64,000 nucleotides of DNA from NCBI RefSeq assembly GCF_006715175.1, contig NZ_VFMQ01000001.1, positions 124,001-188,000 on the forward strand, given 5' to 3'. Within the stretch, counting starts at the first letter, position 1; each line of letters starts with the position of its first letter. Shown one piece after another: positions 1 through 64,000 of this stretch. A model generated the notes under the pieces. That model did not search any database and was not told the origin of the DNA. It worked only from the letters and a program-made list of their open reading frames with translations. A program made the position numbers and the translations under genes. This DNA is from Curtobacterium citreum (GTDB lineage Bacteria; Actinomycetota; Actinomycetes; Actinomycetales; Microbacteriaceae).

Positions 1-987
1 GCGATCGGCGCCGGGTCGTGCCCGACCGTCGGCATCGGCGGACTGACGCTCGGCGGCGGGGTGGGCGTCCTGGTCCGGTCGTTCGGCCTGACGTGCGACC
101 AGCTCACGGGGGTGACGCTCGTGACGCCCGACGGCGCCGTGCACCAGGTCTCCGCGACCGCCGAGCCGGACCTGTTCTGGGCGTGCCGGGGCGGTGGCGG
201 CGGGACGGTCGGGGTCGTCACGTCGATGACCTTCCGGACGCAGCCCGCTCCGGACGTGCTGCTGTTCAGCATCGTGTTCCCCTGGTCTGCCGCGGCCGCG
301 GTGGTGCGGGCGTGGCAGGACTGGGCGCCGGTCGCCGACCCGCAGCTCTGGTCGACCCTCAAGCTCCTGAACGGCACCAGGCACACCGCCCCGACGGTCA
401 CCGTCACCGGCGTGTGGACCGGCGCGAAGACCGGGGCGGACGCCTCCGTCGACGGGTTCATCGCCGCCACCGGCGCCACGCCGACGTCGCACACCGCCGA
501 CGAGCTGTCCTACGGCGACGCCATGGTGCGACTCGCCGGGGCGCCGCAGCGCGTGTCCGAGGCCGCGACGTCGTCCATCGGCGGCCGGAAGCTCACCGAC
601 GACCAGGTCGACGTGCTCGTCCGACGGGCCGCGGCGGCCGGGGACGTCGCCGGGAACCGGGAGGGCGGGGCCTCGCTCGACGCGCTCGGCGGCGTCGTGG
701 CCGACGTCGGGCGGACGGACTCGGCGTTCCCGTGGCGGGACGCCCTGATGACCGTGCAGTACACGGCGGTGTTCGCCGACGGCGCGGACCCGGCACCGTT
801 CGACGCGTACGTCCGTGACTTCCGGCAGGCGATGACCCCGGCGTGGGGTGACGGCGCGTACGCGAACTACTGCGACGCGGCGATCACCGACCCCACGGCG
901 TACTTCGACGTGAACACCTCGCGGCTGCACCGGATCGCGGAGCAGGCGGACCCGGACGGGGTGTTCGACCAGCCGCACTGGGTGTGA
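1..987 (+). CDS. FAD-binding oxidoreductase (BBE type), 5'-truncated
   Basis: The frame is open from the first base, so the N-terminus lies outside the window; 328 residues remain. It starts inside the PCMH-type FAD-binding domain: a glycine-rich run (CPTVGIGGLTLGGGVG, about residues 7-22) is followed by the DLFWACRGGGGG segment near residue 60, both typical of berberine-bridge/6-hydroxynicotine-oxidase relatives. The last 45 residues fit the C-terminal BBE domain (GAYANYCDA, then YF..N..RL and DPDGVF). The family oxidises varied alcohols, sugars or alkaloids with covalently or non-covalently bound FAD; the substrate cannot be told here. The gene stands alone, 38 bases before the next gene on the same strand. 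Confidence 0.9.
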   Translation, partial: AIGAGSCPTVGIGGLTLGGGVGVLVRSFGLTCDQLTGVTLVTPDGAVHQVSATAEPDLFWACRGGGGGTVGVVTSMTFRTQPAPDVLLFSIVFPWSAAAAVVRAWQDWAPVADPQLWSTLKLLNGTRHTAPTVTVTGVWTGAKTGADASVDGFIAATGATPTSHTADELSYGDAMVRLAGAPQRVSEAATSSIGGRKLTDDQVDVLVRRAAAAGDVAGNREGGASLDALGGVVADVGRTDSAFPWRDALMTVQYTAVFADGADPAPFDAYVRDFRQAMTPAWGDGAYANYCDAAITDPTAYFDVNTSRLHRIAEQADPDGVFDQPHWV

Positions 988-1025
988 CCGCCGTCAGACG
1001 ATGACCGCCGTCCTACGATGACCGG

Positions 1026-1637
1026 ATGGACGACGAGGACCTGGTGCTCCCGGACGCCGCCGCGTGGCGGTCGTGGCTCGACGAGCACGAGGACGACCCG
1101 GACGGCGTCTGGCTCGTGCTCGCGAAAAAGGGCACGACCGAACCGACGACGCTGACGTACGACCAGGCCCTCGACGAGGCGCTCTGCTCCGGGTGGATCG
1201 ACGGGCAGAAGCGCGGGCGGGACGCCGGGACCTTCCGGCAGCGCTTCACCCCACGTCGCCGCGCCTCGCTCTGGTCGCAGCGCAACATCGGCCTCGTGGC
1301 GGCCCTGACCGAGTCCGGTCGCATGCGCCCCCGCGGGCAGGCCGAGATCGACCGCGCCCGGGCCGACGGCCGGTGGGACCGGGCCTACGCCGGCGCCGCG
1401 ACCGTCACCGTGCCGGACGACCTCCGTGCGGCCCTCGACGCCGAGCCCACCGCGGCCGCCCTGTTCGCCGATCTCGACGCCACGAACCGGTACGCCGTGC
1501 TGCACCGGGTGGTGACGGCGCCGAGCGACACGGCGCGGGCGAACCGCATCGCGAAGCTCGTCGGCGGGCTGTCCCGCGGCGAGACCCCGTACCCGCGGGG
1601 GACACCGGCTCAGGGACGGGACACGGTCACGGCGTAG
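1026..1637 (+). CDS. YdeI/OmpD-associated family protein
   Basis: A 203-residue cytoplasmic protein. The N-terminal half has the family pattern: W..WL.....GVWL...KK (residues 14-37), TYDQALDEALCSGWIDGQK (about 43-61) and the RFTPRR..SLWSQRN segment (about 69-84). The family is called YdeI or bacteriocin-protection protein, but its biochemistry is not established. A TACGAT hexamer ends 10 bases before the ATG with no clear Shine-Dalgarno, suggesting a leaderless or very short-leader transcript. The next gene starts 9 bases after the stop, so the two may be cotranscribed. Confidence 0.85.
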   Translation: MDDEDLVLPDAAAWRSWLDEHEDDPDGVWLVLAKKGTTEPTTLTYDQALDEALCSGWIDGQKRGRDAGTFRQRFTPRRRASLWSQRNIGLVAALTESGRMRPRGQAEIDRARADGRWDRAYAGAATVTVPDDLRAALDAEPTAAALFADLDATNRYAVLHRVVTAPSDTARANRIAKLVGGLSRGETPYPRGTPAQGRDTVTA

Positions 1638-1646
1638 ACCGGGGAC

Positions 1647-2528
1647 ATGACCACCGGTACCGACACCACGAACCGTCCTGCCGCCGCCTCGGGCACGTTC
1701 CGCATCGGCGGCGACCTCGAGGTCCACCGCCTCGGCTACGGCACCATGCAGCTCACCGGACCCGGCGTCTGGGGCCCGCCGAAGGACCACGACGAGGCGA
1801 TCCGCGTCCTCAAGCGCGCCGTCGAGCTCGGCGTCGACTTCTTCGACACCGCCGACTCCTACGGCCCCTACGTCGCCGAGGACCTGCTCCGCGAGGCGCT
1901 GCACCCGTACGGCGACGACGTCGTCATCGCGACGAAGGCCGGCCTCACCCGCACCGGCCCGAACGAGTGGCCGCCGGTCGGCCGCCCGGAGTACCTGCGT
2001 CAGGAGGCCGAGATGAGCCTCCGCCGCCTGGGCCTCGAGCGCATCGACCTGTTCCAGCTGCACCGCATCGACCCGAAGGTCCCGCTCGAGGACCAGGTCG
2101 GCGAGCTCAAGAAGCTCCAGGACGAGGGCAAGATCCGGCACATCGGCCTGTCCGAGGTGTCGGTCGACGAGGTCAAGGCCGCCCAGGAGGTCGCGACGAT
2201 CGTCTCCGTCCAGAACCTGTACAACCTGCAGAAGCGCGACGCCGAGGAGCTCCTCGACTGGTCCGAGCAGCAGGGCATCGGCTTCATCCCGTGGTTCCCG
2301 CTCGCGACCGGCGGCCTGACGGGCGAGGACTCCCCGCTGACCGAGATCGCCGAGCGCAAGGGCGCGACCCCGGCGCAGCTCGCACTGGCGTGGCTGCTCA
2401 AGCGCTCGCCGGTCATGCTGCCGATCCCCGGGACGTCGAGCGTCGACCACCTCGAGGACAACCTGCAGGGCGCGACGATCGAGCTCACCGACGACGAGTT
2501 CGCGGAGCTGTCGAAGCTGCACGGCTGA
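1647..2528 (+). CDS. Aldo/keto reductase
   Basis: A 293-residue NADPH-dependent (beta/alpha)8-barrel reductase. Catalytic tetrad residues are visible: Asp in [12 protein letters not shown] (the Tyr follows six residues later), Lys in VIATKAGL, and His in LFQLHRID. The C-terminal cofactor-binding part has [15 protein letters not shown], with the PIPGTS phosphate-binding signature. It belongs to the YdhF/AKR group that accepts many aldehydes and ketones; the physiological substrate is not evident. The start follows a GGGGA stretch. A family-A hairpin lies 29 bases after the stop and probably ends this transcript. Confidence 0.93.
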
Positions 2529-2557
2529 GCGGGCGGGTCGCGGACGCGACCACCCAC

Positions 2558-2601
2558 CGGACGGGAGGCGCGGTGCCAGCTGGCACCGCGCCTCCCGTCC
2601 G
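2558..2601. terminator. Family-A hairpin, copy 1
   Basis: A perfect 44-base palindrome (22-bp arms) whose outer arm reads CGGACGGGAGGCGCGGTGCC. It lies just after the aldo/keto reductase stop and before the next promoter region. There is no U-tract, but the stem is very strong. The same outer arm recurs at 7359, 17366, 20809 and 44807, always downstream of a gene 3' end. Confidence 0.75.
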
Positions 2602-2690
2602 TTGCATCACGACTCGGCAACGGCGCTCGCATGCGGACGCGGGGCCGGTGCACACTGGTCTCGTCCGTTGGACGGAACCGGGGGGACGAC

Positions 2691-3332
2691 GTGGGGGCAC
2701 AGGGTGCGGCGACGAAGCATGCCGGCAGCGGCATGTTCGTCGGGACGGGGCGGCGGCAGACCGCGACGATCGTCGCGGTGACCACCCATGGTGGTTCTGT
2801 CCTGCGAGTCGACGCGGGTGAGGTGGTCGCCATCACGGGGGACGGCGCTTCCGCGGTGATGACGTCGGTCCGGAACGCGCCGCGCATCGGCGACCGCACG
2901 CTCGACGGTCTGGCCGTCGCCGAGGCGACGGCGCTCCGACGACGGCTGGTCGGGACGGTGTGCACCGACCACCGCCTCGTCCCGTCGCTGACGGTGCTCG
3001 AGAACACCGCGCTGCCCCTCGAGCTCGACGGGTGGGACACCCACGAAGCGATCGCCGCTGCGACGACCGCCCTCGCCCGGGTCGGGGTGACCGCTCCCTC
3101 GGACACGCTCCCCGACGACCTGACCGCGGCCGAGCAGCGGCTCGTCACCGTCGCGCGGAACATCGCCGGGTCGCCGGTGCTCGTGCTCGCCGACGAACCG
3201 CGGGACGCGACCGTCGTACGATTGCTCCGTCGCCTGGCCGGGGACGGCGCCGGTGTGCTCGTCAGCACCACCGTGGCCGCGCGACCGACCTGGGCCGACC
3301 GCCTCGTCGAGACGCCGGCCGCGATCCTGTGA
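2691..3332 (+). CDS. ABC-type ATP-binding protein with degenerate ATP site
   Basis: A 213-residue protein aligned along its length with LolD/MacB-type ABC ATPases: a Walker A position (TGDGASAV), a region after it resembling the Q-loop (RLVPSLTVLENTALPLEL), a signature-like LTAAEQRLVTVARNIAG and Walker B (VLVLADEP). The Walker A lysine is missing and the signature LSGGQ is changed to LTAAE, so ATP hydrolysis is unlikely. GTG 2691 follows a G-rich ribosome site; an upstream ATG (2631) and a downstream ATG (2733) are alternatives. No permease gene is adjacent; the next gene is a secreted hydrolase. It may be a regulatory or partner subunit, or a decaying ATPase. Confidence 0.7.
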   Translation: MGAQGAATKHAGSGMFVGTGRRQTATIVAVTTHGGSVLRVDAGEVVAITGDGASAVMTSVRNAPRIGDRTLDGLAVAEATALRRRLVGTVCTDHRLVPSLTVLENTALPLELDGWDTHEAIAAATTALARVGVTAPSDTLPDDLTAAEQRLVTVARNIAGSPVLVLADEPRDATVVRLLRRLAGDGAGVLVSTTVAARPTWADRLVETPAAIL

Positions 3333-3418
3333 ACGGCAGCGAGGACCCTCAGCCAGAACGCGCGTTCCCCAGCTCGGGGGACTGGCCCGCACCCCGATCA
3401 CCGGAGAAGCTCGTACCC

Positions 3419-4174
3419 GTGTCCCGCACCCGCCGGCTCGTCCTCGTGGCGAGCATCGTCTCCGCAGCCTGCCTCGTCACCGCAGGCGTCCTCGTCACCA
3501 CCACGCCGCGCACCGCGAGCGCCGAGGACCGCCCCGTGGCGGCCGTCGCCGAACACCGCGCCGGTACCGCGCTGCCGGACCCGCGGACGCCCGACCAGTT
3601 CGTGACCGGTGCGCTCGACACCCCCGCACTGCCGGGAGCGGTGCCGTTCGCCTACGCGGGCGACTCGATCACGGCACGGCCGGACTCCTGGCTGCACCAG
3701 CTCGAGACCGACGACGAGCTGCACGCCGTCGGCGGCTACGCGCACAGCGGGTACCGCGCCGACCAGGTGCTGCAGCAGATCGGTCCCGTGCCGAGCGCCC
3801 GGGTCCTGGTCGTCGAGGTCGGCACGAACGACGTCAACCAGGCCGTCCCGACCGCGACGACGATCGCGAACGTCGGGGCGATCGTCCGGAAGGTCGGGGC
3901 GCAGCGCGTCCTGGTCGTCGCCGGGCCGCCGTCGGACTGGACCCACAGCCGGTGGGGCGCCGACCGTCGGACCGGTCAGATCGTGCTCACCGACGCCCTG
4001 CGCACCGACGCGGCGGAGCACGGGTGGGCGTTCGTCGACCCGTTCACGGCGCTGCGTGCCGCCGACGGCGCGTACAAGCCGGGCACGTCGCCGGACGGCA
4101 TCCACCCGACGGCCGAGGCGAACCAGGGCGTCGCGCGGGCGATGGCCGCCGCCATATCCCGCACCGCCGCCTGA
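3419..4174 (+). CDS. Secreted SGNH/GDSL-family hydrolase
   Basis: A 251-residue esterase-like protein with a Sec signal (basic SRTRR, then a hydrophobic helix, cleavage near RTASA). SGNH blocks are present: AGDSIT with the nucleophile Ser (block I), EVGTNDVN (block III, Asn) and PDGIHPT (block V, Asp and His three apart). It probably removes acyl or acetyl groups from a cell-wall or extracellular substrate. GTG 3419 was chosen because GGAGAAG lies nine bases upstream; an earlier GTG at 3329 would overlap the preceding stop but would add a non-hydrophobic leader ahead of the signal peptide. It is probably cotranscribed with the pseudo-ABC gene. Confidence 0.88.
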   Translation: MSRTRRLVLVASIVSAACLVTAGVLVTTTPRTASAEDRPVAAVAEHRAGTALPDPRTPDQFVTGALDTPALPGAVPFAYAGDSITARPDSWLHQLETDDELHAVGGYAHSGYRADQVLQQIGPVPSARVLVVEVGTNDVNQAVPTATTIANVGAIVRKVGAQRVLVVAGPPSDWTHSRWGADRRTGQIVLTDALRTDAAEHGWAFVDPFTALRAADGAYKPGTSPDGIHPTAEANQGVARAMAAAISRTAA

Positions 4175-4204
4175 CCCGGACCGGACTGTCGGCCCGGCCC
4201 GGGG

Positions 4205-4870
4205 TCACTCGGGCAGGGGTTCCGCGTACGTCCGGAAGTCGCCGCGCTCGGAGTGGATCGTCCAGAGCTGCTCGGCGACGGCCGCCGACGAGTGCGCGTC
4301 CTGCCCGTCGTCGATGCCGAACGGGATGATGAGCTGGCCGACGTGCACGTGCTCCTCGGCCACGGCGTCGTGCAGGAGCTGCGCGTAGGCGCTCTCGCCC
4401 GCGAAGGCGACGGACGTGCCGGTCACGCGGGCGCCCGGACGGACCGCGCTGCCCCCGTTGACGAACAGGATCGTGCCGGTGCCGAGCGCACGCATGCCGG
4501 GGAGCACCTGACGGACGGCGTTCACCGAGCCGTAGACCGAGAACTCGACCGGGCCGACCAGGTCCTCGGCGGTCGTCTCGAGGACCGGTCGCATGTACTC
4601 CTTCGCCGGCAGCGGGCTGTACTGCAGGACCTCGATCGGGCCGAGCTGCTCCGTGGCCGCCTCGAGCGCGGCACGGAGCGAGTCCCCGTCCCGGACGTTC
4701 GCGGCGAAGCCCTTCGCGGTCACGCCGGACTCGCCGAGCTGTGCCGCGAGGGAGTCGAGACGGTCCTGGTTGCGCGAGATCAGGGCGACGGCGAAGCCCT
4801 CGCGTCCGAAGCGCTCGGCGACCGCGGCGCCGAGGCCCTTGCCGGCGCCGACGATGGCGATGGTGGTCAT
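4205..4870 (-). CDS. SDR family NAD(P)-binding protein
   Basis: A 221-residue Rossmann-fold protein. The dinucleotide-binding motif is GAGKGLGAAVAERFG at residues 8-22. The usual NNAG segment is replaced by LQYSPL, and the YxxxK region is atypical (ESAYAQLLHDAV), with no lysine four residues after the Tyr. It may therefore be a divergent or 'atypical' SDR rather than a standard reductase. It faces the preceding hydrolase gene (convergent) with only 30 bases between them, and lies divergent to the sugar dehydrogenase gene at 5004; a GGAAGGACCACCC sequence before the ATG serves as ribosome site. Confidence 0.85.
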   Translation of the reverse strand: MTTIAIVGAGKGLGAAVAERFGREGFAVALISRNQDRLDSLAAQLGESGVTAKGFAANVRDGDSLRAALEAATEQLGPIEVLQYSPLPAKEYMRPVLETTAEDLVGPVEFSVYGSVNAVRQVLPGMRALGTGTILFVNGGSAVRPGARVTGTSVAFAGESAYAQLLHDAVAEEHVHVGQLIIPFGIDDGQDAHSSAAVAEQLWTIHSERGDFRTYAEPLPE

Positions 4871-5003
4871 GGGTGGTCCTTCCGGAGGTGGTGTGCGCCC
4901 GACGGTAGGCCGACGTCCCGCGTCCTGGGAGGCACGGCCAGGAACCCTCAGGGCTTTCCCGCCTGCGTCGTGTGGACTCGGGGGACGAACCGGGAGGATC
5001 ACC

Positions 5004-6209
5004 GTGGACACCACCCGCAGCACCCGCACGACCCGCAGCGCTCGCTCCGCCGGAGGCCGCGCCGGACGTGAGTCCGGACGTCGGTCCGTCGGCCGTGCCC
5101 GTCGGTCGTGGTCCGCGGTCGGGCTCGCGGCGGCTGCAGCCCTGGCGCTCGTCGCCTGCTCGGACGGCGATCCTGACGGCACCGGTGGGACCGGCACGTC
5201 CGGCTCGAGCAGCGTCCCGTCCCGGACCAGCCCGGCGACCGCGGCGGCGACGACCGAGGTCGTGACCGGACTCGACGCTCCGTGGTCGGTCGTCCCCGTC
5301 GGCGACTCCGGCGACGCGCTCATCAGCGAGCGCGACTCCGCCCGGGTGCTCGAACTGCGGGCGGACGGCTCCACCCGCGAGGTCGGCACCGTCCCCGGCG
5401 TCCGGCACGGCGGCGAAGGGGGACTGCTCGGGCTCGCCCTGCACGACGGCGACCTGTTCGTCTACTCGACCGCCGACGACGGCAACCGCGTGCAGCGCTT
5501 CTCGCTGACCGGCGACACCGGCTCGTACCGGCTCGGCGACGCCACCACCGTGCTCGACGGCCTGCCCCGGAACACGTTCCACGACGGTGGCCGGATCGCG
5601 TTCGGCCCGGACGGCATGCTCTACGTGAGCGTCGGGGACGCCGGGGACCGACCGGCGGCGCAGGACCGGGACTCCCTCGCCGGCAAGATCCTCCGTGTGA
5701 CGCCGGACGGTGCGGTGCCGGACGACAACCCGTTCCCGGGCTCACCGGTGTGGTCGCTCGGCCACCGCAACGTGCAGGGCATGGGCTGGGCGGCCGACGG
5801 CACGATGTTCGCCGCGGAGTTCGGGCAGGACGCCTGGGACGAGCTCAACGTCATCGTCGCGGGGGAGAACCACGGCTGGCCCGAGGTCGAGGGCGTCGGC
5901 GGCGAGGACCGCGGCTTCGTCGACCCCGTGCAGCAGTGGGCGACCGACGACGCGTCGCCGAGCGGCCTCGCCGTGATCGGTGACACCGTGTACGTCGCGA
6001 ACCTGCGCGGCGAGTCCGTCCGGGCCGTGCCGGTCGCCGAACCCACGACGTCGACGGTGTCCTTCGCCGGCGAGTTCGGACGGATCCGTACGGTGCTCGC
6101 CGGTCCCGACGACACGCTCTGGTTCGTCACGAACAACACCGACGGCCGCGGCGACCCGCGGGACGGCGACGACCGCATCCTCTCGGTGCCGCTCCGCGAG
6201 CTCGACTGA
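5004..6209 (+). CDS. PQQ-dependent sugar dehydrogenase, lipoprotein
   Basis: A 401-residue protein with a long Arg/Ser-rich N-region, a hydrophobic helix and a lipobox (LALVAC, Cys near residue 51), so it should be an extracellular lipoprotein. The rest is a six-bladed beta-propeller of the soluble glucose dehydrogenase/sorbosone dehydrogenase family (Gdh-B like): GLDAPWSVVPV, GGEGGLLGLAL, DGMLYVSVGDAGD, SLAGKILRV and GHRNVQGMGW are characteristic, and the catalytic His is expected in the HGGEGG or GHRN segments. It oxidises aldoses using exogenous PQQ; no PQQ biosynthesis gene is in the window. GGGAGG precedes the GTG start. A family-B hairpin follows. Confidence 0.92.
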   Translation: MDTTRSTRTTRSARSAGGRAGRESGRRSVGRARRSWSAVGLAAAAALALVACSDGDPDGTGGTGTSGSSSVPSRTSPATAAATTEVVTGLDAPWSVVPVGDSGDALISERDSARVLELRADGSTREVGTVPGVRHGGEGGLLGLALHDGDLFVYSTADDGNRVQRFSLTGDTGSYRLGDATTVLDGLPRNTFHDGGRIAFGPDGMLYVSVGDAGDRPAAQDRDSLAGKILRVTPDGAVPDDNPFPGSPVWSLGHRNVQGMGWAADGTMFAAEFGQDAWDELNVIVAGENHGWPEVEGVGGEDRGFVDPVQQWATDDASPSGLAVIGDTVYVANLRGESVRAVPVAEPTTSTVSFAGEFGRIRTVLAGPDDTLWFVTNNTDGRGDPRDGDDRILSVPLRELD

Positions 6210-6259
6210 CGCGGACCGGTCAGCCCGACCGCCGTCGGGTGCGCACCCTCGCCCACGAT

Positions 6260-6308
6260 GGAGCAGAGTACGTCGGGCGCGCCCGGGCGACCCGACGTCT
6301 TCTGCTCC
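6260..6308. terminator. Family-B hairpin, copy 1
   Basis: The inverted repeat GGAGCAGAGTACGTCGGG ... CCCGACGTCTTCTGCTCC (18-base arms, one two-base mismatch, 13-base loop) lies between the convergent sugar dehydrogenase and epimerase genes and can serve as terminator for both. A near-identical element is at 12516. Confidence 0.75.
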
Positions 6309-6327
6309 ACCACGGGAGAAGCCGACG

Positions 6328-7299
6328 TCAGATCGTGGTCCCGGCCGCGACCTCGAGCCCACCGTGCTCGACCTGCCACCGCAGCGCGTCCCGCACCGTC
6401 TCCGAGGCCGTCCACGCCGGCGCGTAGCCGAGCACCCGCTCCGCCTCGGCGGTGCTGAACACCTGGCTCCGCGACAGGTGCTGCCAGCTCGCGTCGGCGT
6501 GATCGGGAGCCGTGACCTCGCGGAACCGGTCCCACGAGACGGACTCGAGCCGTGCCTCCCGGCCTCCCCACGACGCGACCAGCTGGGCGTACCCGCGCAC
6601 GGTGAGCGCGGTCGGAGCCGTCGCGAAGAAGGCGCCGCCGGACGCGGCGTCACGCTGCTCGACCGCCAGCTGGAACAGCTGGGCGACGTCGTCGGCGTGC
6701 ACGTGGGCCATCGCCTCCGCACCGAGGCCGGGCACCTCGACGGTCTCGCCCCGGGTCAGTCTCGTGACGACGGACGGGTCGAGGTTGCCGAGCGGGCCGA
6801 TCGGCATCCACCCCGGTCCGCTGATGTGCCCTGGGTGGACGGACGTCGTGAAGACACCACCAGAGGCGGTTTCTTCCTGCAGGAGCCGTGCGATCGCGTC
6901 CTTCCGGACGCCGTACTCGCCGAACGGCGGGGTCATCGTCGCCTCGGTGATCGGCAGGACGTGCGAGACGCCGGCCCGCCAGATCGAGCCGCAGTGCACC
7001 AGGTGCGTGCGGCTGCCGCGCAGCGCGCGGACGAGCTGTCCGGCGCTCTCGACGGTGAAGCAGACGAGGTCGACGACGGCGTCCGCGGCGAGCGCCGCGA
7101 CCCGGTCGCCGAAGGTGCCGTCGCGGTCCTCCTGCTCCCGGTCCGCGACGACGCGTTCGACGCGCGTCCACTCCGGGGTGTCGGCGTACGGGGTGCTGGT
7201 GCCCCGCGACACGGCCACGACCTCGTGGCCGGCGCGGACGAGACGGGGGACGAGGAACGTGCCGATGTGGCCGGTGGCCCCGATGACGACGATGCGCAT
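6328..7299 (-). CDS. NAD-dependent epimerase/dehydratase family protein
   Basis: A 323-residue extended SDR. The NAD-binding motif GATGHIG is at residues 7-13, and the protein continues with typical Rossmann elements (VVDLVCFTVESA, LVHCGSIWRAG). The usual YxxxK is represented by EYGVRKDA, which keeps Tyr and Lys at spacing four. The C-terminal substrate domain (residues 170-320) ends in SRSQVFSTAEAERVLGYAPAWTASETV, as in nucleoside-diphosphate-sugar epimerase-like reductases of actinobacteria. The substrate is unknown. It is on its own transcription unit: a family-A hairpin lies upstream and a family-B hairpin downstream. Confidence 0.88.
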   Translation of the reverse strand: MRIVVIGATGHIGTFLVPRLVRAGHEVVAVSRGTSTPYADTPEWTRVERVVADREQEDRDGTFGDRVAALAADAVVDLVCFTVESAGQLVRALRGSRTHLVHCGSIWRAGVSHVLPITEATMTPPFGEYGVRKDAIARLLQEETASGGVFTTSVHPGHISGPGWMPIGPLGNLDPSVVTRLTRGETVEVPGLGAEAMAHVHADDVAQLFQLAVEQRDAASGGAFFATAPTALTVRGYAQLVASWGGREARLESVSWDRFREVTAPDHADASWQHLSRSQVFSTAEAERVLGYAPAWTASETVRDALRWQVEHGGLEVAAGTTI

Positions 7300-7358
7300 G
7301 GTGCTCACGCTAGGCGCGTCGGGTCGGCCCCGACAGGCCCTGTCCGTGCTCCGCGGGA

Positions 7359-7403
7359 CGGGCGGGAGGCGCGGGGCGGGGTCCGCCACGCGCCTCCCGC
7401 CCG
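7359..7403. terminator. Family-A hairpin, copy 2
   Basis: CGGGCGGGAGGCGCG (7359-7373) pairs with CGCGCCTCCCGCCCG (7389-7403). It lies just after the 3' end of the minus-strand membrane protein gene ending at 7419, as expected of its terminator. Confidence 0.7.
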
Positions 7404-7418
7404 ACGGGCGAGCAGCGT

Positions 7419-7907
7419 TCAGGCGCTGCGGACGGCCTGGACCGAGCCGGCGATGACGGCGGCGTCCTCGGCGAGCGCGCCGACGGCGTCCGGCAGACCG
7501 GCACCGCTGAGCGACTTCCGGGCGGCCCAGCCGACGAAGCTGCCGACGACCGCGCCGACGCCGCCGAGGACCGCACCCTCGAGGCGCAGGTCGCGACGAC
7601 CGGTCGTGCCGAGCGCGGCACCGGCGAACGCGCCGGCGGCGATGCGGCCGACCAGGCCCATCGGGGAGATGCGGGCGGGGGCCTTCGGGGACTTGTCGCC
7701 GATGAGCTCGCCGATCGCGGACGCGACGAGGAGCCCGCGGCCGAGGGGCGTGCTGAACGCCTTCCACTGCTGCCAGTCACCCTTGACGGCCCTGTTGTCG
7801 TGGTTCAGGGCGAGGACGGCCAGCGGGGTGCTGCTCCGTCCGCCGCTCAGGACCCCGAGGGCGAGGCTCCGGACGAGGGTGTGCTGCTCGTGCTGCTGCT
7901 TGCTCAT
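7419..7907 (-). CDS. Small multi-helix membrane protein, DUF4126-like
   Basis: A 162-residue protein with several hydrophobic or glycine/alanine-rich helices (around residues 12-32, 58-72, 80-100, 113-130). The opening SLALGVLSGGRSSTPLAVLAL resembles the DUF4126 family, a group of small bacterial inner-membrane proteins without known function. Conserved-looking polar residues (NHDNR, WQQW) lie between the first two helices. It is a single gene, divergent from the BCCT transporter gene that starts about 100 bases away, with a family-A hairpin at its 3' end. Confidence 0.65.
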   Translation of the reverse strand: MSKQQHEQHTLVRSLALGVLSGGRSSTPLAVLALNHDNRAVKGDWQQWKAFSTPLGRGLLVASAIGELIGDKSPKAPARISPMGLVGRIAAGAFAGAALGTTGRRDLRLEGAVLGGVGAVVGSFVGWAARKSLSGAGLPDAVGALAEDAAVIAGSVQAVRSA

Positions 7908-8008
7908 GACGCTCCTGTCGTGTCCCGTCGGACGGTACTCGCGCGTCGCCGCGCGTTCGTTCCCTGTGCATCCAGACAGGGAGCAGGCCGGGCGGGCACG
8001 ATGGGCCG

Positions 8009-9700
8009 ATGGCAACGACGAGACCACCCGCCGCTGACCCTGCGACCACCACGCCACCGCCGACCGGGGTCGCCCGGTGGGTGTTCTGGCCCGCCGCCGT
8101 GCTCGTGCTCGGGTTCGTGGGGTGGACGCTCGTCGCTCCCGCATCGGCCTAGGCGGTGTTCGCCACCCTGCAGCGCGGCATCGTCCGGAACTTCAGCTGG
8201 TACTACGTCCTCGCTGCGGCGTTCTTCGTCGCGTTCGCGCTCTTCGTCGGCTTCAGCCGGTTCGGGGACATCAAGCTCGGCAAGGACCGGGACGAACCGG
8301 AGTTCTCGACCCGGTCGTGGTTCTCGCTGCTCTTCGCGGCGGGGATGGGCATCGGACTCGTGTTCTACGGCGTCTCGGAGCCGCTCAGCCACTTCGCCTC
8401 GCCGCGCCCCGGGGTCTCCGGGTCGGAACAGCACCTGGCACAGGAGGCCATGACGCAGACCTTCCTGCACTGGGGGCTGCACGCCTGGGCGATCTACGTC
8501 GTGCTCGGGATGGCCCTGGCCTACGCGATCCACCGCCGCGGCCGTCCGGTGTCGATCCGGTGGGCGCTCGAGCCGCTCCTCGGTCGACGGGTACGCGGCG
8601 GCTGGGGCAACGTCATCGACGTCGTCGCACTCATCGGCACGCTGTTCGGCGTCGCGACGTCGCTCGGCCTCGGCGTGCTGCAGATCGGCGCCGGGCTCGA
8701 GAGCGCCGGCATCGCGGAGAGCACCACCGTCAGCCAGATCGCGATCATCGCCGTGATCACCGCCCTGACGATCGTCTCGCTCGTCACCGGGGTGGCGAAG
8801 GGCATGAAGATCCTGTCCAACCTCAACCTGCTGCTCGCCGCCGCGCTCCTGGTCTTCGTGCTCGTCGTCGGACCGACGCAGTACCTGCTCCGCGACTTCG
8901 TGCAGTCCATCGGCGCGTACCTGCAGAACGTCGTCGGGCTGTCCTTCAACGTCACCGCCCAGCAGGGCTCCGCGGGCGAGGAGTGGCAGGGCGCCTGGAC
9001 GACATTCTACTGGGGCTGGTGGATGTCGTGGGCGCCGTTCGTCGGCATCTTCATCGCCCGGGTGTCGAAGGGCCGGACGGTCCGTGAGTTCGTGTTCGGC
9101 GTCCTGCTCGTCCCGACGCTCCTGACCTTCCTGTGGTTCGCGGTGATGGGCGGCGCGGCCATCCACCGCGAGGTCTCCGGTGCCGGGGGACTCGTCGGTG
9201 CGGACGGCTCCGTCGACGTCGAGGGGTCGCTCTTCACGCTGCTCCGCGACCTGCCGGCCGGTGTCGTCCTGACGTTCGGGGCGATCATCCTGATCGGGAT
9301 CTTCTTCGTGACCTCGTCGGACTCCGGGTCGCTCGTGATGGCGATGATCGCGTCGGGCGGGCAGCTCGAGCCACGGAACCGGCTGCGCGTGTTCTTCGCG
9401 CTCGTGACGGCGTTGCTCGCGGTGGCGCTGCTCCTGACCGGTGGGCTCGACGCGCTCAAGACGGCGGCGATCACGACCGCGCTGCCCTTCAGCGTCGTGC
9501 TCCTGCTGACGTGCTGGTCGCTCGTGATCGCGTTCCGGCGGGAGCGACGCGTGTACGACCGGGCGGAGCGCGAGGTCCTGCTCGAACGCATCGGCGAGCA
9601 CTACGGGCTCGAGGTCGAGGCGCCGAGCGAACGGACCCCGGCGGCCGGGCCGTGGTCGTCGGTCCGTCGGCGCCTGCGGCGGCGCACCTCCACCGACTGA
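8009..9700 (+). pseudogene. BCCT-family osmolyte transporter interrupted by in-frame TAG
   Basis: The frame opens at ATG 8009 and encodes a cytoplasmic tail and first membrane helix (ARWVFWPAAVLVLGFVGWTL), then meets TAG at 8150-8152. The same frame continues without a break to 9700 with a full BCCT body: GMGIGLVFYGVSEPL (the substrate and sodium site) and TTFYWGWWMSWAPFVGIFIAR, the family's tryptophan signature. One base change (GAG to TAG) would explain the break. GTG 8156 just after the stop could reinitiate a 514-residue protein lacking helix 1. The family takes up betaine, choline or carnitine with sodium or protons. Either a loss-of-function mutation or a sequencing error is possible. 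Confidence 0.88.
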
Positions 9701-9773
9701 CGACGGGGCGCACGGCCTGCGGGGGACCACGCGGTGCGGGTCGCTCGGAGCCGGTCCGCGTACCGTCCGCGGC

Positions 9774-10415
9774 ATGAGCGACATCATCCTGTTCGGCGGC
9801 CACGGCAAGGTCGCCCTCCTCGCGACCCGCATCCTCACCGACCGGGGCCACCGCGTCACCTCCGTCATCCGCAACCCGGAGCAGGAGGGTGACGTCCGTG
9901 CCCACGGCGGGGAACCCCGCATCGCCGACGTGCAGCAGCAATCCCTCACCGATCTCGAGGACCTGGTCCGCGGGCACGACGCCGTCCTGTGGTCGGCCGG
10001 AGCGGGCGGCGGGTCAGTGGACCGGACGTGGGCGATCGACCGCGACGCCGCGGTGCTCTCGGTCCAGGCCGCGGCACGCGCCGGGGTCGACCGGTACGTG
10101 ATGGTCTCGTGGTCCGGGTCGCAGCTCGACCACGGGATCCCGCAGGACCAGGACTTCTTCGCGTACGCCCAGTCGAAGATGATCGCCGACGCCGTGCTGC
10201 GCGACTCCGACCTGCAGTGGACCGTGGTGGCGCCGAGCACGCTGACCGACGACGAGTCCACGGGCCGGGTCGACTGGGACGGTTCGTCGTCGCAGGTGGC
10301 ACGCGCGGACGTCGCGCACGTGGTGGCGGACGTGCTCGAGGACCCCTCGACGGCCGGTCGGACGATCCGCTTCAACGACGGCGCGACCCCGATCGCGGAC
10401 TTCCTGCGCGGCTGA
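9774..10415 (+). CDS. NAD(P)H-binding SDR-like protein (YwnB/NmrA type)
   Basis: A 213-residue atypical SDR. The nucleotide-binding segment is FGGHGKVALLATRIL (residues 6-20), close to the GGxGxxG pattern of YwnB/YhfK-like proteins. Further markers are VSVIRNPEQ-like strand 2 (TSVIRNPEQ), DAVLWSAGAGG, and the FAYAQSKMIADAVLRDS segment that holds the Tyr and Lys pair. Members are small flavin or quinone-reductase-like or redox-sensing proteins; this one's substrate is unknown. It follows the BCCT gene by 73 bases and may share its transcript. Confidence 0.87.
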   Translation: MSDIILFGGHGKVALLATRILTDRGHRVTSVIRNPEQEGDVRAHGGEPRIADVQQQSLTDLEDLVRGHDAVLWSAGAGGGSVDRTWAIDRDAAVLSVQAAARAGVDRYVMVSWSGSQLDHGIPQDQDFFAYAQSKMIADAVLRDSDLQWTVVAPSTLTDDESTGRVDWDGSSSQVARADVAHVVADVLEDPSTAGRTIRFNDGATPIADFLRG

Positions 10416-10500
10416 CGGGGTCGACGGGGTCGACCCCCGCTCGGTCGCTGTCAGCGAACGGACCGGACGACGGCCGAGGCGGGTGCCTACCTTCGGCTCC

Positions 10501-11232
10501 ATGACCGCGACCGTCGTCTTCGTCCACGGTGCCCTCGTCCGCGACGGTGCATGGTGGTGGCAGCCCACCGCCGACCTGCTCCACGAGCGCACGGGGGCTG
10601 CGAGCGTCGCCGTCGCCCTGCCGTCCTGCGGTGAGGTGCCCGGCACCCCCGACGCCGGCAGCCCCGACGCCGGGAGCCCCGACGCCGACCTGGCCGCCGA
10701 CGCCGCCGCCCTCCGCGCCGTGCTCGACGCCCACCGGGACGTCGTCCTCGTGGGGCACTCGTACGGCGGGACGGTCATCGCCGAGGCCGGCACCCACCCG
10801 GCCGTCCGGCACGTGGTCCTGGTGTCGAGCTACACGCCGCCGGTCGGGGCGACGCAGGGCTCGATCATGGGCGCGGAGCCCGATCCGGTGGCGATCCGTG
10901 TCGATGACGGCCGCATCGCCCTCGACGGGTACGACGTCGACACGTTCGGCGCACGCTTCCTGCAGGACGGGGACACGGCGACCCAGCGCGAGGCGTTCGC
11001 CCGGACCACGACGCAGGCGGCCGCCGCCTTCGGGACGCCGACCACCCGGGCCGGTTGGGCGGACGTCCCCTCGACGGCGGTCGTCTGCACCGAGGACCGA
11101 AGCACCACCCCCGGGCTGCAGCGCGAGCACGCCGCCCGGGCCTCGGACGTGGTCGAGCTCCCGACCGGGCACCACCCGTTCGTCACCCGTCCCGATCTGG
11201 TCGTCGACGTGCTCGCACCGCTGGTGACCTGA
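10501..11232 (+). CDS. Alpha/beta hydrolase
   Basis: A 243-residue alpha/beta-hydrolase of the small esterase/EstC-like group. HG of the oxyanion region is in FVHGALVRDGAWWW (residues 6-19), the nucleophile elbow is GHSYGG (Ser near residue 84), an acidic residue lies in VVCTEDRS, and the catalytic His in PTGHHPFVTRP near the C-terminus. A short tandem (DAGSPDAGSPDAD, about 56-68) looks like a local duplication. ATG 10501 was chosen because a promoter-like TACCTT lies about 10 bases upstream, implying a leaderless message; an in-frame start at 10483 is less likely. Confidence 0.9.
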   Translation: MTATVVFVHGALVRDGAWWWQPTADLLHERTGAASVAVALPSCGEVPGTPDAGSPDAGSPDADLAADAAALRAVLDAHRDVVLVGHSYGGTVIAEAGTHPAVRHVVLVSSYTPPVGATQGSIMGAEPDPVAIRVDDGRIALDGYDVDTFGARFLQDGDTATQREAFARTTTQAAAAFGTPTTRAGWADVPSTAVVCTEDRSTTPGLQREHAARASDVVELPTGHHPFVTRPDLVVDVLAPLVT

Positions 11233-11248
11233 CTCCGCGGTGCCGGAA

Positions 11249-11267
11249 GCGGTGCCGGAGGCACCGC
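11249..11267. terminator. Hairpin after the alpha/beta hydrolase gene
   Basis: GCGGTGCC and GGCACCGC arms with a three-base loop lie between two convergent genes; a likely bidirectional terminator without a U-tract. Confidence 0.5.
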
Positions 11268-11311
11268 CGGCCGACGGGGGCTCGGCCGGGCGGGGCTCGG
11301 CCGGCTCGTGC

Positions 11312-12013
11312 TCAGGCGAACTGCTGGTAGAACGCCTCCGGCTCGTGCTGCAGTGACGCCTTGACGCCCCGGCTCCACTCGTCGACCAGGACCTCGGCGA
11401 CGCCGCGCTCGACGCCGTCCAGGGACGCCCGTGCGACCTCGGCCGGGTCGATCATCGGTCCCTCGTACCCGGCCATGATGTCGGTGTCCGCCGCCCCGAG
11501 GTGCAGCCCCTGCACGGTGACGCCCGAGCCGACGAGCTCGAGCCGGACCGCGTTGGTGAGGTTCCACTCCGCGGCCTTCGCGGCCGCGTACGCCCCGGAC
11601 CCCGGGTACACGAACCACGACAGGGCGGACAGCACGTTGACGATCGCCCCGCCGCCGTTCCGCTCCACCACCGGCGCGAACGCCCGCAGCACCGAGAGCG
11701 TGCCCCAGTAGTGCGTGTCCATCTCGCGGCGGGCGTCGGCGAGGTCCCCGCGCAGCAGCGACCCGGTCGTGGCGATGCCCGCGTTGTTCACGAGCAGGGT
11801 GACGTCCGGGGCCGCAGCGGCCGCGGCGGCGACCGATGCCTCGTCGGTGATGTCGAGCGGCAGCACCTCGACGCCCGGGACGTCGACCAGCTCGGGGCGG
11901 CGGGCGGTCGCGTAGACCTTGGCCGCGCCGCGCTCGAGCAGCTGTTCGACGAAGCGGCGGCCGATGCCCCGGTTCGAGCCCGTGACGAGTGCGACGGATC
12001 CGGCGATGTCCAT
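11312..12013 (-). CDS. SDR family oxidoreductase
   Basis: A 233-residue classical SDR: cofactor motif TGSNRGIG (residues 10-17), NNAGIA (about 76), catalytic Ser region NVLSALSWFV and the YxxxK motif as YAAAKAA (about 145). It should reduce a carbonyl with NAD(P)H. The start is fixed by AGGAGG-like sequence (GGCAGGAGGACACC) just before the ATG at 12013. It is divergent from a MerR regulator 93 bases away, and a MerR-type operator sits in its promoter, so it is most likely the regulator's target. Confidence 0.92.
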   Translation of the reverse strand: MDIAGSVALVTGSNRGIGRRFVEQLLERGAAKVYATARRPELVDVPGVEVLPLDITDEASVAAAAAAAPDVTLLVNNAGIATTGSLLRGDLADARREMDTHYWGTLSVLRAFAPVVERNGGGAIVNVLSALSWFVYPGSGAYAAAKAAEWNLTNAVRLELVGSGVTVQGLHLGAADTDIMAGYEGPMIDPAEVARASLDGVERGVAEVLVDEWSRGVKASLQHEPEAFYQQFA

Positions 12014-12065
12014 GGTGTCCTCCTGCCGGGCGGGCACTTCCCGCGACGGCTCGGCTACGCTAAGA

Positions 12066-12083
12066 CCTCACATCAGTGTCAGG
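12066..12083 (-). promoter_or_regulatory. MerR-type operator in the SDR/merR divergent promoter
   Basis: An imperfect dyad (CCTCACAT ... GTGTCAGG) lies between a minus-strand TTGCAC and a TTAGCG/TAGCGT -10-like element separated by about 19 bases. A 19-base spacer with a centred dyad is the hallmark of promoters activated by MerR-family proteins. It should drive the SDR gene. Confidence 0.65.
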
Positions 12084-12106
12084 TGCAAGCCCGGATCGGA
12101 GAAGAC

Positions 12107-12496
12107 GTGCGCATCGGTGACCTCGCGGCGGCGACCGGGGTGAGCGTCCGCTCCCTGCGGTACTACGAGGAGCAGGGCCTGCTGACCGCGGTCCGCACGG
12201 CGGGCGGTCAACGCACCTACACGGAGTCGTCGGTCGACCGGGTGCGCCTGGTCCAGCAGCTCTTCGCCGCCGGCCTGCCCAGTCGGACCGTGGTGCAGCT
12301 ACTGCCCTGCGTCGACGCGGGGCGGGCGACGCCGGAGACCTTCGCCCTGCTCGTCGCCGAGCGGGACCGGATCACGGCGCAGCTCGCCGAGCTCGAGGCC
12401 GCGCGCGCCCGGTTGGACGAGGTCATCGCGATCACCGAGCACCCCACCCCGGAGCACTGCCCGGCACTCCGGACCCCGCAGACCACCGCCGCCTGA
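12107..12496 (+). CDS. MerR family transcriptional regulator
   Basis: A 129-residue regulator. The N-terminal winged helix has the classic order IGDLAAATGVSVRSLRYYEEQGLL (first half residues 3-14, second half 15-26), followed by RTYTESSVDRVRLVQQL. The C-terminal part has a dimerisation coiled coil (ERDRITAQLAELEAARARL) and a single Cys pair region (LLPCVDAG and HCPAL), a possible but unproven metal or thiol sensor. GTG 12107 follows GGAGAAG by three bases. It is divergent to the SDR gene and probably controls it through the dyad at 12066. Confidence 0.9.
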   Translation: MRIGDLAAATGVSVRSLRYYEEQGLLTAVRTAGGQRTYTESSVDRVRLVQQLFAAGLPSRTVVQLLPCVDAGRATPETFALLVAERDRITAQLAELEAARARLDEVIAITEHPTPEHCPALRTPQTTAA

Positions 12497-12515
12497 GACC
12501 CGCCGCCGTCTCGGC

Positions 12516-12564
12516 GGAGCAGAAGACGTCGGGCGCCGGTCGAGCACCCGACGTCTTCTGCTCC
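12516..12564. terminator. Family-B hairpin, copy 2
   Basis: GGAGCAGAAGACGTCGGG pairs perfectly with CCCGACGTCTTCTGCTCC over 18 bases; the loop is 13 bases. It follows the merR stop by 20 bases. The arm matches copy 1 at 6260. Confidence 0.75.
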
Positions 12565-12633
12565 ATCACGGGCAGGACGAACCGACCCACCGCACGCGGT
12601 CCCGGTGTCGGCGGCCGGGACTACCGTCGCCGC

Positions 12634-13437
12634 ATGCCCGAGGGTGACTCCGTCCACCGACTCGCGGCACGCCTCCGCGCGGTCGACGGCGCCCGTGTCC
12701 GCTCGGGCGAGCTCCGCGGGGGCGACGCGACCGGCACCCCGCTGACCGGCCGCCGGATCACCGGGCACGCGACCCACGGCAAGCACCTGCTCACCCGGTT
12801 CGACGACGGCACCACGCTGCACACCCACATGCGGATGACCGGCTCGTGGACCGTGACCGCCGCAGGGCGCCGGCTCCCCGTGCACGCCGCGCAGCAGGCC
12901 CGGGTGCGGATGGCCCTCGAGGACGGCCGGACCGTCTGGGGCCTCGACCTGCCCGTGGTCGAGCTGCTGCCGACCCGCGACGAGCACCGCGCCGTCGGGC
13001 ACCTCGGGCCGGACCTGCTGCACGACGACCTCGACCGCGCCGAGGCCGTCCGCCGCCTGACCGCCGACCCGGACCTGCCGGTGCGCCGTGCCCTGCTCGA
13101 CCAACGTCGGGTGGCCGGCCTCGGGAACCTCTGGGCGAACGAGCTCGGCTTCGTCCGGGGCCTGCACCCGGACCGGCCGATCGGCACCGTCGACGTCTGG
13201 ACGCTGGTGGACACGGCGCAGCGGATGCTCCGGCACTCGGCGACGGTCCCGGACGCGTACCAGGTGACGACCGGTGTCCTCCGCCGCGGCGAGCGGCACT
13301 GGGTGGTCGGCCGGGCGGGACGACCGTGCCTCCGCTGCGGGACGAGCGTCCGGGCACGGGACGACGTCGAGGTGGTCGGCTCCCCACCGCGGCGGGTGTG
13401 GTGGTGCCCACGCTGCCAGCCGGCCGTGTCCACCTGA
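12634..13437 (+). CDS. Fpg/Nei-family DNA glycosylase/AP lyase
   Basis: A 267-residue base-excision repair enzyme of the actinobacterial Nei2 type. It starts MPEGDSVHR, giving the catalytic Pro2 and Glu3 after Met removal. Lys in HGKHLLTRF (about residue 52) is the beta-elimination lysine, HTHMRMTGSW follows, and the H2TH region has AGLGNLWANE. The C-terminal zinc finger is CLRCGTS ... WWCPRCQP. It removes oxidised pyrimidines and cleaves abasic sites. It is a single gene bounded by a family-B hairpin upstream. Confidence 0.93.
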   Translation: MPEGDSVHRLAARLRAVDGARVRSGELRGGDATGTPLTGRRITGHATHGKHLLTRFDDGTTLHTHMRMTGSWTVTAAGRRLPVHAAQQARVRMALEDGRTVWGLDLPVVELLPTRDEHRAVGHLGPDLLHDDLDRAEAVRRLTADPDLPVRRALLDQRRVAGLGNLWANELGFVRGLHPDRPIGTVDVWTLVDTAQRMLRHSATVPDAYQVTTGVLRRGERHWVVGRAGRPCLRCGTSVRARDDVEVVGSPPRRVWWCPRCQPAVST

Positions 13438-13455
13438 CCGGCTCCGATCCTCCAG

Positions 13456-13503
13456 GCCGACGGCCGGACCGACGGCCGGATCGACGGACCGACGGACCGA
13501 CGG
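13456..13503. repeat. Short GACGGACC-type tandem
   Basis: About five imperfect copies of an 8-base unit (CCGACGGA/CCGGACGG) fill the gap between the convergent glycosylase and kinase-like genes. It looks like replication slippage of a terminator-proximal sequence. Confidence 0.5.
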
Positions 13504-13529
13504 GTCAGCCGCCGGATCAGCCCACCGGC

Positions 13530-14054
13530 TCAGCCCGCCGCGACGCTGCGCGCGATCTCGCGCGCGACCTCCTCCGGTGCGCGCCCCACCGTCGACACGA
13601 CCTGGGCCGCGTCGTGCAGCCAGGTGCGCGCCGCCTCGGCGTACGGCGCGAGCCGGCTCATCCGGAAGAGCGAGTAGCCCACGACGGTGTCGCCCTCGAT
13701 CCGCGCCCGCAGCGTGTCCTGGTCGGCGTCGAGGACCACGTGCCGGACCGGCACCCGACGCGCCGCGAACCCGTCCGCGATCTCCCGCCAGTACGCCTCG
13801 ACCAGGACCGTCTGCGGCAGCACGAGCGTGCCCCCGACGTGGTCCAGCAGCCGGGTCGCGGTCTCGACGACGAGCGGTCGCCACGGGGCCCAGTGCTGGA
13901 AGTCACCGTGGTCGGGCAGCGGCGGCCGCACGTCCATCAGGACCTCGCCGATCTTCTCCGGGTCGAGCACGCGCGCGTCCGGCAGGAGCGGCTGCAGCAG
14001 CCGCGCCGTCGTGGTCTTGCCCGCCCCGTGGGTGCCGTTGATCCAGACGATCAC
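13530..14054 (-). CDS. P-loop ATP-binding protein (TmrB/AAA_33-like)
   Basis: A 174-residue nucleotide-binding protein. The Walker A motif is NGTHGAGKTTTARLL right at the N-terminus (residues 5-19), and the DxD-like strand LDADQDTLRARIEGD holds basic residues typical of a kinase lid. It resembles TmrB (tunicamycin resistance) and related AAA_33 kinases that phosphorylate small molecules, but no specific substrate can be named. GTG 14054 is the only start that keeps the P-loop intact. It is divergent to the arsC-like gene at 14133. Confidence 0.8.
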   Translation of the reverse strand: MIVWINGTHGAGKTTTARLLQPLLPDARVLDPEKIGEVLMDVRPPLPDHGDFQHWAPWRPLVVETATRLLDHVGGTLVLPQTVLVEAYWREIADGFAARRVPVRHVVLDADQDTLRARIEGDTVVGYSLFRMSRLAPYAEAARTWLHDAAQVVSTVGRAPEEVAREIARSVAAG

Positions 14055-14132
14055 GTCGCGGACGCTACCGCACCCCCCTGCCTGGAGGCGCGGTGCACCC
14101 CCGCCCCGCCGCTTCCGCGGCAGGATGGTCAC

Positions 14133-14534
14133 GTGACCGACACCAAGCCCGCCGTCCTGTTCGTCTGCGTCCACAACGCCGGCCGCTCCCAGATGGCCGC
14201 GGGGTGGTTGCGGCACCTGGCGGGCGACCGGGTGGACGTGTTCTCGGCCGGGTCGGAGCCCGCGGACCGGCTGAACCCCGTCGCGGTGCAGGCGATGGCG
14301 GAGCAGGGCATCGACATCGCCGGGGCCGAGCCGGCGGTCCTGACGACCGACGCCGTGCGGCAGGCGGACGTCGTCGTGACGATGGGGTGCGGGGACGCGT
14401 GCCCGGTGTTCCCCGGGAAGCGCTACGAGGACTGGGCGCTCACCGACCCCGCCGGGCTGCCGCTCGAGCAGGTGCGCCCGGTACGGGACGAGATCCGGGG
14501 CCGGGTCGAGGCGCTGCTCGCGTCGCTGGACTGA
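14133..14534 (+). CDS. arsC: Arsenate reductase ArsC, low-molecular-weight phosphatase fold
   Basis: A 133-residue enzyme with the CX5R loop near the N-terminus ([15 protein letters not shown]) and a second cysteine pair in [18 protein letters not shown], the pattern of thiol-coupled ArsC proteins. It should reduce As(V) to As(III) with electrons from thioredoxin or mycothiol/mycoredoxin. It is an orphan copy, far from the ars operon at 51-57 kb, whose arsC (53593-54036) shares the same two motifs. GTG 14133 starts five bases after a weak GGATGG. Confidence 0.88.
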   Translation: MTDTKPAVLFVCVHNAGRSQMAAGWLRHLAGDRVDVFSAGSEPADRLNPVAVQAMAEQGIDIAGAEPAVLTTDAVRQADVVVTMGCGDACPVFPGKRYEDWALTDPAGLPLEQVRPVRDEIRGRVEALLASLD

Positions 14535-14577
14535 GCGGGGGCGCCCGGGCTGCGCTCGTGCTCCTGGCTGCGCTCGT

Positions 14578-14964
14578 TCAGACGAGTGCGGCGACGCCGA
14601 GCGACAGCAGCGCGAGGAGCGGGAAGGCCCCCTGGGTGCTCGCCGCTCGGCGCTTCGAGGCGTCGCTCGCGAACAGCACGACGGCGGCCCCGAGCATGCT
14701 CGCCGTGCCCGCGACCACGAGCGTGAGACCGACCGCGGTGCCGCCGGCGGCGACCACGACGACGCCGACGATCGCGAGCACCGCGAGGAACAGGTTGTAG
14801 AAGCCCTGGTTGTGCGCGAGCTGCCGGGTGGCCTGGGCTTCCTCGGCGGTCGTGCCGAAGGTGTTCCGGGCGCGGGGCGTGGTCCAGAGGACGGACTCGA
14901 GCGCGAAGATGTACACGTGCAGGAGCGCTGCGAGGGCGGCGAACACGAGCGCGACGACGGTCAT
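14578..14964 (-). CDS. DUF1304 membrane protein
   Basis: A 128-residue protein with four hydrophobic helices (around residues 3-24, 55-75, 78-98, 112-128). The segment HVYIFALESVLW (15-26) and the HNQGFYNLFLA motif (about 51-61) are diagnostic for DUF1304, a family of small integral membrane proteins without known function. Its start overlaps the stop of the VanZ gene by four bases (ATGA), so the two are translationally coupled. Confidence 0.9.
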   Translation of the reverse strand: MTVVALVFAALAALLHVYIFALESVLWTTPRARNTFGTTAEEAQATRQLAHNQGFYNLFLAVLAIVGVVVVAAGGTAVGLTLVVAGTASMLGAAVVLFASDASKRRAASTQGAFPLLALLSLGVAALV

Positions 14965-15464
14965 GCCACGACCCTACGACCACGGGCGCACCGGCGGCGG
15001 ACCACGGTCAGAGCGGCGAACGCGAGGAGGCAGCCGACCACGGCACCGATGGTGTTCGTGACCCAGTCGCCGGTGTCGCACGCCCGGCCGATGCCGAGCA
15101 CGACGGCCTGCAGCGCCTCGATGCCAGCGGACAGTCCGCTCGCCGCCGCCACGGCCACCAGCGGGTGCCGCCAGCGGATCCCGGCCAGGAACGCCGGCGG
15201 CACGAACAGCAGCACGTTCGCGACGGACTCCGCGGCGGTTGGCGACAGGTACGGCAGCCCCACCGAGCACGTCGCCGCCGGCGAGGGGTCACCGTCCGGG
15301 TACAGCGTCAGCCCGAGCACCGCCAGCGTCGCGAGCACGAGCAGCACCGTCGTTGTCCGCGGCGTCCGCGCGAGCAGCACTCCGACGAACGGTGCGACGA
15401 CCACCACCGCGACCAGGACGACGAAGGCCGCCCACGGCACGCCGGCGAGCACGGTCGACAGCAC
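14961..15464 (-). CDS. VanZ-family membrane protein
   Basis: A 167-residue protein with about five membrane helices. The VanZ pattern is present: helix 1 with acidic/basic border, TLYPDG (about residue 55), VANVLLFVPPAFLAG (about 81-95), GLSAGIEALQ and DTGDWVTNTIGAVVG. VanZ domains confer low-level teicoplanin resistance in enterococci and bind lipid or cell-wall intermediates elsewhere; the role here is unknown. It sits in a minus-strand run with NUDIX (3 bases upstream) and DUF1304 (4-base overlap downstream). Confidence 0.88.
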   Translation of the reverse strand: MLSTVLAGVPWAAFVVLVAVVVVAPFVGVLLARTPRTTTVLLVLATLAVLGLTLYPDGDPSPAATCSVGLPYLSPTAAESVANVLLFVPPAFLAGIRWRHPLVAVAAASGLSAGIEALQAVVLGIGRACDTGDWVTNTIGAVVGCLLAFAALTVVRRRCARGRRVVA

Positions 15465-15467
15465 GGG

Positions 15468-16154
15468 TCAGCGCTCCGTCGGCAGCGGCAGCTCGCGTGA
15501 CCGGTCCCACGGCTCGGTCCAGCCGAGGCGGTCGAACAGCCCGTCGAGCAGCATCGCGGTGAAGCCCCACAGCGTGTGGACGCCCTGCTCCGAGTGCACC
15601 GCGAACGCCGGCCCGCGCCACTCCCTGCCGTCGCGGCGCAGGACCGTCACCCCGCGGACCGCCGGGTCGAGCAGGTCGGCGACGGGCGTCCGGAAGACCG
15701 CTGCGGACTCCCGTTCATCGACGACCCGCACCGGCGACGGTGCGCGCCACCAGCCGAGCACCGGCCGCACCAGGTGGTTCGAGTGCGCGAGCGGGACGGC
15801 GGGCAGGGTCCCGAGGACCTCGACGCCCGCCGGGTCGAGCCCGGTCTCCTCGCGGGCTTCGCGCAGTGCCGCTGCAGGGGCGTCCGCGTCGCCGGGGTCG
15901 AGCCGTCCGCCGGGGAAGGCGACCTCGCCGGGGTGCGATCGGAGCGTCGAAGCACGGGCGAGCAGCAGGACGTCGAGGTCCCGGTGCACGGCCTCGGCCC
16001 GCGCCGGACGGGTGCTCGGGACGTGGTCGAGTTCGCCGAAGAGCATGAGCACGGCCGCTGCGCGCGGGTCGGCCGTCGTCGGCATGACCGGGGCGATCGG
16101 GGCCGGGTCCGCAGCGAGGGCGGCGAGCGCGGCGCGGGCGGCGGCTGCCGTCAC
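15468..16154 (-). CDS. NUDIX hydrolase, CoA pyrophosphatase-like
   Basis: A 228-residue NUDIX protein. The NUDIX box runs from GGRLDPGD to REAREETGL with the expected GX5EX7REUXEEXGU spacing, preceded by SHPGEVAFP, which is typical of the NudL/CoAse subgroup. It likely hydrolyses coenzyme A or related nucleoside diphosphates. It overlaps copC by four bases and lies 3 bases before the VanZ gene, so the four genes from copC to DUF1304 are probably one operon. Confidence 0.9.
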   Translation of the reverse strand: MTAAAARAALAALAADPAPIAPVMPTTADPRAAAVLMLFGELDHVPSTRPARAEAVHRDLDVLLLARASTLRSHPGEVAFPGGRLDPGDADAPAAALREAREETGLDPAGVEVLGTLPAVPLAHSNHLVRPVLGWWRAPSPVRVVDERESAAVFRTPVADLLDPAVRGVTVLRRDGREWRGPAFAVHSEQGVHTLWGFTAMLLDGLFDRLGWTEPWDRSRELPLPTER

Positions 16155-16786
16155 CGGTCGTCCTCGGCGGTGGGCGCCGGGCCGCGCCGGCGCTGCACCA
16201 GGCGGGTGACGAGCACGGCGAGCAGGGCGACGACGACGAGTCCGGCGAGCAGCCAGATCGTCGTGGCGGCGCCGTGCTGGTGCGCCGCGGGGGCCTGCGC
16301 CTCCGCGACCTCCGTGGCGGTGGCCGACGGTGACGGGCCGACGGCGGGAGTACCGGCCGTGGCCGACGAAGACGGCGCCGACGCGGACGGCGCCGGCGCC
16401 GTCGCCGTCGCCCCGGTCGACGTGAAGGCGTACTCGCCCGAGATCGGGTGCCCGTCGACGGACACGCTCCGCCAGCGCACCTGGTACGCCCCGGCGTCCG
16501 TCAGGTCCACCGCGGTGCCGATGGTGTTCCCGTCGGTGCTGACGTCCCCCCGCGCGTGCTCGCTGCCGGCGGCGTCGGTCACGCTGATCACGATCCCGCT
16601 CTGCAGGCCGGACAGCGGCGGCTCCGACAGGGTCAGGGTCACCCGGTCCAGGTCGCCGGACACGGACGCGTCCGCCGCGGGGTCCGAGGACACCAGGACG
16701 TCGTGCGCCGACGCGGGTCCCGCGCCGAGCACCACCGGCAGGGTCGCAGCGACGAGGACGGAGGCGAGGAGGACCCGGAGACGCAC
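16151..16786 (-). CDS. CopC-domain copper-resistance protein with C-terminal membrane anchor
   Basis: A 211-residue exported protein. A Sec signal ends at GPASAHD, which places the copper-binding His at the mature N-terminus as in CopC. The beta-sandwich (residues 28-130) ends in VSVDGHPISGEYAFT, holding the second His site. A Ser/Ala/Pro-rich linker follows, then a membrane helix (TIWLLAGLVVVALLAVLV) and a basic tail, the usual actinobacterial layout. It binds extracytoplasmic copper. It is the first gene of the run; no CopD or copper ATPase is adjacent. Confidence 0.9.
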   Translation of the reverse strand: MRLRVLLASVLVAATLPVVLGAGPASAHDVLVSSDPAADASVSGDLDRVTLTLSEPPLSGLQSGIVISVTDAAGSEHARGDVSTDGNTIGTAVDLTDAGAYQVRWRSVSVDGHPISGEYAFTSTGATATAPAPSASAPSSSATAGTPAVGPSPSATATEVAEAQAPAAHQHGAATTIWLLAGLVVVALLAVLVTRLVQRRRGPAPTAEDDR

Positions 16787-16811
16787 AAGCGCGAGCGTAC
16801 CCGAGTGCTCG

Positions 16812-17249
16812 TCAGTCCTTGCTGACGAACTGCACGTCGGACGCTCCGAGCTGCAGCTGCTCCTCGATGCCCTGCTGGTCCGTCGAGCCCCACCGCTCCG
16901 CGATGCGACCGTCGACGAACTTCGACACCTGGATGCCGCGGACCTCGAAGGAGCGGCCGGTCGGCTCGTGCCCCTGGAACGGTCCGGTGTGGGTCCCGCG
17001 GATCGTGAAGACCGCGGTCACGAAGTCGTCGGTCACGACGAGCGGGTCGGCCTCGAGCGTGACGTCGGGGAAGGCGGTCGTGAACTCCTGCCAGAAGTCG
17101 ACGATCCCCTGCAGGCCAGGCGCCTGACCCGGCGCGGGATCGTGGTCGACGACGTCCTCGTGCCACGCCTCGGCCATCCGACCCCAGTCTCGTGCCTCGA
17201 GGATGCCCCCGAGCGTCTCCTGCGTGGCGGCGTTCGCTTCCTTGCTCAT
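16812..17249 (-). CDS. SnoaL/NTF2-like ester cyclase family protein
   Basis: A 145-residue single-domain protein with the cone-shaped NTF2-like fold signature of SnoaL-like polyketide-cyclase homologues: WHEDVVDHDPAPGQ (about residues 29-42), FTTAFPDVTLEAD (about 56-68), FTIRGTHTGPFQG and RGIQVSKFVDGRIAERWGSTDQQG near the end. Family members act as cyclases, isomerases or small-molecule binders; no partner polyketide genes are present. It is a monocistronic gene with an AGGGACCACGC leader before ATG 17249. Confidence 0.85.
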   Translation of the reverse strand: MSKEANAATQETLGGILEARDWGRMAEAWHEDVVDHDPAPGQAPGLQGIVDFWQEFTTAFPDVTLEADPLVVTDDFVTAVFTIRGTHTGPFQGHEPTGRSFEVRGIQVSKFVDGRIAERWGSTDQQGIEEQLQLGASDVQFVSKD

Positions 17250-17365
17250 GCGTGGTCCCTCCGTGTGGATCGGTGAGGGTCCTTGGTACGCGCGCCGCCC
17301 CGGAAGACACGGAGTTTCCGCGGGACGGCTGTCCGGTCGGCGCACCGGCCCGCGGTGGTGCGCGA

Positions 17366-17413
17366 CGGACGGTTGGGAAGCGCGTGGCGGGCCGGCCACG
17401 CGCCTCCCGTCCG
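17366..17413. terminator. Family-A hairpin, copy 3
   Basis: CGGACGGTTGGGAAGCGCGTGGC pairs with GCCACGCGCCTCCCGTCCG with a small bulge. It lies 31 bases beyond the 3' end of the LamG gene (minus strand) and probably ends that operon. Confidence 0.7.
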
Positions 17414-17443
17414 GTCGCGGCCCGGTCGGCGAACGCCGCGGTG

Positions 17444-18364
17444 TCAGCGTCCGGCTGCCGCGTGCGCGGCGACCTGCGCCGCGGTCAGCTCCGTGCCGTA
17501 GACGGCGGCGAAGCGCATCGAACCGGTGAAGGAGTAGTTGGACGGCGAACCGGGCCAGTACGCGATGGTGTCGTACCCGATCTTGAAGTACCCGGTGGCG
17601 TTCTCGGGCTGGGTGTAGGCGGCGTTCGACGCGACGAGCGATCCGTCCAGGTACAGCCGCATCCCGTTCCCGGGCGACATCGTCGACACGACGTGGTGCC
17701 ACCCGCCGTCGGTGACGGTCTGCGGCGACGTGATCGTCTGCGTCGTCCCGTTGTAGGCGCCGAAGACCAGCTGCCCTGACGGGTTGATCCAGGTCTGGCG
17801 GTCGTGCTGGCCGGAGGTCCCGGTCTGGCTGCTGCCGAAGCCGATGAGCAGGCCGCCGGCGACCGTGGTGCGGAACCAGACCTCTTCGCTGAAGGTCGTC
17901 GGGTTGGTGTACGCGCGGGGCGTCGACACGAAGCTCGTCGAGCCGTTGAGCACGTACGCGGTCCCGGTGTCCCGGACGCACCCGTTCGGGTTCGGCGTCG
18001 CCGCGACCATGCTGCCCTGGTAGGTGCCGTTCGCGGCCTTGCCGGACGCGTCGACGGCGGTCCGGGAGCCGGAGGCCTCGCCGAGCCGGTAGGCGAAGAG
18101 CGCACCGGAGGCGTCCGCGCTGACCGCACCGGCGCAGGTGAAGTACGGCGCCGTGCCCGCGGTGTTCGTGGAGTCCGTGACGACCGCGCTGTACGCCGAG
18201 CGGGTCGGCGCGAACTGGTTGAGGAGCACCACGGCCGCGAGCGCCACCACGAGCAGCACCGCGACGAGTCGGCCGTCGCGCAGGCGCCGGAGCGCGGGCT
18301 GGCGCAGCCGCAGGAGCGCGAGCGGGCGACGGCGGACGCGCGGGAGGGCGTGCAGGCCCGTCAC
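17444..18364 (-). CDS. LamG/concanavalin-like surface protein
   Basis: A 306-residue protein. A basic N-region is followed by a membrane segment (LVAVLLVVALAAVVLLNQFA, about residues 32-51), then an exported part with a LamG (concanavalin A-like jelly-roll) domain at about 95-300: TFSEEVWFRTT, GGWHHVVSTM, LYLDGSLVASN and FTGSMRFAAVYGTELTAAQV. Two Cys (YFTCAGA, NGCVRD) may form a disulphide. Its GTG overlaps the stop of the SipW-type peptidase by four bases, so it is the last gene of the TasA-like/SipW/LamG operon and a likely carbohydrate-binding or matrix component. Confidence 0.85.
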   Translation of the reverse strand: MTGLHALPRVRRRPLALLRLRQPALRRLRDGRLVAVLLVVALAAVVLLNQFAPTRSAYSAVVTDSTNTAGTAPYFTCAGAVSADASGALFAYRLGEASGSRTAVDASGKAANGTYQGSMVAATPNPNGCVRDTGTAYVLNGSTSFVSTPRAYTNPTTFSEEVWFRTTVAGGLLIGFGSSQTGTSGQHDRQTWINPSGQLVFGAYNGTTQTITSPQTVTDGGWHHVVSTMSPGNGMRLYLDGSLVASNAAYTQPENATGYFKIGYDTIAYWPGSPSNYSFTGSMRFAAVYGTELTAAQVAAHAAAGR

Positions 18365-19245
18365 GATGCACGCACCGTCTCGACGCGGCCGACGGCCAGG
18401 CAGAGGACGAGCGGGACCAGGCACACGGCGATGAGCGCGGCCCAGCCGACCGGGTCGAGGTCGATGTTCGACGCCATCTGGTAGTGCCCGTTCTCCGTGA
18501 GCTCGTGGATGACCACGCGGCCGACCTGCCCGTCGACGAGGTGCAGGGTGTTGCCGCCGTGCGCCTCGACCCGGACGGGGAAGACACCGGAGGAGACGAT
18601 GGTCGCCTCGACCCCGGCGGGGCTGGACGTGTTCGTGATCGTCGTCACGTTGACGAAGGGCTTGAGGACGAACGCCGCGTACGACGCGGTGAGCGCGCCG
18701 CCGGCGATGCGCAGGCTGCTCCGGGTGACCCGGTCGGTGAAGACGCTCGTGACGGTCCACACGAGCAGGGTGCCGATGAGCAGGATCGGCGCGGCGCGGA
18801 AGAGCCAGCCGAGGTGCGGGACGAGGAGCGCCGGCGAGCCGATCACGTCGGCCTGGCCGAGCGTCCACGGGTCGGTCGCGCCGTTGATGTCGCCGCGGGT
18901 GTGGAGCCCGCCGTGGGCGTCGATCGCGATGATGCGGTGCGTGTAGACGACGCCCCGGTTCGCCGCGGTCTCGAAGGACACGACGTCCCCGACGTGCAGG
19001 GTCGAGACGTCCACCGGCAGGTCGAGCACGAGGGTGCCGACCGGGGCGGCCTCGCCCATGGAGGGGGTCTCGACGACGAACCAGCGACCGCCGGCGGCGA
19101 GGAACAGGACCGCGGCGCCGAGCAGCAGGGCCGCGACGACCGCGACCGTCCAGGCGGCGACCGTCTCCGAGCGGCTGGTCTGCCGACCGCGCAGGAACGG
19201 GCGGTCGAGCGTTCCGCTGAGCGGGAGGGCTGCGGTCTGGCTCAT
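18361..19245 (-). CDS. sipW: SipW-type (S26B) signal peptidase I
   Basis: A 294-residue membrane protease. A first membrane helix (about residues 32-52) precedes ETPSMGEAAPVGTLVL, with the catalytic Ser. The second catalytic residue is His in VVYTHRIIAI, not Lys, which marks the ER/archaeal-like S26B class, and TRGDINGATD supplies the conserved Asp. Several more helices follow, with a large exported loop and a C-terminal helix, longer than Bacillus SipW. It lies between a TasA-like gene and a LamG gene, the proteins it presumably matures. Confidence 0.9.
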   Translation of the reverse strand: MSQTAALPLSGTLDRPFLRGRQTSRSETVAAWTVAVVAALLLGAAVLFLAAGGRWFVVETPSMGEAAPVGTLVLDLPVDVSTLHVGDVVSFETAANRGVVYTHRIIAIDAHGGLHTRGDINGATDPWTLGQADVIGSPALLVPHLGWLFRAAPILLIGTLLVWTVTSVFTDRVTRSSLRIAGGALTASYAAFVLKPFVNVTTITNTSSPAGVEATIVSSGVFPVRVEAHGGNTLHLVDGQVGRVVIHELTENGHYQMASNIDLDPVGWAALIAVCLVPLVLCLAVGRVETVRAS

Positions 19246-19324
19246 GCGCTGCTCCGATCGGACGAGACGTGGCGTGACGTGGTGCGAGGTGGCGTGGTGT
19301 CACGCGGCGGTGGTGGACGGGGGA

Positions 19325-19365
19325 GGCGGTGCCCGACCGGATGGGGGGATCGGTCGGACACCGCC
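19325..19365 (-). promoter_or_regulatory. Long hairpin between the tasA-like and sipW genes
   Basis: GGCGGTGCCCGACCG (19325-19339) pairs with CGGTCGGACACCGCC (19351-19365) with one mismatch. It lies in the 285-base gap (19246-19530) of an otherwise tight operon. It may attenuate read-through so that the structural protein is made in excess over the peptidase. The rest of the gap is G-rich, with a CCCGGG tandem near 19486-19503, and holds no gene. Confidence 0.5.
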
Positions 19366-19530
19366 GGGGGTGGGTCCCGGTGGGGGACCGGGAGGCCGGT
19401 CGCGGCGCCGGGTGTCGTGCGCCGCTCCCGGGGTCGGGATGCTGGTCGGGTCGGAGCTGCGACCTGGTCGGGCCGGGGACCAGGCCCGGGCCCGGGCCCG
19501 GGATCAGGGCGGGACCGGACCGGAGCCGGA

Positions 19531-20193
19531 TCAGGCCGTGAACGTCCAGGTCATCGGGACGGACGCCGCGAGGCCCTGGTAGGTGTTGCCGGCGCTGCTG
19601 TCGAGCGTGACGGCGAAGTTGAACGGCACCGCGGCACCGGCGGCGGGGGCCGGCGGCATCGTGAAGGCGGAGGCGGCCGCGCCCTTGAAGCTGGCGAGGG
19701 TGCCGCTGAAGACGGTGGTCGAGCCCGAGGTGATGACGAGGTTCATCTTGGCGCAGAGGTCGGTCGCGGTGCCGTTCTGCGCGCCGTTGTTCGACTGCGT
19801 GCAGGTCGCGCCCGGGGTGAGCGTGAAGGTTGCCGCGTTTGCGGTGCCGGTGTTCTTGATCGAGATCGCGGTGTTGACGGTGTTGCCCGGCGTCATCGTC
19901 GTGCTGCCGCCGAACTTGTTGATCGTCGAGCAGGTCGCGGCGTTGGTGGACACCGAGCCGCCGTCGGTGCTGAGACACGTGACGGTGGCTCCGGCGTTCT
20001 GCTCCTGCATGACGAGCGTGCCGGACGCGGCGGAGTTGCCGCTGTTCGTGATGCTCGCGGCGAACCCGGAGAGGGTGCCGGTGAGCGAGAGGGAGAGCAG
20101 GACGGCGGCGAAGATGCCAGCGACGAGGGCCACGGGGGCGAAACGGACCCGCTTCATCGCGGAGGTGCGGAGCTTGGACACGGTGTACCTCAT
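19531..20193 (-). CDS. TasA/camelysin-like exported protein
   Basis: A 220-residue protein with a long SipW-type signal region (basic residues, then FAPVALVAGIFAAVLLSLSL, and a SGFAAS cleavage zone). The mature part is rich in Thr, Ser, Ala and Asn and has a beta-sandwich of the TasA/camelysin type: ITNSGNSAASGTLVM, SIKNTGTANAATFTL, and paired cysteines (TCLSTD, TCSTIN, ATCTQ, LCAK). TasA relatives form fibres or cell-surface layers. It is the first gene of the operon with sipW and LamG and is divergent from a MarR gene. Confidence 0.82.
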   Translation of the reverse strand: MRYTVSKLRTSAMKRVRFAPVALVAGIFAAVLLSLSLTGTLSGFAASITNSGNSAASGTLVMQEQNAGATVTCLSTDGGSVSTNAATCSTINKFGGSTTMTPGNTVNTAISIKNTGTANAATFTLTPGATCTQSNNGAQNGTATDLCAKMNLVITSGSTTVFSGTLASFKGAAASAFTMPPAPAAGAAVPFNFAVTLDSSAGNTYQGLAASVPMTWTFTA

Positions 20194-20344
20194 CGGTTCG
20201 GTTGGTGTTCGGAAGAAGGTGAAGCACGTGGTTCGGGCCGACTTGCTTCACTCATCAAGATAATTAACCATTGACCAACTTGGCCAGTCGTACACTTACC
20301 CCAGAGCGGGGGACGCCGTCCCCCTCCGACGAGACGAGACCCGA

Positions 20345-20791
20345 GTGGCACCCTCCACGGACGCCGACCTGATGGCCGCCTTCGCCGCCGTCGTCCGCGC
20401 GAACACGAGCCTGGTCGGCGAGCTGAGCGCACGCGCGGGGATCCACGAGAACGCCCTGCGGGCGCTCGTGCTCGTCAGCGACACGGGGTACTCGACCCCG
20501 ACCGAGGTCGCGGGCTACCTCGGGCTCACGTCCGGTGCGGTGACGAACATGATCGACCGGATGAGCGCGGCCGGGCTGGTCGAGCGCGCACCGAACCCCT
20601 CGGACCGGCGCGGGTCGCTCCTGCGGCTGCTCCCCGACGGTGAGGCCGTCGTCGACGACTACCGCGCGCGCTACGGCGCGATGCTGCGCACCGTCGACGG
20701 ATCGCACGGCGGCGAACTCCACCAGGTCCTCAACGACCTGGCGACCGGCCTGTACGACCAGGCGGCACACGCGATGGGTGACCGCGGGTAG
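20345..20791 (+). CDS. MarR family transcriptional regulator
   Basis: A 148-residue winged-helix regulator: LRALVLVSDTGYSTPTEVAG, LGLTSGAVTNMIDRMSAAGLVER (recognition helix and wing) and NPSDRRGSLLRLL, the conserved DxR wing tip. It is divergent from the surface-protein operon; the 151-base gap has an AT-rich patch (20257-20275) and a CCAACTTGG dyad at 20275-20283 that could be its own operator. It could also act on the twin operators at 20869, but that is a guess from proximity. GTG 20345 is the only plausible start. Confidence 0.88.
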   Translation: MAPSTDADLMAAFAAVVRANTSLVGELSARAGIHENALRALVLVSDTGYSTPTEVAGYLGLTSGAVTNMIDRMSAAGLVERAPNPSDRRGSLLRLLPDGEAVVDDYRARYGAMLRTVDGSHGGELHQVLNDLATGLYDQAAHAMGDRG

Positions 20792-20808
20792 GCGGTCCGG
20801 TCCAGGTC

Positions 20809-20852
20809 CGGACGGGAGGCGCATGGCGGCATCGCCACGCGCCTCCCGTCCG
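20809..20852. terminator. Family-A hairpin, copy 4
   Basis: CGGACGGGAGGCGCATGGCG pairs with CGCCACGCGCCTCCCGTCCG (one mismatch, four-base loop), 17 bases after the marR stop. Confidence 0.75.
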
Positions 20853-20868
20853 TTCCGCTGTCATCTGT

Positions 20869-20924
20869 TGCTTCGAACTCGAAGCAGGTGTACCGTCACG
20901 GTCAGATGCTTCGAACTCGAAGCA
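20869..20924 (+). promoter_or_regulatory. Twin 18-bp palindromic operators before the quinone-reductase gene
   Basis: The dyad TGCTTCGAACTCGAAGCA occurs twice, at 20869-20886 and 20907-20924, centres 38 bases apart, with an ACCGTCACGGT dyad (20892-20902) between them. The first overlaps a plausible -35 and the second lies 5' of the ribosome site (GGAAGG at 20930). A dimeric repressor (MarR, HxlR or TetR type) is the likely ligand; the flanking MarR or the following AraC protein are candidates. Confidence 0.72.
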
Positions 20925-20943
20925 CATGACGGAAGGCGCCACC

Positions 20944-21873
20944 ATGAAGGCAGTCCGGTTCCACGAGGTCGGCGGACCCGAGGTCCTGCGGGTCGAGGAC
21001 GTCCCCGTCCCGCAGCCCGCCGCGGGCGAGGTCCGCGTGCAGGTCGCAGCATCGGCGTACAACGCCGCGGACAACGGCATGCGGGGCGGGTTCCTCCCGA
21101 TCCCCGTCGTCCTGCCGCACGTCCCCGGCTACGACGTCTCCGGTACGGTCGACGCGCTCGGCGACGGCGTCACCGGGCTCACCGTCGGCGACGCGGTCGT
21201 CGGGTTCCTCCCGATGGAGCGCGACGGCGGCGCCGCAGAGTACGTCGTCGCCCCGGCCGAGGCCCTCGTCGCTGCGCCGACCAGCATCCCGCTCGTCGAC
21301 GCCGCGGCCCTGCCGTCCGTGGCGCTCACCGCGTGGCAGGCCCTCGTCGACGACGGGCACGTCACGGCCGGACAGCGCCTGCTCGTCGTCGGCGCCGGCG
21401 GGGTCGTCGGCAAGTACGTGGTCCGGCTCGCGAAGCGTCTCGGGGCGCACGTCGTCGCGACCGCGAGCCCGCGGAGCGGAGCGGCCGTCCGGGCCGCCGG
21501 CGCCGACCAGGTCGTCGACCACACCACCACCGACCTGCACGACGCGGTCGACCAGCCGGTCGACGTGCTCCTCAACCTCGCGCCGATCGACCCGGACGAG
21601 TTCGCGGCGCTCGTCGCGCTCGTCCGCGACGGCGGCACCGTCGTCAGCACCACGGCGTTCATGGCGACCCCGGGCGACGACACCCGCGACGTCCGCGCGG
21701 CGACGGTGTTCGTCCGGCCGGACCGCGCTCGCCTGACCGAGCTGGTGTCCCTCGTCGACGCCGGGGAGCTCGACGTCGAGGTCACGCGGCGCATCCCGCT
21801 CGACGAACTCCCGGCCCTGCACGCCGAGGGCGCCGCGGGTCGGATCGCGGGCAAGGTCGTCGTGCTGTCATGA
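20944..21873 (+). CDS. NADP-dependent quinone/zinc-type alcohol dehydrogenase-like oxidoreductase
   Basis: A 309-residue MDR-superfamily enzyme (zeta-crystallin/quinone oxidoreductase type). GroES-like N-domain: MKAVRFHEVGGPEVLRVEDV and HVPGYDVSGTVDALG; nucleotide-binding motif VVGAGGVVGKYVVRLAK in the middle. The catalytic zinc ligands are absent, as in quinone reductases. It probably reduces quinones or enones with NADPH. ATG 20944 is preceded by GGAAGG; twin operators lie directly upstream, and an AraC-type gene follows after 7 bases. Confidence 0.92.
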   Translation: MKAVRFHEVGGPEVLRVEDVPVPQPAAGEVRVQVAASAYNAADNGMRGGFLPIPVVLPHVPGYDVSGTVDALGDGVTGLTVGDAVVGFLPMERDGGAAEYVVAPAEALVAAPTSIPLVDAAALPSVALTAWQALVDDGHVTAGQRLLVVGAGGVVGKYVVRLAKRLGAHVVATASPRSGAAVRAAGADQVVDHTTTDLHDAVDQPVDVLLNLAPIDPDEFAALVALVRDGGTVVSTTAFMATPGDDTRDVRAATVFVRPDRARLTELVSLVDAGELDVEVTRRIPLDELPALHAEGAAGRIAGKVVVLS

Positions 21874-21880
21874 TGCCGTC

Positions 21881-22846
21881 ATGTCCACGATGCCGGAGCA
21901 GGGGGAGCCCCGGTCCTTCCGTCGCTTCCACGTCGAGGCGATCAGCGAGGACCGCGGGGACGAGCTCGACGGCATCTACGGGATCAGCGACGGGGTCGAC
22001 AGCGCACTCGAGACCTTCCGCTACGTCGGGGCGGGCGACGCCGACGTGTCCATGCGGGGCGCCGAGGTCGAGGGGACCCGGGCCGGACGCATGGACGCCC
22101 GCGCGGAGCACATCGTGTTCTGGATCGGCGACGGCAGCGCCGTGGTCGAGGACCTGGGCGACGGGTCCCGGCTCCACCCTGTTCCCGGACACCCCTACGT
22201 GCTCTCCGCCTCGTCGTCGTACGCGTTCGAGACCGACACCCGCAAGATCACGATCCTCCACCTGTCCGACCGGGTGCTCCGGGCGGCGCTCGCCCGCCGC
22301 GGCCGGTTCGTCCGCGGCCCGCTCGTGTTCGGCCAGCAGCCGGACATCGAGGTCGCCCTCGGACCGCTCCGGGCGATCATCCGGACCCGGGCGCCCCAGG
22401 TCATGGACGGGCGCATCGACGAGGACCAGCGCCTCGCCCTGAACGCCGAGATCGCCGACGCGGTCATCGACGCCTTCCCCCTCGTCGACGCCGAGGAGCC
22501 CGAGCCCACCACGAGTGCCGCGCGGGCCGCCGCCTGGCTGCGCGACCACGCACAGCAGGCGGTGACGCTGCGGGACGTCGCGGACGCCGTCGGACTCAGC
22601 GAACGCGGGGTGCAGAGCGCGATGCGTCGGGCCTACGGGGAGTCCCCGATGGAACGGCTCCGGGCCGAGCGCCTCGAGGGAGCCCACCGCGACCTCGTGG
22701 CGGGGGGCGAGGGCGTCCGGGTCGCGGAGACCGCCCGGCGGTGGCACCTGACGCACCTCGGTCGGTTCGCGGCCTCGTACGCCGAGCGCTACGGCGAGCA
22801 GCCGAGCGAGACCCTGCGCCGGGCCCGACAGCGCAGCGCCGACTGA
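21881..22846 (+). CDS. AraC family transcriptional regulator
   Basis: A 321-residue regulator with an N-terminal ligand-type domain (residues 1-200, AraC-binding-domain-like) and a C-terminal AraC HTH pair: VTLRDVADAVGLSERGVQSAMRRAYG (written here in two helices, VTLRDVADAVGL and SERGVQSAMRRAYG), then GVRVAETARRWHLTHLGRFAASYAERYGEQPS, split likewise. The second motif ends in the classic P-S. It is cotranscribed with the oxidoreductase seven bases upstream and may autoregulate that unit. Its sequence plan resembles the second AraC gene at 45196. Confidence 0.9.
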   Translation: MSTMPEQGEPRSFRRFHVEAISEDRGDELDGIYGISDGVDSALETFRYVGAGDADVSMRGAEVEGTRAGRMDARAEHIVFWIGDGSAVVEDLGDGSRLHPVPGHPYVLSASSSYAFETDTRKITILHLSDRVLRAALARRGRFVRGPLVFGQQPDIEVALGPLRAIIRTRAPQVMDGRIDEDQRLALNAEIADAVIDAFPLVDAEEPEPTTSAARAAAWLRDHAQQAVTLRDVADAVGLSERGVQSAMRRAYGESPMERLRAERLEGAHRDLVAGGEGVRVAETARRWHLTHLGRFAASYAERYGEQPSETLRRARQRSAD

Positions 22847-22899
22847 GACTGTCGACAGGCACCGACTGACCCGGCCCCGGCGGTGCCAGGCTGAGCGGC

Positions 22900-23952
22900 G
22901 TGCGGCATCCGACGCACGACGGCCTCCCGGGGGTGGTGCGCATGGCGACCTGGTCCGACGGTCTCCCACCGGCCGCGCACGCCCGCGCCGCCCGCCAGCG
23001 GGAGAGCGGTGTCGCCGGCTCGCTGCTGTCCGCTCCCGGTGCCGCGGCGATCGGTTCCGTCGCCCTGCAGCCCGTCGGCGAGGTCTTCGGGTCCCTGGTC
23101 GTGCAGCTCGGCTGGGCCGGCGGCGGCTGCGGCATCTGGGCGACGGCGTCCCCGTTCGGCCCCGGCAGCGGGAGCGGGATGGGCGCCCTCGGCCGCGGGA
23201 TGCTCGGCGGCTGGACGTCGCCGGTCCTCACCACGGGTGGCCGTGGTGGGCGGAACGCGGGCTTCGGCGCCTACGTGCAGGCCTTCGCGCGGGCGTGGCA
23301 CGGTGCTCACGACCGGATGGTGGCCGAGGCCGGGCTGCTGGCGGCCGACGGGGTCGTCGGCGTGCAGGTCCGGCGCCGCCGGCTCGACGGGCAGATCTGG
23401 GAGTTCACCGCCGTCGGCACCGCCGTCCGGACGCTCGACACGTCCGTCAGCCCACGAACCGGAGGACCCGGCGCGCGAACCGGAGCACCCGGTCCGTGGA
23501 CCGCCGGCTTCTCGGCCGAGCACACCACGGCCCTGCTGCAGTCCGGGTACGTCCCGCGCGGCATGGCCCTCGGGCTCTCCGTGTCGACGAAGCACGAGGA
23601 CGCGCTCCTGCAGCAGCAGCGCTCGACGTGGGCCGGCAACACCGAGGTCGACGGCCTCACCCACCTGCTCGAGGCAGCCCGGGACGACGCCCGGCAGCAG
23701 CTCACCCGTCGCGCGGGCACCCTCCGCGCCTCGGACCTGGTCGTCACCGGCAGCTCGGTCGGCGAGTTCGAGACGTCCTGCGGGAACGAGGTCGACCTGC
23801 ACGCCGAGGCGCTGTTCATCGGCACGGCGATCGCTCCCGGCCCGATGCACGCGTTCCGTGACCGCTCCGCGCAGGCCGTCACCCGGCGCGACGTCACGAC
23901 CGTCGTCCCGCTGACCGACCCCGGCGTCCGCTCCGCATCCCGCCACCGCTGA
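22900..23952 (+). CDS. YbjQ-like (DUF74) heavy-metal-binding domain protein
   Basis: A 350-residue protein with two degenerate YbjQ-like modules. In the first (about residues 40-180), YVQAFARAWHGAHDRMVAEAGLLAADGVVGVQ is the helix-turn that follows the beta core (quoted in parts: AWHGAHDRMVAEAG, ADGVVGVQV). The second (about 200-320) has AEHTTALLQSGYVPRGMALG and the EFTAVGTAV-type end FIGTAI. YbjQ proteins form pentamers of unknown function. Two paralogous modules also make up the next protein, so this is a family expansion. GTG 22900 is assumed; 22936 is an alternative. Confidence 0.75.
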   Translation: MRHPTHDGLPGVVRMATWSDGLPPAAHARAARQRESGVAGSLLSAPGAAAIGSVALQPVGEVFGSLVVQLGWAGGGCGIWATASPFGPGSGSGMGALGRGMLGGWTSPVLTTGGRGGRNAGFGAYVQAFARAWHGAHDRMVAEAGLLAADGVVGVQVRRRRLDGQIWEFTAVGTAVRTLDTSVSPRTGGPGARTGAPGPWTAGFSAEHTTALLQSGYVPRGMALGLSVSTKHEDALLQQQRSTWAGNTEVDGLTHLLEAARDDARQQLTRRAGTLRASDLVVTGSSVGEFETSCGNEVDLHAEALFIGTAIAPGPMHAFRDRSAQAVTRRDVTTVVPLTDPGVRSASRHR

Positions 23953-23976
23953 ACCCGACCCACGAGAGGCCCGACC

Positions 23977-24795
23977 ATGAGCACCCCTGACCTCGGCAGC
24001 GTGCCGCTCCCCGCGGACGCCACCGCCCGGCTCGCCGACGGCGCGGGACGGCTCTTCACCTCGGACCTGTCCGTCAACGAGTTCCTGCTCGTCCGCCAGG
24101 CCGGCTTCCGCCCGGTCGGCCTCGTCCTGGGCTCGAGCGTCTACCACGTCGGCATCCAGACCGGGCGCTGGACCAAGAACATGGAGCTCGACAAGCTCAG
24201 CCAGGCGATGTACCACGCCCGCGAGCTCGCGATGACCCGGATGGAGGCCGAGGCCGACCGGCTCGGCGCGGACGGCATCGTCGGGGTCCGGCTCGAGATC
24301 GAGTTCAAGGAGTACGGCAACGACCTCGCCGAGTTCATCGCGGTCGGCACCGCCGTCGTCGCGGACGCCCCGCCGCCCACCGGGACCTGGCGGAACGCGA
24401 AGCGCCTGCCGTTCACGTCCGACCTGTCCGGGCAGGACTTCTGGACGCTGATCCAGGCCGGCTACGCCCCGCTCGGCCTGACGATGGGCACCTGCGTCTA
24501 CCACATCGCCCACCGCGGGATGATGGCGTCGATGACGACCTTCGGGATGAACACCGAGATCCCGCAGTACACCGAGGCGCTCTACGACGCGCGGGAGCTC
24601 GCGATGGGCCGGATGCAGAGCGAGGCCGAGCACCTGGCCGCCGAGGGCATCGTCGGCGTGCAGCTCCTGTCGCTCCCGCACCGCTGGGGTGGTCACACGA
24701 CGGAGTTCTTCGCGATCGGCACCGCCGTGCGCTCGCTCCGTCCCGACCACGTCATCGAGACCCCCACGCTCGTGCTGCCCCTCACCAATCGATGA
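23977..24795 (+). CDS. Tandem YbjQ-domain (DUF74) protein
   Basis: A 272-residue protein with two clear YbjQ repeats: FTSDLSVNEFLLVRQAGFRP and GLVLGSSVYHVG, ARELAMTRMEAEADRLGADG, EFIAVGTAV in the first; FTSDLSGQDFWTLIQAGYAP, GLTMGTCVYHIA, ARELAMGRMQSEAEHLAAEG, EFFAIGTAV in the second. The strong internal symmetry points to tandem duplication. The fold is a small alpha/beta sandwich proposed to bind metals; function is unknown. AGAGG precedes the ATG, and its stop overlaps the next start by four bases. Confidence 0.9.
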   Translation: MSTPDLGSVPLPADATARLADGAGRLFTSDLSVNEFLLVRQAGFRPVGLVLGSSVYHVGIQTGRWTKNMELDKLSQAMYHARELAMTRMEAEADRLGADGIVGVRLEIEFKEYGNDLAEFIAVGTAVVADAPPPTGTWRNAKRLPFTSDLSGQDFWTLIQAGYAPLGLTMGTCVYHIAHRGMMASMTTFGMNTEIPQYTEALYDARELAMGRMQSEAEHLAAEGIVGVQLLSLPHRWGGHTTEFFAIGTAVRSLRPDHVIETPTLVLPLTNR

Positions 24796-25634
24796 CCGAC
24801 GGACCGATCGCACCCCTCGATGCCGGCGACGACCCGCAGGCGCTGCTCGACGGACTCGCCACCGCAGCCGTCCGCGCCCTGCCCCCGGCGGTCGTCGACC
24901 GGGTCCTGGCGGTCGACCGCAGCCGATCGCTCGGCGACCGCCTGGCCGGCCGACCCGGCGCCGTCCGCTCGCTCCGCCTGACGGGCGCGAGCGAGACGCT
25001 CACCCTGCAGCTCGACGGCCGACGACTCGTCACCGAGGCCGCCCAGGTCTCCGGCGGGGTCACCATCGCCCGGCGGCAGCCGCCCCTCGGGACCTGGTTG
25101 GGCCTGTTCGCCGGTGAGGTGGCGGCGGTCGCCGCGGACGCGGCCGGCGACACGGCGGCGGTCGCCGCATCGCTCGGGAGGCTCGGCATCCGGACCGTCG
25201 ACGCGTTCCGTGTCGCGGATGCGGACGTCCCACGCGGACTGGCCGCGCTGTCGGCGGCGGCCGCCACGCGCCTCCCGGCCGATGCTGCGACCACCGTGGG
25301 CCGCATCGCGGAGCTGCTCACCGACGCGCTGGCGCGCGTCGCCGGCGACCTGGCGAGCGACGCGGAGGTCGTCGTCACCCGCACCGCGACCGTCTACCTG
25401 CCGGACACGCTCCGGGCGTACGCGGCGCTGCCCGCGGACTGGGCGGCCACCCACCGGCTGTCCGACGGGTCCACACCGCTCGAGGCGCTGCGGCGGCAGC
25501 TCGACGCGCTCGAGACCGCCGCCCGCGGGATGCGCGACGCGGCCGTCGAGCGGGACGCGGCGGCGGTCGTCGTGAACGGGCGGTTCCTGGCGGACCGGTT
25601 CCGGGCGGCGGACCCGGGGTTGGAGCTGCGGTGA
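24792..25634 (+). CDS. Hypothetical protein in the YbjQ operon
   Basis: A 280-residue soluble, alanine-rich protein with no family I recognise. It starts MTDGPIAPLDAGDDPQALLDGL, has alternating helices and a short beta stretch (LRLTGASETLTLQLDGRRLVTEA, quoted in part: SETLTLQLDG), and a C-terminal helix with RQLDALETAARGMRDAAVER that may be a coiled coil. The ATGA overlap with the tandem YbjQ gene and the GTGA overlap with the following membrane gene fix its start and tie it to that operon, so a shared role with the YbjQ proteins is likely. Confidence 0.75.
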   Translation: MTDGPIAPLDAGDDPQALLDGLATAAVRALPPAVVDRVLAVDRSRSLGDRLAGRPGAVRSLRLTGASETLTLQLDGRRLVTEAAQVSGGVTIARRQPPLGTWLGLFAGEVAAVAADAAGDTAAVAASLGRLGIRTVDAFRVADADVPRGLAALSAAAATRLPADAATTVGRIAELLTDALARVAGDLASDAEVVVTRTATVYLPDTLRAYAALPADWAATHRLSDGSTPLEALRRQLDALETAARGMRDAAVERDAAAVVVNGRFLADRFRAADPGLELR

Positions 25635-25849
25635 GCGGGGACGACGACGACCTGCGACGGGTCGGGGAGCGGACCTGGACCGTGCGCTACAAGATCCCGC
25701 TCGCCGTCGTGACCGGGCTCCTGGCGGCGTGCTGCTTCGTCGCCGTGATCGCCGGGGGATCGGTCGGGGCGTGGGTCGGCGGGAGCGGGCTCGTCCTGCT
25801 GGTCGCGTGGGTCGTCGTGTTCCGGGTGCTGTACCGACGCGGGTACTGA
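25631..25849 (+). CDS. Small two-helix membrane protein
   Basis: A 72-residue protein: an acidic N-tail (SGDDDDLRRVGERTW), then two membrane helices (about residues 24-44 and 47-66) separated by a short Gly-rich turn, and a basic C-terminus (VLYRRGY), so both ends should face the cytoplasm. It overlaps the preceding gene by four bases (GTGA) and ends one base before the RES gene. It may anchor the YbjQ-operon products to the membrane. Confidence 0.72.
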   Translation: MSGDDDDLRRVGERTWTVRYKIPLAVVTGLLAACCFVAVIAGGSVGAWVGGSGLVLLVAWVVVFRVLYRRGY

Positions 25850-25850
25850 C

Positions 25851-26363
25851 GTGACCGCTGCGATGACGGGCGATGTGCCGTGGGCTCTCGGACCCGCAGT
25901 CCGGGGGACGTTCCACCGCGCGGTCGACCCGCGGTTCCACGACTCCGTGCTCGCCGGGTCCCGTCTGCCCGGCCGGTACTCGCGTGCGGACGAACCGACC
26001 CTCTACCTGAGTTCCTCGGTCGACGGGGTCGAGGCGGCGATGATCGCGCACCGGGACGCACGGGCGCGAGAGCCCGCGATCGTCGCGGTCGATGTCGAGG
26101 CGACCCGGATCGTCGACCTGCGGGACCCGCTGGTCCTCGCGCAGCTGGGGATCGACCTCGCCGACGCGACCGCGCCGTGGCAGGAGGTCGTCGCCGCAGG
26201 GGGAGTGCCCTCGTCGTGGTCGGTCCGCGACCGCCTGGTCGAGGCCGGGGCCCACGGCCTGATCGACCCGTCCCGGAAGCGACCAGGGCTCTGGCACCTG
26301 GTGTTGTTCCGCTGGAACGAGCCCGGGGCGCCGACCGTGCGATTGCTGACCGAGGACGGCTGA
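25851..26363 (+). CDS. RES-domain protein
   Basis: A 170-residue protein matching the RES fold: FHRAVDP (first Arg), LPGRYSRADEPTLYLSSSVDGVEAAM (second Arg and Tyr in GRYS..., then LYLSSS and the Glu), and the late LWHLVLFRW strand. RES proteins are NAD-degrading toxins normally paired with an upstream Xre antitoxin. Here the upstream gene is a small membrane protein and no Xre gene is near, so it may be an orphan or have another role. GTG 25851 follows the previous stop by one base; ATG 25863 is an alternative. Confidence 0.72.
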   Translation: MTAAMTGDVPWALGPAVRGTFHRAVDPRFHDSVLAGSRLPGRYSRADEPTLYLSSSVDGVEAAMIAHRDARAREPAIVAVDVEATRIVDLRDPLVLAQLGIDLADATAPWQEVVAAGGVPSSWSVRDRLVEAGAHGLIDPSRKRPGLWHLVLFRWNEPGAPTVRLLTEDG

Positions 26364-26574
26364 AGCAGCCGAACGGCGTGAAGTGGTGGAGCGCTCCGGA
26401 AATCGAACCAGACGAGGTCCCCCGATAGGGACGCGCCCCTCGTACGTCATGAACAGTACCGGAACGATCGGGGCGGAGCTGGTGACCGCCCGTGTGACGG
26501 TGCCGGGAGCTGATGCCTCTCGAAGGAAGGGACTGGGATCGGAGCCAGAACCGGGGGCGTCGACCGGTCCCGCT
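26364..26574. other. Intergenic region between convergent RES and lipoprotein genes
   Basis: No gene is evident in these 211 bases. The stretch GTGGAGCGCTCCGGAAATCG near 26385-26410 superficially resembles the end of a tRNA gene on the minus strand, but the T-stem does not pair. I see no strong terminator. Confidence 0.4.
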
Positions 26575-27099
26575 TCACTGTGTCGTCATGCACGTCTGCA
26601 GCACCCACGCCAGGAACGCCCGGTACTCGGCGTCGCTCGCGGCGGCCCGCATCGCGTCGGACTGCAGGAACCGCGGATCGGTCCCGACGTCGGACACCTT
26701 GCTCTCGGGCGGGAAGGTCCGGAGGATCGCGACCGTCTCGTCGGCCGCAGCGGCGAACTTCTCGGCTCCGGCGGAGACATCGGAAGCGGCACCGGGGACC
26801 GGGAGGAGCGCCCGGGTCGCCTCGGCCTGCCGCTGTCGAGCCGTGATGTCCCCGGCGACGTCGCCCTGAACGGCCTCGGCTGCCGCGGCGTTCGCGGCGC
26901 AGAAGGACGCGACGCGCTCGTCGTCCGGCGCGGCCGTGGGCGAGGACGCAGCGGACGAGGACGTGGACGACGCACTCGTCGAGGCGCCGTGCGTGGTGCC
27001 GGCGGTCGGCCCGTCACCCGCACCAGTCCCGGCGCACCCCGAGAGCCCGATGACCAGAGCAACCGAGACGACGAGCAGGCTCCCGGTCCGCAGAGCCAT
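26575..27099 (-). CDS. Lipoprotein of unknown function
   Basis: A 174-residue protein with a lipoprotein signal (LVVSVALVIGLSGCAG, Cys near residue 22). A long Thr/Ser/Ala linker (residues 23-60) leads to a helical domain (about 65-174) with two cysteines (SFCAANA and QTCMTT) at its ends, and repeated Ala-rich helices. No family is recognised; such domains often bind partners at the membrane surface. It starts two bases after the zinc-ribbon gene and belongs to the tetR operon. Confidence 0.75.
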   Translation of the reverse strand: MALRTGSLLVVSVALVIGLSGCAGTGAGDGPTAGTTHGASTSASSTSSSAASSPTAAPDDERVASFCAANAAAAEAVQGDVAGDITARQRQAEATRALLPVPGAASDVSAGAEKFAAAADETVAILRTFPPESKVSDVGTDPRFLQSDAMRAAASDAEYRAFLAWVLQTCMTTQ

Positions 27100-27101
27100 C
27101 G

Positions 27102-27737
27102 TCAGGCAGCCGTCCCGCACTCCGCGCAGAACCGCGCGTTCGGCGCCAGGTCGGTGCCGCAGCCGGAGCACGCGCGGGTGGTCATCAGGGACGCACCACA
27201 CTCGACACAGAACTTCCCGCCGCGGGACTGCGCACCGCACGACGGGCACCGCGGCTGCGCCTGCTGCGACAGCGGGGTACTCCCGACCAGGTCGACGGAC
27301 TCGAGCCGCTGCTGCATCTGGCTCCGTCGGGCCTCCGCCTGCAGCCGGGCGAGCTCCTCGACGACGACCGGCGAGCACCGGACGCACTGCCCGACGTCGG
27401 TGTTCCAGCAGCCGTCGCCGCAGACCCAGTCACCGCAGCCGCGGCACTGGTGGAAGCGGGGCGCGATCTCGGCGGTCGCCGTGCGGAGCGCCGCGTCCTT
27501 CGCCGGTGAGTTCGTCCCGCGGTCGAGCAGCCGGTCCGCCATGTAGCCCGCCTGGGCGAGTGGGCCGCCCAGGAACCCGCTGAGTCCGCGGGCGAGCTTC
27601 TGTCCGGTCGAGCGAAGGTCACGCTGGAAGGCGGACCGGAAGCCGTTGCCGCAGCGCTCGCAGCGGAACTCGAACTGGAAGCCGTCCTCGTTGGAGAGGT
27701 CGGTGACGTTGTCGGTGAACGGGACGTGTTCGGTCAT
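27102..27737 (-). CDS. Zinc-ribbon protein with four CxxC-type clusters
   Basis: A 211-residue cytoplasmic protein. Zinc-binding groups in order: FRCERCGNGF (about residue 25), QCRGCGDWVCGDGCWN and QCVRC (about 98-122), RCPSCG with KFCVECG (about 163-180), and ACSGCG with RFCAECG (about 188-207). The last two are classic double zinc ribbons. The middle holds a possible amphipathic stretch (GLSGFLGGPLAQAGYMADRLL). Its function is unknown. It overlaps tetR by four bases and precedes the lipoprotein gene by two. Confidence 0.82.
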   Translation of the reverse strand: MTEHVPFTDNVTDLSNEDGFQFEFRCERCGNGFRSAFQRDLRSTGQKLARGLSGFLGGPLAQAGYMADRLLDRGTNSPAKDAALRTATAEIAPRFHQCRGCGDWVCGDGCWNTDVGQCVRCSPVVVEELARLQAEARRSQMQQRLESVDLVGSTPLSQQAQPRCPSCGAQSRGGKFCVECGASLMTTRACSGCGTDLAPNARFCAECGTAA

Positions 27738-28333
27738 CTCGGTCCTGCTTCAGTCGGTGGACGGGTGGGGACGGTCGGTGCGGTCGGTGCGGTCGGTGCG
27801 GTCGGGCCGAGGATCGCCGCGACGACGGCCAGGACGTCGGCGTCCTCGGATGAGCCGGCGGCGTCCATCAGGAGCAGGTTGTTGATGAGCATCCCGCGGC
27901 TGAGGAACGCAGCGGTCTCCGGCACCGTCGCACCGGAGGCCCGTACGGCCGCGGTGATCTCCCGGAACAGGCGCCGCGCCTCCTCGGCGATCGCGGGTTC
28001 CGCCGGTGCCGCGGAGAACGCGTGGGCGTGCACGAGCACGGCCGACAGGTCCGTGCGGACGAGCCGCATGTACGCCGCGCCCAGCCGTGCCGGGTCGAAT
28101 CCGTCACGACCGGCGGCGCGGAACGCGGCCACGATGCGCGCACCGGCGTGCGCGTGTGCACGGAGGAACAGCTCCCGCTTCGAGCCGAAGGCCTGGATGA
28201 CGTACGGCTGCGAGACGCCCATCTCCGCAGCGACTTGTGCGGTGGTCGTGCCGAAGTACCCACGAGCGGCGAACGCCGACACCGCGGCGGCGAGCAGTTC
28301 GTCGTTCCGAGCAGGGAGACGCCGCGCGTTCAT
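27734..28333 (-). CDS. TetR family transcriptional regulator
   Basis: A 199-residue repressor. N-terminal HTH: LLAAAVSAFAARGYFGTTTA, QVAAEMGVSQPYVIQAFGSK, then RELFLRAH. The C-terminal ligand domain (residues 70-185) is helical and has no recognisable specificity. A palindrome, GTTATCG/CGATAAC, lies 23 bases upstream of its start and should be its operator, giving autoregulation. It heads an operon with the zinc-ribbon and lipoprotein genes; the MFS gene upstream (28418) ends next to the operator and is probably not its direct target. Confidence 0.88.
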   Translation of the reverse strand: MNARRLPARNDELLAAAVSAFAARGYFGTTTAQVAAEMGVSQPYVIQAFGSKRELFLRAHAHAGARIVAAFRAAGRDGFDPARLGAAYMRLVRTDLSAVLVHAHAFSAAPAEPAIAEEARRLFREITAAVRASGATVPETAAFLSRGMLINNLLLMDAAGSSEDADVLAVVAAILGPTAPTAPTAPTVPTRPPTEAGPR

Positions 28334-28355
28334 GCTGGGGCGGCCCTCCCGTCGG

Positions 28356-28371
28356 GTTATCGGTCGATAAC
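28356..28371 (-). promoter_or_regulatory. Palindromic TetR operator
   Basis: GTTATCGGTCGATAAC is a 16-base dyad with 7-base perfect arms. It lies between tetR and the end of the MFS gene, at the place of the tetR promoter. Confidence 0.7.
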
Positions 28372-28417
28372 ACGATGGCAGAACGGACGCGCGCTGTCGA
28401 GGGGTCCGACCGACCGG

Positions 28418-29650
28418 CTACCGTCCTGCGCCCCGGAGGCCCGAGCCGGGCCGCAGCACCAGGACCGTCCCGACACCGGCGAGGACGACGGTGAACCCGA
28501 CGATCACGACGGTCTGCGGCACGACGCCGAGGAGCGACCCCACCGCGACGACGGGCACCGCGAGCCCGAGGTACGCGCAGGTGAACGTGTCGGATGCGGC
28601 GGCACCACGCCGGTCCGGGCTCGCGTTCCGCAGCGCGGACCCGAGCGCGCGGCTGAACACGATCCCCGCGCCGGCACCGGCGATCGCGGCCCCGACGGCG
28701 AACGTGGCGGTACCGGCGACCGTCCCCGGGACCGTCGCGGTCGACACCGCGACCAGGACGAAACCGGTCACCACGAGCGGGAACGCCCACCGGCCGCGTT
28801 CGGACAGCACGGTGGCCCCGACCGCACCGGCGAGGAACGGCAGGGCGGCGACCACACCGACCTCCGTCACGCTCGGCTGACGGTCGCCGCCGGCGAGCAG
28901 GTGCGGCGTCAACGCGCCGAAGCAACCGGTGACGGCGAAGGCCGCGCACGCGCCGAGACGATCAGGCCACCGCGGGACGCGTGACCGCGTGCCAGCACCC
29001 GACGTCGGCTGCGGTCCGCCGTGTGCCGCCTCCGGCACGACCGGACGGGAGGCACGGGGTGCGAGCAGGGCGGCGCTCGTCGTGAGGACGGTCGCCACCA
29101 CGACGTACAGCGCCCACCGCGGGAGCGCGCCGGTCCCGACCAGGAGCGCCGCTGCCGCGGGGCCGAGGGCCAGACCGGCCATCGCGAGCCCCGGCGTCAC
29201 GGTCGCCCAGAACCGGACGTGCCGCCCGGCTCCGCGGGCTCGGTCGGTGACGAAGGTGACCGCGCTCGCGGCGGCGATGCCCACACCGAGGCCGCTCAGC
29301 AGCCGACCGACGACGAAGGCGGGCAGACCGGGGACGACCGCGAGCACGACGGCTGCCGCGGCCCCGAGCAGCGCGGCGACGACGATGCGACCGCGGACCG
29401 GCCAGCGTGCGCAGCGCCGCGTGCGGACGATCGACAGCCCGACCACGGCGCCCAGGGCGAAGACCGCGAAGAGCACCGTGGTGCCGGTCTCGTCGATGTC
29501 GAACGCGCGTGCGTACGCCGGGTAGAGCGGCGTGGGCACGGTCGCCAGTGCCATCGTGCCGACCGTGACGACCGCGGCGGGCACGGGGGACGCCCCGCGG
29601 ACGGTCCGACCGGTCGTCGGGAGGGCTGTCTGCTCCTCGGTCGTCGTCAC
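28418..29650 (-). CDS. MFS transporter
   Basis: A 410-residue transporter with 12 predicted helices. VPTPLYPAYARAFDIDETGTT (helix 1 loop), the FVVGRLLSGLGVGIAAASAV helix 4, and a loop around residues 200-225 that separates the two six-helix halves are typical of drug-efflux-type MFS proteins. The substrate is unknown. Its GTG overlaps the isochorismatase stop by four bases, making it the last gene of the permease/hydrolase/MFS operon, so it may export the product or a toxic analogue of the compound the operon handles. Confidence 0.88.
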   Translation of the reverse strand: MTTTEEQTALPTTGRTVRGASPVPAAVVTVGTMALATVPTPLYPAYARAFDIDETGTTVLFAVFALGAVVGLSIVRTRRCARWPVRGRIVVAALLGAAAAVVLAVVPGLPAFVVGRLLSGLGVGIAAASAVTFVTDRARGAGRHVRFWATVTPGLAMAGLALGPAAAALLVGTGALPRWALYVVVATVLTTSAALLAPRASRPVVPEAAHGGPQPTSGAGTRSRVPRWPDRLGACAAFAVTGCFGALTPHLLAGGDRQPSVTEVGVVAALPFLAGAVGATVLSERGRWAFPLVVTGFVLVAVSTATVPGTVAGTATFAVGAAIAGAGAGIVFSRALGSALRNASPDRRGAAASDTFTCAYLGLAVPVVAVGSLLGVVPQTVVIVGFTVVLAGVGTVLVLRPGSGLRGAGR

Positions 29651-30363
29651 GCGGTCAGGTGCCCGGGGCTGCCCACCGTCGCGGACGTCCACGCAGCGAG
29701 GAGCTCGGCTGACTCGGTCACCACACCCAGGTGCAGCGACACCATCGACAGCGCCGCGCGCTCGAGCCCCTCGTCGGTCCCGCGCACCAGGTCCGACGGC
29801 ACGGACACGCGGTACCCCAGGTTCGACGCGTCGAACGCGCTGTTGAGCACGCAGCAGTCGGCCATGATCCCGTCGAGGACCACCGCTCGGACGCCCATCT
29901 GACGGAGCAGGAAGTCGAGGTCGGTCGGGTAGAACGCGGAGAGGCGCTTCTTGCCGGTCACGACCTCGTCCTGCGGCTCGACCTCGGTGACGAACCGGGT
30001 CCACCGGCTCCCGGCGAGTGCGTGGTCCGCCGCGCCGGGGATCGGACCGACGTGCTGCGGGAAGGTCGTCCGCCACGCGCTGTCCGACGTCCCACCGACG
30101 TCGTCGATGCCGGAGGCGCGGAGCTCGGACCGGACGTGCACGACCGGGATGCCGAGCGCGCGGGCCGCACGGTGGAAGTCGTCGATCGGTCCGACGATCG
30201 CACGGCCGCGGGGAGCTGGGCACGGGCACGCCGGGTCCTCGGACAGGTGTCCCTCGTGCATGTCGATCGAAACGATCGCGGTGTGGGTGGGGTCGAACCA
30301 GTCGCGGAGCGGCCCCTGCGGGTCGGCTGTGCGCTGGGTGCCGTGGACGGTGATCGTGGTCAT
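29647..30363 (-). CDS. Isochorismatase-family cysteine hydrolase
   Basis: A 238-residue enzyme with the family triad: Asp in VSIDMHEGHL (about residue 33), Lys in VTGKKRLSAF (about 140) and nucleophilic Cys in MADCCVLNSAF (about 172). The family hydrolyses amides such as nicotinamide, carbamoyl compounds, ureidoacrylate or isochorismate. The coupling with a nucleobase-type permease (4-base overlap upstream) suggests an imported N-heterocycle or its ring-opened amide. MFS follows with a 4-base overlap. Confidence 0.88.
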   Translation of the reverse strand: MTTITVHGTQRTADPQGPLRDWFDPTHTAIVSIDMHEGHLSEDPACPCPAPRGRAIVGPIDDFHRAARALGIPVVHVRSELRASGIDDVGGTSDSAWRTTFPQHVGPIPGAADHALAGSRWTRFVTEVEPQDEVVTGKKRLSAFYPTDLDFLLRQMGVRAVVLDGIMADCCVLNSAFDASNLGYRVSVPSDLVRGTDEGLERAALSMVSLHLGVVTESAELLAAWTSATVGSPGHLTA

Positions 30364-31778
30364 GCGGGGGTGTTCCCTTCGGTGCGGGGGACGAGCGGGG
30401 TGACGACCCGGCGGGGCTGACCCCGACGAGCGAGGAGTGGTCGCAGCCCGTGGTTCACCGCCCCGTGCAGCCCGAGCAGCAGGAACATGCCCATCATCAT
30501 CGGGCTGGTCACGACCGTGGCGACCGAGGACGGCAGCGCCGACGAGATCGCGGTCGGGATGAACTGCGCGCCGAGGGCGACGATGAACGCGGTGGCGCCG
30601 ACGGCGAGGTTCAGGTCGTCCCAGCGCACCGCGGCGAGCATCTGGATGCCGCTGACCGCGATGATCCCGAACAGGATCGTCGTCGCCGCGGACAGGACCG
30701 GCCCGGAGATCCCCGCCAGGAACAGGCTGACCGGGGGGAAGAAGGCCAGGGCGACGGCGACGCCCCCGGCGGTCATCGTGACGAACCGGCTGCCGATGCC
30801 GGAGACCCGGACGATGCCGGCGTTCTCCGGGTACGACGTCGTGCCGATCCCACCGAAGAGCGCTCCCAGGACCGTGCCGGCGAACTCGGCGAACAACCCG
30901 CGGTTCACCCGGGCGGTGTCGACGGTCTCACCGCCCCAGCTGGCGATCATCGTGTACATCCCCATCGACTCGGTGCCGGCCTGCAGGAACGCGACGAGCA
31001 TCAGGACCACGACGGGCAGGGAGACCCCGAAGCCGTACGGCAGCAGGTGCGGCGCCCCGACCAGGGGCGCAGCCGACAGGTCGGGGAACGACCACTGCCC
31101 CACCAGGAGCGCGACGATGCTTCCGCCGACGATCCCCCAGAAGATCGCACCCCGCTTGAGGATCCCGGTGCCGACGACCAGGCACAGCAGGACGATCAGC
31201 CCGGTGGCGACCGTCACGACGAGCGCGAGCACACCGTAGGACGGCGTCCCGGCCGTGCCGAACCAGCCGCCCGCTCCGATGGACGCGAGCTGCGCCCCGA
31301 TGATGACGAACAGCGTGCCGAGGACGATGGGCGAGGAGACGAAGGCGCTGACGTGCCCGAACAGCCCGAAGCGCTTGAGGGGGACGGTGAGCAGCATGAA
31401 GACGAGTCCCGCGACCGCCATCGACCCGAAGGCCGTCCCGAGTCCGTACGCGGCGCCCGACGAGATGATCGCGACCATGAACGCCGCCGTCGGGCCCTGC
31501 ACGATGGGGAGCTTCAGCACGCGGCTGGACTGCAGGATCGTCACGACGCCGGTGAGCAGGAAGCACGCCTGGATCATCAGGGCGACCTCGTCGGACGACA
31601 GCTTCAGCGCGCTGCCGATCACGTTCGGGAAGACCCAGATGCCGGTCAGGGCGAGCAGGTGCTGGACGGCGAAGAGCGCGGTGCGTCCGGCGGGCAGTCG
31701 CTCACCGAATCCCACGGAGAGCACGGTGGGCGCGGGCGCGCTGGTGGGCGGGGACGGGGGAGCGGCATGGGTGGTCAT
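30360..31778 (-). CDS. Nucleobase:cation symporter-2 (NAT/NCS2) family permease
   Basis: A 472-residue transporter with about 14 helices. Family hallmarks: FAVQHLLALTGIWVFP (helix 1), LKLPIVQGPTAAFM (helix 3), the central acidic TESMGMYTMIASWGGE, and the signature GTTSYPENAGIVRVSGIGSR with the ENxG variant of the QNxG motif. The family imports uracil, xanthine, uric acid or related bases with a cation. It is the first gene of a three-gene coupled operon, divergent from an XRE-cupin regulator. Confidence 0.92.
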   Translation of the reverse strand: MTTHAAPPSPPTSAPAPTVLSVGFGERLPAGRTALFAVQHLLALTGIWVFPNVIGSALKLSSDEVALMIQACFLLTGVVTILQSSRVLKLPIVQGPTAAFMVAIISSGAAYGLGTAFGSMAVAGLVFMLLTVPLKRFGLFGHVSAFVSSPIVLGTLFVIIGAQLASIGAGGWFGTAGTPSYGVLALVVTVATGLIVLLCLVVGTGILKRGAIFWGIVGGSIVALLVGQWSFPDLSAAPLVGAPHLLPYGFGVSLPVVVLMLVAFLQAGTESMGMYTMIASWGGETVDTARVNRGLFAEFAGTVLGALFGGIGTTSYPENAGIVRVSGIGSRFVTMTAGGVAVALAFFPPVSLFLAGISGPVLSAATTILFGIIAVSGIQMLAAVRWDDLNLAVGATAFIVALGAQFIPTAISSALPSSVATVVTSPMMMGMFLLLGLHGAVNHGLRPLLARRGQPRRVVTPLVPRTEGNTPA

Positions 31779-31922
31779 CAGGTGTCCTCTGCGGATCGGG
31801 ATCGAGCAGGGTGTTTCACTCTGATGCGAAAAGTTACATTCACATTGTTGCAGCTGTGTTTCCGTGTGTGAACACTGGCGCACCCGTCGCTCGACGGGCG
31901 CCACGCCGACGATGATGGGTGC
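31779..31922. promoter_or_regulatory. Divergent promoter region of the permease operon and XRE-cupin gene
   Basis: The 144-base gap has an AT-rich centre (31820-31870). It includes GTGTT and GAACAC arms separated by ten bases near 31856 and a TGTAAC hexamer on the minus strand suited as -10 for the permease operon. The divergent XRE protein is the likely binder. Confidence 0.45.
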
Positions 31923-32558
31923 ATGCAGGCATCGACCCCGACCAGCGCGGACGCGACCGCCACCAGTGCCGGTCCGGACGCGGCCCCGGTGCCGGACGGC
32001 GACGACCTCGACGCGGTCGTGGTCGGCATCGGCGAGCGGATCCGGGCCCTGCGGCAGAAGAACGAACTCACGCTCCAGGACCTCGCCGAGCGCACGTCGC
32101 TGAGCCTGTCGATGCTCAGCACCGTCGAGCGCGGTCGGACCACCGCGTCGCTCGGGACCCTGCACGCCATCGCACGCGCCCTCGGGGTCCAGATCACGAC
32201 GCTCTTCGCGCAGAGCGGCGCGGACGACTCACCGATCGTCGAGTTCCGCGACCAGATCCGGGACGTCACCGACGGTGGTCTGCACCGGCGGACCGCCGCG
32301 TACCGGGCCGACCTCGGCATCGAGGTCTACGTCGACGACTTCGACCCGCACACCTCGCACGCCCGGACGCCGTCCCAGCACCCGGGCGACGAGATCGGGG
32401 TCGTGCTCGAGGGTGAGCTCGAGCTGCAGCTCGGCGGCGAGATCTTCTCCGCCGCCGCCGGGGACGTCGCCCAGTTCAGTGCCCGTCGGGCGCACCTCGT
32501 GAGCAACGTGTCCGATCGGCCCGCCCGGGCGGTGTGGATCAACCTCCGCCGGCTCTGA
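31923..32558 (+). CDS. XRE-family regulator with C-terminal cupin
   Basis: A 211-residue regulator. After a 35-residue low-complexity tail, the Cro/CI helix-turn-helix reads IRALRQKNELTLQDLAERTS and LSLSMLSTVERGRTTASLGTL. A cupin (RmlC-like barrel) domain fills residues 120-205, with HPGDEIGVVLEGELELQLGG and AAAGDVAQFSARRAHLVSN. This layout is common in regulators of catabolic operons that sense a small metabolite. It is divergent from the permease operon and should control it. Confidence 0.92.
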   Translation: MQASTPTSADATATSAGPDAAPVPDGDDLDAVVVGIGERIRALRQKNELTLQDLAERTSLSLSMLSTVERGRTTASLGTLHAIARALGVQITTLFAQSGADDSPIVEFRDQIRDVTDGGLHRRTAAYRADLGIEVYVDDFDPHTSHARTPSQHPGDEIGVVLEGELELQLGGEIFSAAAGDVAQFSARRAHLVSNVSDRPARAVWINLRRL

Positions 32559-32639
32559 CCCGTCGCCTCGGGCGGGCACTCCGGAGCGACCCGTGCGTGG
32601 GGAGGACGGACTGCGCGCCGACCGGCCGGGGTGCCCCGG

Positions 32640-32850
32640 TCACCAGGCGAGCTGCGTGTCGTCCTCGAAGACCGCGCCGGTGGCGCCGTCCGCGGGCAGG
32701 GTCGCGAGTCGTACCGCCACAGCCGCACCTTCGTCGGGTGTGCGAGTGCCGCGGAAGTCGTTGAAGTCGGTGGCGACGTGGCCGGGGGCGGCGCCGTTGA
32801 TCTTCAACGTGGTGTCTGCGAACTCGCGCTGAATGCTCCTGACGATGACC
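32640..32850 (-). pseudogene. SDR 3'-terminal remnant
   Basis: On the minus strand the sequence encodes the C-terminus of a carbonyl-reductase-like SDR: KINGAAPGHVATDFNDFRGT, RTPDEGAAVAVRLATLP and a normal end EDDTQLAW-stop at 32640. The first about 180 residues, including cofactor and catalytic motifs, are missing; homology fades near 32850. It marks the left edge of the rearranged accessory region. Confidence 0.7.
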
Positions 32851-33076
32851 TGAACGGCCTGAGCCCAGCAGCAGCCCTTCGGAACGAGCGAGCTGAGGAC
32901 GTGATTCGTTCGGCCGGCCAGTCGGCGTTCCGTCGCGCCGAATGAAGGCCGACGAGCAGGCCGACTCAGCTGCTTGGCCGTCTCGCTAAGCGGACCTTCA
33001 CCGGAACCTATTCCGGACCACTCATCCGGACAGTGCGACGGCGCAGTCGTTCAAAGACCTCGTCCTCACTGCCGAG
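32851..33076. other. Junction sequence without a gene
   Basis: About 230 bases follow the SDR remnant before the first 28-bp element. I see no gene with family resemblance on either strand. The base composition begins to fall below that of the left region here. Confidence 0.4.
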
Positions 33077-33104
33077 CGTCCGGTTGACGACCGTCTAACG
33101 GACG
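33077..33104 (+). repeat. 28-bp dyad element, copy 1
   Basis: Left arm CGTCCGGTTGAC, right arm GTCTAACGGACG, four-base centre. The outer seven bases pair perfectly. Core differs from most copies (GACC in place of GATC). Confidence 0.65.
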
Positions 33105-33109
33105 CGGCA

Positions 33110-33137
33110 TTCGTGTTCCCCGACTGGCTATCGAGGG
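33110..33137 (+). repeat. 28-bp dyad element, copy 2 (right half only)
   Basis: Only the right half, GACTGGCTATCGAGGG, matches the family; the left half is unrecognisable. It lies five bases after copy 1, as if an insert had been lost. Confidence 0.5.
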
Positions 33138-33178
33138 CGCTCCTAGCGCTGGTGCGCTCAGCCGAGGAGAGTGGGCGG

Positions 33179-33742
33179 ATGCGCTCGATCGTCACCGACA
33201 GACTGATTCTTCGACCTTGGGAGGAAGGCGACGCCGACTTTCTGTTCGACCTCGAATCACGCTGGGAGACCGTGAGGTACTTGGGCGCTGATCCCACGCC
33301 AATGCGGAGCAAGAGCGAGGCGGTCGCCTCGATTCAGCGACGGCGGGCACTCGACCACCCGGTGCACGGGATCTGGGCGATCGCGCGCCGAGACTCGAAC
33401 GCGCTTGCGGGCAACCTCTTACTGAAGCCTGCACACCTCTCGGCTGGAGCTTCTGGCGAACGTCCCGTCGAAATTGGCTGGCACCTGCATCCGAGCGCTC
33501 AGTCGCTCGGGTTCGCGACGGAGGCCGCCGCCGGCGCCCTCACGGACGCAGCCAGTCGGGGGCTTGCTTCCGTGCTGGCGGTCACTGACCCGAGGAACAG
33601 TGCCTCGCACCGGGTATGCCGTCGCCTTGGATTCGCCGAGGAAGGGATCACGAGCCGTTTCTATGACAGCCCGCAGCTCGTCTTCTCTCGTGTTCTGTCG
33701 GGGGACACACCCCCAACTCCCGCAAGCCACACCGTCCGGTAG
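33179..33742 (+). CDS. GNAT family N-acetyltransferase
   Basis: A 187-residue acetyltransferase of the RimJ/RimL-like group: it opens with IVTDRLILRPWEEGDADFLF, has RPVEIGWHLHPSAQSLGFAT (acetyl-CoA loop region with Q-S-L-G-F-A-T-E-A) and ends with TDPRNSASHRVCRRLGFAEEG. The target is unknown. ATG 33179 is preceded by GAGGAGAG. Its last codons and stop (GTC CGG TAG) lie inside the 28-bp element at 33733, so element and gene are joined as in a cassette. Confidence 0.87.
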   Translation: MRSIVTDRLILRPWEEGDADFLFDLESRWETVRYLGADPTPMRSKSEAVASIQRRRALDHPVHGIWAIARRDSNALAGNLLLKPAHLSAGASGERPVEIGWHLHPSAQSLGFATEAAAGALTDAASRGLASVLAVTDPRNSASHRVCRRLGFAEEGITSRFYDSPQLVFSRVLSGDTPPTPASHTVR

Positions 33743-33760
33743 CCGATCGGCTATCGGACG
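33733..33760 (+). repeat. 28-bp dyad element, copy 3
   Basis: CGTCCGGTAGC, core CGATCG, GCTATCGGACG: near-perfect 28-base palindrome (one G/A asymmetry). It provides the TAG stop of the acetyltransferase gene. Confidence 0.85.
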
Positions 33761-34111
33761 CCGATCCGAGCGCGCCTGTGGTCGCGGACGACACTATCCA
33801 CTTCGCACTCGCGAGCCGTGTTGGTCTTGTCTCGTGACCGACCACCACGCCGCGAGAGTCACCGAACTCGTGCGAGACATGGCTGCGAGCCGGTCAACGC
33901 GGGTCTGCTCTGGGAGAGTGGACCACACGTCGAGGCATCTCGCAGCCGTAGGGTTGCAAAGGGCGAACCTCACACAAACCTGACCGTGTAGAACTCATCC
34001 GCCGCTCGCGGCAGAGGTCGTCGCCACCTTGCGTGAGAATTCAGGGCAGGACCCGGCAAGCGCTCCGAGTCCCGCCCTAATTATGCACGCATAACTCAGT
34101 GCGATTAATTG
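33761..34111. other. Gene-poor stretch
   Basis: No gene can be supported in these 351 bases. A 49-codon plus-strand frame (33834-33983) starts at GTG but has no recognisable feature. The last 100 bases become AT-rich (TAATTATGCACGCATAACTC near 34078) and introduce the low-G+C toxin-like unit. Confidence 0.4.
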
Positions 34112-34402
34112 CTACCGCGCTTCACCGAACCCAAATTTGCTCTCTTGGATAAAGGTGGTGAAATTATCAGTAAAAGAGCGAATCCAATCGGAGTCCTTCT
34201 GGCCCCTCACCATCCCGAGCAGAAACTCCTCGCCCAATACAACAATCTTGAGGAAATCCGAGTCAGATACTTCTGCGTCCGCCGGCCGCCGGCGCCCATC
34301 CGCGTCGACGAACTCCAGCTCCGAGCTCGCCAATTCATTCTCACGCAGAAGTCCCCCGATAAGGCTGCGAGTAAGGTCTTCTGCGTGACCGATTGTAGTC
34401 AT
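34112..34402 (-). CDS. Small acidic protein coupled to surface protein (candidate immunity protein)
   Basis: A 96-residue acidic, helical protein without signal or membrane segment. Its ATG overlaps the stop of the large exported-protein gene by four bases (ATGA), so it is translated with it. It is markedly AT-richer than most of the window. Small cytosolic proteins encoded directly after a large secreted protein with a distinct C-terminal domain are typically immunity proteins of polymorphic toxins; that role is inferred from context only. I recognise no family. Confidence 0.6.
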   Translation of the reverse strand: MTTIGHAEDLTRSLIGGLLRENELASSELEFVDADGRRRPADAEVSDSDFLKIVVLGEEFLLGMVRGQKDSDWIRSFTDNFTTFIQESKFGFGEAR

Positions 34403-36724
34403 CAGCGGGTCCGATTTGTCACGATAAAGATGCCAGAGCAGTCCACCCATGCAGTACCGGGACGGCCCGCAACAGTTTTGCGGAAGGAAATGTAGTCATA
34501 ATAACTGATCTGGTGACCCACTTGGATGTTTGACATTACGCCATGGAACCAGTACGTGCAATAATACTCATCATGGGGGGAACCCTTCGCGGACGTTCGT
34601 GAAGTGTGATCCCACCACTGCATCCCGGTTTCGTGCGTTTTTGATGTTGCGCCCGAGCAGAAAATAACACTCGCACGGAAGCCCCATTTGACCCGAGGAG
34701 CTCCGCAGTCTCGCCGAAGAGAAAGTTCGCCGTTGAACGTGGAGTAGTTGTAGTCCTTGTTACACCGCAGACCCTCGCCTACTGGCCCGGGAACGGATGC
34801 GGTATGCATCAGGCGCGTCGTAGAGGCCAGCTGCACGGAGGGTGAAATCGTCGAGCGCCGGAAGGTCGCAGTACTAGGCGAGGCGGTATCGTCGCCGTCC
34901 GTCGGTGCGGGGTAGCTGTCGGCGTCCGCGGGAGCGCCGCCTTGGTCCGGCGCCGAAGAGTCGGTCGTGAAGGAACTCAGCGCCGTCGTGAGCTGCCCCT
35001 GCTGACCGTCGAGCGTTGCTGTCGCCTGTGCTGACCAATAGTACGTCTTGTTAGCGCTGAGAAGGCCGGCTGGCAGATCCCACCCACCCTGCAGCCCATC
35101 CTGGCTTGCGATGGGCGCGGCCGTAGTGTCCAGGGTGTCCCAAATTTTGTAAACGTACGTTGCATCGTTCGGGATTGTCGAGTCCTCGGTCCAGATTCTG
35201 AGCGACGGTGCTGCCGATGACGTTGAGCCATCTTCGGGCGTCACCTGGTAGGAGGAGGTTGTCCAGTCACCGAAAGTGGCGAACCAGGCTCCCGACATGA
35301 CAGTGCCATCAGCTTGGTCTCTGTTCACCGAAATGAGGTGCCGGCCTGGTGTATCCGGGACGTGGACGGGGATGGAGGTTTTGGTCGTCTCAGAGAGCGC
35401 GACATTTACTGGGTCGTTTTGATCCAGCATCAGCGTGATGGATTCACCCGAACGGTCAGCAGGCGTAGCGGTGATAGTGCAATCAACACCCCCTGATGGA
35501 ATTGTCTTCAGCCAGGCACCGGGCGCGATTGAGCCACACTGAATCACCGCCGGGGAGGGGTTTGAGTACCACCCCTGTACGTCAAATACGTAGTTGGTGG
35601 CGTCCGCGACATTGTTGAGGGACACCTTCCCATTTGCGCCGAGAGGCACGGTGATGGTGTTGGTGCGGATGGTCGTCTCGTCGAAGTTGATCGAGGTCGT
35701 GCTCGGGCGAGTGGTGCCATCGGCCCAGACAGTGGCGTTTCCGTTTCCGGCGGTGCTCTTGAGCGCGGTGAGGGTCAGCACGACAGCGTTGATGCCCGAT
35801 CCCATGACAGGCACGCCCGCTTTGCCCGCGATCTGGATCGAACGCGTCTCGTTCTTGCCCATGACCGTGTTCCCGCTCGTGCGAGTGTCGTAGGCCCGCC
35901 CAGCACCAGGGGTGAAGACGGCGCCACCCCTACCAGCGGCAGTGAAGTATCCCTGGACCTCGAGGACGAGGTCGGCGGTGCTGTCCTGGTTGAACACGGT
36001 CAGCTTCCCAGCGGAGGACAGCTTGACCTGCGCCTGCATCGACGTCGCAACGCCACCGCCGGCGTAGTTGAACGAGTTCGGCGGACGGGTGCTGCCAGTC
36101 GGGTATGGGGTGAAGTAGCCAGAGGTGCTGCCGGTGTTCGCGGCGATCATGTTGACGATGACGGCTGAGGCATCCTTCGGAACACCGGCGACACCACCGA
36201 CCTGCAGATCCACCGTCTTCCCCGACGTCAGTGCCGCCTTGGGGGCGCCGGTGCCGTTGCGGGTGTCGACGATGCGGGAGCCGTTCATTGGGACGAAGCC
36301 GCCCGGTGCGGTGCCATCGGTGTTCGCCGTGTAGTAGCCCTGCACGTCCAGCAGGAGCCGAGCGTTCGTCTCCGCTGACACCTGGATGGTGCCGTCACTG
36401 TTGACGGCTAGGACGGCAGAGAAGGAGGTGTTCTGGTTGTTCTCGCCTCCGTAGATCCCCATCGTCGTGCTCGGCTTGTCCGCGTTCGGACGGCCGGTCA
36501 GGAGGCCCTGCTTCGAGATCCCGATCAGCGTCGCGACGACGGATACGGCGCCAGCGGAACCGTCGGAGGGTACCCCGCCCTTGCCTGCGACCTGGACGGT
36601 CTTCCACTGCTTGCCGGTCATCGCGCTATCGACGATGCGCGCCCCAGCAACCGGAACGAAGACGCCACCAGTACCGGTGTCGCTCAGCGCCTGAGCTGGC
36701 GTCGCGGCCAGGAAAGAGCCCAAG

Positions 36725-36750
36725 GGGACTGCTGCAGGTTTGGTTGACTC
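36725..36750 (+). repeat. IS3 left terminal inverted repeat
   Basis: GGGACTGCTGCAGG then TTTGGTTGACTC; it matches the right end in 25 of 26 positions (T versus C). Confidence 0.9.
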
Positions 36751-36793
36751 CTGACAGGTAGGGGCACTGGTTCCTGCTGGAAGGATGTGCGCC

Positions 36794-37090
36794 ATGGTGA
36801 AGGCGTATCCGGAAGAGTTCCGCCGTGATGTGATCGCGGTCGCTCGGAAGGGTGAGGCGTCGGTGCGGCAGGTCGCGAAGGACTTCGGAGTGTCCGAGTC
36901 CTGCCTGGCCCGCTGGCTGCGCCTCGCGGACCGCGACGACGGCATCAGCGCTGCAGCGGCTCCGTCGGGGAGAGCGGTCGAGCAGGCGGAGCTGCGGGAC
37001 GCGCAGAAACGGATCCGGTTGCTCGAGCAGGAGAACGAGATCCTCCGCCGGGCGGCGGCGTACTTCGCCCAGTCGCAGCTCCCAAAATGA
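36794..37090 (+). CDS. IS3-family transposase OrfA (helix-turn-helix)
   Basis: A 98-residue DNA-binding protein: MVKAYPEEFRRDVIAVARKG, then SVRQVAKDFGVSESCLARWL as HTH, and a C-terminal leucine-zipper-like segment (LRDAQKRIRLLEQENEIL) used for multimerisation. GGAAGG at 36779-36784 suits ATG 36794; ATG 36785 in the same frame is too close. Its TGA overlaps the orfB ATG in AAAATGA, which could allow coupled translation or a -1 slip on the A-run to make an OrfAB fusion. Confidence 0.92.
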   Translation: MVKAYPEEFRRDVIAVARKGEASVRQVAKDFGVSESCLARWLRLADRDDGISAAAAPSGRAVEQAELRDAQKRIRLLEQENEILRRAAAYFAQSQLPK

Positions 37091-37956
37091 TCTACCCGCT
37101 GGTCCTCGAACTCGCCGCAGACCGGATCCCGGTCGCGGTGGCCTGCCGGGTGCTGGGATTCTCGAAGCAGGCGTTCTATCGGTGGCGTGCGAGCCCCGTG
37201 TCGAACCGCGACTGGGACGACGCGCACCTGACCAACGCTGCGATTGACGCGCACCGGGATGACCCGACGTTCGGGTACCGGTTCATCGCCGACGACCTCC
37301 AAGCGGCCGGCCACCGGGTTTCGGAACGGCGGGTGTGGCGGTTGTGCTCCCAGCAGCGGCTCTGGTCATTGCACGCGAAGAAACGCGGCCTGCACCGCAA
37401 GGCGGGACCACCAGTGCACGACGACCGGGTCCGACGGGCGTTCACGGCACCGGATCTGGACCGGTTGTGGTTGACGGACATCACGGAGCATCGGACCGGT
37501 GAGGGCAAGCTCTACCTCTGCGCGATCAAGGACGCGTGCTCGCGGCGCATCGTCGGCTACTCGATCAGTGACCGGATGCGTTCCTCGCTCGCCGTCGCGG
37601 CCCTGCAGATGGCAGTGCAGCGCCGGAACCCGGCCGGGACGGTCGTGCACTCGGACCGCGGCAGCCAGTTTCGTTCCAAGCGCTTCGTCCGTGCGATCGA
37701 GGACGCCGGGCTGCTTGGGTCGATGGGGCGGGTCGGGGCGTGCGCGGACAACGCGGCGATGGAATCCTTTTTCGCGCTCCTGCAGAAGAACGTCCTCAAC
37801 CGGACACGATGGGCCACCCGGGAAGAGCTCCGGCTCGCGATCATCACCTGGATCGAAGCGACCTACCACCGGAAACGACGGCAACGAGGTCTCGGCAAGT
37901 TGACCCCGATCGAGTACGAGACGATCATCAACCCACAGGTCGCACTCGCGGCCTAA
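37087..37956 (+). CDS. IS3-family transposase OrfB (DDE catalytic)
   Basis: A 289-residue integrase-core protein. N-terminal HTH_21-like part (RVLGFSKQAFYRWRASPV), then the DDE residues: Asp in RLWLTDITEH, Asp in VVHSDRGSQF, and Glu in ADNAAMESFFALLQKN. The C-terminus has TYHRKRRQRGLGKLTPIEYE, the usual end of IS3 OrfB. Length and motifs are complete, so the enzyme should be functional. Confidence 0.95.
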   Translation: MIYPLVLELAADRIPVAVACRVLGFSKQAFYRWRASPVSNRDWDDAHLTNAAIDAHRDDPTFGYRFIADDLQAAGHRVSERRVWRLCSQQRLWSLHAKKRGLHRKAGPPVHDDRVRRAFTAPDLDRLWLTDITEHRTGEGKLYLCAIKDACSRRIVGYSISDRMRSSLAVAALQMAVQRRNPAGTVVHSDRGSQFRSKRFVRAIEDAGLLGSMGRVGACADNAAMESFFALLQKNVLNRTRWATREELRLAIITWIEATYHRKRRQRGLGKLTPIEYETIINPQVALAA

Positions 37957-37962
37957 ACGAAT

Positions 37963-37988
37963 GAGTCAACCGAACCTGCAGCAGTCCC
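37963..37988 (-). repeat. IS3 right terminal inverted repeat
   Basis: Reads inward on the minus strand as GGGACTGCTGCAGG then TTCGGTTGACTC; followed by target duplication AAG. Confidence 0.9.
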
Positions 37989-38065
37989 AAGAGTGCCAGT
38001 GCAGCCAAAGCCGCGATGACAACACTGCGCTGTCGGACGTGTGGAGAGTGCAGCCAGCTGTGCAC

Positions 38066-38409
38066 GAGACTCCCTAAGTCAGGTGACAACACGGGTTGCT
38101 GTCAACTTGCGCAGCGTAGGAGGCGTTCGGCGGAATCGAGATGTGCCCTGTTTAGGTCACAGATGAGAAACCCCCTGTCAGGTCCGGTAGTACCGCGGTG
38201 GGCTGAGCCTTACTTCATACAAGGTCATCCGGCAGGCCGACCGCAGTAGCCGCCCGGACACCCGCCAGACAGACGCACCACTCAGGGGCAGTGCGCAACG
38301 GGCACAACCCAGCGCCGGCTGCGCTCGACCTAGCCCGACACGGACCGTCACCAGAACGACGACACAAAGCGAAGCTGCTCACACCGGGGGAGTAGCGCAG
38401 CTCCTCGAA
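38066..38409. other. Gene-poor stretch upstream of the disrupted exported-protein gene
   Basis: No gene is supported in these 344 bases. They should hold the promoter and leader of the minus-strand exported-protein gene; TAGGGAG lies just before its GTG. The short open frames on either strand show no family features. Confidence 0.4.
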
Positions 38410-38437
38410 CGTCCGGTAGCCGATCGGCTATCGGACG
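38410..38437 (+). repeat. 28-bp dyad element, copy 4
   Basis: Identical over 28 bases to copy 3 at 33733 (CGTCCGGTAGC, CGATCG, GCTATCGGACG). The pair flanks the acetyltransferase-to-exported-protein segment in direct orientation. Confidence 0.88.
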
Positions 38438-38477
38438 GCTGATGGAGCGGGCATCCGGTGAACGCTCATCGGAGGGG

Positions 38478-38889
38478 CTACGTGTCGGATTGGCCGCTTT
38501 GAGTGCGGGGCCTTCGGCCTATGCGAGCTATCGCAACGAGCGCGCCGATGGCCACCGCGAGCAGGACGGCGCCAACGACTAGGCCGAGGACTGCGTTTTC
38601 CCGGTGGTTCACCGAGAGCCCAACGGCCCCGAGGAACAGCCCCCATTCCAGTGAACAAGATCACACAGAACCCGACGAAAATCCATTGAGCCCGCGCACT
38701 TGCGCTTCCGCCCCTCTGCCGAGCAAGAACAAGCGTCGACACGTACGCGGGGAGAATGAACCCCGCGATCGGGAAGTACCAACTCAGTGCCAGGAGTGCG
38801 AAGCCGCTGGCAAGGAGACCCGTCATCCACGGCACCCACCAGCGAGCACCAACCACCTGCTTCGTGGCGTCGTCTGAAGCTGGTTCCAC
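38478..38889 (-). pseudogene. Small four-helix membrane protein with a +1 frameshift
   Basis: The frame starts at ATG 38889 (MEPASDDATKQVVGARWW) with two membrane helices and continues to FCVILFTGMG. At a run of five G (minus strand, about 38640-38644) the coding signal moves to another frame, which encodes two more helices: WGLFLGAVGLSVNH and LVVGAVLLAVAIGALVAIAR, and ends RTQSGQSDT-stop at 38478. Removing one G restores a roughly 136-residue protein. Without that correction the original frame runs to a TAG inside the element at 38410. It may be a genuine mutation or a homopolymer sequencing error. Function unknown. Confidence 0.72.
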
Positions 38890-38919
38890 AGCTAGAGCGT
38901 ATGTCGTAGGTACCCACGA

Positions 38920-38947
38920 TGCCCGTTGGCCGATCCGTCACCGGACG
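38920..38947 (+). repeat. 28-bp dyad element, copy 5 (diverged)
   Basis: GTTGGCCGATCCGTCACCG then GACG matches the family at most core positions but GGCTAT is changed to CGTCAC. Confidence 0.55.
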
Positions 38948-39000
38948 GTTGCTCGCCTAGAGTTATAAGACTCCGAAACTCCGGGTGCGAGGATCACACC

Positions 39001-39594
39001 ATGCCCGTTCGGTCTCTCGACAAGCTCGAAGACGCCACCTTCGACGTCACCGCCGCAAGAGTCGTCAGCGGAGAGTTCATGCTGCACAGGTCCGTCGTCG
39101 AGCACGACACGAGCGCCGGGACAGTTCGACTTCCCGTCACGCTGACCGTGCCCGATGCGGTGAGCGTCGTCGTTGATGTCGCCGACGGAATAGGCGAACT
39201 CATCCTCGAGACCGTCGACGTGACCGCGTCGGCGGTGACGCTCCAAGGCGTCAGCCCGTGCACGGTCGTCGTGACCACGGCCGTGCAGAGCCAGGTACTG
39301 CTTGACGTCAGCACGACTCCTGTCGCGGTCCGCCGTTGGTGGCGATGGCGGCCGTGGGACGGAACCACGCCGGTCATCCTCGACCACCGCGCCGTGTCGA
39401 GACGCCTCCGGGAGAACGCTTGCCCCGCGTGTACACACCCGTGGGACGAACACCCCACCGAACGAGACACGACTGGCGCGACGTGCGGCGAATGCGACTA
39501 CGAGCTGGAGCACGGCGAACTCCCTCGCGGCCGGGCGGTCTGCACGGCGCAGATACCGCAGCAACTCATCGAGCCAGAGCCATCCGATCTGTGA
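39001..39594 (+). CDS. Hypothetical protein with C-terminal zinc ribbon
   Basis: A 197-residue protein. Residues 1-110 are beta-rich with alternating Val/Thr strands (VTLTVPDAVSVVVDVADG and VTASAVTLQGVSPCTVVVTT), suggesting a jelly-roll or repeat barrel. A WWRWRPWDG linker leads to a C-terminal CPACTHPWDEH ... CGECDYELEHGE module that should bind zinc. No family recognised. GAGG lies nine bases before ATG 39001. It sits alone between elements 5 and 6, opposite in strand to its neighbours. Confidence 0.7.
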   Translation: MPVRSLDKLEDATFDVTAARVVSGEFMLHRSVVEHDTSAGTVRLPVTLTVPDAVSVVVDVADGIGELILETVDVTASAVTLQGVSPCTVVVTTAVQSQVLLDVSTTPVAVRRWWRWRPWDGTTPVILDHRAVSRRLRENACPACTHPWDEHPTERDTTGATCGECDYELEHGELPRGRAVCTAQIPQQLIEPEPSDL

Positions 39595-39627
39595 TGCGAG
39601 CTTCATCGCAGGACGGACGTGCCAACT

Positions 39628-39655
39628 GCCCCGTTGAGCGATCGGCTATCGTGCG
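39628..39655 (+). repeat. 28-bp dyad element, copy 6
   Basis: Left arm diverged (CCCCGTTGAGC), core GATCG intact, right GCTATCGTGCG. It contains the TAG stop of the minus-strand gene ending at 39646. Confidence 0.7.
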
Positions 39656-40086
39656 CTCCTCGCTCGCTTCCACTCGGCTAGATCGAGAAAGTGAAAGTGA
39701 GTCCCGTACTCGTTCGGGCTCTCCGCGGGGTCGACCCGCTCGACGCTGAACAGCACGCCGTGCAGCAAGAACGTCCCGCCCGCGAGTTCCTCAAACCCAT
39801 CCGCCTCGAACGGGAACCCGTCACTGATGCCGTAGCTCAGCGCCCCATCCGGCCAAGCGAGGTGAGTGTCGAAGTCCCAGAAGTCGACGTACCAGTCACC
39901 GACGAGCCGGGGCCGGACCCACCGCCTGTTCCACCATGGCCCTTCCACCTCGTACGCGTGATCGGGGCGCACGGACAGATAGCCAGCGAGATCAGATGGA
40001 GCATCTGGAAGGTGGAGCTTGTACAGCCCTGCCTCGACATTCGTGGGTAGCGACGGTGCGGGCTCCTTGGATGGACAGAACAACAC
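39646..40086 (-). CDS. Hypothetical protein
   Basis: A 146-residue soluble protein rich in Trp, Phe, Tyr and acidic residues (GPWWNRRWVRP, GDWYVDFWDFDTHLAWPDG, FEELAGGTFLLHGVLFSV). No signal or membrane helix. I recognise no family; such orphan cytosolic proteins are common cassette cargo. The end (GCA CGA TAG) is encoded inside the 28-bp element at 39628. No clear ribosome site is seen; ATG 40086 is the first start in frame. Confidence 0.68.
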   Translation of the reverse strand: MLFCPSKEPAPSLPTNVEAGLYKLHLPDAPSDLAGYLSVRPDHAYEVEGPWWNRRWVRPRLVGDWYVDFWDFDTHLAWPDGALSYGISDGFPFEADGFEELAGGTFLLHGVLFSVERVDPAESPNEYGTHFHFLDLAEWKRARSAR

Positions 40087-40129
40087 GCTCGAAGAGTATC
40101 CGTCGTCGTAGCGAGCAGCTCTCGCTGCC

Positions 40130-40157
40130 GTCTCAGTGGACGATTGGCTATCGAGAC
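40130..40157 (+). repeat. 28-bp dyad element, copy 7
   Basis: GTCTCAGTGGAC, core GATTG, GCTATCGAGAC; a 'GTCTC/GAGAC' type copy. It supplies the TAG stop (40148) of the amidohydrolase remnant. Confidence 0.8.
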
Positions 40158-40440
40158 CCCTCCTGGTGGTTCAGCACTTCGCCGGCGAGGATGCTGACGG
40201 TCGGGTGGGCGCCGGCGAGTGCTTCGTCGGGGGCGTGGTGCAGGTCGACCGGGTAGACGGCGAAGTCTGCTGGTGCTCCGACGGTGATCTTTCCTGTCAG
40301 GTCGTGTCCGAGGAGCTCCGCGCCGGCGCGTGTGTAGAGCTCGAGCGCCTCGTCTCTGGTGCATGCGTGCTCTGCGCCGAGGATCCCGAGCGTCGTACGT
40401 CGGGTCGCGCGGACGATGCCGTTCGATCCGCCGGCGAGCA
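40148..40440 (-). pseudogene. Amidohydrolase C-terminal remnant
   Basis: About 97 codons match the end of an imidazolonepropionase/YtcJ-like amidohydrolase: HACTRDEALELYTRAGAELL, GKITVGAPADFAVYPVDLHH, PTVSILAGEVLNHQEGSR-stop. The metal-binding N-terminal domain is missing; similarity ends near 40440, where a TetR remnant begins on the other strand. The stop lies in the element at 40130. Confidence 0.75.
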
Positions 40441-40768
40441 GGCCGACGGGCGCTCTCGCGTGCGAACGCTGCTCGAGACGTACATGGCCAGCGCCGCAGA
40501 GGACGGTGCGCTGCGTGCTGCACTGCGGGGCCACGCAACAGAACTCGGCAACGAGGTCCGCCTCGCGATCGAGGAGTCGGAGGGGCCGATCGACACCCTC
40601 ATCGCCGCCGACCATGCCGAGGGGTCGGTCCGTGATGACTTCTCGTTCGCCGACTTTCGAGCAGTCTGTGCCGCAGTCGTATCCGTCATGACCCCGCCCG
40701 CACCCACAGACGCATGGCATCGGGTTCTCACCCTGGTGCTTACCGGGCTCCGGCCACCGTCTCACTGA
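40441..40768 (+). pseudogene. TetR regulator C-terminal remnant
   Basis: About 108 codons resemble a TetR ligand domain (TLLETYMASAAEDGALRAAL, LIAADHAEGSVRDDFSFADF, WHRVLTLVLTGLRPPSH-stop). The DNA-binding half is gone. It abuts the amidohydrolase remnant back to back, as if a divergent regulator-enzyme pair had lost its shared centre. Confidence 0.65.
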
Positions 40769-40834
40769 TCCTCAGCTCGCGCCAGCTTCCTACGCCAGCC
40801 CCTGAACCTGGGGTGTCAGACACGGTTTCCAACC

Positions 40835-40862
40835 TGTCCGGTAGGGGATCGGCTATCGAGAC
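40835..40862 (+). repeat. 28-bp dyad element, copy 8 (mixed arms)
   Basis: Left arm of the GTCCGG type (TGTCCGGTAGG), right arm of the GAGAC type (GCTATCGAGAC), core GGATCG. The outer arms do not pair. It supplies the TAG stop at 40853. Confidence 0.8.
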
Positions 40863-41066
40863 GGGCTGCGGGGTCGACCTGAGTGTCTCGATGTCGCGGC
40901 AAGAAGTGGTTGCGCTGCCGCGAGTGGAAGGGTGAGCAGGCCCAAGACCAGCCAGGTTCCGGCGACGTCGAGGTGGGCGAGGAGTTGCGTCCCGACGATG
41001 GCGCCGAGCGCCGCTACGATGCCCCAACTCACGCCGTACACCGACATGTAGCGGCCGCGTCCGCCT
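40853..41066 (-). pseudogene. MFS transporter C-terminal remnant
   Basis: About 70 codons encode the last two helices of an MFS exporter: RGRYMSVYGVSWGIVAALG, GTQLLAHLDVAG, LVLGLLTLPLAAAQPLLAA. The N-terminal 80% is missing; the fragment starts exactly where the palindrome at 41067 begins. Its stop is inside the 28-bp element at 40835. Confidence 0.75.
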
Positions 41067-41087
41067 GCATAACGAAATTCGTTATGC
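41067..41087 (+). promoter_or_regulatory. 21-bp palindromic operator before DUF2975 gene
   Basis: GCATAACGAA-A-TTCGTTATGC is a perfect 10-base-arm dyad ending seven bases before ATG 41095, overlapping a TTATGC -10-like element. The HTH protein encoded at 41757 is the likely ligand, giving autorepression of a leaderless message. Confidence 0.75.
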
Positions 41088-41094
41088 TGTCGAC

Positions 41095-41757
41095 ATGTCA
41101 CTTCCAGATGAGCGAGCAACTGCGCTCCGCCAGAAGAGTTCGATCAGCTTCGTGTTCGTCGTGTCCCTCGGCACGATCGTCGTCTCCGCCGTGCGTGCGT
41201 GGTTCATCGTCGCTGGGATGGTCGACCAGCTTGCGCACCGCGCAACCGGCATCGATTGGACCTGGTCGCTGGAGTCCCCGATCCACCAGTCGGCGATTGA
41301 GACTGATGGGGCAGAGGTTGTCGCCGGGACAGCGCCGGCGGTCACGGAAATGATCGGACGAGTACGCGACCTCCCGGCGGCCACGATTGTGTTCCACAGC
41401 CTTGGCGAACTCACCGCGGTCCTCACCACCGCGGGTATTGCAGTGTGTCTGCTGCTCGTCACGCGCAGCATCGGCAGCGGGCGTCCATTCGCGCGCGCCT
41501 GCTCGCGCGCCCTTGTCACCCTCGCCGTGATTGTGGCCGTCGGCTTCGAAGCCGCCGCGATCCTCGAGCTGGTGAGCCAGTTGACCCAACCGGACATCGC
41601 CGTTGCGCTGCCGGACTTCACCGGAACATACATCGGTCATGCTCCCCAGCTCGGAGCACCGTTCTGGCCGATTTTCGCCGCCGCAGGTCTTGCAGCACTC
41701 GCTGCCGTGTTCCGGACGGCTGCCGGATATCGGGATGACGCATCTGGGCTGGTCTGA
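41095..41757 (+). CDS. DUF2975 membrane protein (YoaS-like)
   Basis: A 220-residue protein with four membrane helices: about residues 18-42, 98-122 (FHSLGELTAVLTTAGIAVCL), 138-165 and 185-208. The second to fourth helices with the SGRPFARACSRALVTLAVIV segment fit DUF2975, a family nearly always followed by a small Cro/CI HTH protein, as here. Its function is unknown. Its stop overlaps the next ATG by one base. It is likely repressed through the palindrome at 41067. Confidence 0.87.
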   Translation: MSLPDERATALRQKSSISFVFVVSLGTIVVSAVRAWFIVAGMVDQLAHRATGIDWTWSLESPIHQSAIETDGAEVVAGTAPAVTEMIGRVRDLPAATIVFHSLGELTAVLTTAGIAVCLLLVTRSIGSGRPFARACSRALVTLAVIVAVGFEAAAILELVSQLTQPDIAVALPDFTGTYIGHAPQLGAPFWPIFAAAGLAALAAVFRTAAGYRDDASGLV

Positions 41758-41972
41758 TGGCGATCGCCTGCCGGCTCGACGAACTCCTCACCATCCGCGG
41801 TATGACACTCGTAGAGCTTTCGGAGCACGTCGGCGTCAGCACCGTCAACCTGTCGATCCTGAAGAACGGACACGCGAAGGCCGTCCGGTTCAGCACGCTC
41901 GAAGCGATCTGCATCGCTCTCGAGTGTCAGGTCGGTGAGCTGCTCATTCAGGTACCAGACGCCGCAGCATGA
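41757..41972 (+). CDS. Small XRE-family HTH protein (YozG-like)
   Basis: A 71-residue Cro/CI-type DNA-binding protein: MAIACRLDELLTIRGMTLVE, LSEHVGVSTVNLSILKNGHA, then STLEAICIALECQVGELL. This is the HTH_26 form that accompanies DUF2975 genes. It probably represses the two-gene operon by binding the dyad at 41067. The gene pair lies between 28-bp elements at 40835 and 41984. Confidence 0.92.
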   Translation: MAIACRLDELLTIRGMTLVELSEHVGVSTVNLSILKNGHAKAVRFSTLEAICIALECQVGELLIQVPDAAA

Positions 41973-41983
41973 GCTGTCGTGTT

Positions 41984-42011
41984 GTCTCAGTAGTGGATCG
42001 GCTATCGGGCA
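41984..42011 (+). repeat. 28-bp dyad element, copy 9 (mixed arms)
   Basis: GTCTCAGTAGT, core GGATCG, GCTATCGGGCA: left arm of the GTCTC type, right arm of the CGG type. It lies 11 bases after the HTH gene. Confidence 0.8.
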
Positions 42012-42044
42012 CAGGAGTGGCGATTTCTGCTCGTTGCGCTGGCG

Positions 42045-42212
42045 CTAGCAAGCCGTGGTGCTGGGCTGAAGTTGCCCGTACGCCGCATCCTCTACTGGTT
42101 CAAACCACTCCGTTCGGACGTCTTTGCCGGGGGTGACGAACGCGATGTGGGAGAACCAGGTGTCGGCTTTCGCGCCGTGCCAGTGTCGTGTGCCCGCGCG
42201 CACCGTGTCCCC
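42045..42212 (-). pseudogene. Cupin-domain C-terminal remnant
   Basis: About 55 codons encode the end of a small cupin: GDTVRAGTRHWHGAKADTWF (metal-type HxH), SHIAFVTPGKDVRTEWFEPV, then a stop at 42045. The N-terminal barrel strands are absent; similarity stops near 42212, just before the promoter of the next gene. Confidence 0.65.
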
Positions 42213-42282
42213 TCCTGCACCGACGATCGGGCCGACCGCAGTACGGTCGGGCCCGTCCGGACGACGACGGGAGGCCGAGCTG

Positions 42283-42975
42283 ATGAGTGTGCTGCTCCGG
42301 GATCGACCCGGCGAATGGACGTGGGCCCGCCGGAACGGACTGTTCCTCGCGAACGCCATCGTCTTCCTGCTGTGCTTCGTCGGCATGGTGCTCGCGGGGT
42401 GGCGGGTGTCCGTGCACGACGCGCTGCTGCACCGTCAGGCGGTCGAGTCGCTGTGGGGGTTCCTCACGAGCGGCGACTTCGCCGAGGCGACGTTCGAGAA
42501 CTGGGAGAGCGAGTTCCTCCAGATGGGGTCCTACGTGGTGCTCACGACGTTCCTCTTCCAGAAGGGGTCGAGCGAGTCGAAGCCGCTCGACGACGACGCA
42601 CCGCAGGACGCCGATCCCCGGGAGCAATCGGGCGAACACCGCGCTCCGTGGCCGGTCCGTCGCGGCGGCGTGGCGCTCGTGCTGTACGAGAACTCGCTGC
42701 TGCTGCTCTTCGCCGTGCTCTTCGTCGGCAGCATCGTCGGGCACGTCATCGGCGGTGCCGCTGCGTACAACGAGGAGCAGGTCGAGCACGGCGGCGCGGT
42801 CGTGACCGGCTGGCAGTACCTCGGAACGTCGCAGTTCTGGTTCGAGTCGATGCAGAACTGGCAGTCCGAGTTCCTCGTCATCACGGTGATGGTGGTCGCG
42901 ACGGTCTGGCTGCGCCAGCGGGGTTCGAGCCAGTCCAAGCCGGTAGCGGCCCCCGACACCCAGACCGGCGACTGA
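42283..42975 (+). CDS. DUF6766-like membrane protein
   Basis: A 230-residue protein with an internal repeat of two units. Each unit has a first helix (AIVFLLCFVGMVLAGW; LLLLFAVLFVGSIVGHVIGG), a loop, then a W..F..NW.SEFL pattern (FENWESEFLQMGSYVVLTTF; MQNWQSEFLVITVMVVATVW) and KGSSESKP or RGSSQSKP. This arrangement is that of the DUF6766 family of four-helix membrane proteins of unknown function. GGGAGG precedes ATG 42283. Composition is core-like. Confidence 0.82.
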   Translation: MSVLLRDRPGEWTWARRNGLFLANAIVFLLCFVGMVLAGWRVSVHDALLHRQAVESLWGFLTSGDFAEATFENWESEFLQMGSYVVLTTFLFQKGSSESKPLDDDAPQDADPREQSGEHRAPWPVRRGGVALVLYENSLLLLFAVLFVGSIVGHVIGGAAAYNEEQVEHGGAVVTGWQYLGTSQFWFESMQNWQSEFLVITVMVVATVWLRQRGSSQSKPVAAPDTQTGD

Positions 42976-43017
42976 CCTGGCTCGGTACCGCCGCCGCCGC
43001 ACCAGCCGGGCCCGCGG

Positions 43018-43265
43018 TCAGTCCGCCAGCAGGAACGCCGCGAACCGGTCGATCGTGCGCAGGGCCTCGGCGGTGCCGTCGTCGTTGAGATGTCCGTGGA
43101 AGGTCCCCGGCTCGACCGCGTACACCACCGGTACCCCGGCGGCACGCAGCTCCCGGTGAACGCCGCGCCGCTCGCCCGCAGGTCGTCACGCTCGGAGTCG
43201 ACGATGCAGGTCGGCGTTTGTCCACCGAACCCGCGTACGGAGACTTCTTCCGCCCCACTGAGCAC
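43018..43265 (-). pseudogene. Alpha/beta-hydrolase C-terminal remnant, frameshifted
   Basis: The minus strand encodes TPTCIVDSERDDLRASG in one frame and then, after a shift near 43150, HRELRAAGVPVVYAVEPGTF, HGHLND and RTIDRFAAFLLAD-stop in another. This is the last third of an HSL/AB-hydrolase-3 type esterase, including catalytic Asp (DSERDDL) and His (HGHLND). The N-terminal part is missing. Confidence 0.68.
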
Positions 43266-43271
43266 AAGCTC

Positions 43272-43313
43272 GACGACGGACGGCCGACCAGCGCTGGTCG
43301 GCCGTTCGTCGTC
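43272..43313. terminator. Long perfect hairpin next to element 10
   Basis: A 42-base palindrome (21-base arms, one G-T wobble) centred on AGCGCT. It abuts the GTCTC arm of the element at 43311. Confidence 0.7.
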
Positions 43314-43332
43314 TCAGTGGGCTATCGCTAAC
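43311..43332 (+). repeat. 28-bp dyad element, copy 10 (internally deleted)
   Basis: GTCTCAGTGG joined directly to GCTATCGCTAAC; about six core bases are missing. Confidence 0.55.
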
Positions 43333-43621
43333 CAAGACGGCGACGTTGATCTGTGGACATGAACGCTGCTAGCGATCGACGACTGGTCCGATGAGGGGAA
43401 GGTGGCAACGATGCCGTTCACCGCCCCTCGTGGACTGTTCCCCACGAAGCCTGCGCCCGAGCTTGTCGGACCGCGGCCGATCCCTCCCGGAGTCATGGCA
43501 ACGCAGCACTGAGCTGACCAGCAAGGGTCAGCCTTCCTCGCCGCGAGCGTTCTGCTCGCGTGCTTCTGCATGCCCGCGCCGTCGCCCAGCGGCGGCGCGC
43601 TGACTTCACGGGAACATCTCC
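43333..43621 (+). promoter_or_regulatory. Leader region with small ORF and hairpins before an MFS gene
   Basis: The 289 bases upstream of ATG 43622 hold a 33-codon ORF (43411-43512), a hairpin GCTGACC/GGTCAGC right at its stop (43513-43532), a second hairpin CGCGAGC/GCTCGCG (43542-43560), and a G+C-rich stretch before GGGA and the ATG. This layout fits ribosome-mediated attenuation, as known for several actinobacterial antibiotic-export genes. Confidence 0.55.
43411..43512 (+). CDS. Putative leader peptide of an MFS exporter
   Basis: A 33-residue frame preceded by GGGAAGG (43396-43402), encoding a proline-rich peptide (MPFTAPRGLFPTKPAPELVG, then PRPIPPGVMATQH). Its stop overlaps the base of a hairpin. 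Seven prolines, with a PIPPG run, could stall a ribosome. Whether it is translated is not shown by the sequence alone. Confidence 0.45.
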   Translation: MPFTAPRGLFPTKPAPELVGPRPIPPGVMATQH

Positions 43622-44662
43622 ATGCTCTTCGCCCCTGCCCGATTCCGGGCTTCACTCGCGAACCTGCGCGAACACCGCTTCGTCACGTTCGCGGTGCTGA
43701 CCGACACCATCGGCGCCGGCCTCACGCTGCCGCTGACGATCGTCTACTTCACCATCACCACCGACGTGCCCCTGGCGGTCATCGGTGTCCTCTCGACCGT
43801 CGCATCACTAGTCGCCCTCCCCATCGGACTCGTCGGCGGGCTCCTCGAGCAGGCGTACGACGACGTCGACTACATCTCGGCCCACGCGTACTACGAGGAA
43901 GAGGGCGACATGTCCTCGTTCCTGGCGTCCGGCGTGAACATGGACCACTTCATCGACACGGTCACGACCGCCGCCGACCACGTCAAGGCGCACAAGAAGT
44001 CCGACAAGCGGATCGACATCTCGTTCGACGAATGGAACGTCTGGTCGCTCAGCAAGTGGAACGAGCAGCAGAAGACCTTCGAGCTCCAGGACTGGCCGGT
44101 CGCGCCGCGCCTCCTCGAGGACGTCTACACCGTCGCGGACGCGGTCGTCGTCGGCGGCCTCCTCATCACGCTGCTCCGCCACGCCGACCGCGTCGCGTCG
44201 GCGAGCCTCGCGCAGCTCGTCAACGTGATCGGCCCGATCATGACCGAGCCCGGCGGGCCGGCCTGGCGCCAGACCACGTTCTTCCCGTTCTCGCTCACGT
44301 CGCGCCTGGCGAACGGCACGTCGCTGCAGGTGAAGGCCTCCGGTGACACCGTCGACGGCGGCAAGCACGGCGAGGTCCCGGTCGTCGACTCGGCCGCCAC
44401 GGTCGAGGACGGCAAGGCGGCGGTGTTCCTCGTGAACCGCCACCAGACCGAGACCACCACGGTCACGATCGACCTGGCCGGCCTGCAGGTCGACGGTGAC
44501 GTCCGTGCCGAGGGCGTCTGGGACGACGACGTGCACGCCGTCAACGACCTCGGGAACCGCGAGCGCGTCGGGCTGCGGACGAACGACACGGTCCGTCGCG
44601 ACGGCGACACGATCACCATCGAGCTGCCGCCGGTCTCCTGGACCGCGGTGTCGATCGGCTGA
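43622..44662 (+). pseudogene. In-frame chimera: MFS N-terminus fused to GH51 arabinofuranosidase C-terminus
   Basis: A single open frame of 346 codons. Residues 1-74 are the first two helices of an MFS exporter (REHRFVTFAVLTDTIGAGLT, LPLTIVYFTITTDVPLAVIG, VALPIGLVGG). From about residue 75 it is the C-terminal part of an alpha-L-arabinofuranosidase (GH51): AYDDVDYISAHAYYEEE, ISFDEWNVWS with the catalytic nucleophile Glu, and the beta domain ending in ITIELPPVSWTAVSIG. The acid/base Glu and the first part of the barrel are missing. Neither activity should survive. The missing end of the MFS lies at 48364. Confidence 0.85.
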
Positions 44663-44806
44663 GCTCCGCCGGCTCCGGCCGGCGGTCGAGCGCCTCGGCG
44701 AGCGCCACGGTGAGCGTCGAGTGAGCACGGGAGGGCGTCGGTCCGCGTGAGCGGGTCGGCGCCCTCCCGCTGTCCGTCGGACCGCTCGCGACCCGGCACA
44801 GGACGG
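44663..44806. other. Spacer after the GH51 fragment
   Basis: No gene is seen. Together with the family-A hairpin and the small frame at 44907 it fills the 533 bases between the chimera and the AraC gene. Confidence 0.4.
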
Positions 44807-44844
44807 ACGGGAGGATCGTGGCGGGGCCGCCACGATCCTCCCGT
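44807..44844. terminator. Family-A hairpin, copy 5 (variant)
   Basis: ACGGGAGGATCGTGGCGG pairs perfectly with CCGCCACGATCCTCCCGT, two-base loop. GGACGGACGGGAGG at its edge matches the family, and its presence shows that this block comes from the same kind of chromosome as the left region. Confidence 0.72.
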
Positions 44845-44906
44845 GGCGGGGCCCGGTCCCCGCACCGGGCCCCGCGCACGCGGCGGACGTGCCTGCAGTG
44901 CGGGGC

Positions 44907-45047
44907 ATGACGGGGACGGAGGAGCCGGACGGAGCGGGACAGCTCGGGCCGTTCCAGGACGACTTCGTCGCGTCGATGGCAGCCTGGACACCGTCGGGGG
45001 ACGCCGGTCCCGAGCCCGGTTCGTCCGCAGGACGAAAGATCCGGTGA
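44907..45047 (+). CDS. Possible small protein, 46 residues
   Basis: A short frame starting ATG 44907 (MTGTEEPDGAGQLGPFQDDF) and ending in GRKIR. It is acidic then basic and has no membrane segment. G-rich sequence precedes the ATG but there is no clear ribosome site. I cannot link it to a family. Confidence 0.3.
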   Translation: MTGTEEPDGAGQLGPFQDDFVASMAAWTPSGDAGPEPGSSAGRKIR

Positions 45048-45195
45048 CCGGCGGTTGACGTCTGCCGTCGGTCCGGTCATCCTCGGAGCACGGCAGCGTT
45101 GCGGTGGTGGATCAGGTCCCCGTGACGCGGGGTCGGTGCCTGTTCGGGTCAGGTCGCCCCGGTGACCGCGACCGACCGGGTCGCGGTCACCGCCG

Positions 45196-46191
45196 TCACC
45201 GCCGCAGCGTCTGTCGCGGGTACTCGCCGACCGCGCGGAGGTACTCGCCCGCGAACCGGCCGAGGTGTGCGAAGCCCCACCGCCGGGCGACCTCCTGCAC
45301 GCTCGTCGTCGCCGGGTCCGACCGTCGGAGTTCGATGCGCACCCGCTCGAGACGGACGCGGCGCACGTAGTTCATCGGGGTCGTGTCGAGGTCCCGCTGG
45401 AACGCCTCCTGCACCGCGCGGATGCTGAGGCCGGCGGCGTCCGCGATGTCGGCGACGGAGAGCGGACGGTTGAGGTGCTCGTGCACGAACTCCACCGCTG
45501 CCCGCAGACGGGCCTTCCGGGGCAGGAGCACGACCGCCGGCAGCTCGGGCGCCGCCGGGGGGTACAGGTCGAGGAAGGCCGAGGCGGCCTCGCGCGTGAG
45601 CGTGTGCCAGAGGAGCGTTCCGACGCCGTGCCGGAGCTCCTGCGCGAGGAGCGTCATCTGCCGGCGCCAGCGCGCGACGGCCTCGGCGTCGAGCTCGCGG
45701 AGGTGGTCGAGCGCGAGGTCCGTCACCTGCCCGGTGTGGAACCGCTCCGCGGACACCTCGTGCACGAGGTCGCGGGACAGGTGCACGAGCCGCTGGTCGT
45801 AGTCCTCGTACGCGAACACGAACTCGCGGTCGCTCGGGAACAGCATCGGCGTGCCGATGCGCATCGGGACGCCGTCCTGGCGGACGTCCGGCACCCCCGT
45901 CCCCTCGGTGAGCCACTGCACGACGTAGTCGTCGGTGTGCGGGATCGCGCCGCGGATGGCCCCGGTGATCCGGGACCGTCGGAGGGTGACGGCGGCGTCG
46001 CCGACCGCGGTGTAGCGGTAGGTGAACGGCTGCTCGGTGGCGTGGGCGGACCAGCCCCGGCCGCCGTACAGGCCCCCGACCTCGTGGACGACGCCCTCCG
46101 GCTGCGTCCCGGCGGCCTCGAGCCGGACAGCGTGGGGTGTGGGCGTCCCGTCCGCCGGGACGGGACGTGCTCCGGCGTCGACGGCGGTCAT
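45196..46191 (-). CDS. AraC family transcriptional regulator
   Basis: A 331-residue regulator. The N-terminal 200 residues form an AraC-binding-like-2 type sensor domain (GAIPHTDDYVVQWLTEGTG, MLFPSDREFVFAYEDYDQRL). The HTH pair follows: RPLSVADIADAAGLSIRAVQ, EAFQRDLDTTPMNYVRRVRL, and VQEVARRWGFAHLGRFAGEY ending GEYPRQTLRR. The start overlaps the stop of a small upstream gene by four bases (46188-46191). It lies in the 4.5-kb core-like block. Targets unknown. Confidence 0.92.
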   Translation of the reverse strand: MTAVDAGARPVPADGTPTPHAVRLEAAGTQPEGVVHEVGGLYGGRGWSAHATEQPFTYRYTAVGDAAVTLRRSRITGAIRGAIPHTDDYVVQWLTEGTGVPDVRQDGVPMRIGTPMLFPSDREFVFAYEDYDQRLVHLSRDLVHEVSAERFHTGQVTDLALDHLRELDAEAVARWRRQMTLLAQELRHGVGTLLWHTLTREAASAFLDLYPPAAPELPAVVLLPRKARLRAAVEFVHEHLNRPLSVADIADAAGLSIRAVQEAFQRDLDTTPMNYVRRVRLERVRIELRRSDPATTSVQEVARRWGFAHLGRFAGEYLRAVGEYPRQTLRR

Positions 46192-46406
46192 CGTGTCGCC
46201 TCGAAGAAGTCGGCGTACGAGGGCTCGGAGCCGGAGCCGGCGGCCCGGAGCCGCACCACGGCGGCGAGTGCGGACGGATCGGCGAGACCGGCCCGCCGTC
46301 GCCACTCGGCCGCCGTCACCGGTAGCGCATCGGGCCGGATCGGCGGTGCGTAGGTCGTGCGGGTCTTCGGCCCGCGGCCGAGGACGTCGGTCGCGGTGTG
46401 CATCAT
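46188..46406 (-). CDS. Small protein coupled to the AraC gene
   Basis: A 72-residue soluble basic protein (MMHTATDVLGRGPKTRTTYA; ending SEPSYADFFEATR). Its TGA overlaps the AraC ATG (ATGA), so it is cotranslated. No motif is recognised. GGGGTGG before the start is a weak ribosome site. It could modulate the regulator or simply couple its translation. Confidence 0.55.
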   Translation of the reverse strand: MMHTATDVLGRGPKTRTTYAPPIRPDALPVTAAEWRRRAGLADPSALAAVVRLRAAGSGSEPSYADFFEATR

Positions 46407-46590
46407 CTGGACCACCCCTGCATGGCTCGGAGGACGTGTGGACGTTCCGGCTGCCGGGGTCTGGGGCTGCTCGTCGCCACCGTAGGACACGGGCGCTCGA
46501 CGTGTCGACAGTTCGGGCTCCGTGACCGGGCGGACGATCCAGGTTGCGCGGCCGACGTCGTCCTCCGGGCGGCGCGTGGCGAGGTCCGGG

Positions 46591-46619
46591 GGTCGGTCGC
46601 TACCGTGGGGCGACCGACC
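46591..46619 (+). promoter_or_regulatory. Hairpin before the first GAF-ANTAR gene
   Basis: GGTCGGTCGC and GCGACCGACC pair with a nine-base loop containing TACCGT. It lies 26 bases before the GTG start; it may be an operator or a leader hairpin. Confidence 0.4.
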
Positions 46620-46644
46620 GACGTGCGACGAGAGGACCGACGGG

Positions 46645-47322
46645 GTGACGCACACCGCTGACGACCTCGCCGCTCCGTACACGGTGCTCCCGGTCGACGG
46701 TGTGGCGATCTCCACGCTGGCGTCCCCGCTCGGTGCCGAGACCGTGGCAGCGAGCAACGCGTTCGCCGCGCGGCTCGACGAGATCCAGCTCGACCTGGGC
46801 GAGGGGCCGATCTGGCAGGCGGTCCGGGACCGGCACCCGGTGCTCCGTCCCGAGCTCGGTGCCACCGGTCCGGACGAGTGGCCCACCGCGCTTGCGGCGC
46901 TCCGTGCGGCCGGGACCGGCGCGGTGTACGCCTTCCCGATGCACGTCGGTACCCTCACCGTCGGGACCGTCGGCCTCTACGCCACCCTCGGTTCGACGCT
47001 CTCCACGGCGGACGCGCCGGGCATCGAAGGACTCGCCGGGCGCACCGCCCGACTCGTCCTCGCGCGCGGCCTGCAGCGGGCGGTCGACGAACGACCGGGG
47101 GAGTGGTCCTCGGGACCGTGGTCCCGCCGCGAGGTCCACCAGGCGGCCGGCATGGTCGCCGCGCAGACGGGGACCACCCCGGACGACGCGCTGCTGCTCC
47201 TCCGGGCGTCCGCCTTCGCGAGCGGGCAGAGTGTCCTGCAGGTGTCCGCGCGGGTCCTCGAACGCGAGATCGACTTCGGTGATCCGTCGGGAACGGACGC
47301 ACCGGGAAGGAACACGCCATGA
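46645..47322 (+). CDS. GAF-like/ANTAR-domain protein
   Basis: A 225-residue protein. Residues 10-150 form a GAF-like domain (DLGEGPIWQAVRDRHPVLRP and AFPMHVGTLTVGTVGLYA are typical of this group), and residues 158-215 form an ANTAR helix bundle (SRREVHQAAGMVAAQTGTTP, DALLLLRASAFASGQSVLQV). ANTAR domains bind dual-hairpin RNA to block termination. GTG 46645 follows GAGAGG. It overlaps the next, paralogous gene by four bases. Confidence 0.87.
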   Translation: MTHTADDLAAPYTVLPVDGVAISTLASPLGAETVAASNAFAARLDEIQLDLGEGPIWQAVRDRHPVLRPELGATGPDEWPTALAALRAAGTGAVYAFPMHVGTLTVGTVGLYATLGSTLSTADAPGIEGLAGRTARLVLARGLQRAVDERPGEWSSGPWSRREVHQAAGMVAAQTGTTPDDALLLLRASAFASGQSVLQVSARVLEREIDFGDPSGTDAPGRNTP

Positions 47323-48059
47323 CCGAGGACCGAGAGCGTCGGCTCATCGACGCCTTCCTCACGGCCACGGGCACGCTCGTCGGCGACTACGACGTGGTCG
47401 AGATGCTGCAGACGCTGATCGACGACATCCAGGAGCTGTTCGACGTCGACGCGGTCGGCATCATGCTCGCGAACCAGCAGCAGGAGCTCGAGGTCGTGGT
47501 CTCGACGAGCGAGGCGAGCGCCCTGCTCGGCGTCCTGCAGCTCGAGGCCGGCGAGGGACCGTGCGTCGAGTCCTACGAGACCGGTCGGACCGTCTGGGTC
47601 GCGGACCTCGAGGACATGCGCCGCCGGTGGGCACGGTTCGCCGAGGAGTCGGAACGCGCCGGGTTCGCCTCGGTGCACTCGGTCCCGCTGCGCAGTCGGG
47701 AGGCCGTGCTCGGCTCGATGAACCTGTTCCGCATCGAGCCGGGGCGCCTCAACGAGCAGGACGCGGTGGCGGCGCGGGCGCTGACGGACGTCGCGACGAT
47801 CAGCATCCTGCAGCAGCGCGACGCGGACCAGGCCGCCCGGACGCAGCAGCAGCTGCAGCAGGCGTTGGACAGCCGGGTCGCGATCGAGCAGGCCAAGGGC
47901 TTCCTGGCGCACACGCACCGCGTCGACCTCGACACCGCGTTCGCGATGCTGCGTGCGCACGCCCGGTCGCACGGGCTGCTGCTGCAGGACGTCGCCCGTG
48001 CCGTGACCGAGCGACGGCTGGACCTCGCGCAACCGGAGTCGGCGGACACCCGCCGCTGA
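47319..48059 (+). CDS. GAF/ANTAR-domain protein
   Basis: A 246-residue protein with a GAF domain (residues 15-160: GEGPCVESYETGRTVWVADL, GFASVHSVPLRSREAVLGSM) and a C-terminal ANTAR domain (SRVAIEQAKGFLAHTHRVDL, DTAFAMLRAHARSHGLLLQD), where the AIEQAKG and A...LR..AR residues are the RNA-binding consensus. It probably senses a small ligand or redox state and antiterminates target transcripts. Its ATG overlaps the first GAF-ANTAR gene; the two may form a heterodimer. Confidence 0.92.
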   Translation: MTEDRERRLIDAFLTATGTLVGDYDVVEMLQTLIDDIQELFDVDAVGIMLANQQQELEVVVSTSEASALLGVLQLEAGEGPCVESYETGRTVWVADLEDMRRRWARFAEESERAGFASVHSVPLRSREAVLGSMNLFRIEPGRLNEQDAVAARALTDVATISILQQRDADQAARTQQQLQQALDSRVAIEQAKGFLAHTHRVDLDTAFAMLRAHARSHGLLLQDVARAVTERRLDLAQPESADTRR

Positions 48060-48062
48060 CGA

Positions 48063-48365
48063 TCACCGGGTCCGTGCCGCCCGGGCGCGGTCCTTGATCG
48101 CCTCGATCACCTCGGTCTTGGCATCGGCGTACGCGTTCATGTCGTCCCAGCTGCGGGTCATCAGCGTCCGCTTGACGTCCTCGTACCGCTGGCGGTCCGC
48201 GGCGTCCCGGCGGAGGTGGTCCCGGAGCAGCAGGTACGCGTCGAGCGCGGGCGCGCCGTGCTCGTACACGTGGACGTGCACGTCCCGCTCCGGGGTCCGG
48301 ACGAGCCGGTGCCCGGGCTCGCGGACGCGCAGCTCGTAGCCGGCGGCCAGGAGCGGCTCGGACAT
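48063..48365 (-). pseudogene. GrpB/UPF0157 C-terminal remnant
   Basis: About 100 codons match the end of a GrpB (UPF0157, nucleotidyltransferase-fold) protein: YELRVREPGHRLVRTPERDV, HVHVYEHG, YLLLRDHLRRDAADRQRYED. The N-terminal GSTAVPGL-type active-site part is missing. An ATG at 48365 exists but is at the junction with the MFS fragment, so it is probably fortuitous. Confidence 0.72.
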
Positions 48366-48633
48366 GATCTACCTGCCCGCGGCGAACGCGGTCATGGCCG
48401 AAGCTCCGCACCCGCGAATTCGCGGTCGAGCAATCGGGGTGTTCCAGACCGCGAGCTCAATCGGCATGGCGTTGTTCCCGCTCACCCTGGGCCTGTTGGA
48501 CTCACGAACGCCGTGGCTGCTGTGGCTCATCGCTACATGCGTGTTCGTCGCTGCCGCGTGGGCCTGGCGCGAAGCAGTACGAGGCCTGCCGCAACGAGTG
48601 CGAGTTGCCGAGCTGACTGACGTCGACGCGTGA
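48364..48633 (+). pseudogene. MFS transporter C-terminal remnant
   Basis: About 89 codons encode the last helices of an MFS exporter (IYLPAANAVMAEAPHPRIRG, RAIGVFQTASSIGMALFPLT, LLWLIATCVFVAAAWAWRE). This is the same strand and family as the N-terminal piece at 43622-43845; the two are plausibly ends of one gene whose middle (about 240 codons) has been replaced by the 4.5-kb block between them. A strong hairpin follows. Confidence 0.75.
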
Positions 48634-48639
48634 GAGGCG

Positions 48640-48670
48640 CTTGGCCGGACCTAACCGAGTCCGGCCAAGC
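48640..48670. terminator. Hairpin terminator of the MFS gene
   Basis: GCTTGGCCGGA and TCCGGCCAAGC are perfect 11-base arms with a 9-10 base loop; no long U-tract. Confidence 0.7.
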
Positions 48671-48673
48671 ACC

Positions 48674-48701
48674 GTCTCGATAGCCGATCGGCTACCGAGA
48701 C
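48674..48701 (+). repeat. 28-bp dyad element, copy 11
   Basis: GTCTCGATAGC, CGATCG, GCTACCGAGAC: near-perfect palindrome of the GTCTC/GAGAC type. Confidence 0.85.
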
Positions 48702-48760
48702 AACGGTCCGCCTTCGCTGACCGAGCTCAAGATGAGAACCGGCGGGCACACTGGCACGTC

Positions 48761-49063
48761 CTAGGACTCCCGCCCGGCGACGTTCGTTTCCCAGTGTGCG
48801 AACACGATTGAGTCGCCCAGACCCAGTTCCCGAGCAATCGCCCCGGCCAGACGCTCACCCTTGAGTCGCTGCTCATCGCAAGTCCGTGTATCGGGCCAGC
48901 CAGTCTCGTAGGAGTACAGCGAATTGAATGTGGCAGCCCATTGGCGAATGTCTGCCTCGAGCCACGCCGGTAGCTGCGGCTCCCCATCCGGCGCTCCGCC
49001 GTCGTCCCGCCAGAGCGGCCAGTCGGCGCTGTAGTCGTTCATGAGTCGATAGCGCACCTTCAC
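48761..49063 (-). CDS. Hypothetical protein
   Basis: A 100-residue soluble protein (MKVRYRLMNDYSADWPLWRD, WLEADIRQWAATFNSLYSYE, GERLAGAIARELGLGDSIVF). Helical with many Trp and acidic residues. No family recognised with certainty. ATG 49063 is used; ATG 49042 (MNDYS) is an alternative. It is the only gene between elements 11 and 12. Confidence 0.7.
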   Translation of the reverse strand: MKVRYRLMNDYSADWPLWRDDGGAPDGEPQLPAWLEADIRQWAATFNSLYSYETGWPDTRTCDEQRLKGERLAGAIARELGLGDSIVFAHWETNVAGRES

Positions 49064-49088
49064 AGGATCGCACGGGCGCCTGCAACAT

Positions 49089-49116
49089 GTCCCGATGGCG
49101 GATCGGCTACCGGTCT
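49089..49116 (+). repeat. 28-bp dyad element, copy 12
   Basis: GTCCCGATGGC, GGATCG, GCTACCGGTCT. It supplies the TAG stop (49107) of the following minus-strand gene. Confidence 0.78.
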
Positions 49117-49433
49117 GCCGAACGCTGCTCGCCCTCGGGCAGAAGATGCCCGATGGCTCGTAGGACGTCGCCCAGCCAAACGAGTTCCCAGTTCAACGTC
49201 CGGTCGGCGGCCGGCGCTGACGTCAGGTTGTCCCACGACTCGGTCAGCTGCCCGATCGTGGCCTCGGGTGGATTGCTCGACACGTCGTACAGGCCCGGAG
49301 CGGGCAACGAGTAGAAGTAGTCCTCACGCAGCACGACCGACTCCCCGTTCGCATGTTCGACGTGCTGAAGGATCCGATCGAACACGAGACGGAGATCAGT
49401 CACCGGGATCTGAAGACCGTTCCACTCAGGCAT
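49107..49433 (-). CDS. Hypothetical protein
   Basis: A 108-residue soluble protein (MPEWNGLQIPVTDLRLVFDR, VLREDYFYSLPAPGLYDVSS, DRTLNWELVWLGDVLRAIGH). It looks like a compact alpha/beta domain. No family recognised with certainty; likely cytosolic. Its end (GCA GAC CGG TAG) is encoded by the 28-bp element at 49089. It is the only gene between elements 12 and 13. Confidence 0.72.
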   Translation of the reverse strand: MPEWNGLQIPVTDLRLVFDRILQHVEHANGESVVLREDYFYSLPAPGLYDVSSNPPEATIGQLTESWDNLTSAPAADRTLNWELVWLGDVLRAIGHLLPEGEQRSADR

Positions 49434-49458
49434 CCCACGAACATGGCGCAGAGGGGCT

Positions 49459-49486
49459 GTCTCGTCAACCGATCGTTCATCGGACG
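49459..49486 (+). repeat. 28-bp dyad element, copy 13 (mixed arms)
   Basis: GTCTCGTCAAC, CGATCG, TTCATCGGACG: GTCTC-type left arm, GGAC-type right arm. Confidence 0.68.
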
Positions 49487-49591
49487 GAGGGCGGAAGTTC
49501 GGCGCGATCCGCCCAAAGAACGAGTCCTCCTTTAGGCGGAACGGCGTGCCATCGGCCGTTGCGACGCTTCGTGCCGCCGTACCGTGATCCC

Positions 49592-49750
49592 ATGAGGAAA
49601 CGGTTGCTCGTGTTCAGCCCCCCTGCCGGCGCGCTCGTGTTGTTGGCCGCCTGGTGGGTCACCCAGCGAGCTGGCGTCGTGGATGTAGTCCCGACGCGGG
49701 ACGACACTTTCCTGACGAACCCGTACGCAGTGCTCGTGATGATCGGGTAG
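49592..49750 (+). CDS. Small membrane protein, 52 residues
   Basis: MRKRLLVFSPPAGALVLLAA begins a basic start plus one membrane helix; a TRDDTF loop and a second short hydrophobic end (NPYAVLVMIG) follow. A TACCGTGAT hexamer-like element lies 8-16 bases upstream, suggesting a leaderless message. The frame is convergent with the SnoaL-like gene 12 bases away. Function unknown. Confidence 0.5.
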   Translation: MRKRLLVFSPPAGALVLLAAWWVTQRAGVVDVVPTRDDTFLTNPYAVLVMIG

Positions 49751-49762
49751 TCGCTCGCTGCT

Positions 49763-50179
49763 TCATGAACGGGGGTTACCGCCGGCCTGTTGGGCTTCCC
49801 AAGCAGTTCGAATGGGATCGGTGTCGTACACGATGTGCAGGTGTTGAATCCGGGCTTCCAGGTCTAGCTCGGCGACGTCAACCACGGAGAACGGTGCAGG
49901 GGTGCCGTCCGAGAGCGTCCAATCGAAGTCGAACCAGAACGCAACAGTCGGAGCCGAGTCGTCTGTGCTGACCAAGGTTCGGCGGAGCGTGAGGACGGAT
50001 GCGGCCGTGTCGGCGAACAATGTCGGGTAGAAGTCGCGGGCGGGCTGCTCCCCGTAAAGCGGTGAGCTCACAATCGCGTCCGGCGTGAACAGGGCGAGCA
50101 CCGCGTCTACGTCGGCTGATCCGAGAGCTGCGAGGTATGCATCGACGAGCTGTGTGAGGGTCGTTGCGGGGATGGTCAT
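49763..50179 (-). CDS. SnoaL-like/NTF2-like protein
   Basis: A 138-residue single-domain protein: TTLTQLVDAYLAALGSADVD, AVLALFTPDAIVSSPLYGEQ, FWFDFDWTLSDG, VVDVAELD and RIQHLHIVYDT correspond to the cone-shaped SnoaL-like fold. The family covers isomerases, cyclases and binding proteins. ATG 50179 is preceded by a GGGG-poor leader (CGAAAGCGATCACTG), so expression is probably modest. It is bounded by 28-bp elements at 49459 and 50280. Confidence 0.8.
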   Translation of the reverse strand: MTIPATTLTQLVDAYLAALGSADVDAVLALFTPDAIVSSPLYGEQPARDFYPTLFADTAASVLTLRRTLVSTDDSAPTVAFWFDFDWTLSDGTPAPFSVVDVAELDLEARIQHLHIVYDTDPIRTAWEAQQAGGNPRS

Positions 50180-50279
50180 CAGTGATCGCTTTCGGAGGGG
50201 TTCGGCCCACAGCAGCTCGGGCCGGGCGACATTCACCAGCTTCCCATCACCAAAGGCGGAAGACGAACTTGGCTCGCTG

Positions 50280-50307
50280 GGTCCGGTTGACGACCGGCTA
50301 TCGGTCG
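50280..50307 (+). repeat. 28-bp dyad element, copy 14
   Basis: GGTCCGGTTGAC, GACC, GGCTATCGGTCG; resembles copy 1 at 33077 in its left arm. Confidence 0.75.
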
Positions 50308-50366
50308 CGGGAGCGGCGCTCGGCTCGAACTCGACGTCGCGCGTCCTGCTGATCCGGCAGCGGGTT

Positions 50367-50453
50367 TCAGCCCATGCTCCCGCGGGCCGCGAGGAAGACG
50401 AGCACGGCGACGATAACCAGTACCACCGGCGCAAGGAACTGCAGATTCAGCAT
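50367..50453 (-). CDS. Tiny hydrophobic peptide, 28 residues
   Basis: MLNLQFLAPVVLVIVAVLVF plus LAARGSMG: one membrane helix with a basic end, preceded by AGGGGC five bases before the ATG. It lies alone between elements 14 and 15, like a minimal cassette. It could be a type I toxin-like or small regulatory membrane peptide; only hydrophobicity and ribosome site support it. Confidence 0.4.
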   Translation of the reverse strand: MLNLQFLAPVVLVIVAVLVFLAARGSMG

Positions 50454-50526
50454 CGCTGCCCCTATCGATCGGTCGTGCCGTTTCAGACGTGGGTGGGGCA
50501 TGGCGAGCAGTTGGCGACAGAGGTGC

Positions 50527-50554
50527 CGTCCGGTTGACAATCGGCTATTGAGAC
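50527..50554 (+). repeat. 28-bp dyad element, copy 15 (mixed arms)
   Basis: CGTCCGGTTGAC, AATC, GGCTATTGAGAC: GTCCGG left arm with GAGAC right arm. It is the last copy in the window. Confidence 0.78.
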
Positions 50555-50610
50555 GACAGGGTGTCGTGTTGAGTCTCGTAGAAGGCACCTCTATCGATAC
50601 GGGGGAGGGC

Positions 50611-50643
50611 AGAGCTCTCCTTCCCGAATGAGGGCTCTCGTTT
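50611..50643 (+). terminator. Rho-independent terminator
   Basis: AGAGCTCTC pairs with GAGGGCTCT (wobbles allowed) and is followed by CGTTTTT on the plus strand. Confidence 0.6.
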
Positions 50644-50651
50644 TTCGGCGG

Positions 50652-50879
50652 CTACTTGTTCCCGAGACGGGCTCGCCGCAGTTCTGCGACGATGCGTGCC
50701 CGCTCGGGGTCCTTGGCCAGCGTGCGGTCGTCGATGACGTCCACGACGTGCTTAACCAGCTCCGTGACCTGCTTGCGCAGGAGGAAGCCGAGCACGGGGA
50801 GGACGACCGCGATGATGCCGGTCAGGGTGGTGCCGCCGAAGGCCGTCAGCATGTCCACCGTGGTGTCGGTGATGGGCAT
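50652..50879 (-). CDS. Holin-like small membrane protein
   Basis: A 75-residue protein: a polar N-tail (MPITDTTVDMLTAFGGTTLT), one strong membrane helix (GIIAVVLPVLGFLL) and a long charged C-terminal helix (RKQVTELVKHVVDVIDDRTL; ERARIVAELRRARLGNK). Size and layout resemble actinophage holin-like proteins. A perfect GAAGGAGG ribosome site lies five bases before the ATG, and strong U-tract terminators surround it, all phage-like traits. No lysin gene is adjacent, so it may be a relic. Confidence 0.6.
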   Translation of the reverse strand: MPITDTTVDMLTAFGGTTLTGIIAVVLPVLGFLLRKQVTELVKHVVDVIDDRTLAKDPERARIVAELRRARLGNK

Positions 50880-51034
50880 GTTGCCTCCTTCGGGTTTGGC
50901 CGTGTGGCCAGCCCGCTCGTCGTGAGCGGGGGTCTAGAGCGTCGGAAGCCGACGCGAGCGCCCGGTAGGCGCTTAGTACCCCTATGCGCCGAGCGGTCGG
51001 CTTGCTGGGTGCTCGCGCGTTGAGGGCATGGAAA
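50880..51034. other. Intergenic region with hairpins
   Basis: Part of a 369-base gap (50880-51248). It contains the arms CCCGCTC and GAGCGGG (50912-50930) and no gene. Confidence 0.4.
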
Positions 51035-51059
51035 AGGCCGGCCCTGACGGGTCCGGCCT
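51035..51059 (-). terminator. Rho-independent terminator (minus strand)
   Basis: AGGCCGG/CCGGCCT arms; on the minus strand the stem is followed by TTTTC. Confidence 0.6.
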
Positions 51060-51140
51060 GTTCGTGTTGCTCGGGTGCTGCGCTGAGGGCAGAGTCGTTC
51101 CGAGCGGTTCCAGCCTACGGTTCGGGCCGGACATGACGAA

Positions 51141-51165
51141 AGCCAGTCCGATGGACTGGCTTTTT
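51141..51165. terminator. Bidirectional terminator downstream of the ars operon
   Basis: AGCCAGTCC and GGACTGGCT are perfect nine-base arms with a three-base loop, followed by TTTTT on the plus strand and CTTTCG on the minus strand. It lies about 85 bases after the last ars gene. Confidence 0.75.
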
Positions 51166-51248
51166 GCGCGCACTAATGACGCATGCCACAGCATAGCGGG
51201 TTTTGGAACGTACCTGCAAGCGTGCGGATCGGGGCGTGCCGCTCCTGC

Positions 51249-51770
51249 TCAGGAACCGGCGCGCGGGCTTCGGCGTTCGACGAGGACGTTGTCGCGCCAC
51301 TGCCCGGTCCACGGCCCGAACGTCATGAGGCCGATGCGTTCTCGGGTGCCGAGTTCGCGGAACCCGTGGCGGCCGTGGAGGGCTCGGGAGGCGGTGTTCT
51401 CGGGGAAGATCCCGGACTGGATGGTCCAGATCCCAGCGGCCTCCGTCGACGCAATGAGCGCGTCGAGGAGCAGGTGTCCGACGCCGCGGCCGCGCGCTGT
51501 GGCGGCGACGTACACCGAGTGCTCGACGACGCCCCGATACACCGGCCGGGTGGAGGTCGGGGAGACCGCCACCCAGCCGAGGACCTCGTCGCCGTCGACG
51601 GCGACGAACCGGTGCTCGGGCAGCTTGCCGGCGTCGAATGCTTCCCAGCTTGGCGGTTCCGCCTCGAACGTTGCGTTTCCGGTTGCGATGCCCTCTCGGT
51701 AGATCGTCTCGACACTGGGCCAGTCGGCGGCGGTCATCGGCCGAACGGTGACCGGGGTGTTGTCGGTCAT
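51249..51770 (-). CDS. GNAT acetyltransferase, ArsN-like
   Basis: A 173-residue acetyltransferase of the phosphinothricin-acetyltransferase type: RPMTAADWPSVETIYREGIA, NATFEAEPPSWEAF, the acetyl-CoA loop ARGRGVGHLLLDALIA and ENTASRALHGRHGFRELGTR. Homologues in ars operons (ArsN) acetylate arsenic-containing glutamate analogues such as arsinothricin. It is the last gene of the minus-strand ars operon and overlaps the second arsC by four bases, which supports that role; a different amino-acid analogue is possible. Confidence 0.82.
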   Translation of the reverse strand: MTDNTPVTVRPMTAADWPSVETIYREGIATGNATFEAEPPSWEAFDAGKLPEHRFVAVDGDEVLGWVAVSPTSTRPVYRGVVEHSVYVAATARGRGVGHLLLDALIASTEAAGIWTIQSGIFPENTASRALHGRHGFRELGTRERIGLMTFGPWTGQWRDNVLVERRSPRAGS

Positions 51771-52162
51771 GGGTGCAGGAGCTCGTCCTGGATGCGGGCG
51801 GCGACGGCGTTGCGCATGGGGCGGACGTCGTCGGGGGACCAGGAGTCCGGGTCCGGGAACGACCACTGCAACACCTTCCCGCGAGGTGTCGCGGGCAGGT
51901 CGAGGCCGGGCTTCATCAGCACGACGACGTCGGCCTGATCCAGCAGTTCTGGGGTGACCTTCCGCGGGGTTCGGTTGCTGATGTCGAGGCCGAGTTCCGC
52001 GACGGTCGCGGCGATCGACGGGTTCACCTCGTCAGCGGGAGCGATGCCGGCGGAGGTGGCGATGTAGCGGTCTGGGGTTGCGAGTTCGAGGAGGGCTGCG
52101 CCGAGTTGGGAGCGGCCGGCGTTGTGCTTGCAGATGAACAGCACGGTGGGCTTGTCGGTCAT
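51767..52162 (-). CDS. arsC: Arsenate reductase ArsC, single-cysteine (mycothiol-type)
   Basis: A 131-residue low-molecular-weight-phosphatase-fold enzyme. The CX5R loop is FICKHNAGRSQLGAAL; the acid residue is in the late segment FPDPDSW. Unlike the other two ArsC proteins in the window it has no second cysteine pair, so it should form an arsenate-mycothiol adduct resolved by mycoredoxin, as in Corynebacterium ArsC1/2. It overlaps the ArsN-like gene downstream and lies 12 bases after the flavoprotein gene. Confidence 0.9.
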   Translation of the reverse strand: MTDKPTVLFICKHNAGRSQLGAALLELATPDRYIATSAGIAPADEVNPSIAATVAELGLDISNRTPRKVTPELLDQADVVVLMKPGLDLPATPRGKVLQWSFPDPDSWSPDDVRPMRNAVAARIQDELLHP

Positions 52163-52174
52163 GTGGGGTCCGGT

Positions 52175-53572
52175 TCAGTTCGTGCAGCAGGAGCTGCTGG
52201 CGGGCGGAGCGGCCGGGGCGGGTGCGGCGCAGCACGACGACCCCTCGGACACTGCGGTCGTCGTGGGGACGTCGCAGGAGGATGAGCCGCCGATGTCGGT
52301 TGTGCAGACGCCGGTCTCGGGGAGGACGAGCTGCACGTCGCGGGCGGCCTGGTGGTCGCCGGCGAGTTCCGCGGCGATGGAGCGGACCTGCTCGTAGCCG
52401 GTGAGGAGCAGGAACGTGGGGGCGCGGCCGTAGGACTTCATCCCGGCGATGAAGAAGTTCGGTTCCGGGTGCGCCAGCTCCGCGACACCGTGCGGGGGGA
52501 CGGACCCGCAGGAGTGCAGGTTCGGGTCGATCAGTGGCGCGAGCGCGCGGGGTGCTTCGACAATGTCGTCGAGGCCCAAGCGGATCTCGCGGAGCATGTC
52601 GAGGTCGGGCCGGAACCCGGTGGCGTTCACCACAACGTCGACCGTGACGGTGAACGGATCCCCGGCACGGCGGCCGGTGACGGTGACCTGGTCGCCGTTC
52701 GGGCGGACGTCGTCGATCTCGAATGAGGCAAGCTGCTCGATGTGCCCGGACTCGACGAGGCCGTGCACGTTCGAGCCGAGCTGCCCGCGTGCGGCGAGCC
52801 CGTCGGCAGCGTCCGCGCCGAGGCGGGCGGTGCCGGCGTTTCGGATCGCCCACAGCAGCGTCGTGCCGGGTTCGTCCTTGGCGAGGGCGGCGAGCTTGAT
52901 GAGCGTATTCGCGGCCGAGTGGCCGGCGCCGACGACGAGGACCCGCTTCCCGGCGAATCGTGCCCGGTCCGCGCCGAGCACGTCGGGGAGGGCGTGCACG
53001 ATGCGGTCGCCGAGGTTCGCGGCGGGTGCGAGGCCGGCGGCGGTGAGCGGATTCGGGGACGTGTACGTGCCGGACGTGTCGACGACCGCGCGGGCGGTGA
53101 CGTCCTCGACGCCGTCGCTCGTGTGGAGGCGAAGGAGGAACGGGGTGTCGGCGCGGCCGGCGGAACGGGTGCGGTCCATGCCCTGCCGGGACACCGCCTC
53201 CACGTGGACCCCGTACCGGATCGCCGGTGCCAGCTCCGGCGTCTGGGCGAGGGGTTCGAGGTACTGGGCGACGAGGTCGTGCCCAGTCGGCAGCGACGAC
53301 CGGCGGGGCACGGTCCAGCCGGTGGGTTCGAGGAGGCGGCGGGCGGCGTCATTGATGACGTACCGCCACGGGGAGAACAGCCTGGTGTGCCCCCACGCCC
53401 GGACGGACGTGCCGACCTGGTCGCCGGCTTCGTAGACGACGGCGGGCAGGCCCTGCTCGAGCAGGTGCGCGGCGGCTGCGAGCCCGACGGGGCCGGCGCC
53501 GATGACGGCGACGGGCAGCCCGGTCAAGCGGTCCGCGTCGGCCCGGGGTGGGACGGTGAGGGTGAGCGTCAT
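52175..53572 (-). CDS. FAD-dependent monooxygenase-like flavoprotein with cysteine-rich tail
   Basis: A 465-residue two-dinucleotide-binding flavoprotein: FAD motif VAVIGAGPVGLAAAAHLLEQG (in part, VIGAGPVGLAAAAHLL, about residues 22-37), NADPH motif VLVVGAGHSAANTLIKLA (about 205) and ATGFRPD near 330. It resembles flavin monooxygenases found in ars operons (ArsO/ArsK-adjacent oxidoreductases). The last 45 residues hold SSSCD, SSCCAAP and SSCCTN, cysteine pairs that could bind As(III). Reaction is not proven; oxidation of arsenite or organoarsenicals is a reasonable guess. Confidence 0.82.
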   Translation of the reverse strand: MTLTLTVPPRADADRLTGLPVAVIGAGPVGLAAAAHLLEQGLPAVVYEAGDQVGTSVRAWGHTRLFSPWRYVINDAARRLLEPTGWTVPRRSSLPTGHDLVAQYLEPLAQTPELAPAIRYGVHVEAVSRQGMDRTRSAGRADTPFLLRLHTSDGVEDVTARAVVDTSGTYTSPNPLTAAGLAPAANLGDRIVHALPDVLGADRARFAGKRVLVVGAGHSAANTLIKLAALAKDEPGTTLLWAIRNAGTARLGADAADGLAARGQLGSNVHGLVESGHIEQLASFEIDDVRPNGDQVTVTGRRAGDPFTVTVDVVVNATGFRPDLDMLREIRLGLDDIVEAPRALAPLIDPNLHSCGSVPPHGVAELAHPEPNFFIAGMKSYGRAPTFLLLTGYEQVRSIAAELAGDHQAARDVQLVLPETGVCTTDIGGSSSCDVPTTTAVSEGSSCCAAPAPAAPPASSSCCTN

Positions 53573-53592
53573 GGGGGTGGTCCTTCCGGTGG

Positions 53593-54036
53593 TCAGGCGG
53601 ATGCTTCGGTGGGCAGCAGCTCGGCCAGGAGCGCTTGCACGCGGGTCTTGATCTCGTCGCGGATCGGGCGGACGTCGTCGATGCCCTTCCCGGCGGGGTC
53701 GGTGAGGTCCCAGTCCTCGTACCGCTTGCCGGGGAAGATCGGGCACGCGTCGCCGCAGCCCATGGTGATGACGGCGTCGGAGTCGCGGACGGCGTCGGTG
53801 GTGAGGATCTTCGGCCGATTCGCGGCGATGTCGATGCCGTCCTCCGCCATTGCTTCGATCGCGACGGGGTTGATCTGGTCCTTCGGCTCACTGCCCGCGG
53901 AGAGGACCTGCACGCGGTCGCCGCCGAGGGCCTGGGCGTAGCCGGCGGCCATCTGGGAGCGGCCGGCGTTGTGGACGCAGACGAACAGGATCGTGGGGGT
54001 CGCGGTCATGGCGGTGCTTTCGGTTCGGGCGGTCAT
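53593..54036 (-). CDS. arsC: Arsenate reductase ArsC, two-motif thiol type
   Basis: A 147-residue enzyme with CX5R loop [20 protein letters not shown] and the second cysteine pair in [20 protein letters not shown], so intramolecular disulphide exchange is possible. Very similar to the orphan ArsC at 14133. ATG 54036 overlaps the arsB stop (ATGA), so coupled translation favours it; ATG 54009 (MTATPT) would give 138 residues. It reduces arsenate for export by ArsB. Confidence 0.92.
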
Positions 54037-55436
54037 CGGATGAGGGTGAGCCAGCCGGCGAGGGCTGTCAGGGTGACGGCGAGGACGGGGACGGTCAGCA
54101 CGATGCCGGTGCGGAAGTACTGCCCCCAGCCGATGTGGATGCCCTTCCGATCGAGCACGTGCAACCACAGCAGCGTTGCCAACGACCCGATCGGTGTGAT
54201 CTTCGGGCCGAGGTCGGAGCCGATGACGTTGGCGTAGATCATCACTTCGTGGGTCAGGCCGGTCGCTCCGGCTCCGCCGCTCGCGAGGGCGGCGATGAGG
54301 ACGGTCGGCATGTTGTTCATCAGCGACGCGAGGATCGCGATCACGAACCCGACCCCGAGCGCGGTGACGAGGACCCCGTGGTCCCCGAACACATCGAACA
54401 GCTTCGCGAGGTAGTCGGTGAGGCCCTGGTTCTGCAGCCCGTACACGACGAGGTACATGCCGATCGAGAACAGCACGATCTGCCACGGCGCCTCCCGGAT
54501 CGTCTTCCACACCGGAATCACCCGCCCCGACCCGCCACCGGTGCCACCACTGCCGCCGGTGACGGCGGCGGTGCCGCCGGTCGTGACGAGGACCGGGGAC
54601 GCAGCCTGACGGGCGAAGAGGAACGCGGGTTGCCGGGCAGCAACGAGAACGATCACGACCGCGCCGACACCCGCGACCGCGGCGAGGGGCACCCCGAGCG
54701 GGTCGGCGGCGAAGTAGCCGACCAGCAGCACGGCGAGGACCACCCATCCGGCGCGGAACGTCGCCCGGTCCTTCACCGCGGCGGCCGGACGGGTGAGAGC
54801 GAGAACGTCGTACCGCTTCGGGATCGACCGGCCGAAGTACGCCAGCAGCATCCCGAGGGACGCCAGCACGGACACGATGCCGACGGGCACCATGACGGCG
54901 GCGTACTCGGTGAACCCGAGGCCGAAGTAGTCGGCGGAGACGATGTTGACCAGGTTCGACACCACCAGCGGCAGGCTGCCGGTGTCGGCGATGAACCCGG
55001 TGGCGAGGATGAACCCCAGCGCCGCCTTCGCCGGCATGTTCAACGCGCGGAGCATCCCGACGACGATCGGAGTGAGGATCAGCGCGGCCCCGTCGTTGGC
55101 GAACACGGCCGCGATGACCGCGCCGAGGCCGACGATCAGCACGAACAGCAGCCGACCGTTCCCGCGACCCCACCGGGCCACGTGGAGCGCTGCCCACTCG
55201 AAGAAGCCGGCCTCGTCGAGGATCAACGAGATCAGCACCACCGCGACGAACGTCAGCGTCGCGTTCCACACGATCCCGACCACCGTCGGCACGTCCCCGA
55301 GCCCGACGACCGTGGTCGCGAGGGCGACGACCGCGCCGATGAGGGCGGTGTAGCCGATCGGGAAGCCCTTGGGCTGCCAGATCACCACCACGAGCGTCGC
55401 GACGAAGATCGCCGCGGCGACGACCGCCAGCACCAT
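54033..55436 (-). CDS. arsB: ArsB-type arsenite efflux permease
   Basis: A 467-residue transporter with about 12-13 helices of the ArsB/SLC13-like ion-transporter superfamily: [39 protein letters not shown] (the ANDGA loop of the family), [20 protein letters not shown], and in the second half [15 protein letters not shown] and [21 protein letters not shown] Gly/Ser/Thr-rich cytoplasmic loop (about residues 275-300) separates the halves. It exports As(III)/Sb(III) by proton exchange or, with an ArsA, ATP; no arsA is seen. Coupled to both neighbours. Confidence 0.92.
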
Positions 55437-56824
55437 CAGACGCCCACCCCGGCCTGGTTCGCTGCCGCGGCGGCGCGCTCCCAGCCCTGCGCGGCGACCT
55501 GCACGGCATCCCACGGGGACCCGAGCGGTGGCGTGTAGCTGAGGTCCAAGTCGATCACGTCGTCCACCGAGAGGCCGGCGTGGAGGGCGGTGGCGTACGT
55601 GTCGATGCGCTTACTGATCTCCGCAGACCGTTCCCCGACGATCTGCGCGCCGAGGAGCCGGCCGGACGTGTGGTCGCCGGTGACGCTGATCGTCAGTGGC
55701 ACCGCGCCTGGGTAGTACCGCTTGTGGTCATCCGCGACCGTGACACGGGTCAGTGGGGACACGTCGAGCGCAGCGGTCTCGTGGTGGCGGAGACCGGTGC
55801 GGGCGGCGACGAGGTCGAACACCTTCACCACCTGCGTCCCCACCGAACCGGCGAAGGTCCGGGACCCGCCGAGCATGTTCTCCCCGGCGACACGGCCCTG
55901 CTTGTGCGCCGTCGTCCCGAGCGGCAGCCACGTCGTCCCGAGCAGCCGGTGATGCGTCACGACGCAGTCGCCCGCAGCCCACACGTGCGGCACCCCGGTG
56001 CGCATCTGCTCGTCGACGACGATCGCGCCGGCCTGCCCGAGCTGCGCACCCGCTGCGGTCGCGAGGTCCGTCACCGGCCGCACGCCGACGCAGACCACCA
56101 CGAGCGCGAACGTGCCCTCTTCATCCCGAGCGGCTGTCGCCGTCGTCACCCGCCACTGCCCGCCTCTGGTTGGGGTGATGCCGGTGACGGTCCCCCCGGT
56201 CAGCACGGTTGCGCCGTGTCGGCGGACCTCCGCGGTGGCCAGGGACCCGAGTTCCGGATCGAGGGTGGAGAGCACTTCCGGGCCGCGCTGGATCAACGTC
56301 GTGTCGAACCCGCGGGCGACGAGTCCCTCGGTCATTTCGAGGCCGATGTAGCCGGCGCCAACGACCGCGACGCGGCTGCCGGTAGGCAGCAGCTCCAGGG
56401 CAGCGACGACCTGCTCGGCGTCGGTCATCGAGTGCAGCAGGTGAATCCCGGGCTCACCGAACGGGATCCCGGCCGGGCGGACCGGCTCAGCGCCAGTCCC
56501 GATCAGCAGCTCGTCGTACGGCAGCTCTTCCTCACCGCCATGTCCGGTGACCGTGAGGCGGCGACGGTCCACGTCGACCGCAGAGGCCCATGTGGAGGAG
56601 CGGACGGTCATGCCGGCGGCTTCGAGATCGGCGCGGGTGCGGTGCGCGAGGGACGCTTCCGTGACGACGTCGCCCGAGACCCAGTAGGGGATGCCGCAGA
56701 TCGAGAAGTTCGGAAACTCGTCCGCAAGGACCACGGTCACATCGGTCGACGGGTCCAGCTCACGGGCGCGCAGCGCCGCGGCGATGCCAGCGTCGCTGCC
56801 GCCAACGGCAACAAGGTGAGTCAT
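55436..56824 (-). CDS. Pyridine nucleotide-disulfide oxidoreductase (CoA-disulfide reductase/NADH oxidase-like)
   Basis: A 462-residue FAD/NAD protein. N-terminal [20 protein letters not shown] with the unusual GGSDAG in place of GGVAAG, the redox Cys in [15 protein letters not shown] motif [20 protein letters not shown] (about residue 157), and [11 protein letters not shown] near 300, then a dimerisation domain. This subgroup reduces disulfides or oxygen through a single Cys. In ars operons such proteins may keep thiols reduced for ArsC or act on As. It is the first gene of the minus-strand operon, divergent from arsR. Confidence 0.88.
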
Positions 56825-56934
56825 CGTGGTCGGTCCTTCACAGATCAGCGGGAGACAAGCAACGACATCGAAGCATGTCGATATCGATGAAGGCAAATAT
56901 AGACGTGTGTCGAAGTCCGTGGGATGATGGTGTG
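56825..56934. promoter_or_regulatory. ars divergent promoter with ArsR-type dyad
   Basis: The 110-base gap between the divergent operon and arsR contains the palindrome TCGATATCGA (56878-56887) within CATGTCGATATCGATGAAGG, and AT-rich hexamers (AAATAT). ArsR proteins bind such 12-2-12-like dyads; it should repress both directions without arsenite. Confidence 0.65.
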
Positions 56935-57291
56935 ATGACGACGATCGAGCTGCTCCCCATCCAGGACGTCACCGCGTGCTGCTCGCCCGTCACGACCGAA
57001 GCGATGACGCAGGAGTCCGCGGAGGTCCTGGCGAAGTCGTTGAAGGCGATCGCAGATCCCGCGCGTTTGCGGTTGATCTCGATGGTCGCCGCGCACGAGG
57101 GCGCGGAAGCGTGCGTCTGTGACCTGCAGGAACCGCTCGGCCTGTCCCAGCCGACCGTGTCGCACCACCTCAAGGTGCTCGTCGACGCCGGCATCCTGCA
57201 CCGCGAAAAGCGCGGCACCTGGGCCTACTTCTCCCTCATCCCCGGCGCGCTCGAGTCCGTCGCCGCTCTGCTGACCTCGCCCACACGCTGA
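56935..57291 (+). CDS. arsR: ArsR/SmtB-family arsenic-responsive repressor
   Basis: A 118-residue winged-helix repressor. HTH: PARLRLISMVAAHEG, CVCDLQEPLGLSQPTVSHHL, KVLVDAGILHREKRGTWAYF. The metal site CVCD in the alpha3 helix is the As(III) site of ArsR, and a further CC pair at the N-terminus (VTACCSP) may give a third ligand as in Corynebacterium ArsR. ATG 56935 is chosen; starts upstream (56875) lie in the operator. It is divergent from the ars operon it should control. Confidence 0.95.
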   Translation: MTTIELLPIQDVTACCSPVTTEAMTQESAEVLAKSLKAIADPARLRLISMVAAHEGAEACVCDLQEPLGLSQPTVSHHLKVLVDAGILHREKRGTWAYFSLIPGALESVAALLTSPTR

Positions 57292-57342
57292 GACGACGGA
57301 ACTTCCCTCGCGGCGAAGCCTCCGCACGGTGAGGATGAAGAC

Positions 57343-57747
57343 ATGACCGACGAGCAGGAACCGAATCCGATTGCGGACGCCCGTGCACAGATCCGCTGGA
57401 TGATGGAGCAGCAACGCAAGCAGCCGACGGTGTTCACCGAGGTGAAGGACAGGGACCTCGTCACCTTGATGGACCGGTTCGCTGGATCGCTCGAGTTCAA
57501 CTCGATGCTCGTTGCTTCGCAGCTGATCGCGGAGGTCAGCCGACGACAACTGTGGGCCGCCGTTGTCGAGCGGCGCACTGCCATGCTTGCTTTGGGGCAC
57601 CCTGACCAGGACCGAGCGACGCTTCGAGATCGTGCGCAGCTGGAGCTGGACCACTTCCGGAACGAGCACTTCCCGGTCGACCCCGACATCTTCGGCGATG
57701 ACGAAGTAAAAGCAGAGGCGGCCTGGAACGGCTACGTCCAATTCTGA
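57343..57747 (+). CDS. Hypothetical protein
   Basis: A 134-residue soluble, mostly helical acidic protein (MTDEQEPNPIADARAQIRWM; FAGSLEFNSMLVASQLIAEV; RDRAQLELDHFRNEHFPVDP). No family, signal or membrane segment recognised. It starts 51 bases after arsR with the ribosome-like GAGGATGAAG before the ATG. It may be an accessory of the region rather than of the ars system. Confidence 0.75.
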   Translation: MTDEQEPNPIADARAQIRWMMEQQRKQPTVFTEVKDRDLVTLMDRFAGSLEFNSMLVASQLIAEVSRRQLWAAVVERRTAMLALGHPDQDRATLRDRAQLELDHFRNEHFPVDPDIFGDDEVKAEAAWNGYVQF

Positions 57748-57868
57748 TCGCACGATCCGGTGCAGCGGTTCTGCAGGATGGGTCCGCAGTGGCGATCATT
57801 AGTGACGTGCCCGTCTACAGATACGGCCCGATGAGTCAGAGATCAGCTCGGAGTCGCGGGAGGTTCGC

Positions 57869-58641
57869 GTGACAACGGGAGTGCTCGAGATCCGCTATCA
57901 GTGGCCAGTGCACCAGGTCGACCACTCTGCGGTCCGCCGTCACTTCAACGCTCCGCGCTTGACCGTCACCGGTGAAGAGAAGGGGCCAGAAACATTGCGG
58001 TTCCAGCCCGATTCGTCCGGACCGGCCACTCTCACATGGGTCCTTGGGGATCGAGGCACGTGGACGATCGAGCCAGCCGGTGACACGCTGCCGGGCCCGA
58101 GGAGGCATGGGACCACTGGCAGAAGCAGGCGGACAGGGCGCTGTGGATGTTCCGCGGCGACCTGGGGAGCCGACGTAAACGTCACTCGGTCGTTGACGCC
58201 CTGCTCACCGGTGAGGTCCTGTTTTACGCGGCGCACGGAAACACGATCATGCGGTACCCCCATGAACCGATCCCCGACGAGACGCCGCAACCCGACGGCT
58301 ACGCCGCATGCTCGACCGGAAAGGCGTGGGCTGACAACTGGCAGTTCGACTTCGAGTTCCTGTCCGGCGAAGAGGACGAGTGGGTTGGCCTGATCTGGCA
58401 AGCAGACGAACGTCGCTGGTTGGATGCTCGCACCTACGAACCGGTCGACGGAGACGAATATCCCGAGCTGATCAGCTTCGCCGAGCAGGATCTTCAGCGC
58501 ATCCACCGCGCTGAACAGATCGCAGATGAATGGTACGAGGCGTACCTACTGGTACTCATCAACCTGTTCCCCGACCGAGTCAGCATCGAGCATCGACGGC
58601 GGGCAGTTCGGCGGGACGACCTGAGCTCCGGGCTCGCTTAA
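57869..58641 (+). pseudogene. Hypothetical protein with a -1 frameshift
   Basis: Starting at GTG 57869 (after GGGAGG) the frame encodes a beta-rich N-part (VLEIRYQWPVHQVDHSAVRR; GTWTIEPAGDTLPGP). Near 58095 coding shifts to another frame, which continues PEEAWDHWQKQADRALWMF, NWQFDFEFLSGEEDEWVGLI, WYEAYLLVLINLFPDRVSIE to a stop at 58641. Adding one base in the GGGCCCGAGG run restores a protein of about 257 residues. Either a real frameshift or a base-calling error. Function unknown; the Trp/acid-rich C-part is conserved-looking. Confidence 0.7.
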
Positions 58642-58921
58642 TTCAGAGTAGGGGTGCACGACTCCTCGCGGGCACCGAGGTTGGGAGCGGTCACGACGCC
58701 ACCGCGTCGTCACTCAGGTCTGAGGGAGACCGACAGGACTGCCAAATAAGGTGTCCACCTCCGTATTTCACGACAGGTTGTGTGGCAGTTGGACAACTTA
58801 GTTGGCGGACGACTGCTCCTTCTCATGGAGGCTGTCGAAAGCGGTCACGGCTGAGCGGCCTTTCTCATGTGAGTTGGCCGCTGCGTTTCTCAAGGTACGT
58901 GTCGAATCTTCTTCGCCCTGA
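58642..58921. other. Gene-free stretch before the defence-like cluster
   Basis: No gene is seen in these 280 bases. An AGTTGGACAACT dyad lies near 58790. This is where the convergent plus-strand and minus-strand transcripts end. Confidence 0.4.
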
Positions 58922-59446
58922 TCAGATGCGAACTTCGCGTTTCGTTCTCTTCGTGTCCCCTGTGCCGAGTTCGACTGACATGTAGAAGCGTCGTGATGTG
59001 ATGTGCCCGATGCTGCGAGCTGAGTGTGTCAGCCGGCGGGCGTCGTCGGCGTAGGCATACCAGGTCTCTGTCTCTCCAGGCGGCAACCGGAAGGGCAGCT
59101 CTGGCCCGACCGCGTCTCCGTGTGGCGTGAGGGACGCCGGCCCTCCCACTGGGTGGAGGCTGTAGCGATCGATCCGGACAGGTGCACGACCCACGTTGGT
59201 GACAGCTATGCCAATCACTTCCCGCGCCACGAGTCCTTGGTCAATGGCACTTGAAAGGTCCTTCGGGCGGCTGTCGCGGCCAACTTTGCCAACCACGGCT
59301 GTGGCAGTGCCAATTCCACCATGGAGGAGTCGGACCTTCACACGACGACCGTCGTAGTGCCAGCTTGAGATCTGCCAGCCGAGGGCGGCAGCTCCGGTGA
59401 GGAAGCTCAACGCAGAGACGATCAGTGCGGCGAATGCGATGTTCAC
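58922..59446 (-). CDS. Membrane-anchored beta-domain protein
   Basis: A 174-residue protein: one N-terminal membrane helix (VNIAFAALIVSALSFLTGAA) and a following domain of beta strands (VIGIAVTNVGRAPVRIDRYS; LPFRLPPGETETWYAYADDA). The VTNVGRAP pattern recalls the VTNHGPGD strand in the C-terminal domain of the TIR-like protein upstream, so the two may share an Ig-like fold. GTG 59446 follows GGAAGGA. Last gene of the cluster. Confidence 0.68.
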   Translation of the reverse strand: MNIAFAALIVSALSFLTGAAALGWQISSWHYDGRRVKVRLLHGGIGTATAVVGKVGRDSRPKDLSSAIDQGLVAREVIGIAVTNVGRAPVRIDRYSLHPVGGPASLTPHGDAVGPELPFRLPPGETETWYAYADDARRLTHSARSIGHITSRRFYMSVELGTGDTKRTKREVRI

Positions 59447-59559
59447 TGCTGTCCTTCCGTAGCGACGCGTGAAGCGCCCAGGCCCTAGCCGGTGCCGCGG
59501 TGGTGCTGGCAACAAATACCCGGCTCAGTCCTGAGCCCGCTACGCGAGAGTCGGCATCC

Positions 59560-60030
59560 TTAGAGGCTGTACGCGGCGCCGCAAATGAGACAGTGCAGCG
59601 GTGCAGCGGTGTTGTGCACCTTGACCGGTTCCCAGGAGTGGCAGGGGGACAACACGACGGTCGAAGCCTCCGAATCATCGCGCTCCGTCAGTGGTAGCGG
59701 TGCGTCTGGCACGTTGAATGATCCGGTTCTGGTGACTTTGAGGAACTTGCTGTTCATCGGCCGGAACAGGTCATCGAATTGCTCGTTCACCTCGTTCATC
59801 ACAGCGTTCATGCCGATGGCCTGGATGTGCTCCTTCTGCTCCTCTGTCATCCAGTCGTCCACGTCAGCCGGCGCGCCGCAGTATGGGCAGTAGTACTGCG
59901 ATGCGGAAGGCTGGTTTTCAGCTTCGGCGTTGGCGGGCCCCGAATGCCAAGCGAACTCACCCGAGCAGTTCGGGCAAGCCCGCCGAAGGAAACCGTCGCC
60001 GTCTAGCGGCAACGAGAACGGTATCTCCAT
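59560..60030 (-). CDS. Zinc-ribbon protein in the TIR cluster
   Basis: A 156-residue protein. N-terminal zinc ribbon: RRACPNCSGEFAWH ... YYCPYCGAPADVDDW; a helix with EEQKEHIQAIGMNAVMNEVN; C-terminal second metal pair C-H..., SPCHSWEPVKVHNTAAPLHC-L-I-C. It resembles small zinc-ribbon proteins that begin MEIPFSLPLD-D-G-FLRR and often lie in defence islands. ATG 60030 starts just two bases before the end of the TIR gene stop region; GTG 60042 would overlap it. Function unknown, probably nucleic-acid or protein binding. Confidence 0.75.
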   Translation of the reverse strand: MEIPFSLPLDGDGFLRRACPNCSGEFAWHSGPANAEAENQPSASQYYCPYCGAPADVDDWMTEEQKEHIQAIGMNAVMNEVNEQFDDLFRPMNSKFLKVTRTGSFNVPDAPLPLTERDDSEASTVVLSPCHSWEPVKVHNTAAPLHCLICGAAYSL

Positions 60031-60031
60031 G

Positions 60032-60934
60032 TCAGCTCTCACTCACGAACTCGTCTTGCTCGATGGGGGTGCCATCGGCAGTCTTGCCGCTGATCCGGAG
60101 CGTGAAGTACGGCGCGTACGATTCGGTCAGGGCCGGCGGCATCCTCTGCAACGCAACCACCGACTTGCCAGCGGGTAACCGAGGTACGGGCAAAACTCCG
60201 TCTTCGCGGTAAAAGTGCTGACCCTCGTCTTCCGGCTGTACGTTGAGGTCGTAGACGTCACCCGGACCGTGGTTGGTGACGATGATGTCGCTTAGCTTGT
60301 TGCCACCGCGGACGCGAAGGGTCGCCGACAGCCTCGGTTCTCCATTGGTCGCGCTGGAGGGAAGCTTCTTACCCAGAGGAAGGCCATTTCCCGGCGAGGC
60401 CGGCGGAGTGAGGTCGCCGGCCTCGTGCCAATCGGTCCCGGTCAGTTTGACCGCACAGCCCGCGGTGAGCAGACGGTTAGCGAGATCCTGACGTTTACCC
60501 ACCGTATTGTTCAGACGAACTGAGTGCCGTCCGTGCACGTCACTGAAGGACTTGATGTGCCCGAGTTCGACAAGCACCGTTCGTTCCGGGCTCCGCCCCA
60601 TGGCCATGCCGGCTTCGAACAGTACGTTCGGCCGCGGTTGCATCTGCGGTTGGGTCTCAGGATCATCAGCGCGTTCCGCCAGCGACTCGTGGAGATGTGC
60701 CACATCGTCGGGTGTTTGCAACACGACGACCGCTTGAGCGACCCCGAACGCATGGTCGAGAACGTCGCCGATGTAGGGAGACGCGCTACCCGTCAACGCG
60801 AGCGCCTCGGCCCATTCGATCGGGTCTAGGCCAACTGCTCGAAGGAAATCGAACAGCCCACGCCGCGCTGAGTCGTTGCGGCCGTGGATCACAAACACCT
60901 TGCGCGGGTCGGTGGTACTTTCGGTTCCTGCCAT
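60032..60934 (-). CDS. TIR-like (CAP12/Pycsar-type) nucleotide-binding effector
   Basis: A 300-residue protein. Residues 12-155 match the TIR-like nucleotide-binding family: KVFVIHGRNDSARRGLFDFL, LDPIEWAEA, GSASPYIGDVLDHAFGVAQA, VVVLQTPDDVAHL, PNVLFEAGMAMGRSPERTVL with the candidate NADase Glu in LFEAGMA, and VGKRQDLANRL. The C-terminal 110 residues form a beta domain (DIIVTNHGPGDVYDLNV). Related proteins are NAD-cleaving effectors of Pycsar/CBASS-type defence. No cyclase gene is visible, so its trigger must differ or lie elsewhere. Confidence 0.85.
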   Translation of the reverse strand: MAGTESTTDPRKVFVIHGRNDSARRGLFDFLRAVGLDPIEWAEALALTGSASPYIGDVLDHAFGVAQAVVVLQTPDDVAHLHESLAERADDPETQPQMQPRPNVLFEAGMAMGRSPERTVLVELGHIKSFSDVHGRHSVRLNNTVGKRQDLANRLLTAGCAVKLTGTDWHEAGDLTPPASPGNGLPLGKKLPSSATNGEPRLSATLRVRGGNKLSDIIVTNHGPGDVYDLNVQPEDEGQHFYREDGVLPVPRLPAGKSVVALQRMPPALTESYAPYFTLRISGKTADGTPIEQDEFVSES

Positions 60935-61149
60935 GTCTAGACCCTAATCGCAGGAGCGACAAACTCTCATGCGGCCCGCGGCTTTGGTGATGGGTCCATG
61001 AGGCGCAACGGCGAGCACACCCCTGAATCGCAGCGCTGCGCGCGTCGAACTATCCGGAGACCTGGAGCTCGGGAGCGATTTTCAGAGCACGACGACCGAT
61101 GCGGGCAGCAACGACGGTCGTGGTGCGCTGCAAGGCTGGCGTCCGACGA

Positions 61150-62397
61150 TCAGACGTACGGGTTGGGAGATGCCGCGATGCGGACGCGCCCGATTACCTG
61201 CATCGCTGTCGCGAGGGCGTCGAACACGTCGAAGACGTGACCAACGAAGTCGAGGTATTGGGTGCCGGACGGATCGACGTCGCTGACGATCGTGCCGGTG
61301 CGGAGGTCGTGATGTGCTGTGGCGTGGCCGATGGCATTGCGCGTGCGGTTGTTCAGCAGCTCAGTCATCCCCTCCCAGCCTGGGACGATGGCGGCGTAGG
61401 CGAGCCGAGATGCGTTGGGGAGTTTGTCGAAACCCTTGAGCGTCTTGGGGCGCTGCTTCTCTCCTACTCCGGCTGGGGTGGCGGTTCCGAAGTCGTTCGG
61501 GTCTCCGCGTTTGATGGTGTTCTGCGCGGCTACCATGTACCGCGTTGTCTTGCAGACCAGTTCGAAGCCCTGCTGGTACAGGTCTCTGAGTTGAGTGAAG
61601 TCATCACGAAAGAGCGTTAGGTCTTCAAGGCTTGCCTTGCTGGCTACATTGAGGAACCGTGGGAGCCGGCCGAGCGACCAGGCGTCATAAGACCTCAGGA
61701 AGGTGTCGACCTGCGCGAAAACATCGCGTTGCAGGGTACCGATCCGTCCCTCAGCGAGATCGGCTTGCAAAAGCTCCACGTAGGCGGGCGTCCGCAGTGC
61801 GGCTCGGTGCTTGAGCAGGTACCGCTCCATGAACTTCGCCGTCCGGTCTGCGCGGGAACCAACCACCTGCTCGGTGACTGCTCCTACGGCGCGGAACATT
61901 TGGGCGGCTCGTTCATAGTCGGTCGTCTTTGGCTCCCAATCGGGAAAGGTCTCACGCCCGATCTTGTCAAAGAAAACCCAAGAGCCGTCGAGGTAGTACC
62001 TCCCAATACGGCGTACGCTCTTCCAGCCCTCTAGCGCTGCAGTCTGAGCCGTGCCCACGTCGTCGAAGTACTCACTCACCGCGTCTCCCAGCAGAAAGTG
62101 AAAGGTCATCATTGTGAAGGAGCCAAATCCACTGTTCCAATCGGCGTCGCTGCGCGCTGGAACGCTTGGGTCGATCGTCACCACGGGCTGATCGGTTCCA
62201 TCACCGGCGATCTTCTCGGCGTCATCAAACTCGACCCGCAACTGTTCAAGTTCCTGCCCGGTCGACCGACCGTGGATGGGGAGCCCGCAGGTCGGGCAGA
62301 GCAGGTAAAAGCGCGTCAAATCGGTCGGAGCTACCCCGACGCGAGCCGTGAAGGCTGTCTCGCAGCCGACGCAGCGAAGCGGGAAGCGCATAATCAT
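61150..62397 (-). CDS. Zinc-ribbon protein with HEPN-like RNxxxH motif
   Basis: A 415-residue protein. N-terminal zinc ribbon (RCVGCETAF ... LLCPTCGLPI), then a largely helical body (residues 80-400). Near residue 365, NNRTRNAIGHATAHHDL contains RNAIGH, the Rx4H signature of HEPN ribonuclease-type domains (R-N-x-x-x-H form). Whole-length family not recognised. If HEPN-like, it may be an RNase or nucleotide-modifying toxin of a defence system. ATG 62397 overlaps the stop of the next upstream gene by four bases; the 215-base gap after it (60935-61149) carries the TIR gene promoter. Confidence 0.7.
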   Translation of the reverse strand: MIMRFPLRCVGCETAFTARVGVAPTDLTRFYLLCPTCGLPIHGRSTGQELEQLRVEFDDAEKIAGDGTDQPVVTIDPSVPARSDADWNSGFGSFTMMTFHFLLGDAVSEYFDDVGTAQTAALEGWKSVRRIGRYYLDGSWVFFDKIGRETFPDWEPKTTDYERAAQMFRAVGAVTEQVVGSRADRTAKFMERYLLKHRAALRTPAYVELLQADLAEGRIGTLQRDVFAQVDTFLRSYDAWSLGRLPRFLNVASKASLEDLTLFRDDFTQLRDLYQQGFELVCKTTRYMVAAQNTIKRGDPNDFGTATPAGVGEKQRPKTLKGFDKLPNASRLAYAAIVPGWEGMTELLNNRTRNAIGHATAHHDLRTGTIVSDVDPSGTQYLDFVGHVFDVFDALATAMQVIGRVRIAASPNPYV

Positions 62398-62963
62398 TCG
62401 GTGTCTGCTTTCGTCGACGAATCGATCTGAAGCGCTCGGACGCGCTCGATGTGAGGCAAATGGACGTACAGCGCGATCTTGTCTGCTGGCGGTTCGTCGT
62501 TCACTCGGAACGCAGGCGCGTTGACCCGATCAAGTTCCGGGGCCAAAAGCCTCGCCTTCGCAGCAAAGATGTAACCGACCTTGCGCGTCGTGTCCCAAAC
62601 GGCAACGGCGTTCAAGTAATGGGGGTTGCTCGACTCCCGGACGAGCCAGTACTCAATTCCGCCAACATCGCGTCGGAGGCCGGCTGGGACGTAGGCGAAA
62701 GTACCTTTCGTCCGAAGTCGGCCAGCTGACAGCTGCCGCAGGTCGATAGCATCAACGAAATCGGGCGGCGGCGGGCTAGGTCGCGTCACCTTTGACCGTC
62801 GAGGACGGTGTGCGCCTGCGGTTGCTGGTCGACCGGGCGACGTTGGGTCCGGTGGAGGCAGTGGATCGAGCGGAAGTTTCAGCCGGTCGGCGGCGCGCCA
62901 GAGCGCTCGTCCCGCGATGACGCTGATGAGGCACAAGCGAGTGAGTACAAGAAGAGCCCCCAT
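62394..62963 (-). CDS. Membrane-anchored hypothetical protein in the cluster
   Basis: A 189-residue protein: an N-terminal membrane helix (MGALLVLTRLCLISVIAGRA), a Pro/Arg-rich linker (PLPPPDPTSPGRP; PSPPPPDFVDA) and a C-terminal alpha/beta domain (GGIEYWLVRESSNPHYLNAV; VGYIFAAKARLLAPELDRV). Family unknown. ATG 62963 is chosen because it begins the helix; a TTG at 63032 would overlap the preceding gene. The stop overlaps the HEPN-like gene start (ATGA), so the two are coupled. Confidence 0.65.
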   Translation of the reverse strand: MGALLVLTRLCLISVIAGRALWRAADRLKLPLDPLPPPDPTSPGRPATAGAHRPRRSKVTRPSPPPPDFVDAIDLRQLSAGRLRTKGTFAYVPAGLRRDVGGIEYWLVRESSNPHYLNAVAVWDTTRKVGYIFAAKARLLAPELDRVNAPAFRVNDEPPADKIALYVHLPHIERVRALQIDSSTKADTE

Positions 62964-63028
62964 GGAAAACAACCTACGATGGCGCCCGCGGTCCGCCAAG
63001 ACCCCGATGAGGTCGCACGGGCTCCAGG

Positions 63029-63340
63029 TCAATCGTCATCAAGCGGCAGGCTTGCGTCCACGTCCGCGACGGTCGGCATCTCACTTCGCCACCAGGTCAG
63101 TTCCTTCCTATTCGGAGGACGGGACATCGGATCGGCGCCTCGGAAGGAGAGGATCGTCGTACCGTCGATACGGAACCGGCAGCCGCGTGGAAGCACCCAG
63201 ACGCCATCGCGGAGGCAGGTGGGTTCGCTTCGTGCAAAGTCAGATCGCGATTCCAGGCGGGACCAGCTGTCGTGGTCAGCTGTCCTTCTCAGCGGGCCTA
63301 GCCAAGTCCAATTTCGCGAACGCCGAGCCCTCCAGCGCAC
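63029..63340 (-). CDS. Hypothetical protein
   Basis: About 103 residues from GTG 63340 (start uncertain): basic N-part, then LRDGVWVLPRGCRFRIDGTT and ILSFRGADPMSRPPNRKELT, WWRSEMPTVADVDASLPLDD. No family recognised. It lies just upstream of the membrane-protein gene and is probably the first gene after the AT-rich promoter at 63432. Confidence 0.5.
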   Translation of the reverse strand: MRWRARRSRNWTWLGPLRRTADHDSWSRLESRSDFARSEPTCLRDGVWVLPRGCRFRIDGTTILSFRGADPMSRPPNRKELTWWRSEMPTVADVDASLPLDDD

Positions 63341-63431
63341 ACTAACTAGAGGCCAGCGGTGGTCGCCGTGCGTCTCGACTGAAGCAGTAGCGCGAACCGT
63401 CCCAAAGGGCGGATTCGGCTACAACGAGATC

Positions 63432-63446
63432 TATAATTTCTATAAT
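63432..63446. promoter_or_regulatory. Tandem TATAAT boxes
   Basis: TATAATTTCTATAAT holds two consensus -10 hexamers three bases apart, the most AT-rich spot in this G+C-rich area. Read on the minus strand (ATTATAGAAATTATA) it could serve the cluster that begins at 63340; on the plus strand no gene follows. Confidence 0.5.
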
Positions 63447-63528
63447 CACGAGGGCCCCGAGGTGGCGCCGACCCGGACGTGCAGCCCGTCTGCTTCCCTG
63501 CCCTTCTGCTCGGCTCCACGCGGTGGGT

Positions 63529-64000
63529 TCACGTGCGCAACTGCCTGACGTGTTCACGAGCGGCCGCCCAGATGATGGTTGACTCGACTGGGCGGAGGTC
63601 TGGCCATCCCCCAGCAAGGGCGACCAGCTCGGCGAACGAGTCCGCTGCGGTGGGCCTCGACCATCCCTCTTCTGCACCGTATTCGATGACGTGGCGCAGC
63701 AAGCGTGTCGGGTCTAGGGGAAGGTGTTCACGCAGCGCATCGCGCAGGAACTCGGCGACGAGGTCCACTCCTAGCCCGCCGCGGAGCCCATCGACGAGTG
63801 TCGCTTCGACACTGCGATGCGGAAAGTGCCCGTAGGCCCAGTCGACATCTTCTCTGGCCGTCGTCCTCTCCCAGCGCACTGACACAAGGTCGCACGCCGG
63901 TAGCAGCCCAGTCGAAGCCGATGGTGAGTCGATCACTGCGTCGAGCAGTTCGGGTCCGAGTCCCCATCGTTCTAGCGCCGGCAGTCCTCCGATTACAGCT
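63529..64000 (-). CDS. Hypothetical protein, 5'-truncated at the window edge
   Basis: The minus-strand frame is open to the last base of the window, so the start lies outside; 156 residues remain. The sequence is helical and soluble (LPALERWGLGPELLDAVIDS; VDWAYGHFPHRSVEATLVDG; LGVDLVAEFLRDALREHLPL; ESTIIWAAAREHVRQLRT). It is followed on the same strand by the cluster with TIR and HEPN-like genes and may belong to it. No family recognised. Confidence 0.65.
   Translation of the reverse strand, partial: AVIGGLPALERWGLGPELLDAVIDSPSASTGLLPACDLVSVRWERTTAREDVDWAYGHFPHRSVEATLVDGLRGGLGVDLVAEFLRDALREHLPLDPTRLLRHVIEYGAEEGWSRPTAADSFAELVALAGGWPDLRPVESTIIWAAAREHVRQLRT

Follow-up and report, generated by a model that had tools for sequence, protein, structure and literature searches.

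The window analysed here, 64,000 nucleotides of Curtobacterium citreum (0.124-0.188 Mb of a 3.61-Mb contig), contains an array of 28-bp dyad elements that appear to be cut-and-join sites separating small movable genes, in a manner resembling integron cassettes. A small serine recombinase, casR, probably uses these dyads as crossover sites, at which cassettes would be excised and inserted. We also lean towards a wider reading, in which casR and a 28-bp primary site form a serine-recombinase cassette platform that takes up, excises and reshuffles single-gene cassettes among chromosomes and plasmids in Curtobacterium, Frigoribacterium, and other Micrococcales. Such a platform would be independent of integrons and XerCD modules, and casR could travel as a cassette. 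The parts of the window array are as follows (window positions, strand where applicable, basis in brackets).

33077..33104, site 1, CGTCCGGTTGA CGACCG TCTAACGGACG (28.0 bits; 22.9 left out)
33110..33137, copy that is weak or half, at chance level
33179..33742, +, GNAT acetyltransferase cassette gene (PF13302, E 1.9e-24)
33733..33760, site 2, foldable dyad (matrix score and folding)
34405..36750, -, part of a long ORF in the oversized second segment (no Pfam match)
36725..37988, +, IS3-type insertion within the second segment (terminal inverted repeats; IS3 annotation of matching plasmid DNA)
38410..38437, site 3 (matrix score)
38428..38889, -, cassette ORF (no Pfam match)
38920..38947, site 4 (19.1 bits left out, weakest of 13)
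39001..39594, +, cassette ORF (no Pfam match)
39628..39655, site 5 (matrix score)
39646..40086, -, cassette ORF (no Pfam match)
40130..40157, site 6 (matrix score)
40144..40848, cassette segment (recurs at 0.87 Mb of the same genome)
40835..40862, site 7 (matrix score)
41095..41757, +, cassette ORF (no Pfam match at E 0.01)
41757..41972, +, Cro/C1-type HTH protein cassette gene (PF13443, E 1e-17)
41984..42011, site 8 (matrix score)
42283..42975, +, DUF6766 protein cassette gene (PF20554, E 1e-87)
43311..43338, site 9, deleted or gapped
43335..48701, +, MFS-transporter cassette, interrupted by an insertion of ~4.5 kb
48674..48701, site 10, near-perfect dyad (matrix score)
48761..49063, -, cassette ORF (no Pfam match)
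49089..49116, site 11 (matrix score)
49107..49433, -, cassette ORF (no Pfam match)
49459..49486, site 12 (matrix score)
49722..49749, probable decayed junction, absent from the earlier reading (left end of a block shared with 0.87 Mb)
49763..50182, -, SnoaL-like protein cassette gene (PF12680, E 6.2e-9)
50280..50307, site 13 (matrix score)
50294..50540, 247-bp cassette (recurs in another species and at 0.87 Mb)
50527..50554, site 14 (matrix score)
50541..51231, further rightward DNA (also on plasmid G54a)

Elements and genes of the window array

The repeated 28-bp dyads in the window are real. A sequence-only reading had listed fifteen copies, 13 of which are clear dyads that scored 24.0-35.7 bits against a weight matrix built from 14 copies and 19.1-34.0 bits in leave-one-out scoring, compared with best scores of 8.9-19.2 bits per shuffle in 20 single-base shuffles of the window. 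Two of these (38920 and 49459; 19.1 and 19.4 bits left out) are therefore only level with the best shuffle (19.2). Of the remaining two listed copies, the one at 33110 (9.6 bits left out) is indistinguishable from chance and the one at 43311 is a gapped copy (8.8 bits on one strand, 12.8 on the other). Allowing up to 2 mismatches, we counted 17 occurrences of the core pattern CGATCGGCTATCG in the window versus a mean of 3.35 (maximum 11) in 100 dinucleotide shuffles. One reading of the layout is 11-6-11 around a central CGATCG. The information is limited to the 28 bp, and no conserved accessory subsites, of the kind required by known resolvases, were found within 20 bp of cassette sites. The single shared orientation that had been described is seen only in the better-conserved right half; otherwise, several copies match both strands, and the genus-wide motif is nearly palindromic.

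Pfam matches bore out the acetyltransferase, HTH, DUF6766 and SnoaL-like genes that had been placed between copies; the proposed DUF2975 identity of 41095..41757 was not recovered. The stop codon of the GNAT gene falls within site 2. The IS3-type insertion has a second copy at 1.73 Mb with 100% identity across 1264 bp, and the two parts of the MFS cassette (43335-43839 and 48359-48701) correspond to a single 1.63-kb cassette of plasmid D40. At the probable decayed junction, the counterpart at 0.87 Mb bears a recognisable site. Rfam and tRNA searches of the window returned no matches.

Distribution of the elements

Using a genus-wide matrix that was seeded with the 13 window copies, we detected elements (12 bits or more) 13 times in 33000-50600 and nowhere in 1-32900 or 50700-64000; a further 360 kb, sampled from 18 stretches elsewhere in this genome, yielded 2. 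Element matches were present in all 23 other same-genus genomes examined, in 0 of 15 genomes of other families, and also on Curtobacterium plasmids. The matrix found 267 elements in 884 kb versus 5 in a reversed control (it was refined on these same loci), and 287 versus 5 in the control for 80 named casR loci, which lie nearly all outside the matrix set. Arrays across the genus consist of ~650-bp, mostly single-ORF segments, in which site centres lie a median of 36 bp from the stop codon.

Homology breakpoints and recurring cassettes

Homology between loci repeatedly ends at the sites. Among 1565 homology-block ends, 111 fall within 5 bp of an element centre (null mean 5.1, maximum 13; 200 shifts) and 224 within 15 bp (null mean 14.4, maximum 25). 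These ends centre on the dyad, while the centres of neighbouring sites match no more than chance. Cassettes are found in varied contexts and on plasmids. Pieces with 96% and 89% identity to the segment 40144..40848 occur at 0.87 Mb, with homology that starts at 40147, beside the site core, and stops at ~40777, short of the next site. The 247-bp cassette shows a 79% match on an 85-kb contig of another species, with both ends in site cores. A two-cassette block (49742-50543) has a 99% copy at 0.87 Mb, and its right end lies in the core of site 14; the DNA adjoining the end of that copy carries no recognisable second half-site. Homology of 50541..51231 to plasmid G54a (90% identical) begins inside site 14. 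An apparent boundary at 51198 proved to be an artefact of query and locus ends, since a longer query extended the match to 51231.

Based on these comparisons, the segments between elements appear to act as mobile units, and we infer that recombination takes place at the 28-bp sites. The proposal that the elements are cassette boundaries is thus supported by their clustering, the genus-wide arrays, breakpoints at element centres, and segments that recur with different neighbours.

A serine recombinase adjoining the elements

The sequence-only reading had suggested looking for a co-occurring recombinase, and casR answers that description. Its product has a Pfam Resolvase catalytic domain and a C-terminal HTH_7 domain, and matches the DNA invertase structures 4m6f and 3uj3 (E 8.6e-33 and 1e-31), which we take to be Mu Gin, and gamma-delta resolvase (E 4.4e-22). 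In the fetched Curtobacterium loci of casR clades A and B, an element of at least 11 bits lies within 150 bp in 14 of 16 cases (~1.9 expected), compared with 2 of 35 for other serine recombinases (~1.2 expected). Among the casR loci numbered L215-L230, two of 16 (L225 and L229) have no element of at least 11 bits at the expected place. Beside Frigoribacterium casR, the proximal half of the site is identical in 19 of 21 loci and there are 20 distinct distal halves. Homology between casR units most commonly starts at -131 to -133, which is the site centre, and ends near the casR stop codon, and a 117-bp region between site and gene is conserved. In clade B, 4 of 9 casR copies are flanked by a site at either end, suggesting that casR can itself be a cassette. 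Overall, casR is likely the enzyme that acts on the elements.

No intact casR was found in this genome, and PF00239 matches are confined to 1.727-1.736 Mb, which agrees with the initial remark that no recombinase is visible near the array. Two other candidates were considered and rejected. The intact resolvase at 1.727 Mb shares only 51% identity with casR, and none of 4 genes of its clade (T) lies within 150 bp of an element. The clade P plasmid recombinase has an element ~105 bp past its stop codon in L319 and L320, absent in L315, and no element lies within 150 bp of either of 2 more distant clade-P genes.

A single-cassette difference was also observed beside casR, in one hand-checked set of three Frigoribacterium loci. 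L224 shares the same 2-kb flank with L215 and L225, and carries one added 657-bp segment between the flank half-site and the casR half-site; 35-197 bp beside the site fail to align in this comparison. The systematic search for filled and empty loci yielded elements at all three ends, or at both insert ends, in 0 of 55 gaps. The genomes covered here comprised one per species. In 14 same-genus genomes, neither the left-flank genes of the window array (short weak matches only) nor the right-flank genes (long matches in 4 of 14) were in place, and hence no empty locus was comparable. Five other C. flaccumfaciens plasmids were uninformative, as they share the same 24.9 kb with the queried plasmid.

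Proposed mechanism and alternatives

Each site would comprise two inverted half-sites flanking a central dinucleotide, usually AT, and casR is a relative of DNA invertases and Tn3-type resolvases. Recombination at the centres of two sites could excise the intervening DNA, or insert it, as a circle, and in this way single genes would become cassettes and arrays would grow. We infer that casR performs this reaction, presumably with the circle as intermediate, and it may act in trans on recombinase-less arrays such as that of the window.

It is possible, albeit unlikely, that a different, unseen recombinase moves the AT-centred cassettes and that casR is a frequent passenger cassette. This would fit the presence of elements in genomes without any PF00239 match (G005, G008, G016, and G067). 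It would also fit the mismatch of centres, which are AT in 125 of 152 array sites versus GT in 21 of 21 Frigoribacterium clade-A casR sites, so that strict 2-bp matching would forbid exchange between the two. However, the proximal half-site of casR is constant at a near-fixed distance across 21 Frigoribacterium loci while the distal halves vary. Clade B upstream sites are moreover AT-centred; with downstream sites (113-120 bp) AC-centred in 4 of 5, the mismatch is eased only for Curtobacterium. Matching of central dinucleotides between neighbouring sites was not supported, given that 131 of 188 neighbours share a centre (permutation mean 137).

We consider it improbable that the elements are res site I copies from, or exchanged between, Tn3- or Tn5053-type transposons, with the segments representing shuffled transposon modules. 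Transposon-type resolvases (clades R and T) are element-associated in only 1 of 24 cases, and casR loci carry up to 17 sites per 20 kb around segments of mostly one ORF. Tn3-family transposons have tnpA and terminal inverted repeats around tnpR/res; neither these repeats nor any transposase gene was recognised by eye in the ORFs of two casR loci (L166 and L217). Points in favour are the resemblance of the half-site to the resolvase half-site TGTCYGATA, the 117-bp region that could hold accessory subsites, and two sites between a transposon-type and an IS-split resolvase at 1.73 Mb of this genome. Compared with Tn3 resolvase/res and Gin/Hin sites, the casR system shares the enzyme family, a 26-28 bp dyad with a central dinucleotide, and possible accessory subsites upstream of casR, but differs in having repeated single minimal sites that bound gene cassettes.

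It is very improbable that the 28-bp elements are dif-like sites used by XerCD or some other tyrosine recombinase, making the array a chromosomal set of pdif modules. The XerCD-associated pdif modules of Acinetobacter plasmids are bounded by 28-bp 11-6-11 sites. Our arrays likewise have exchangeable small modules between sites of this dif-like layout and occur on both plasmids and chromosomes, and two PF00589 proteins were judged by reading to be XerC- and XerD-like. A dif identity, suggested by the layout and by a site pair at 1.73 Mb, was rejected when a dif-type pattern search returned a different sequence, GATAATGCATATTATG, which 21 of 24 genomes carry once; of the other three, 2 have a one-base variant and the third, 73% complete, has none. 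This sequence is presumably the working dif of the genus, and the elements are neither equal to nor derived from it, in line with the initial statement that they are not a known dif site. GC skew over 20 sampled stretches gave too weak a signal to locate the terminus. In this genome, PF00589 matches lie at 1.48, 1.92, 2.17, 2.41, 3.05, and 3.28 Mb, with none within 20 kb of element clusters (the nearest, at 3.28 Mb, is 25 kb away), including any of IntI type. The elements instead associate with serine-recombinase clades A and B (tyrosine recombinases were checked in this genome only), and are near-symmetrical.

Integrons combine the IntI tyrosine recombinase with attC cassettes that have paired R/L boxes and fold as ssDNA. 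Like integrons and CALINs, the arrays described here hold mostly single-gene cassettes, with GNATs among them, and include both arrays without a recombinase and a recombinase adjoining a site with a constant proximal half; this last arrangement is present in Frigoribacterium and Curtobacterium as a functional analogue, not in the window. In contrast to integrons, the recombinase is a serine enzyme, genes lie on both strands, and the site is a short, 28-bp, dsDNA-type dyad that is often unfoldable. The earlier view that it is no canonical attC is upheld by the absence of paired boxes and conserved flanks, and by 4 of 6 tested window copies folding no better than shuffles. Because the genus dif-type sequence differs and the associated enzymes are serine recombinases, the array would be neither an integron nor a pdif array.

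Lastly, it is scarcely credible that the elements are gene-end repeats of REP type or bidirectional terminators, with homologous recombination swapping the cassettes: perfect copies form a strong hairpin and sites lie close to stop codons (see the median above), but most tested window copies fold like shuffles, none of 5 scanned terminators (a count no higher than in shuffles) overlaps an element, the breakpoints centre on 28-bp motifs that would be short for homologous recombination, and the genome-wide scatter at gene ends that would mark a REP-like repeat gives way to clusters, with only 2 elements in the 360 kb elsewhere.

Tyrosine recombinases (IntI, XerCD) are known to capture gene cassettes. 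Should the casR platform be confirmed, it would represent an independent, serine-recombinase-based origin of this strategy in Actinobacteria, provide a boundary signal by which small accessory genes, in their hundreds, could be read as mobile cassettes, and offer short recombination sites testable in E. coli. Among the matches listed in the open-access literature (paywalled work and preprints being outside this scope), no title or opening of an abstract concerned such a system. With regard to cassette content, 10 PADLOC models had matches, each to at most 2 of 137 cassette proteins.

Distribution and identity of the 28-bp elements

The sequence-only reading had described an array of fifteen directly repeated 28-bp dyads. 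The array was recovered as 13 clear copies, all within 33077-50554 and none elsewhere in the window, while the two remaining listed positions fell short of clear elements:

33110, weak copy
43311, deleted copy

Across 222 elements scoring at least 20 bits, the motif is near-palindromic, approximately [CG][GT][CT][CT]CGGTAGC-CGATCG-GCTAYCG[GA]..., and its information is confined to the 28 bp. Searches of the own genome and of other Microbacteriaceae showed the elements to be clustered in the former and matched in all 23 congeners examined. In the own genome (one contig, 3.61 Mb), only 2 elements were found in 360 kb (18 stretches) outside the window, using a matrix seeded with the 13 window copies, for which leave-one-out scores were computed separately. 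Further copies, single or in small clusters, lie at 0.59, 0.87, 1.73, 1.86, and 3.26 Mb. A sequence-only model of the 13 copies (E 0.02) matched 23/23 other genomes of the genus and 0/15 from the order's other families; at E 0.003 with stricter filters, 12 of 249 family genomes (own included; 5/85 genera) matched. In 48 loci (884 kb), which also served to refine the matrix and were mostly picked for holding matches, elements scoring 12 bits or more numbered 267, versus 5 in reversed sequences.

The element was rejected as a dif site, in line with the reading that it is no known one, and the dif-type sequence of the genus is a different one, GATAATGCATATTATG. Of 24 same-genus genomes, the own one among them, 21 carry it once and two carry a version with one altered base; the genome that is 73% complete lacks it. 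Since GATAATGCATATTATG resembles the dif of Frankia given in PMC3025954, it is probably the working dif. A second dif-like sequence, GATAATGTACCTTATG, was observed at G006:C2:77672, G011:C9:31950, and G013:C5:29929, on contigs other than that of the chromosomal dif-type sequence, one of which matches a plasmid in length.

Segments between elements

The elements are very probably cassette boundaries. Comparing 65 Curtobacterium loci all-against-all and setting aside ends at locus edges gave 1565 distinct homology-block ends. Of these, 111 fell no more than 5 bp from an element centre (200 shifts, used as the null, gave a mean of 5.1 and a maximum of 13) and 224 no more than 15 bp from one (mean of 14.4 and maximum of 25 in the shifts). 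The majority of block ends lie elsewhere, as expected because of partial gene homology and transposons. Segment 50294-50540 (247 bp) recurs in another species, on an 85-kb contig (79%) where homology ends in the site cores on both sides, and in the own genome at 0.87 Mb (99%), as part of a two-cassette block. The counterpart of the split MFS cassette at 43335-48701 is a single 1.63-kb cassette of plasmid D40, which has different neighbours there and lies among ten elements in 8.5 kb. DNA to the right of site 14, the last in the window, is present on plasmid G54a, and the match begins inside a site.

Segments were defined as lying between neighbouring sites that score 15 bits or more and are 250-1600 bp apart, and their ORFs were called with a crude, purpose-written caller. 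Among 166 Curtobacterium segments (median 657 bp), one ORF was called in 124, two in 34, three in 3, and none in 5; the 93 from Frigoribacterium gave one in 70, two in 19, three in 1, and none in 3. Both strands carry main ORFs (92 minus and 69 plus in Curtobacterium). Of 210 main ORFs with 80 aa or more, a Pfam scan took in 137, namely 145 listed ones less 8, five of these 8 being casR genes (see below); the ORFs scanned include at least one apparently spurious antisense frame (L236). GNAT (PF00583) was matched by 16/137 and four more GNAT-type models by 5-9 each; among the 25 families listed, no other matched more than 4.

On D40 (L321 1-8496), the ten elements set apart individual genes with the annotations nucleotidyltransferase, GrpB, GNAT, MFS, phosphotransferase, and barstar-family protein. 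In the window, the MFS gene carries an insert of ~4.5 kb (43840-48358) with an arabinofuranosidase C-terminal domain fragment, an AraC-type regulator, and two GAF/ANTAR-type genes.

A serine recombinase beside the elements

The search for a co-occurring recombinase led to a small serine recombinase, here labelled casR (clades A and B). In a count of 51 distinct serine-recombinase genes from Curtobacterium loci, chosen partly for elements and partly for serine recombinases, an element of at least 11 bits lay within 150 bp of 14/16 casR genes (~1.9 expected from local density) and of 2/35 genes of all other clades (~1.2 expected). Relatives of casR (E 1e-45) occur in 50/299 family genomes and 28/85 genera, counting the own genome's 51% homologue. 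Across 80 casR loci there were 287 elements of at least 13 bits versus 5 in reversed sequence, and in 48/80 (hand count) the casR match has an element starting 135-163 bp upstream. Frigoribacterium is a second genus carrying casR, with 11-17 elements apiece in L237, L244, L246, L249, L251, and L262. On a 56.5-kb Curtobacterium contig (L166), after casR come its site and a further ten elements scoring 12 bits or more.

In the 21 Frigoribacterium loci that a pattern for the proximal half-site picked out, the site lies 143-162 bp upstream of casR; its proximal half is identical in 19 and its distal half occurs in 20 versions. Between casR units of different Frigoribacterium loci, homology most commonly sets in at the site centre (-131 to -133) and ends near the casR stop; some alignments extend a few bases further, and flank-sharing loci align straight through. 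Frigoribacterium sp. PhB116 (L224) shares a 2-kb left flank (94%) with two relatives (L215 and L225) and has one additional 657-bp segment between two sites, which is what a single-cassette insertion at the casR site predicts. Its outer half-site differs from that of L215 at 2/18 bases, and unaligned DNA beside the site measures 95 bp (L215), 35 bp (L225), and 166-197 bp (L224). In clade B, four copies (L173, L140, L171, L174) have an AT-centred site, scoring 12 bits or more, that ends 44-45 bp upstream; the best upstream site of L172 ends at -75, and a second lies closer to the gene. Downstream sites lie at 113-120 bp in five copies (four AC-centred) and 45 bp in three, with sites on both sides in L140, L171, L172, and L174.

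Serine recombinases use a serine nucleophile and exchange at a central 2-bp overlap. The homology of casR to DNA invertases and gamma-delta resolvase implies that it would do likewise, and we consider it likely that casR is the enzyme acting on the sites. The main contradiction to this mechanism is the mismatch of centres: Frigoribacterium casR sites are GT-centred and array sites of that genus mostly AT (125/152). Among 286 Curtobacterium elements, centres were AT in 238, AC in 24, GT in 21, and other in 3, a set that wobble tolerance could explain. Neighbouring sites share centres no more than by chance; all three sites of the L224 insertion are GT-centred.

The window array and other recombinase genes

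The window array is without a recombinase, in agreement with the remark that none was visible nearby. It looks like an ageing array because, in addition, one site is deleted, one junction has probably decayed, and two segments carry insertions. In the own genome, PF00239 is represented by a single intact gene at 1.727 Mb and by a gene in two halves (1.734 and 1.735 Mb). Between the halves is an IS3 (G000:C1 ~1734142-1735405) that is identical over 1264 bp to the IS3 at window 36725-37988. Both sites at 1.73 Mb are located between the intact gene and the split one. Within the genus, 49/60 genomes have a PF00239 match.

At G000:C1:1727297-1732394 (L002), a transposon-type resolvase gene and two putative TniA/TniB-like genes precede a 28-bp site, which is followed by a LysR-like gene, a transporter-like gene, and a second site. 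Curtobacterium plasmids have a common locus (Lsr2, variable genes, recombinase, variable genes), noted at:

L315, 26091-26714
L319, 8706-9329
L320, 8079-8702

A site lies ~105 bp past the recombinase stop in L319 and L320 and is absent there in L315. In L271 and L309, the majority of elements are upstream of casR rather than downstream. Arthrobacter-group casR relatives (L286, L289, L295, L306, L307, L309) have a variant upstream site, e.g., CCCGTAAGCCGGTCGATCACCG.
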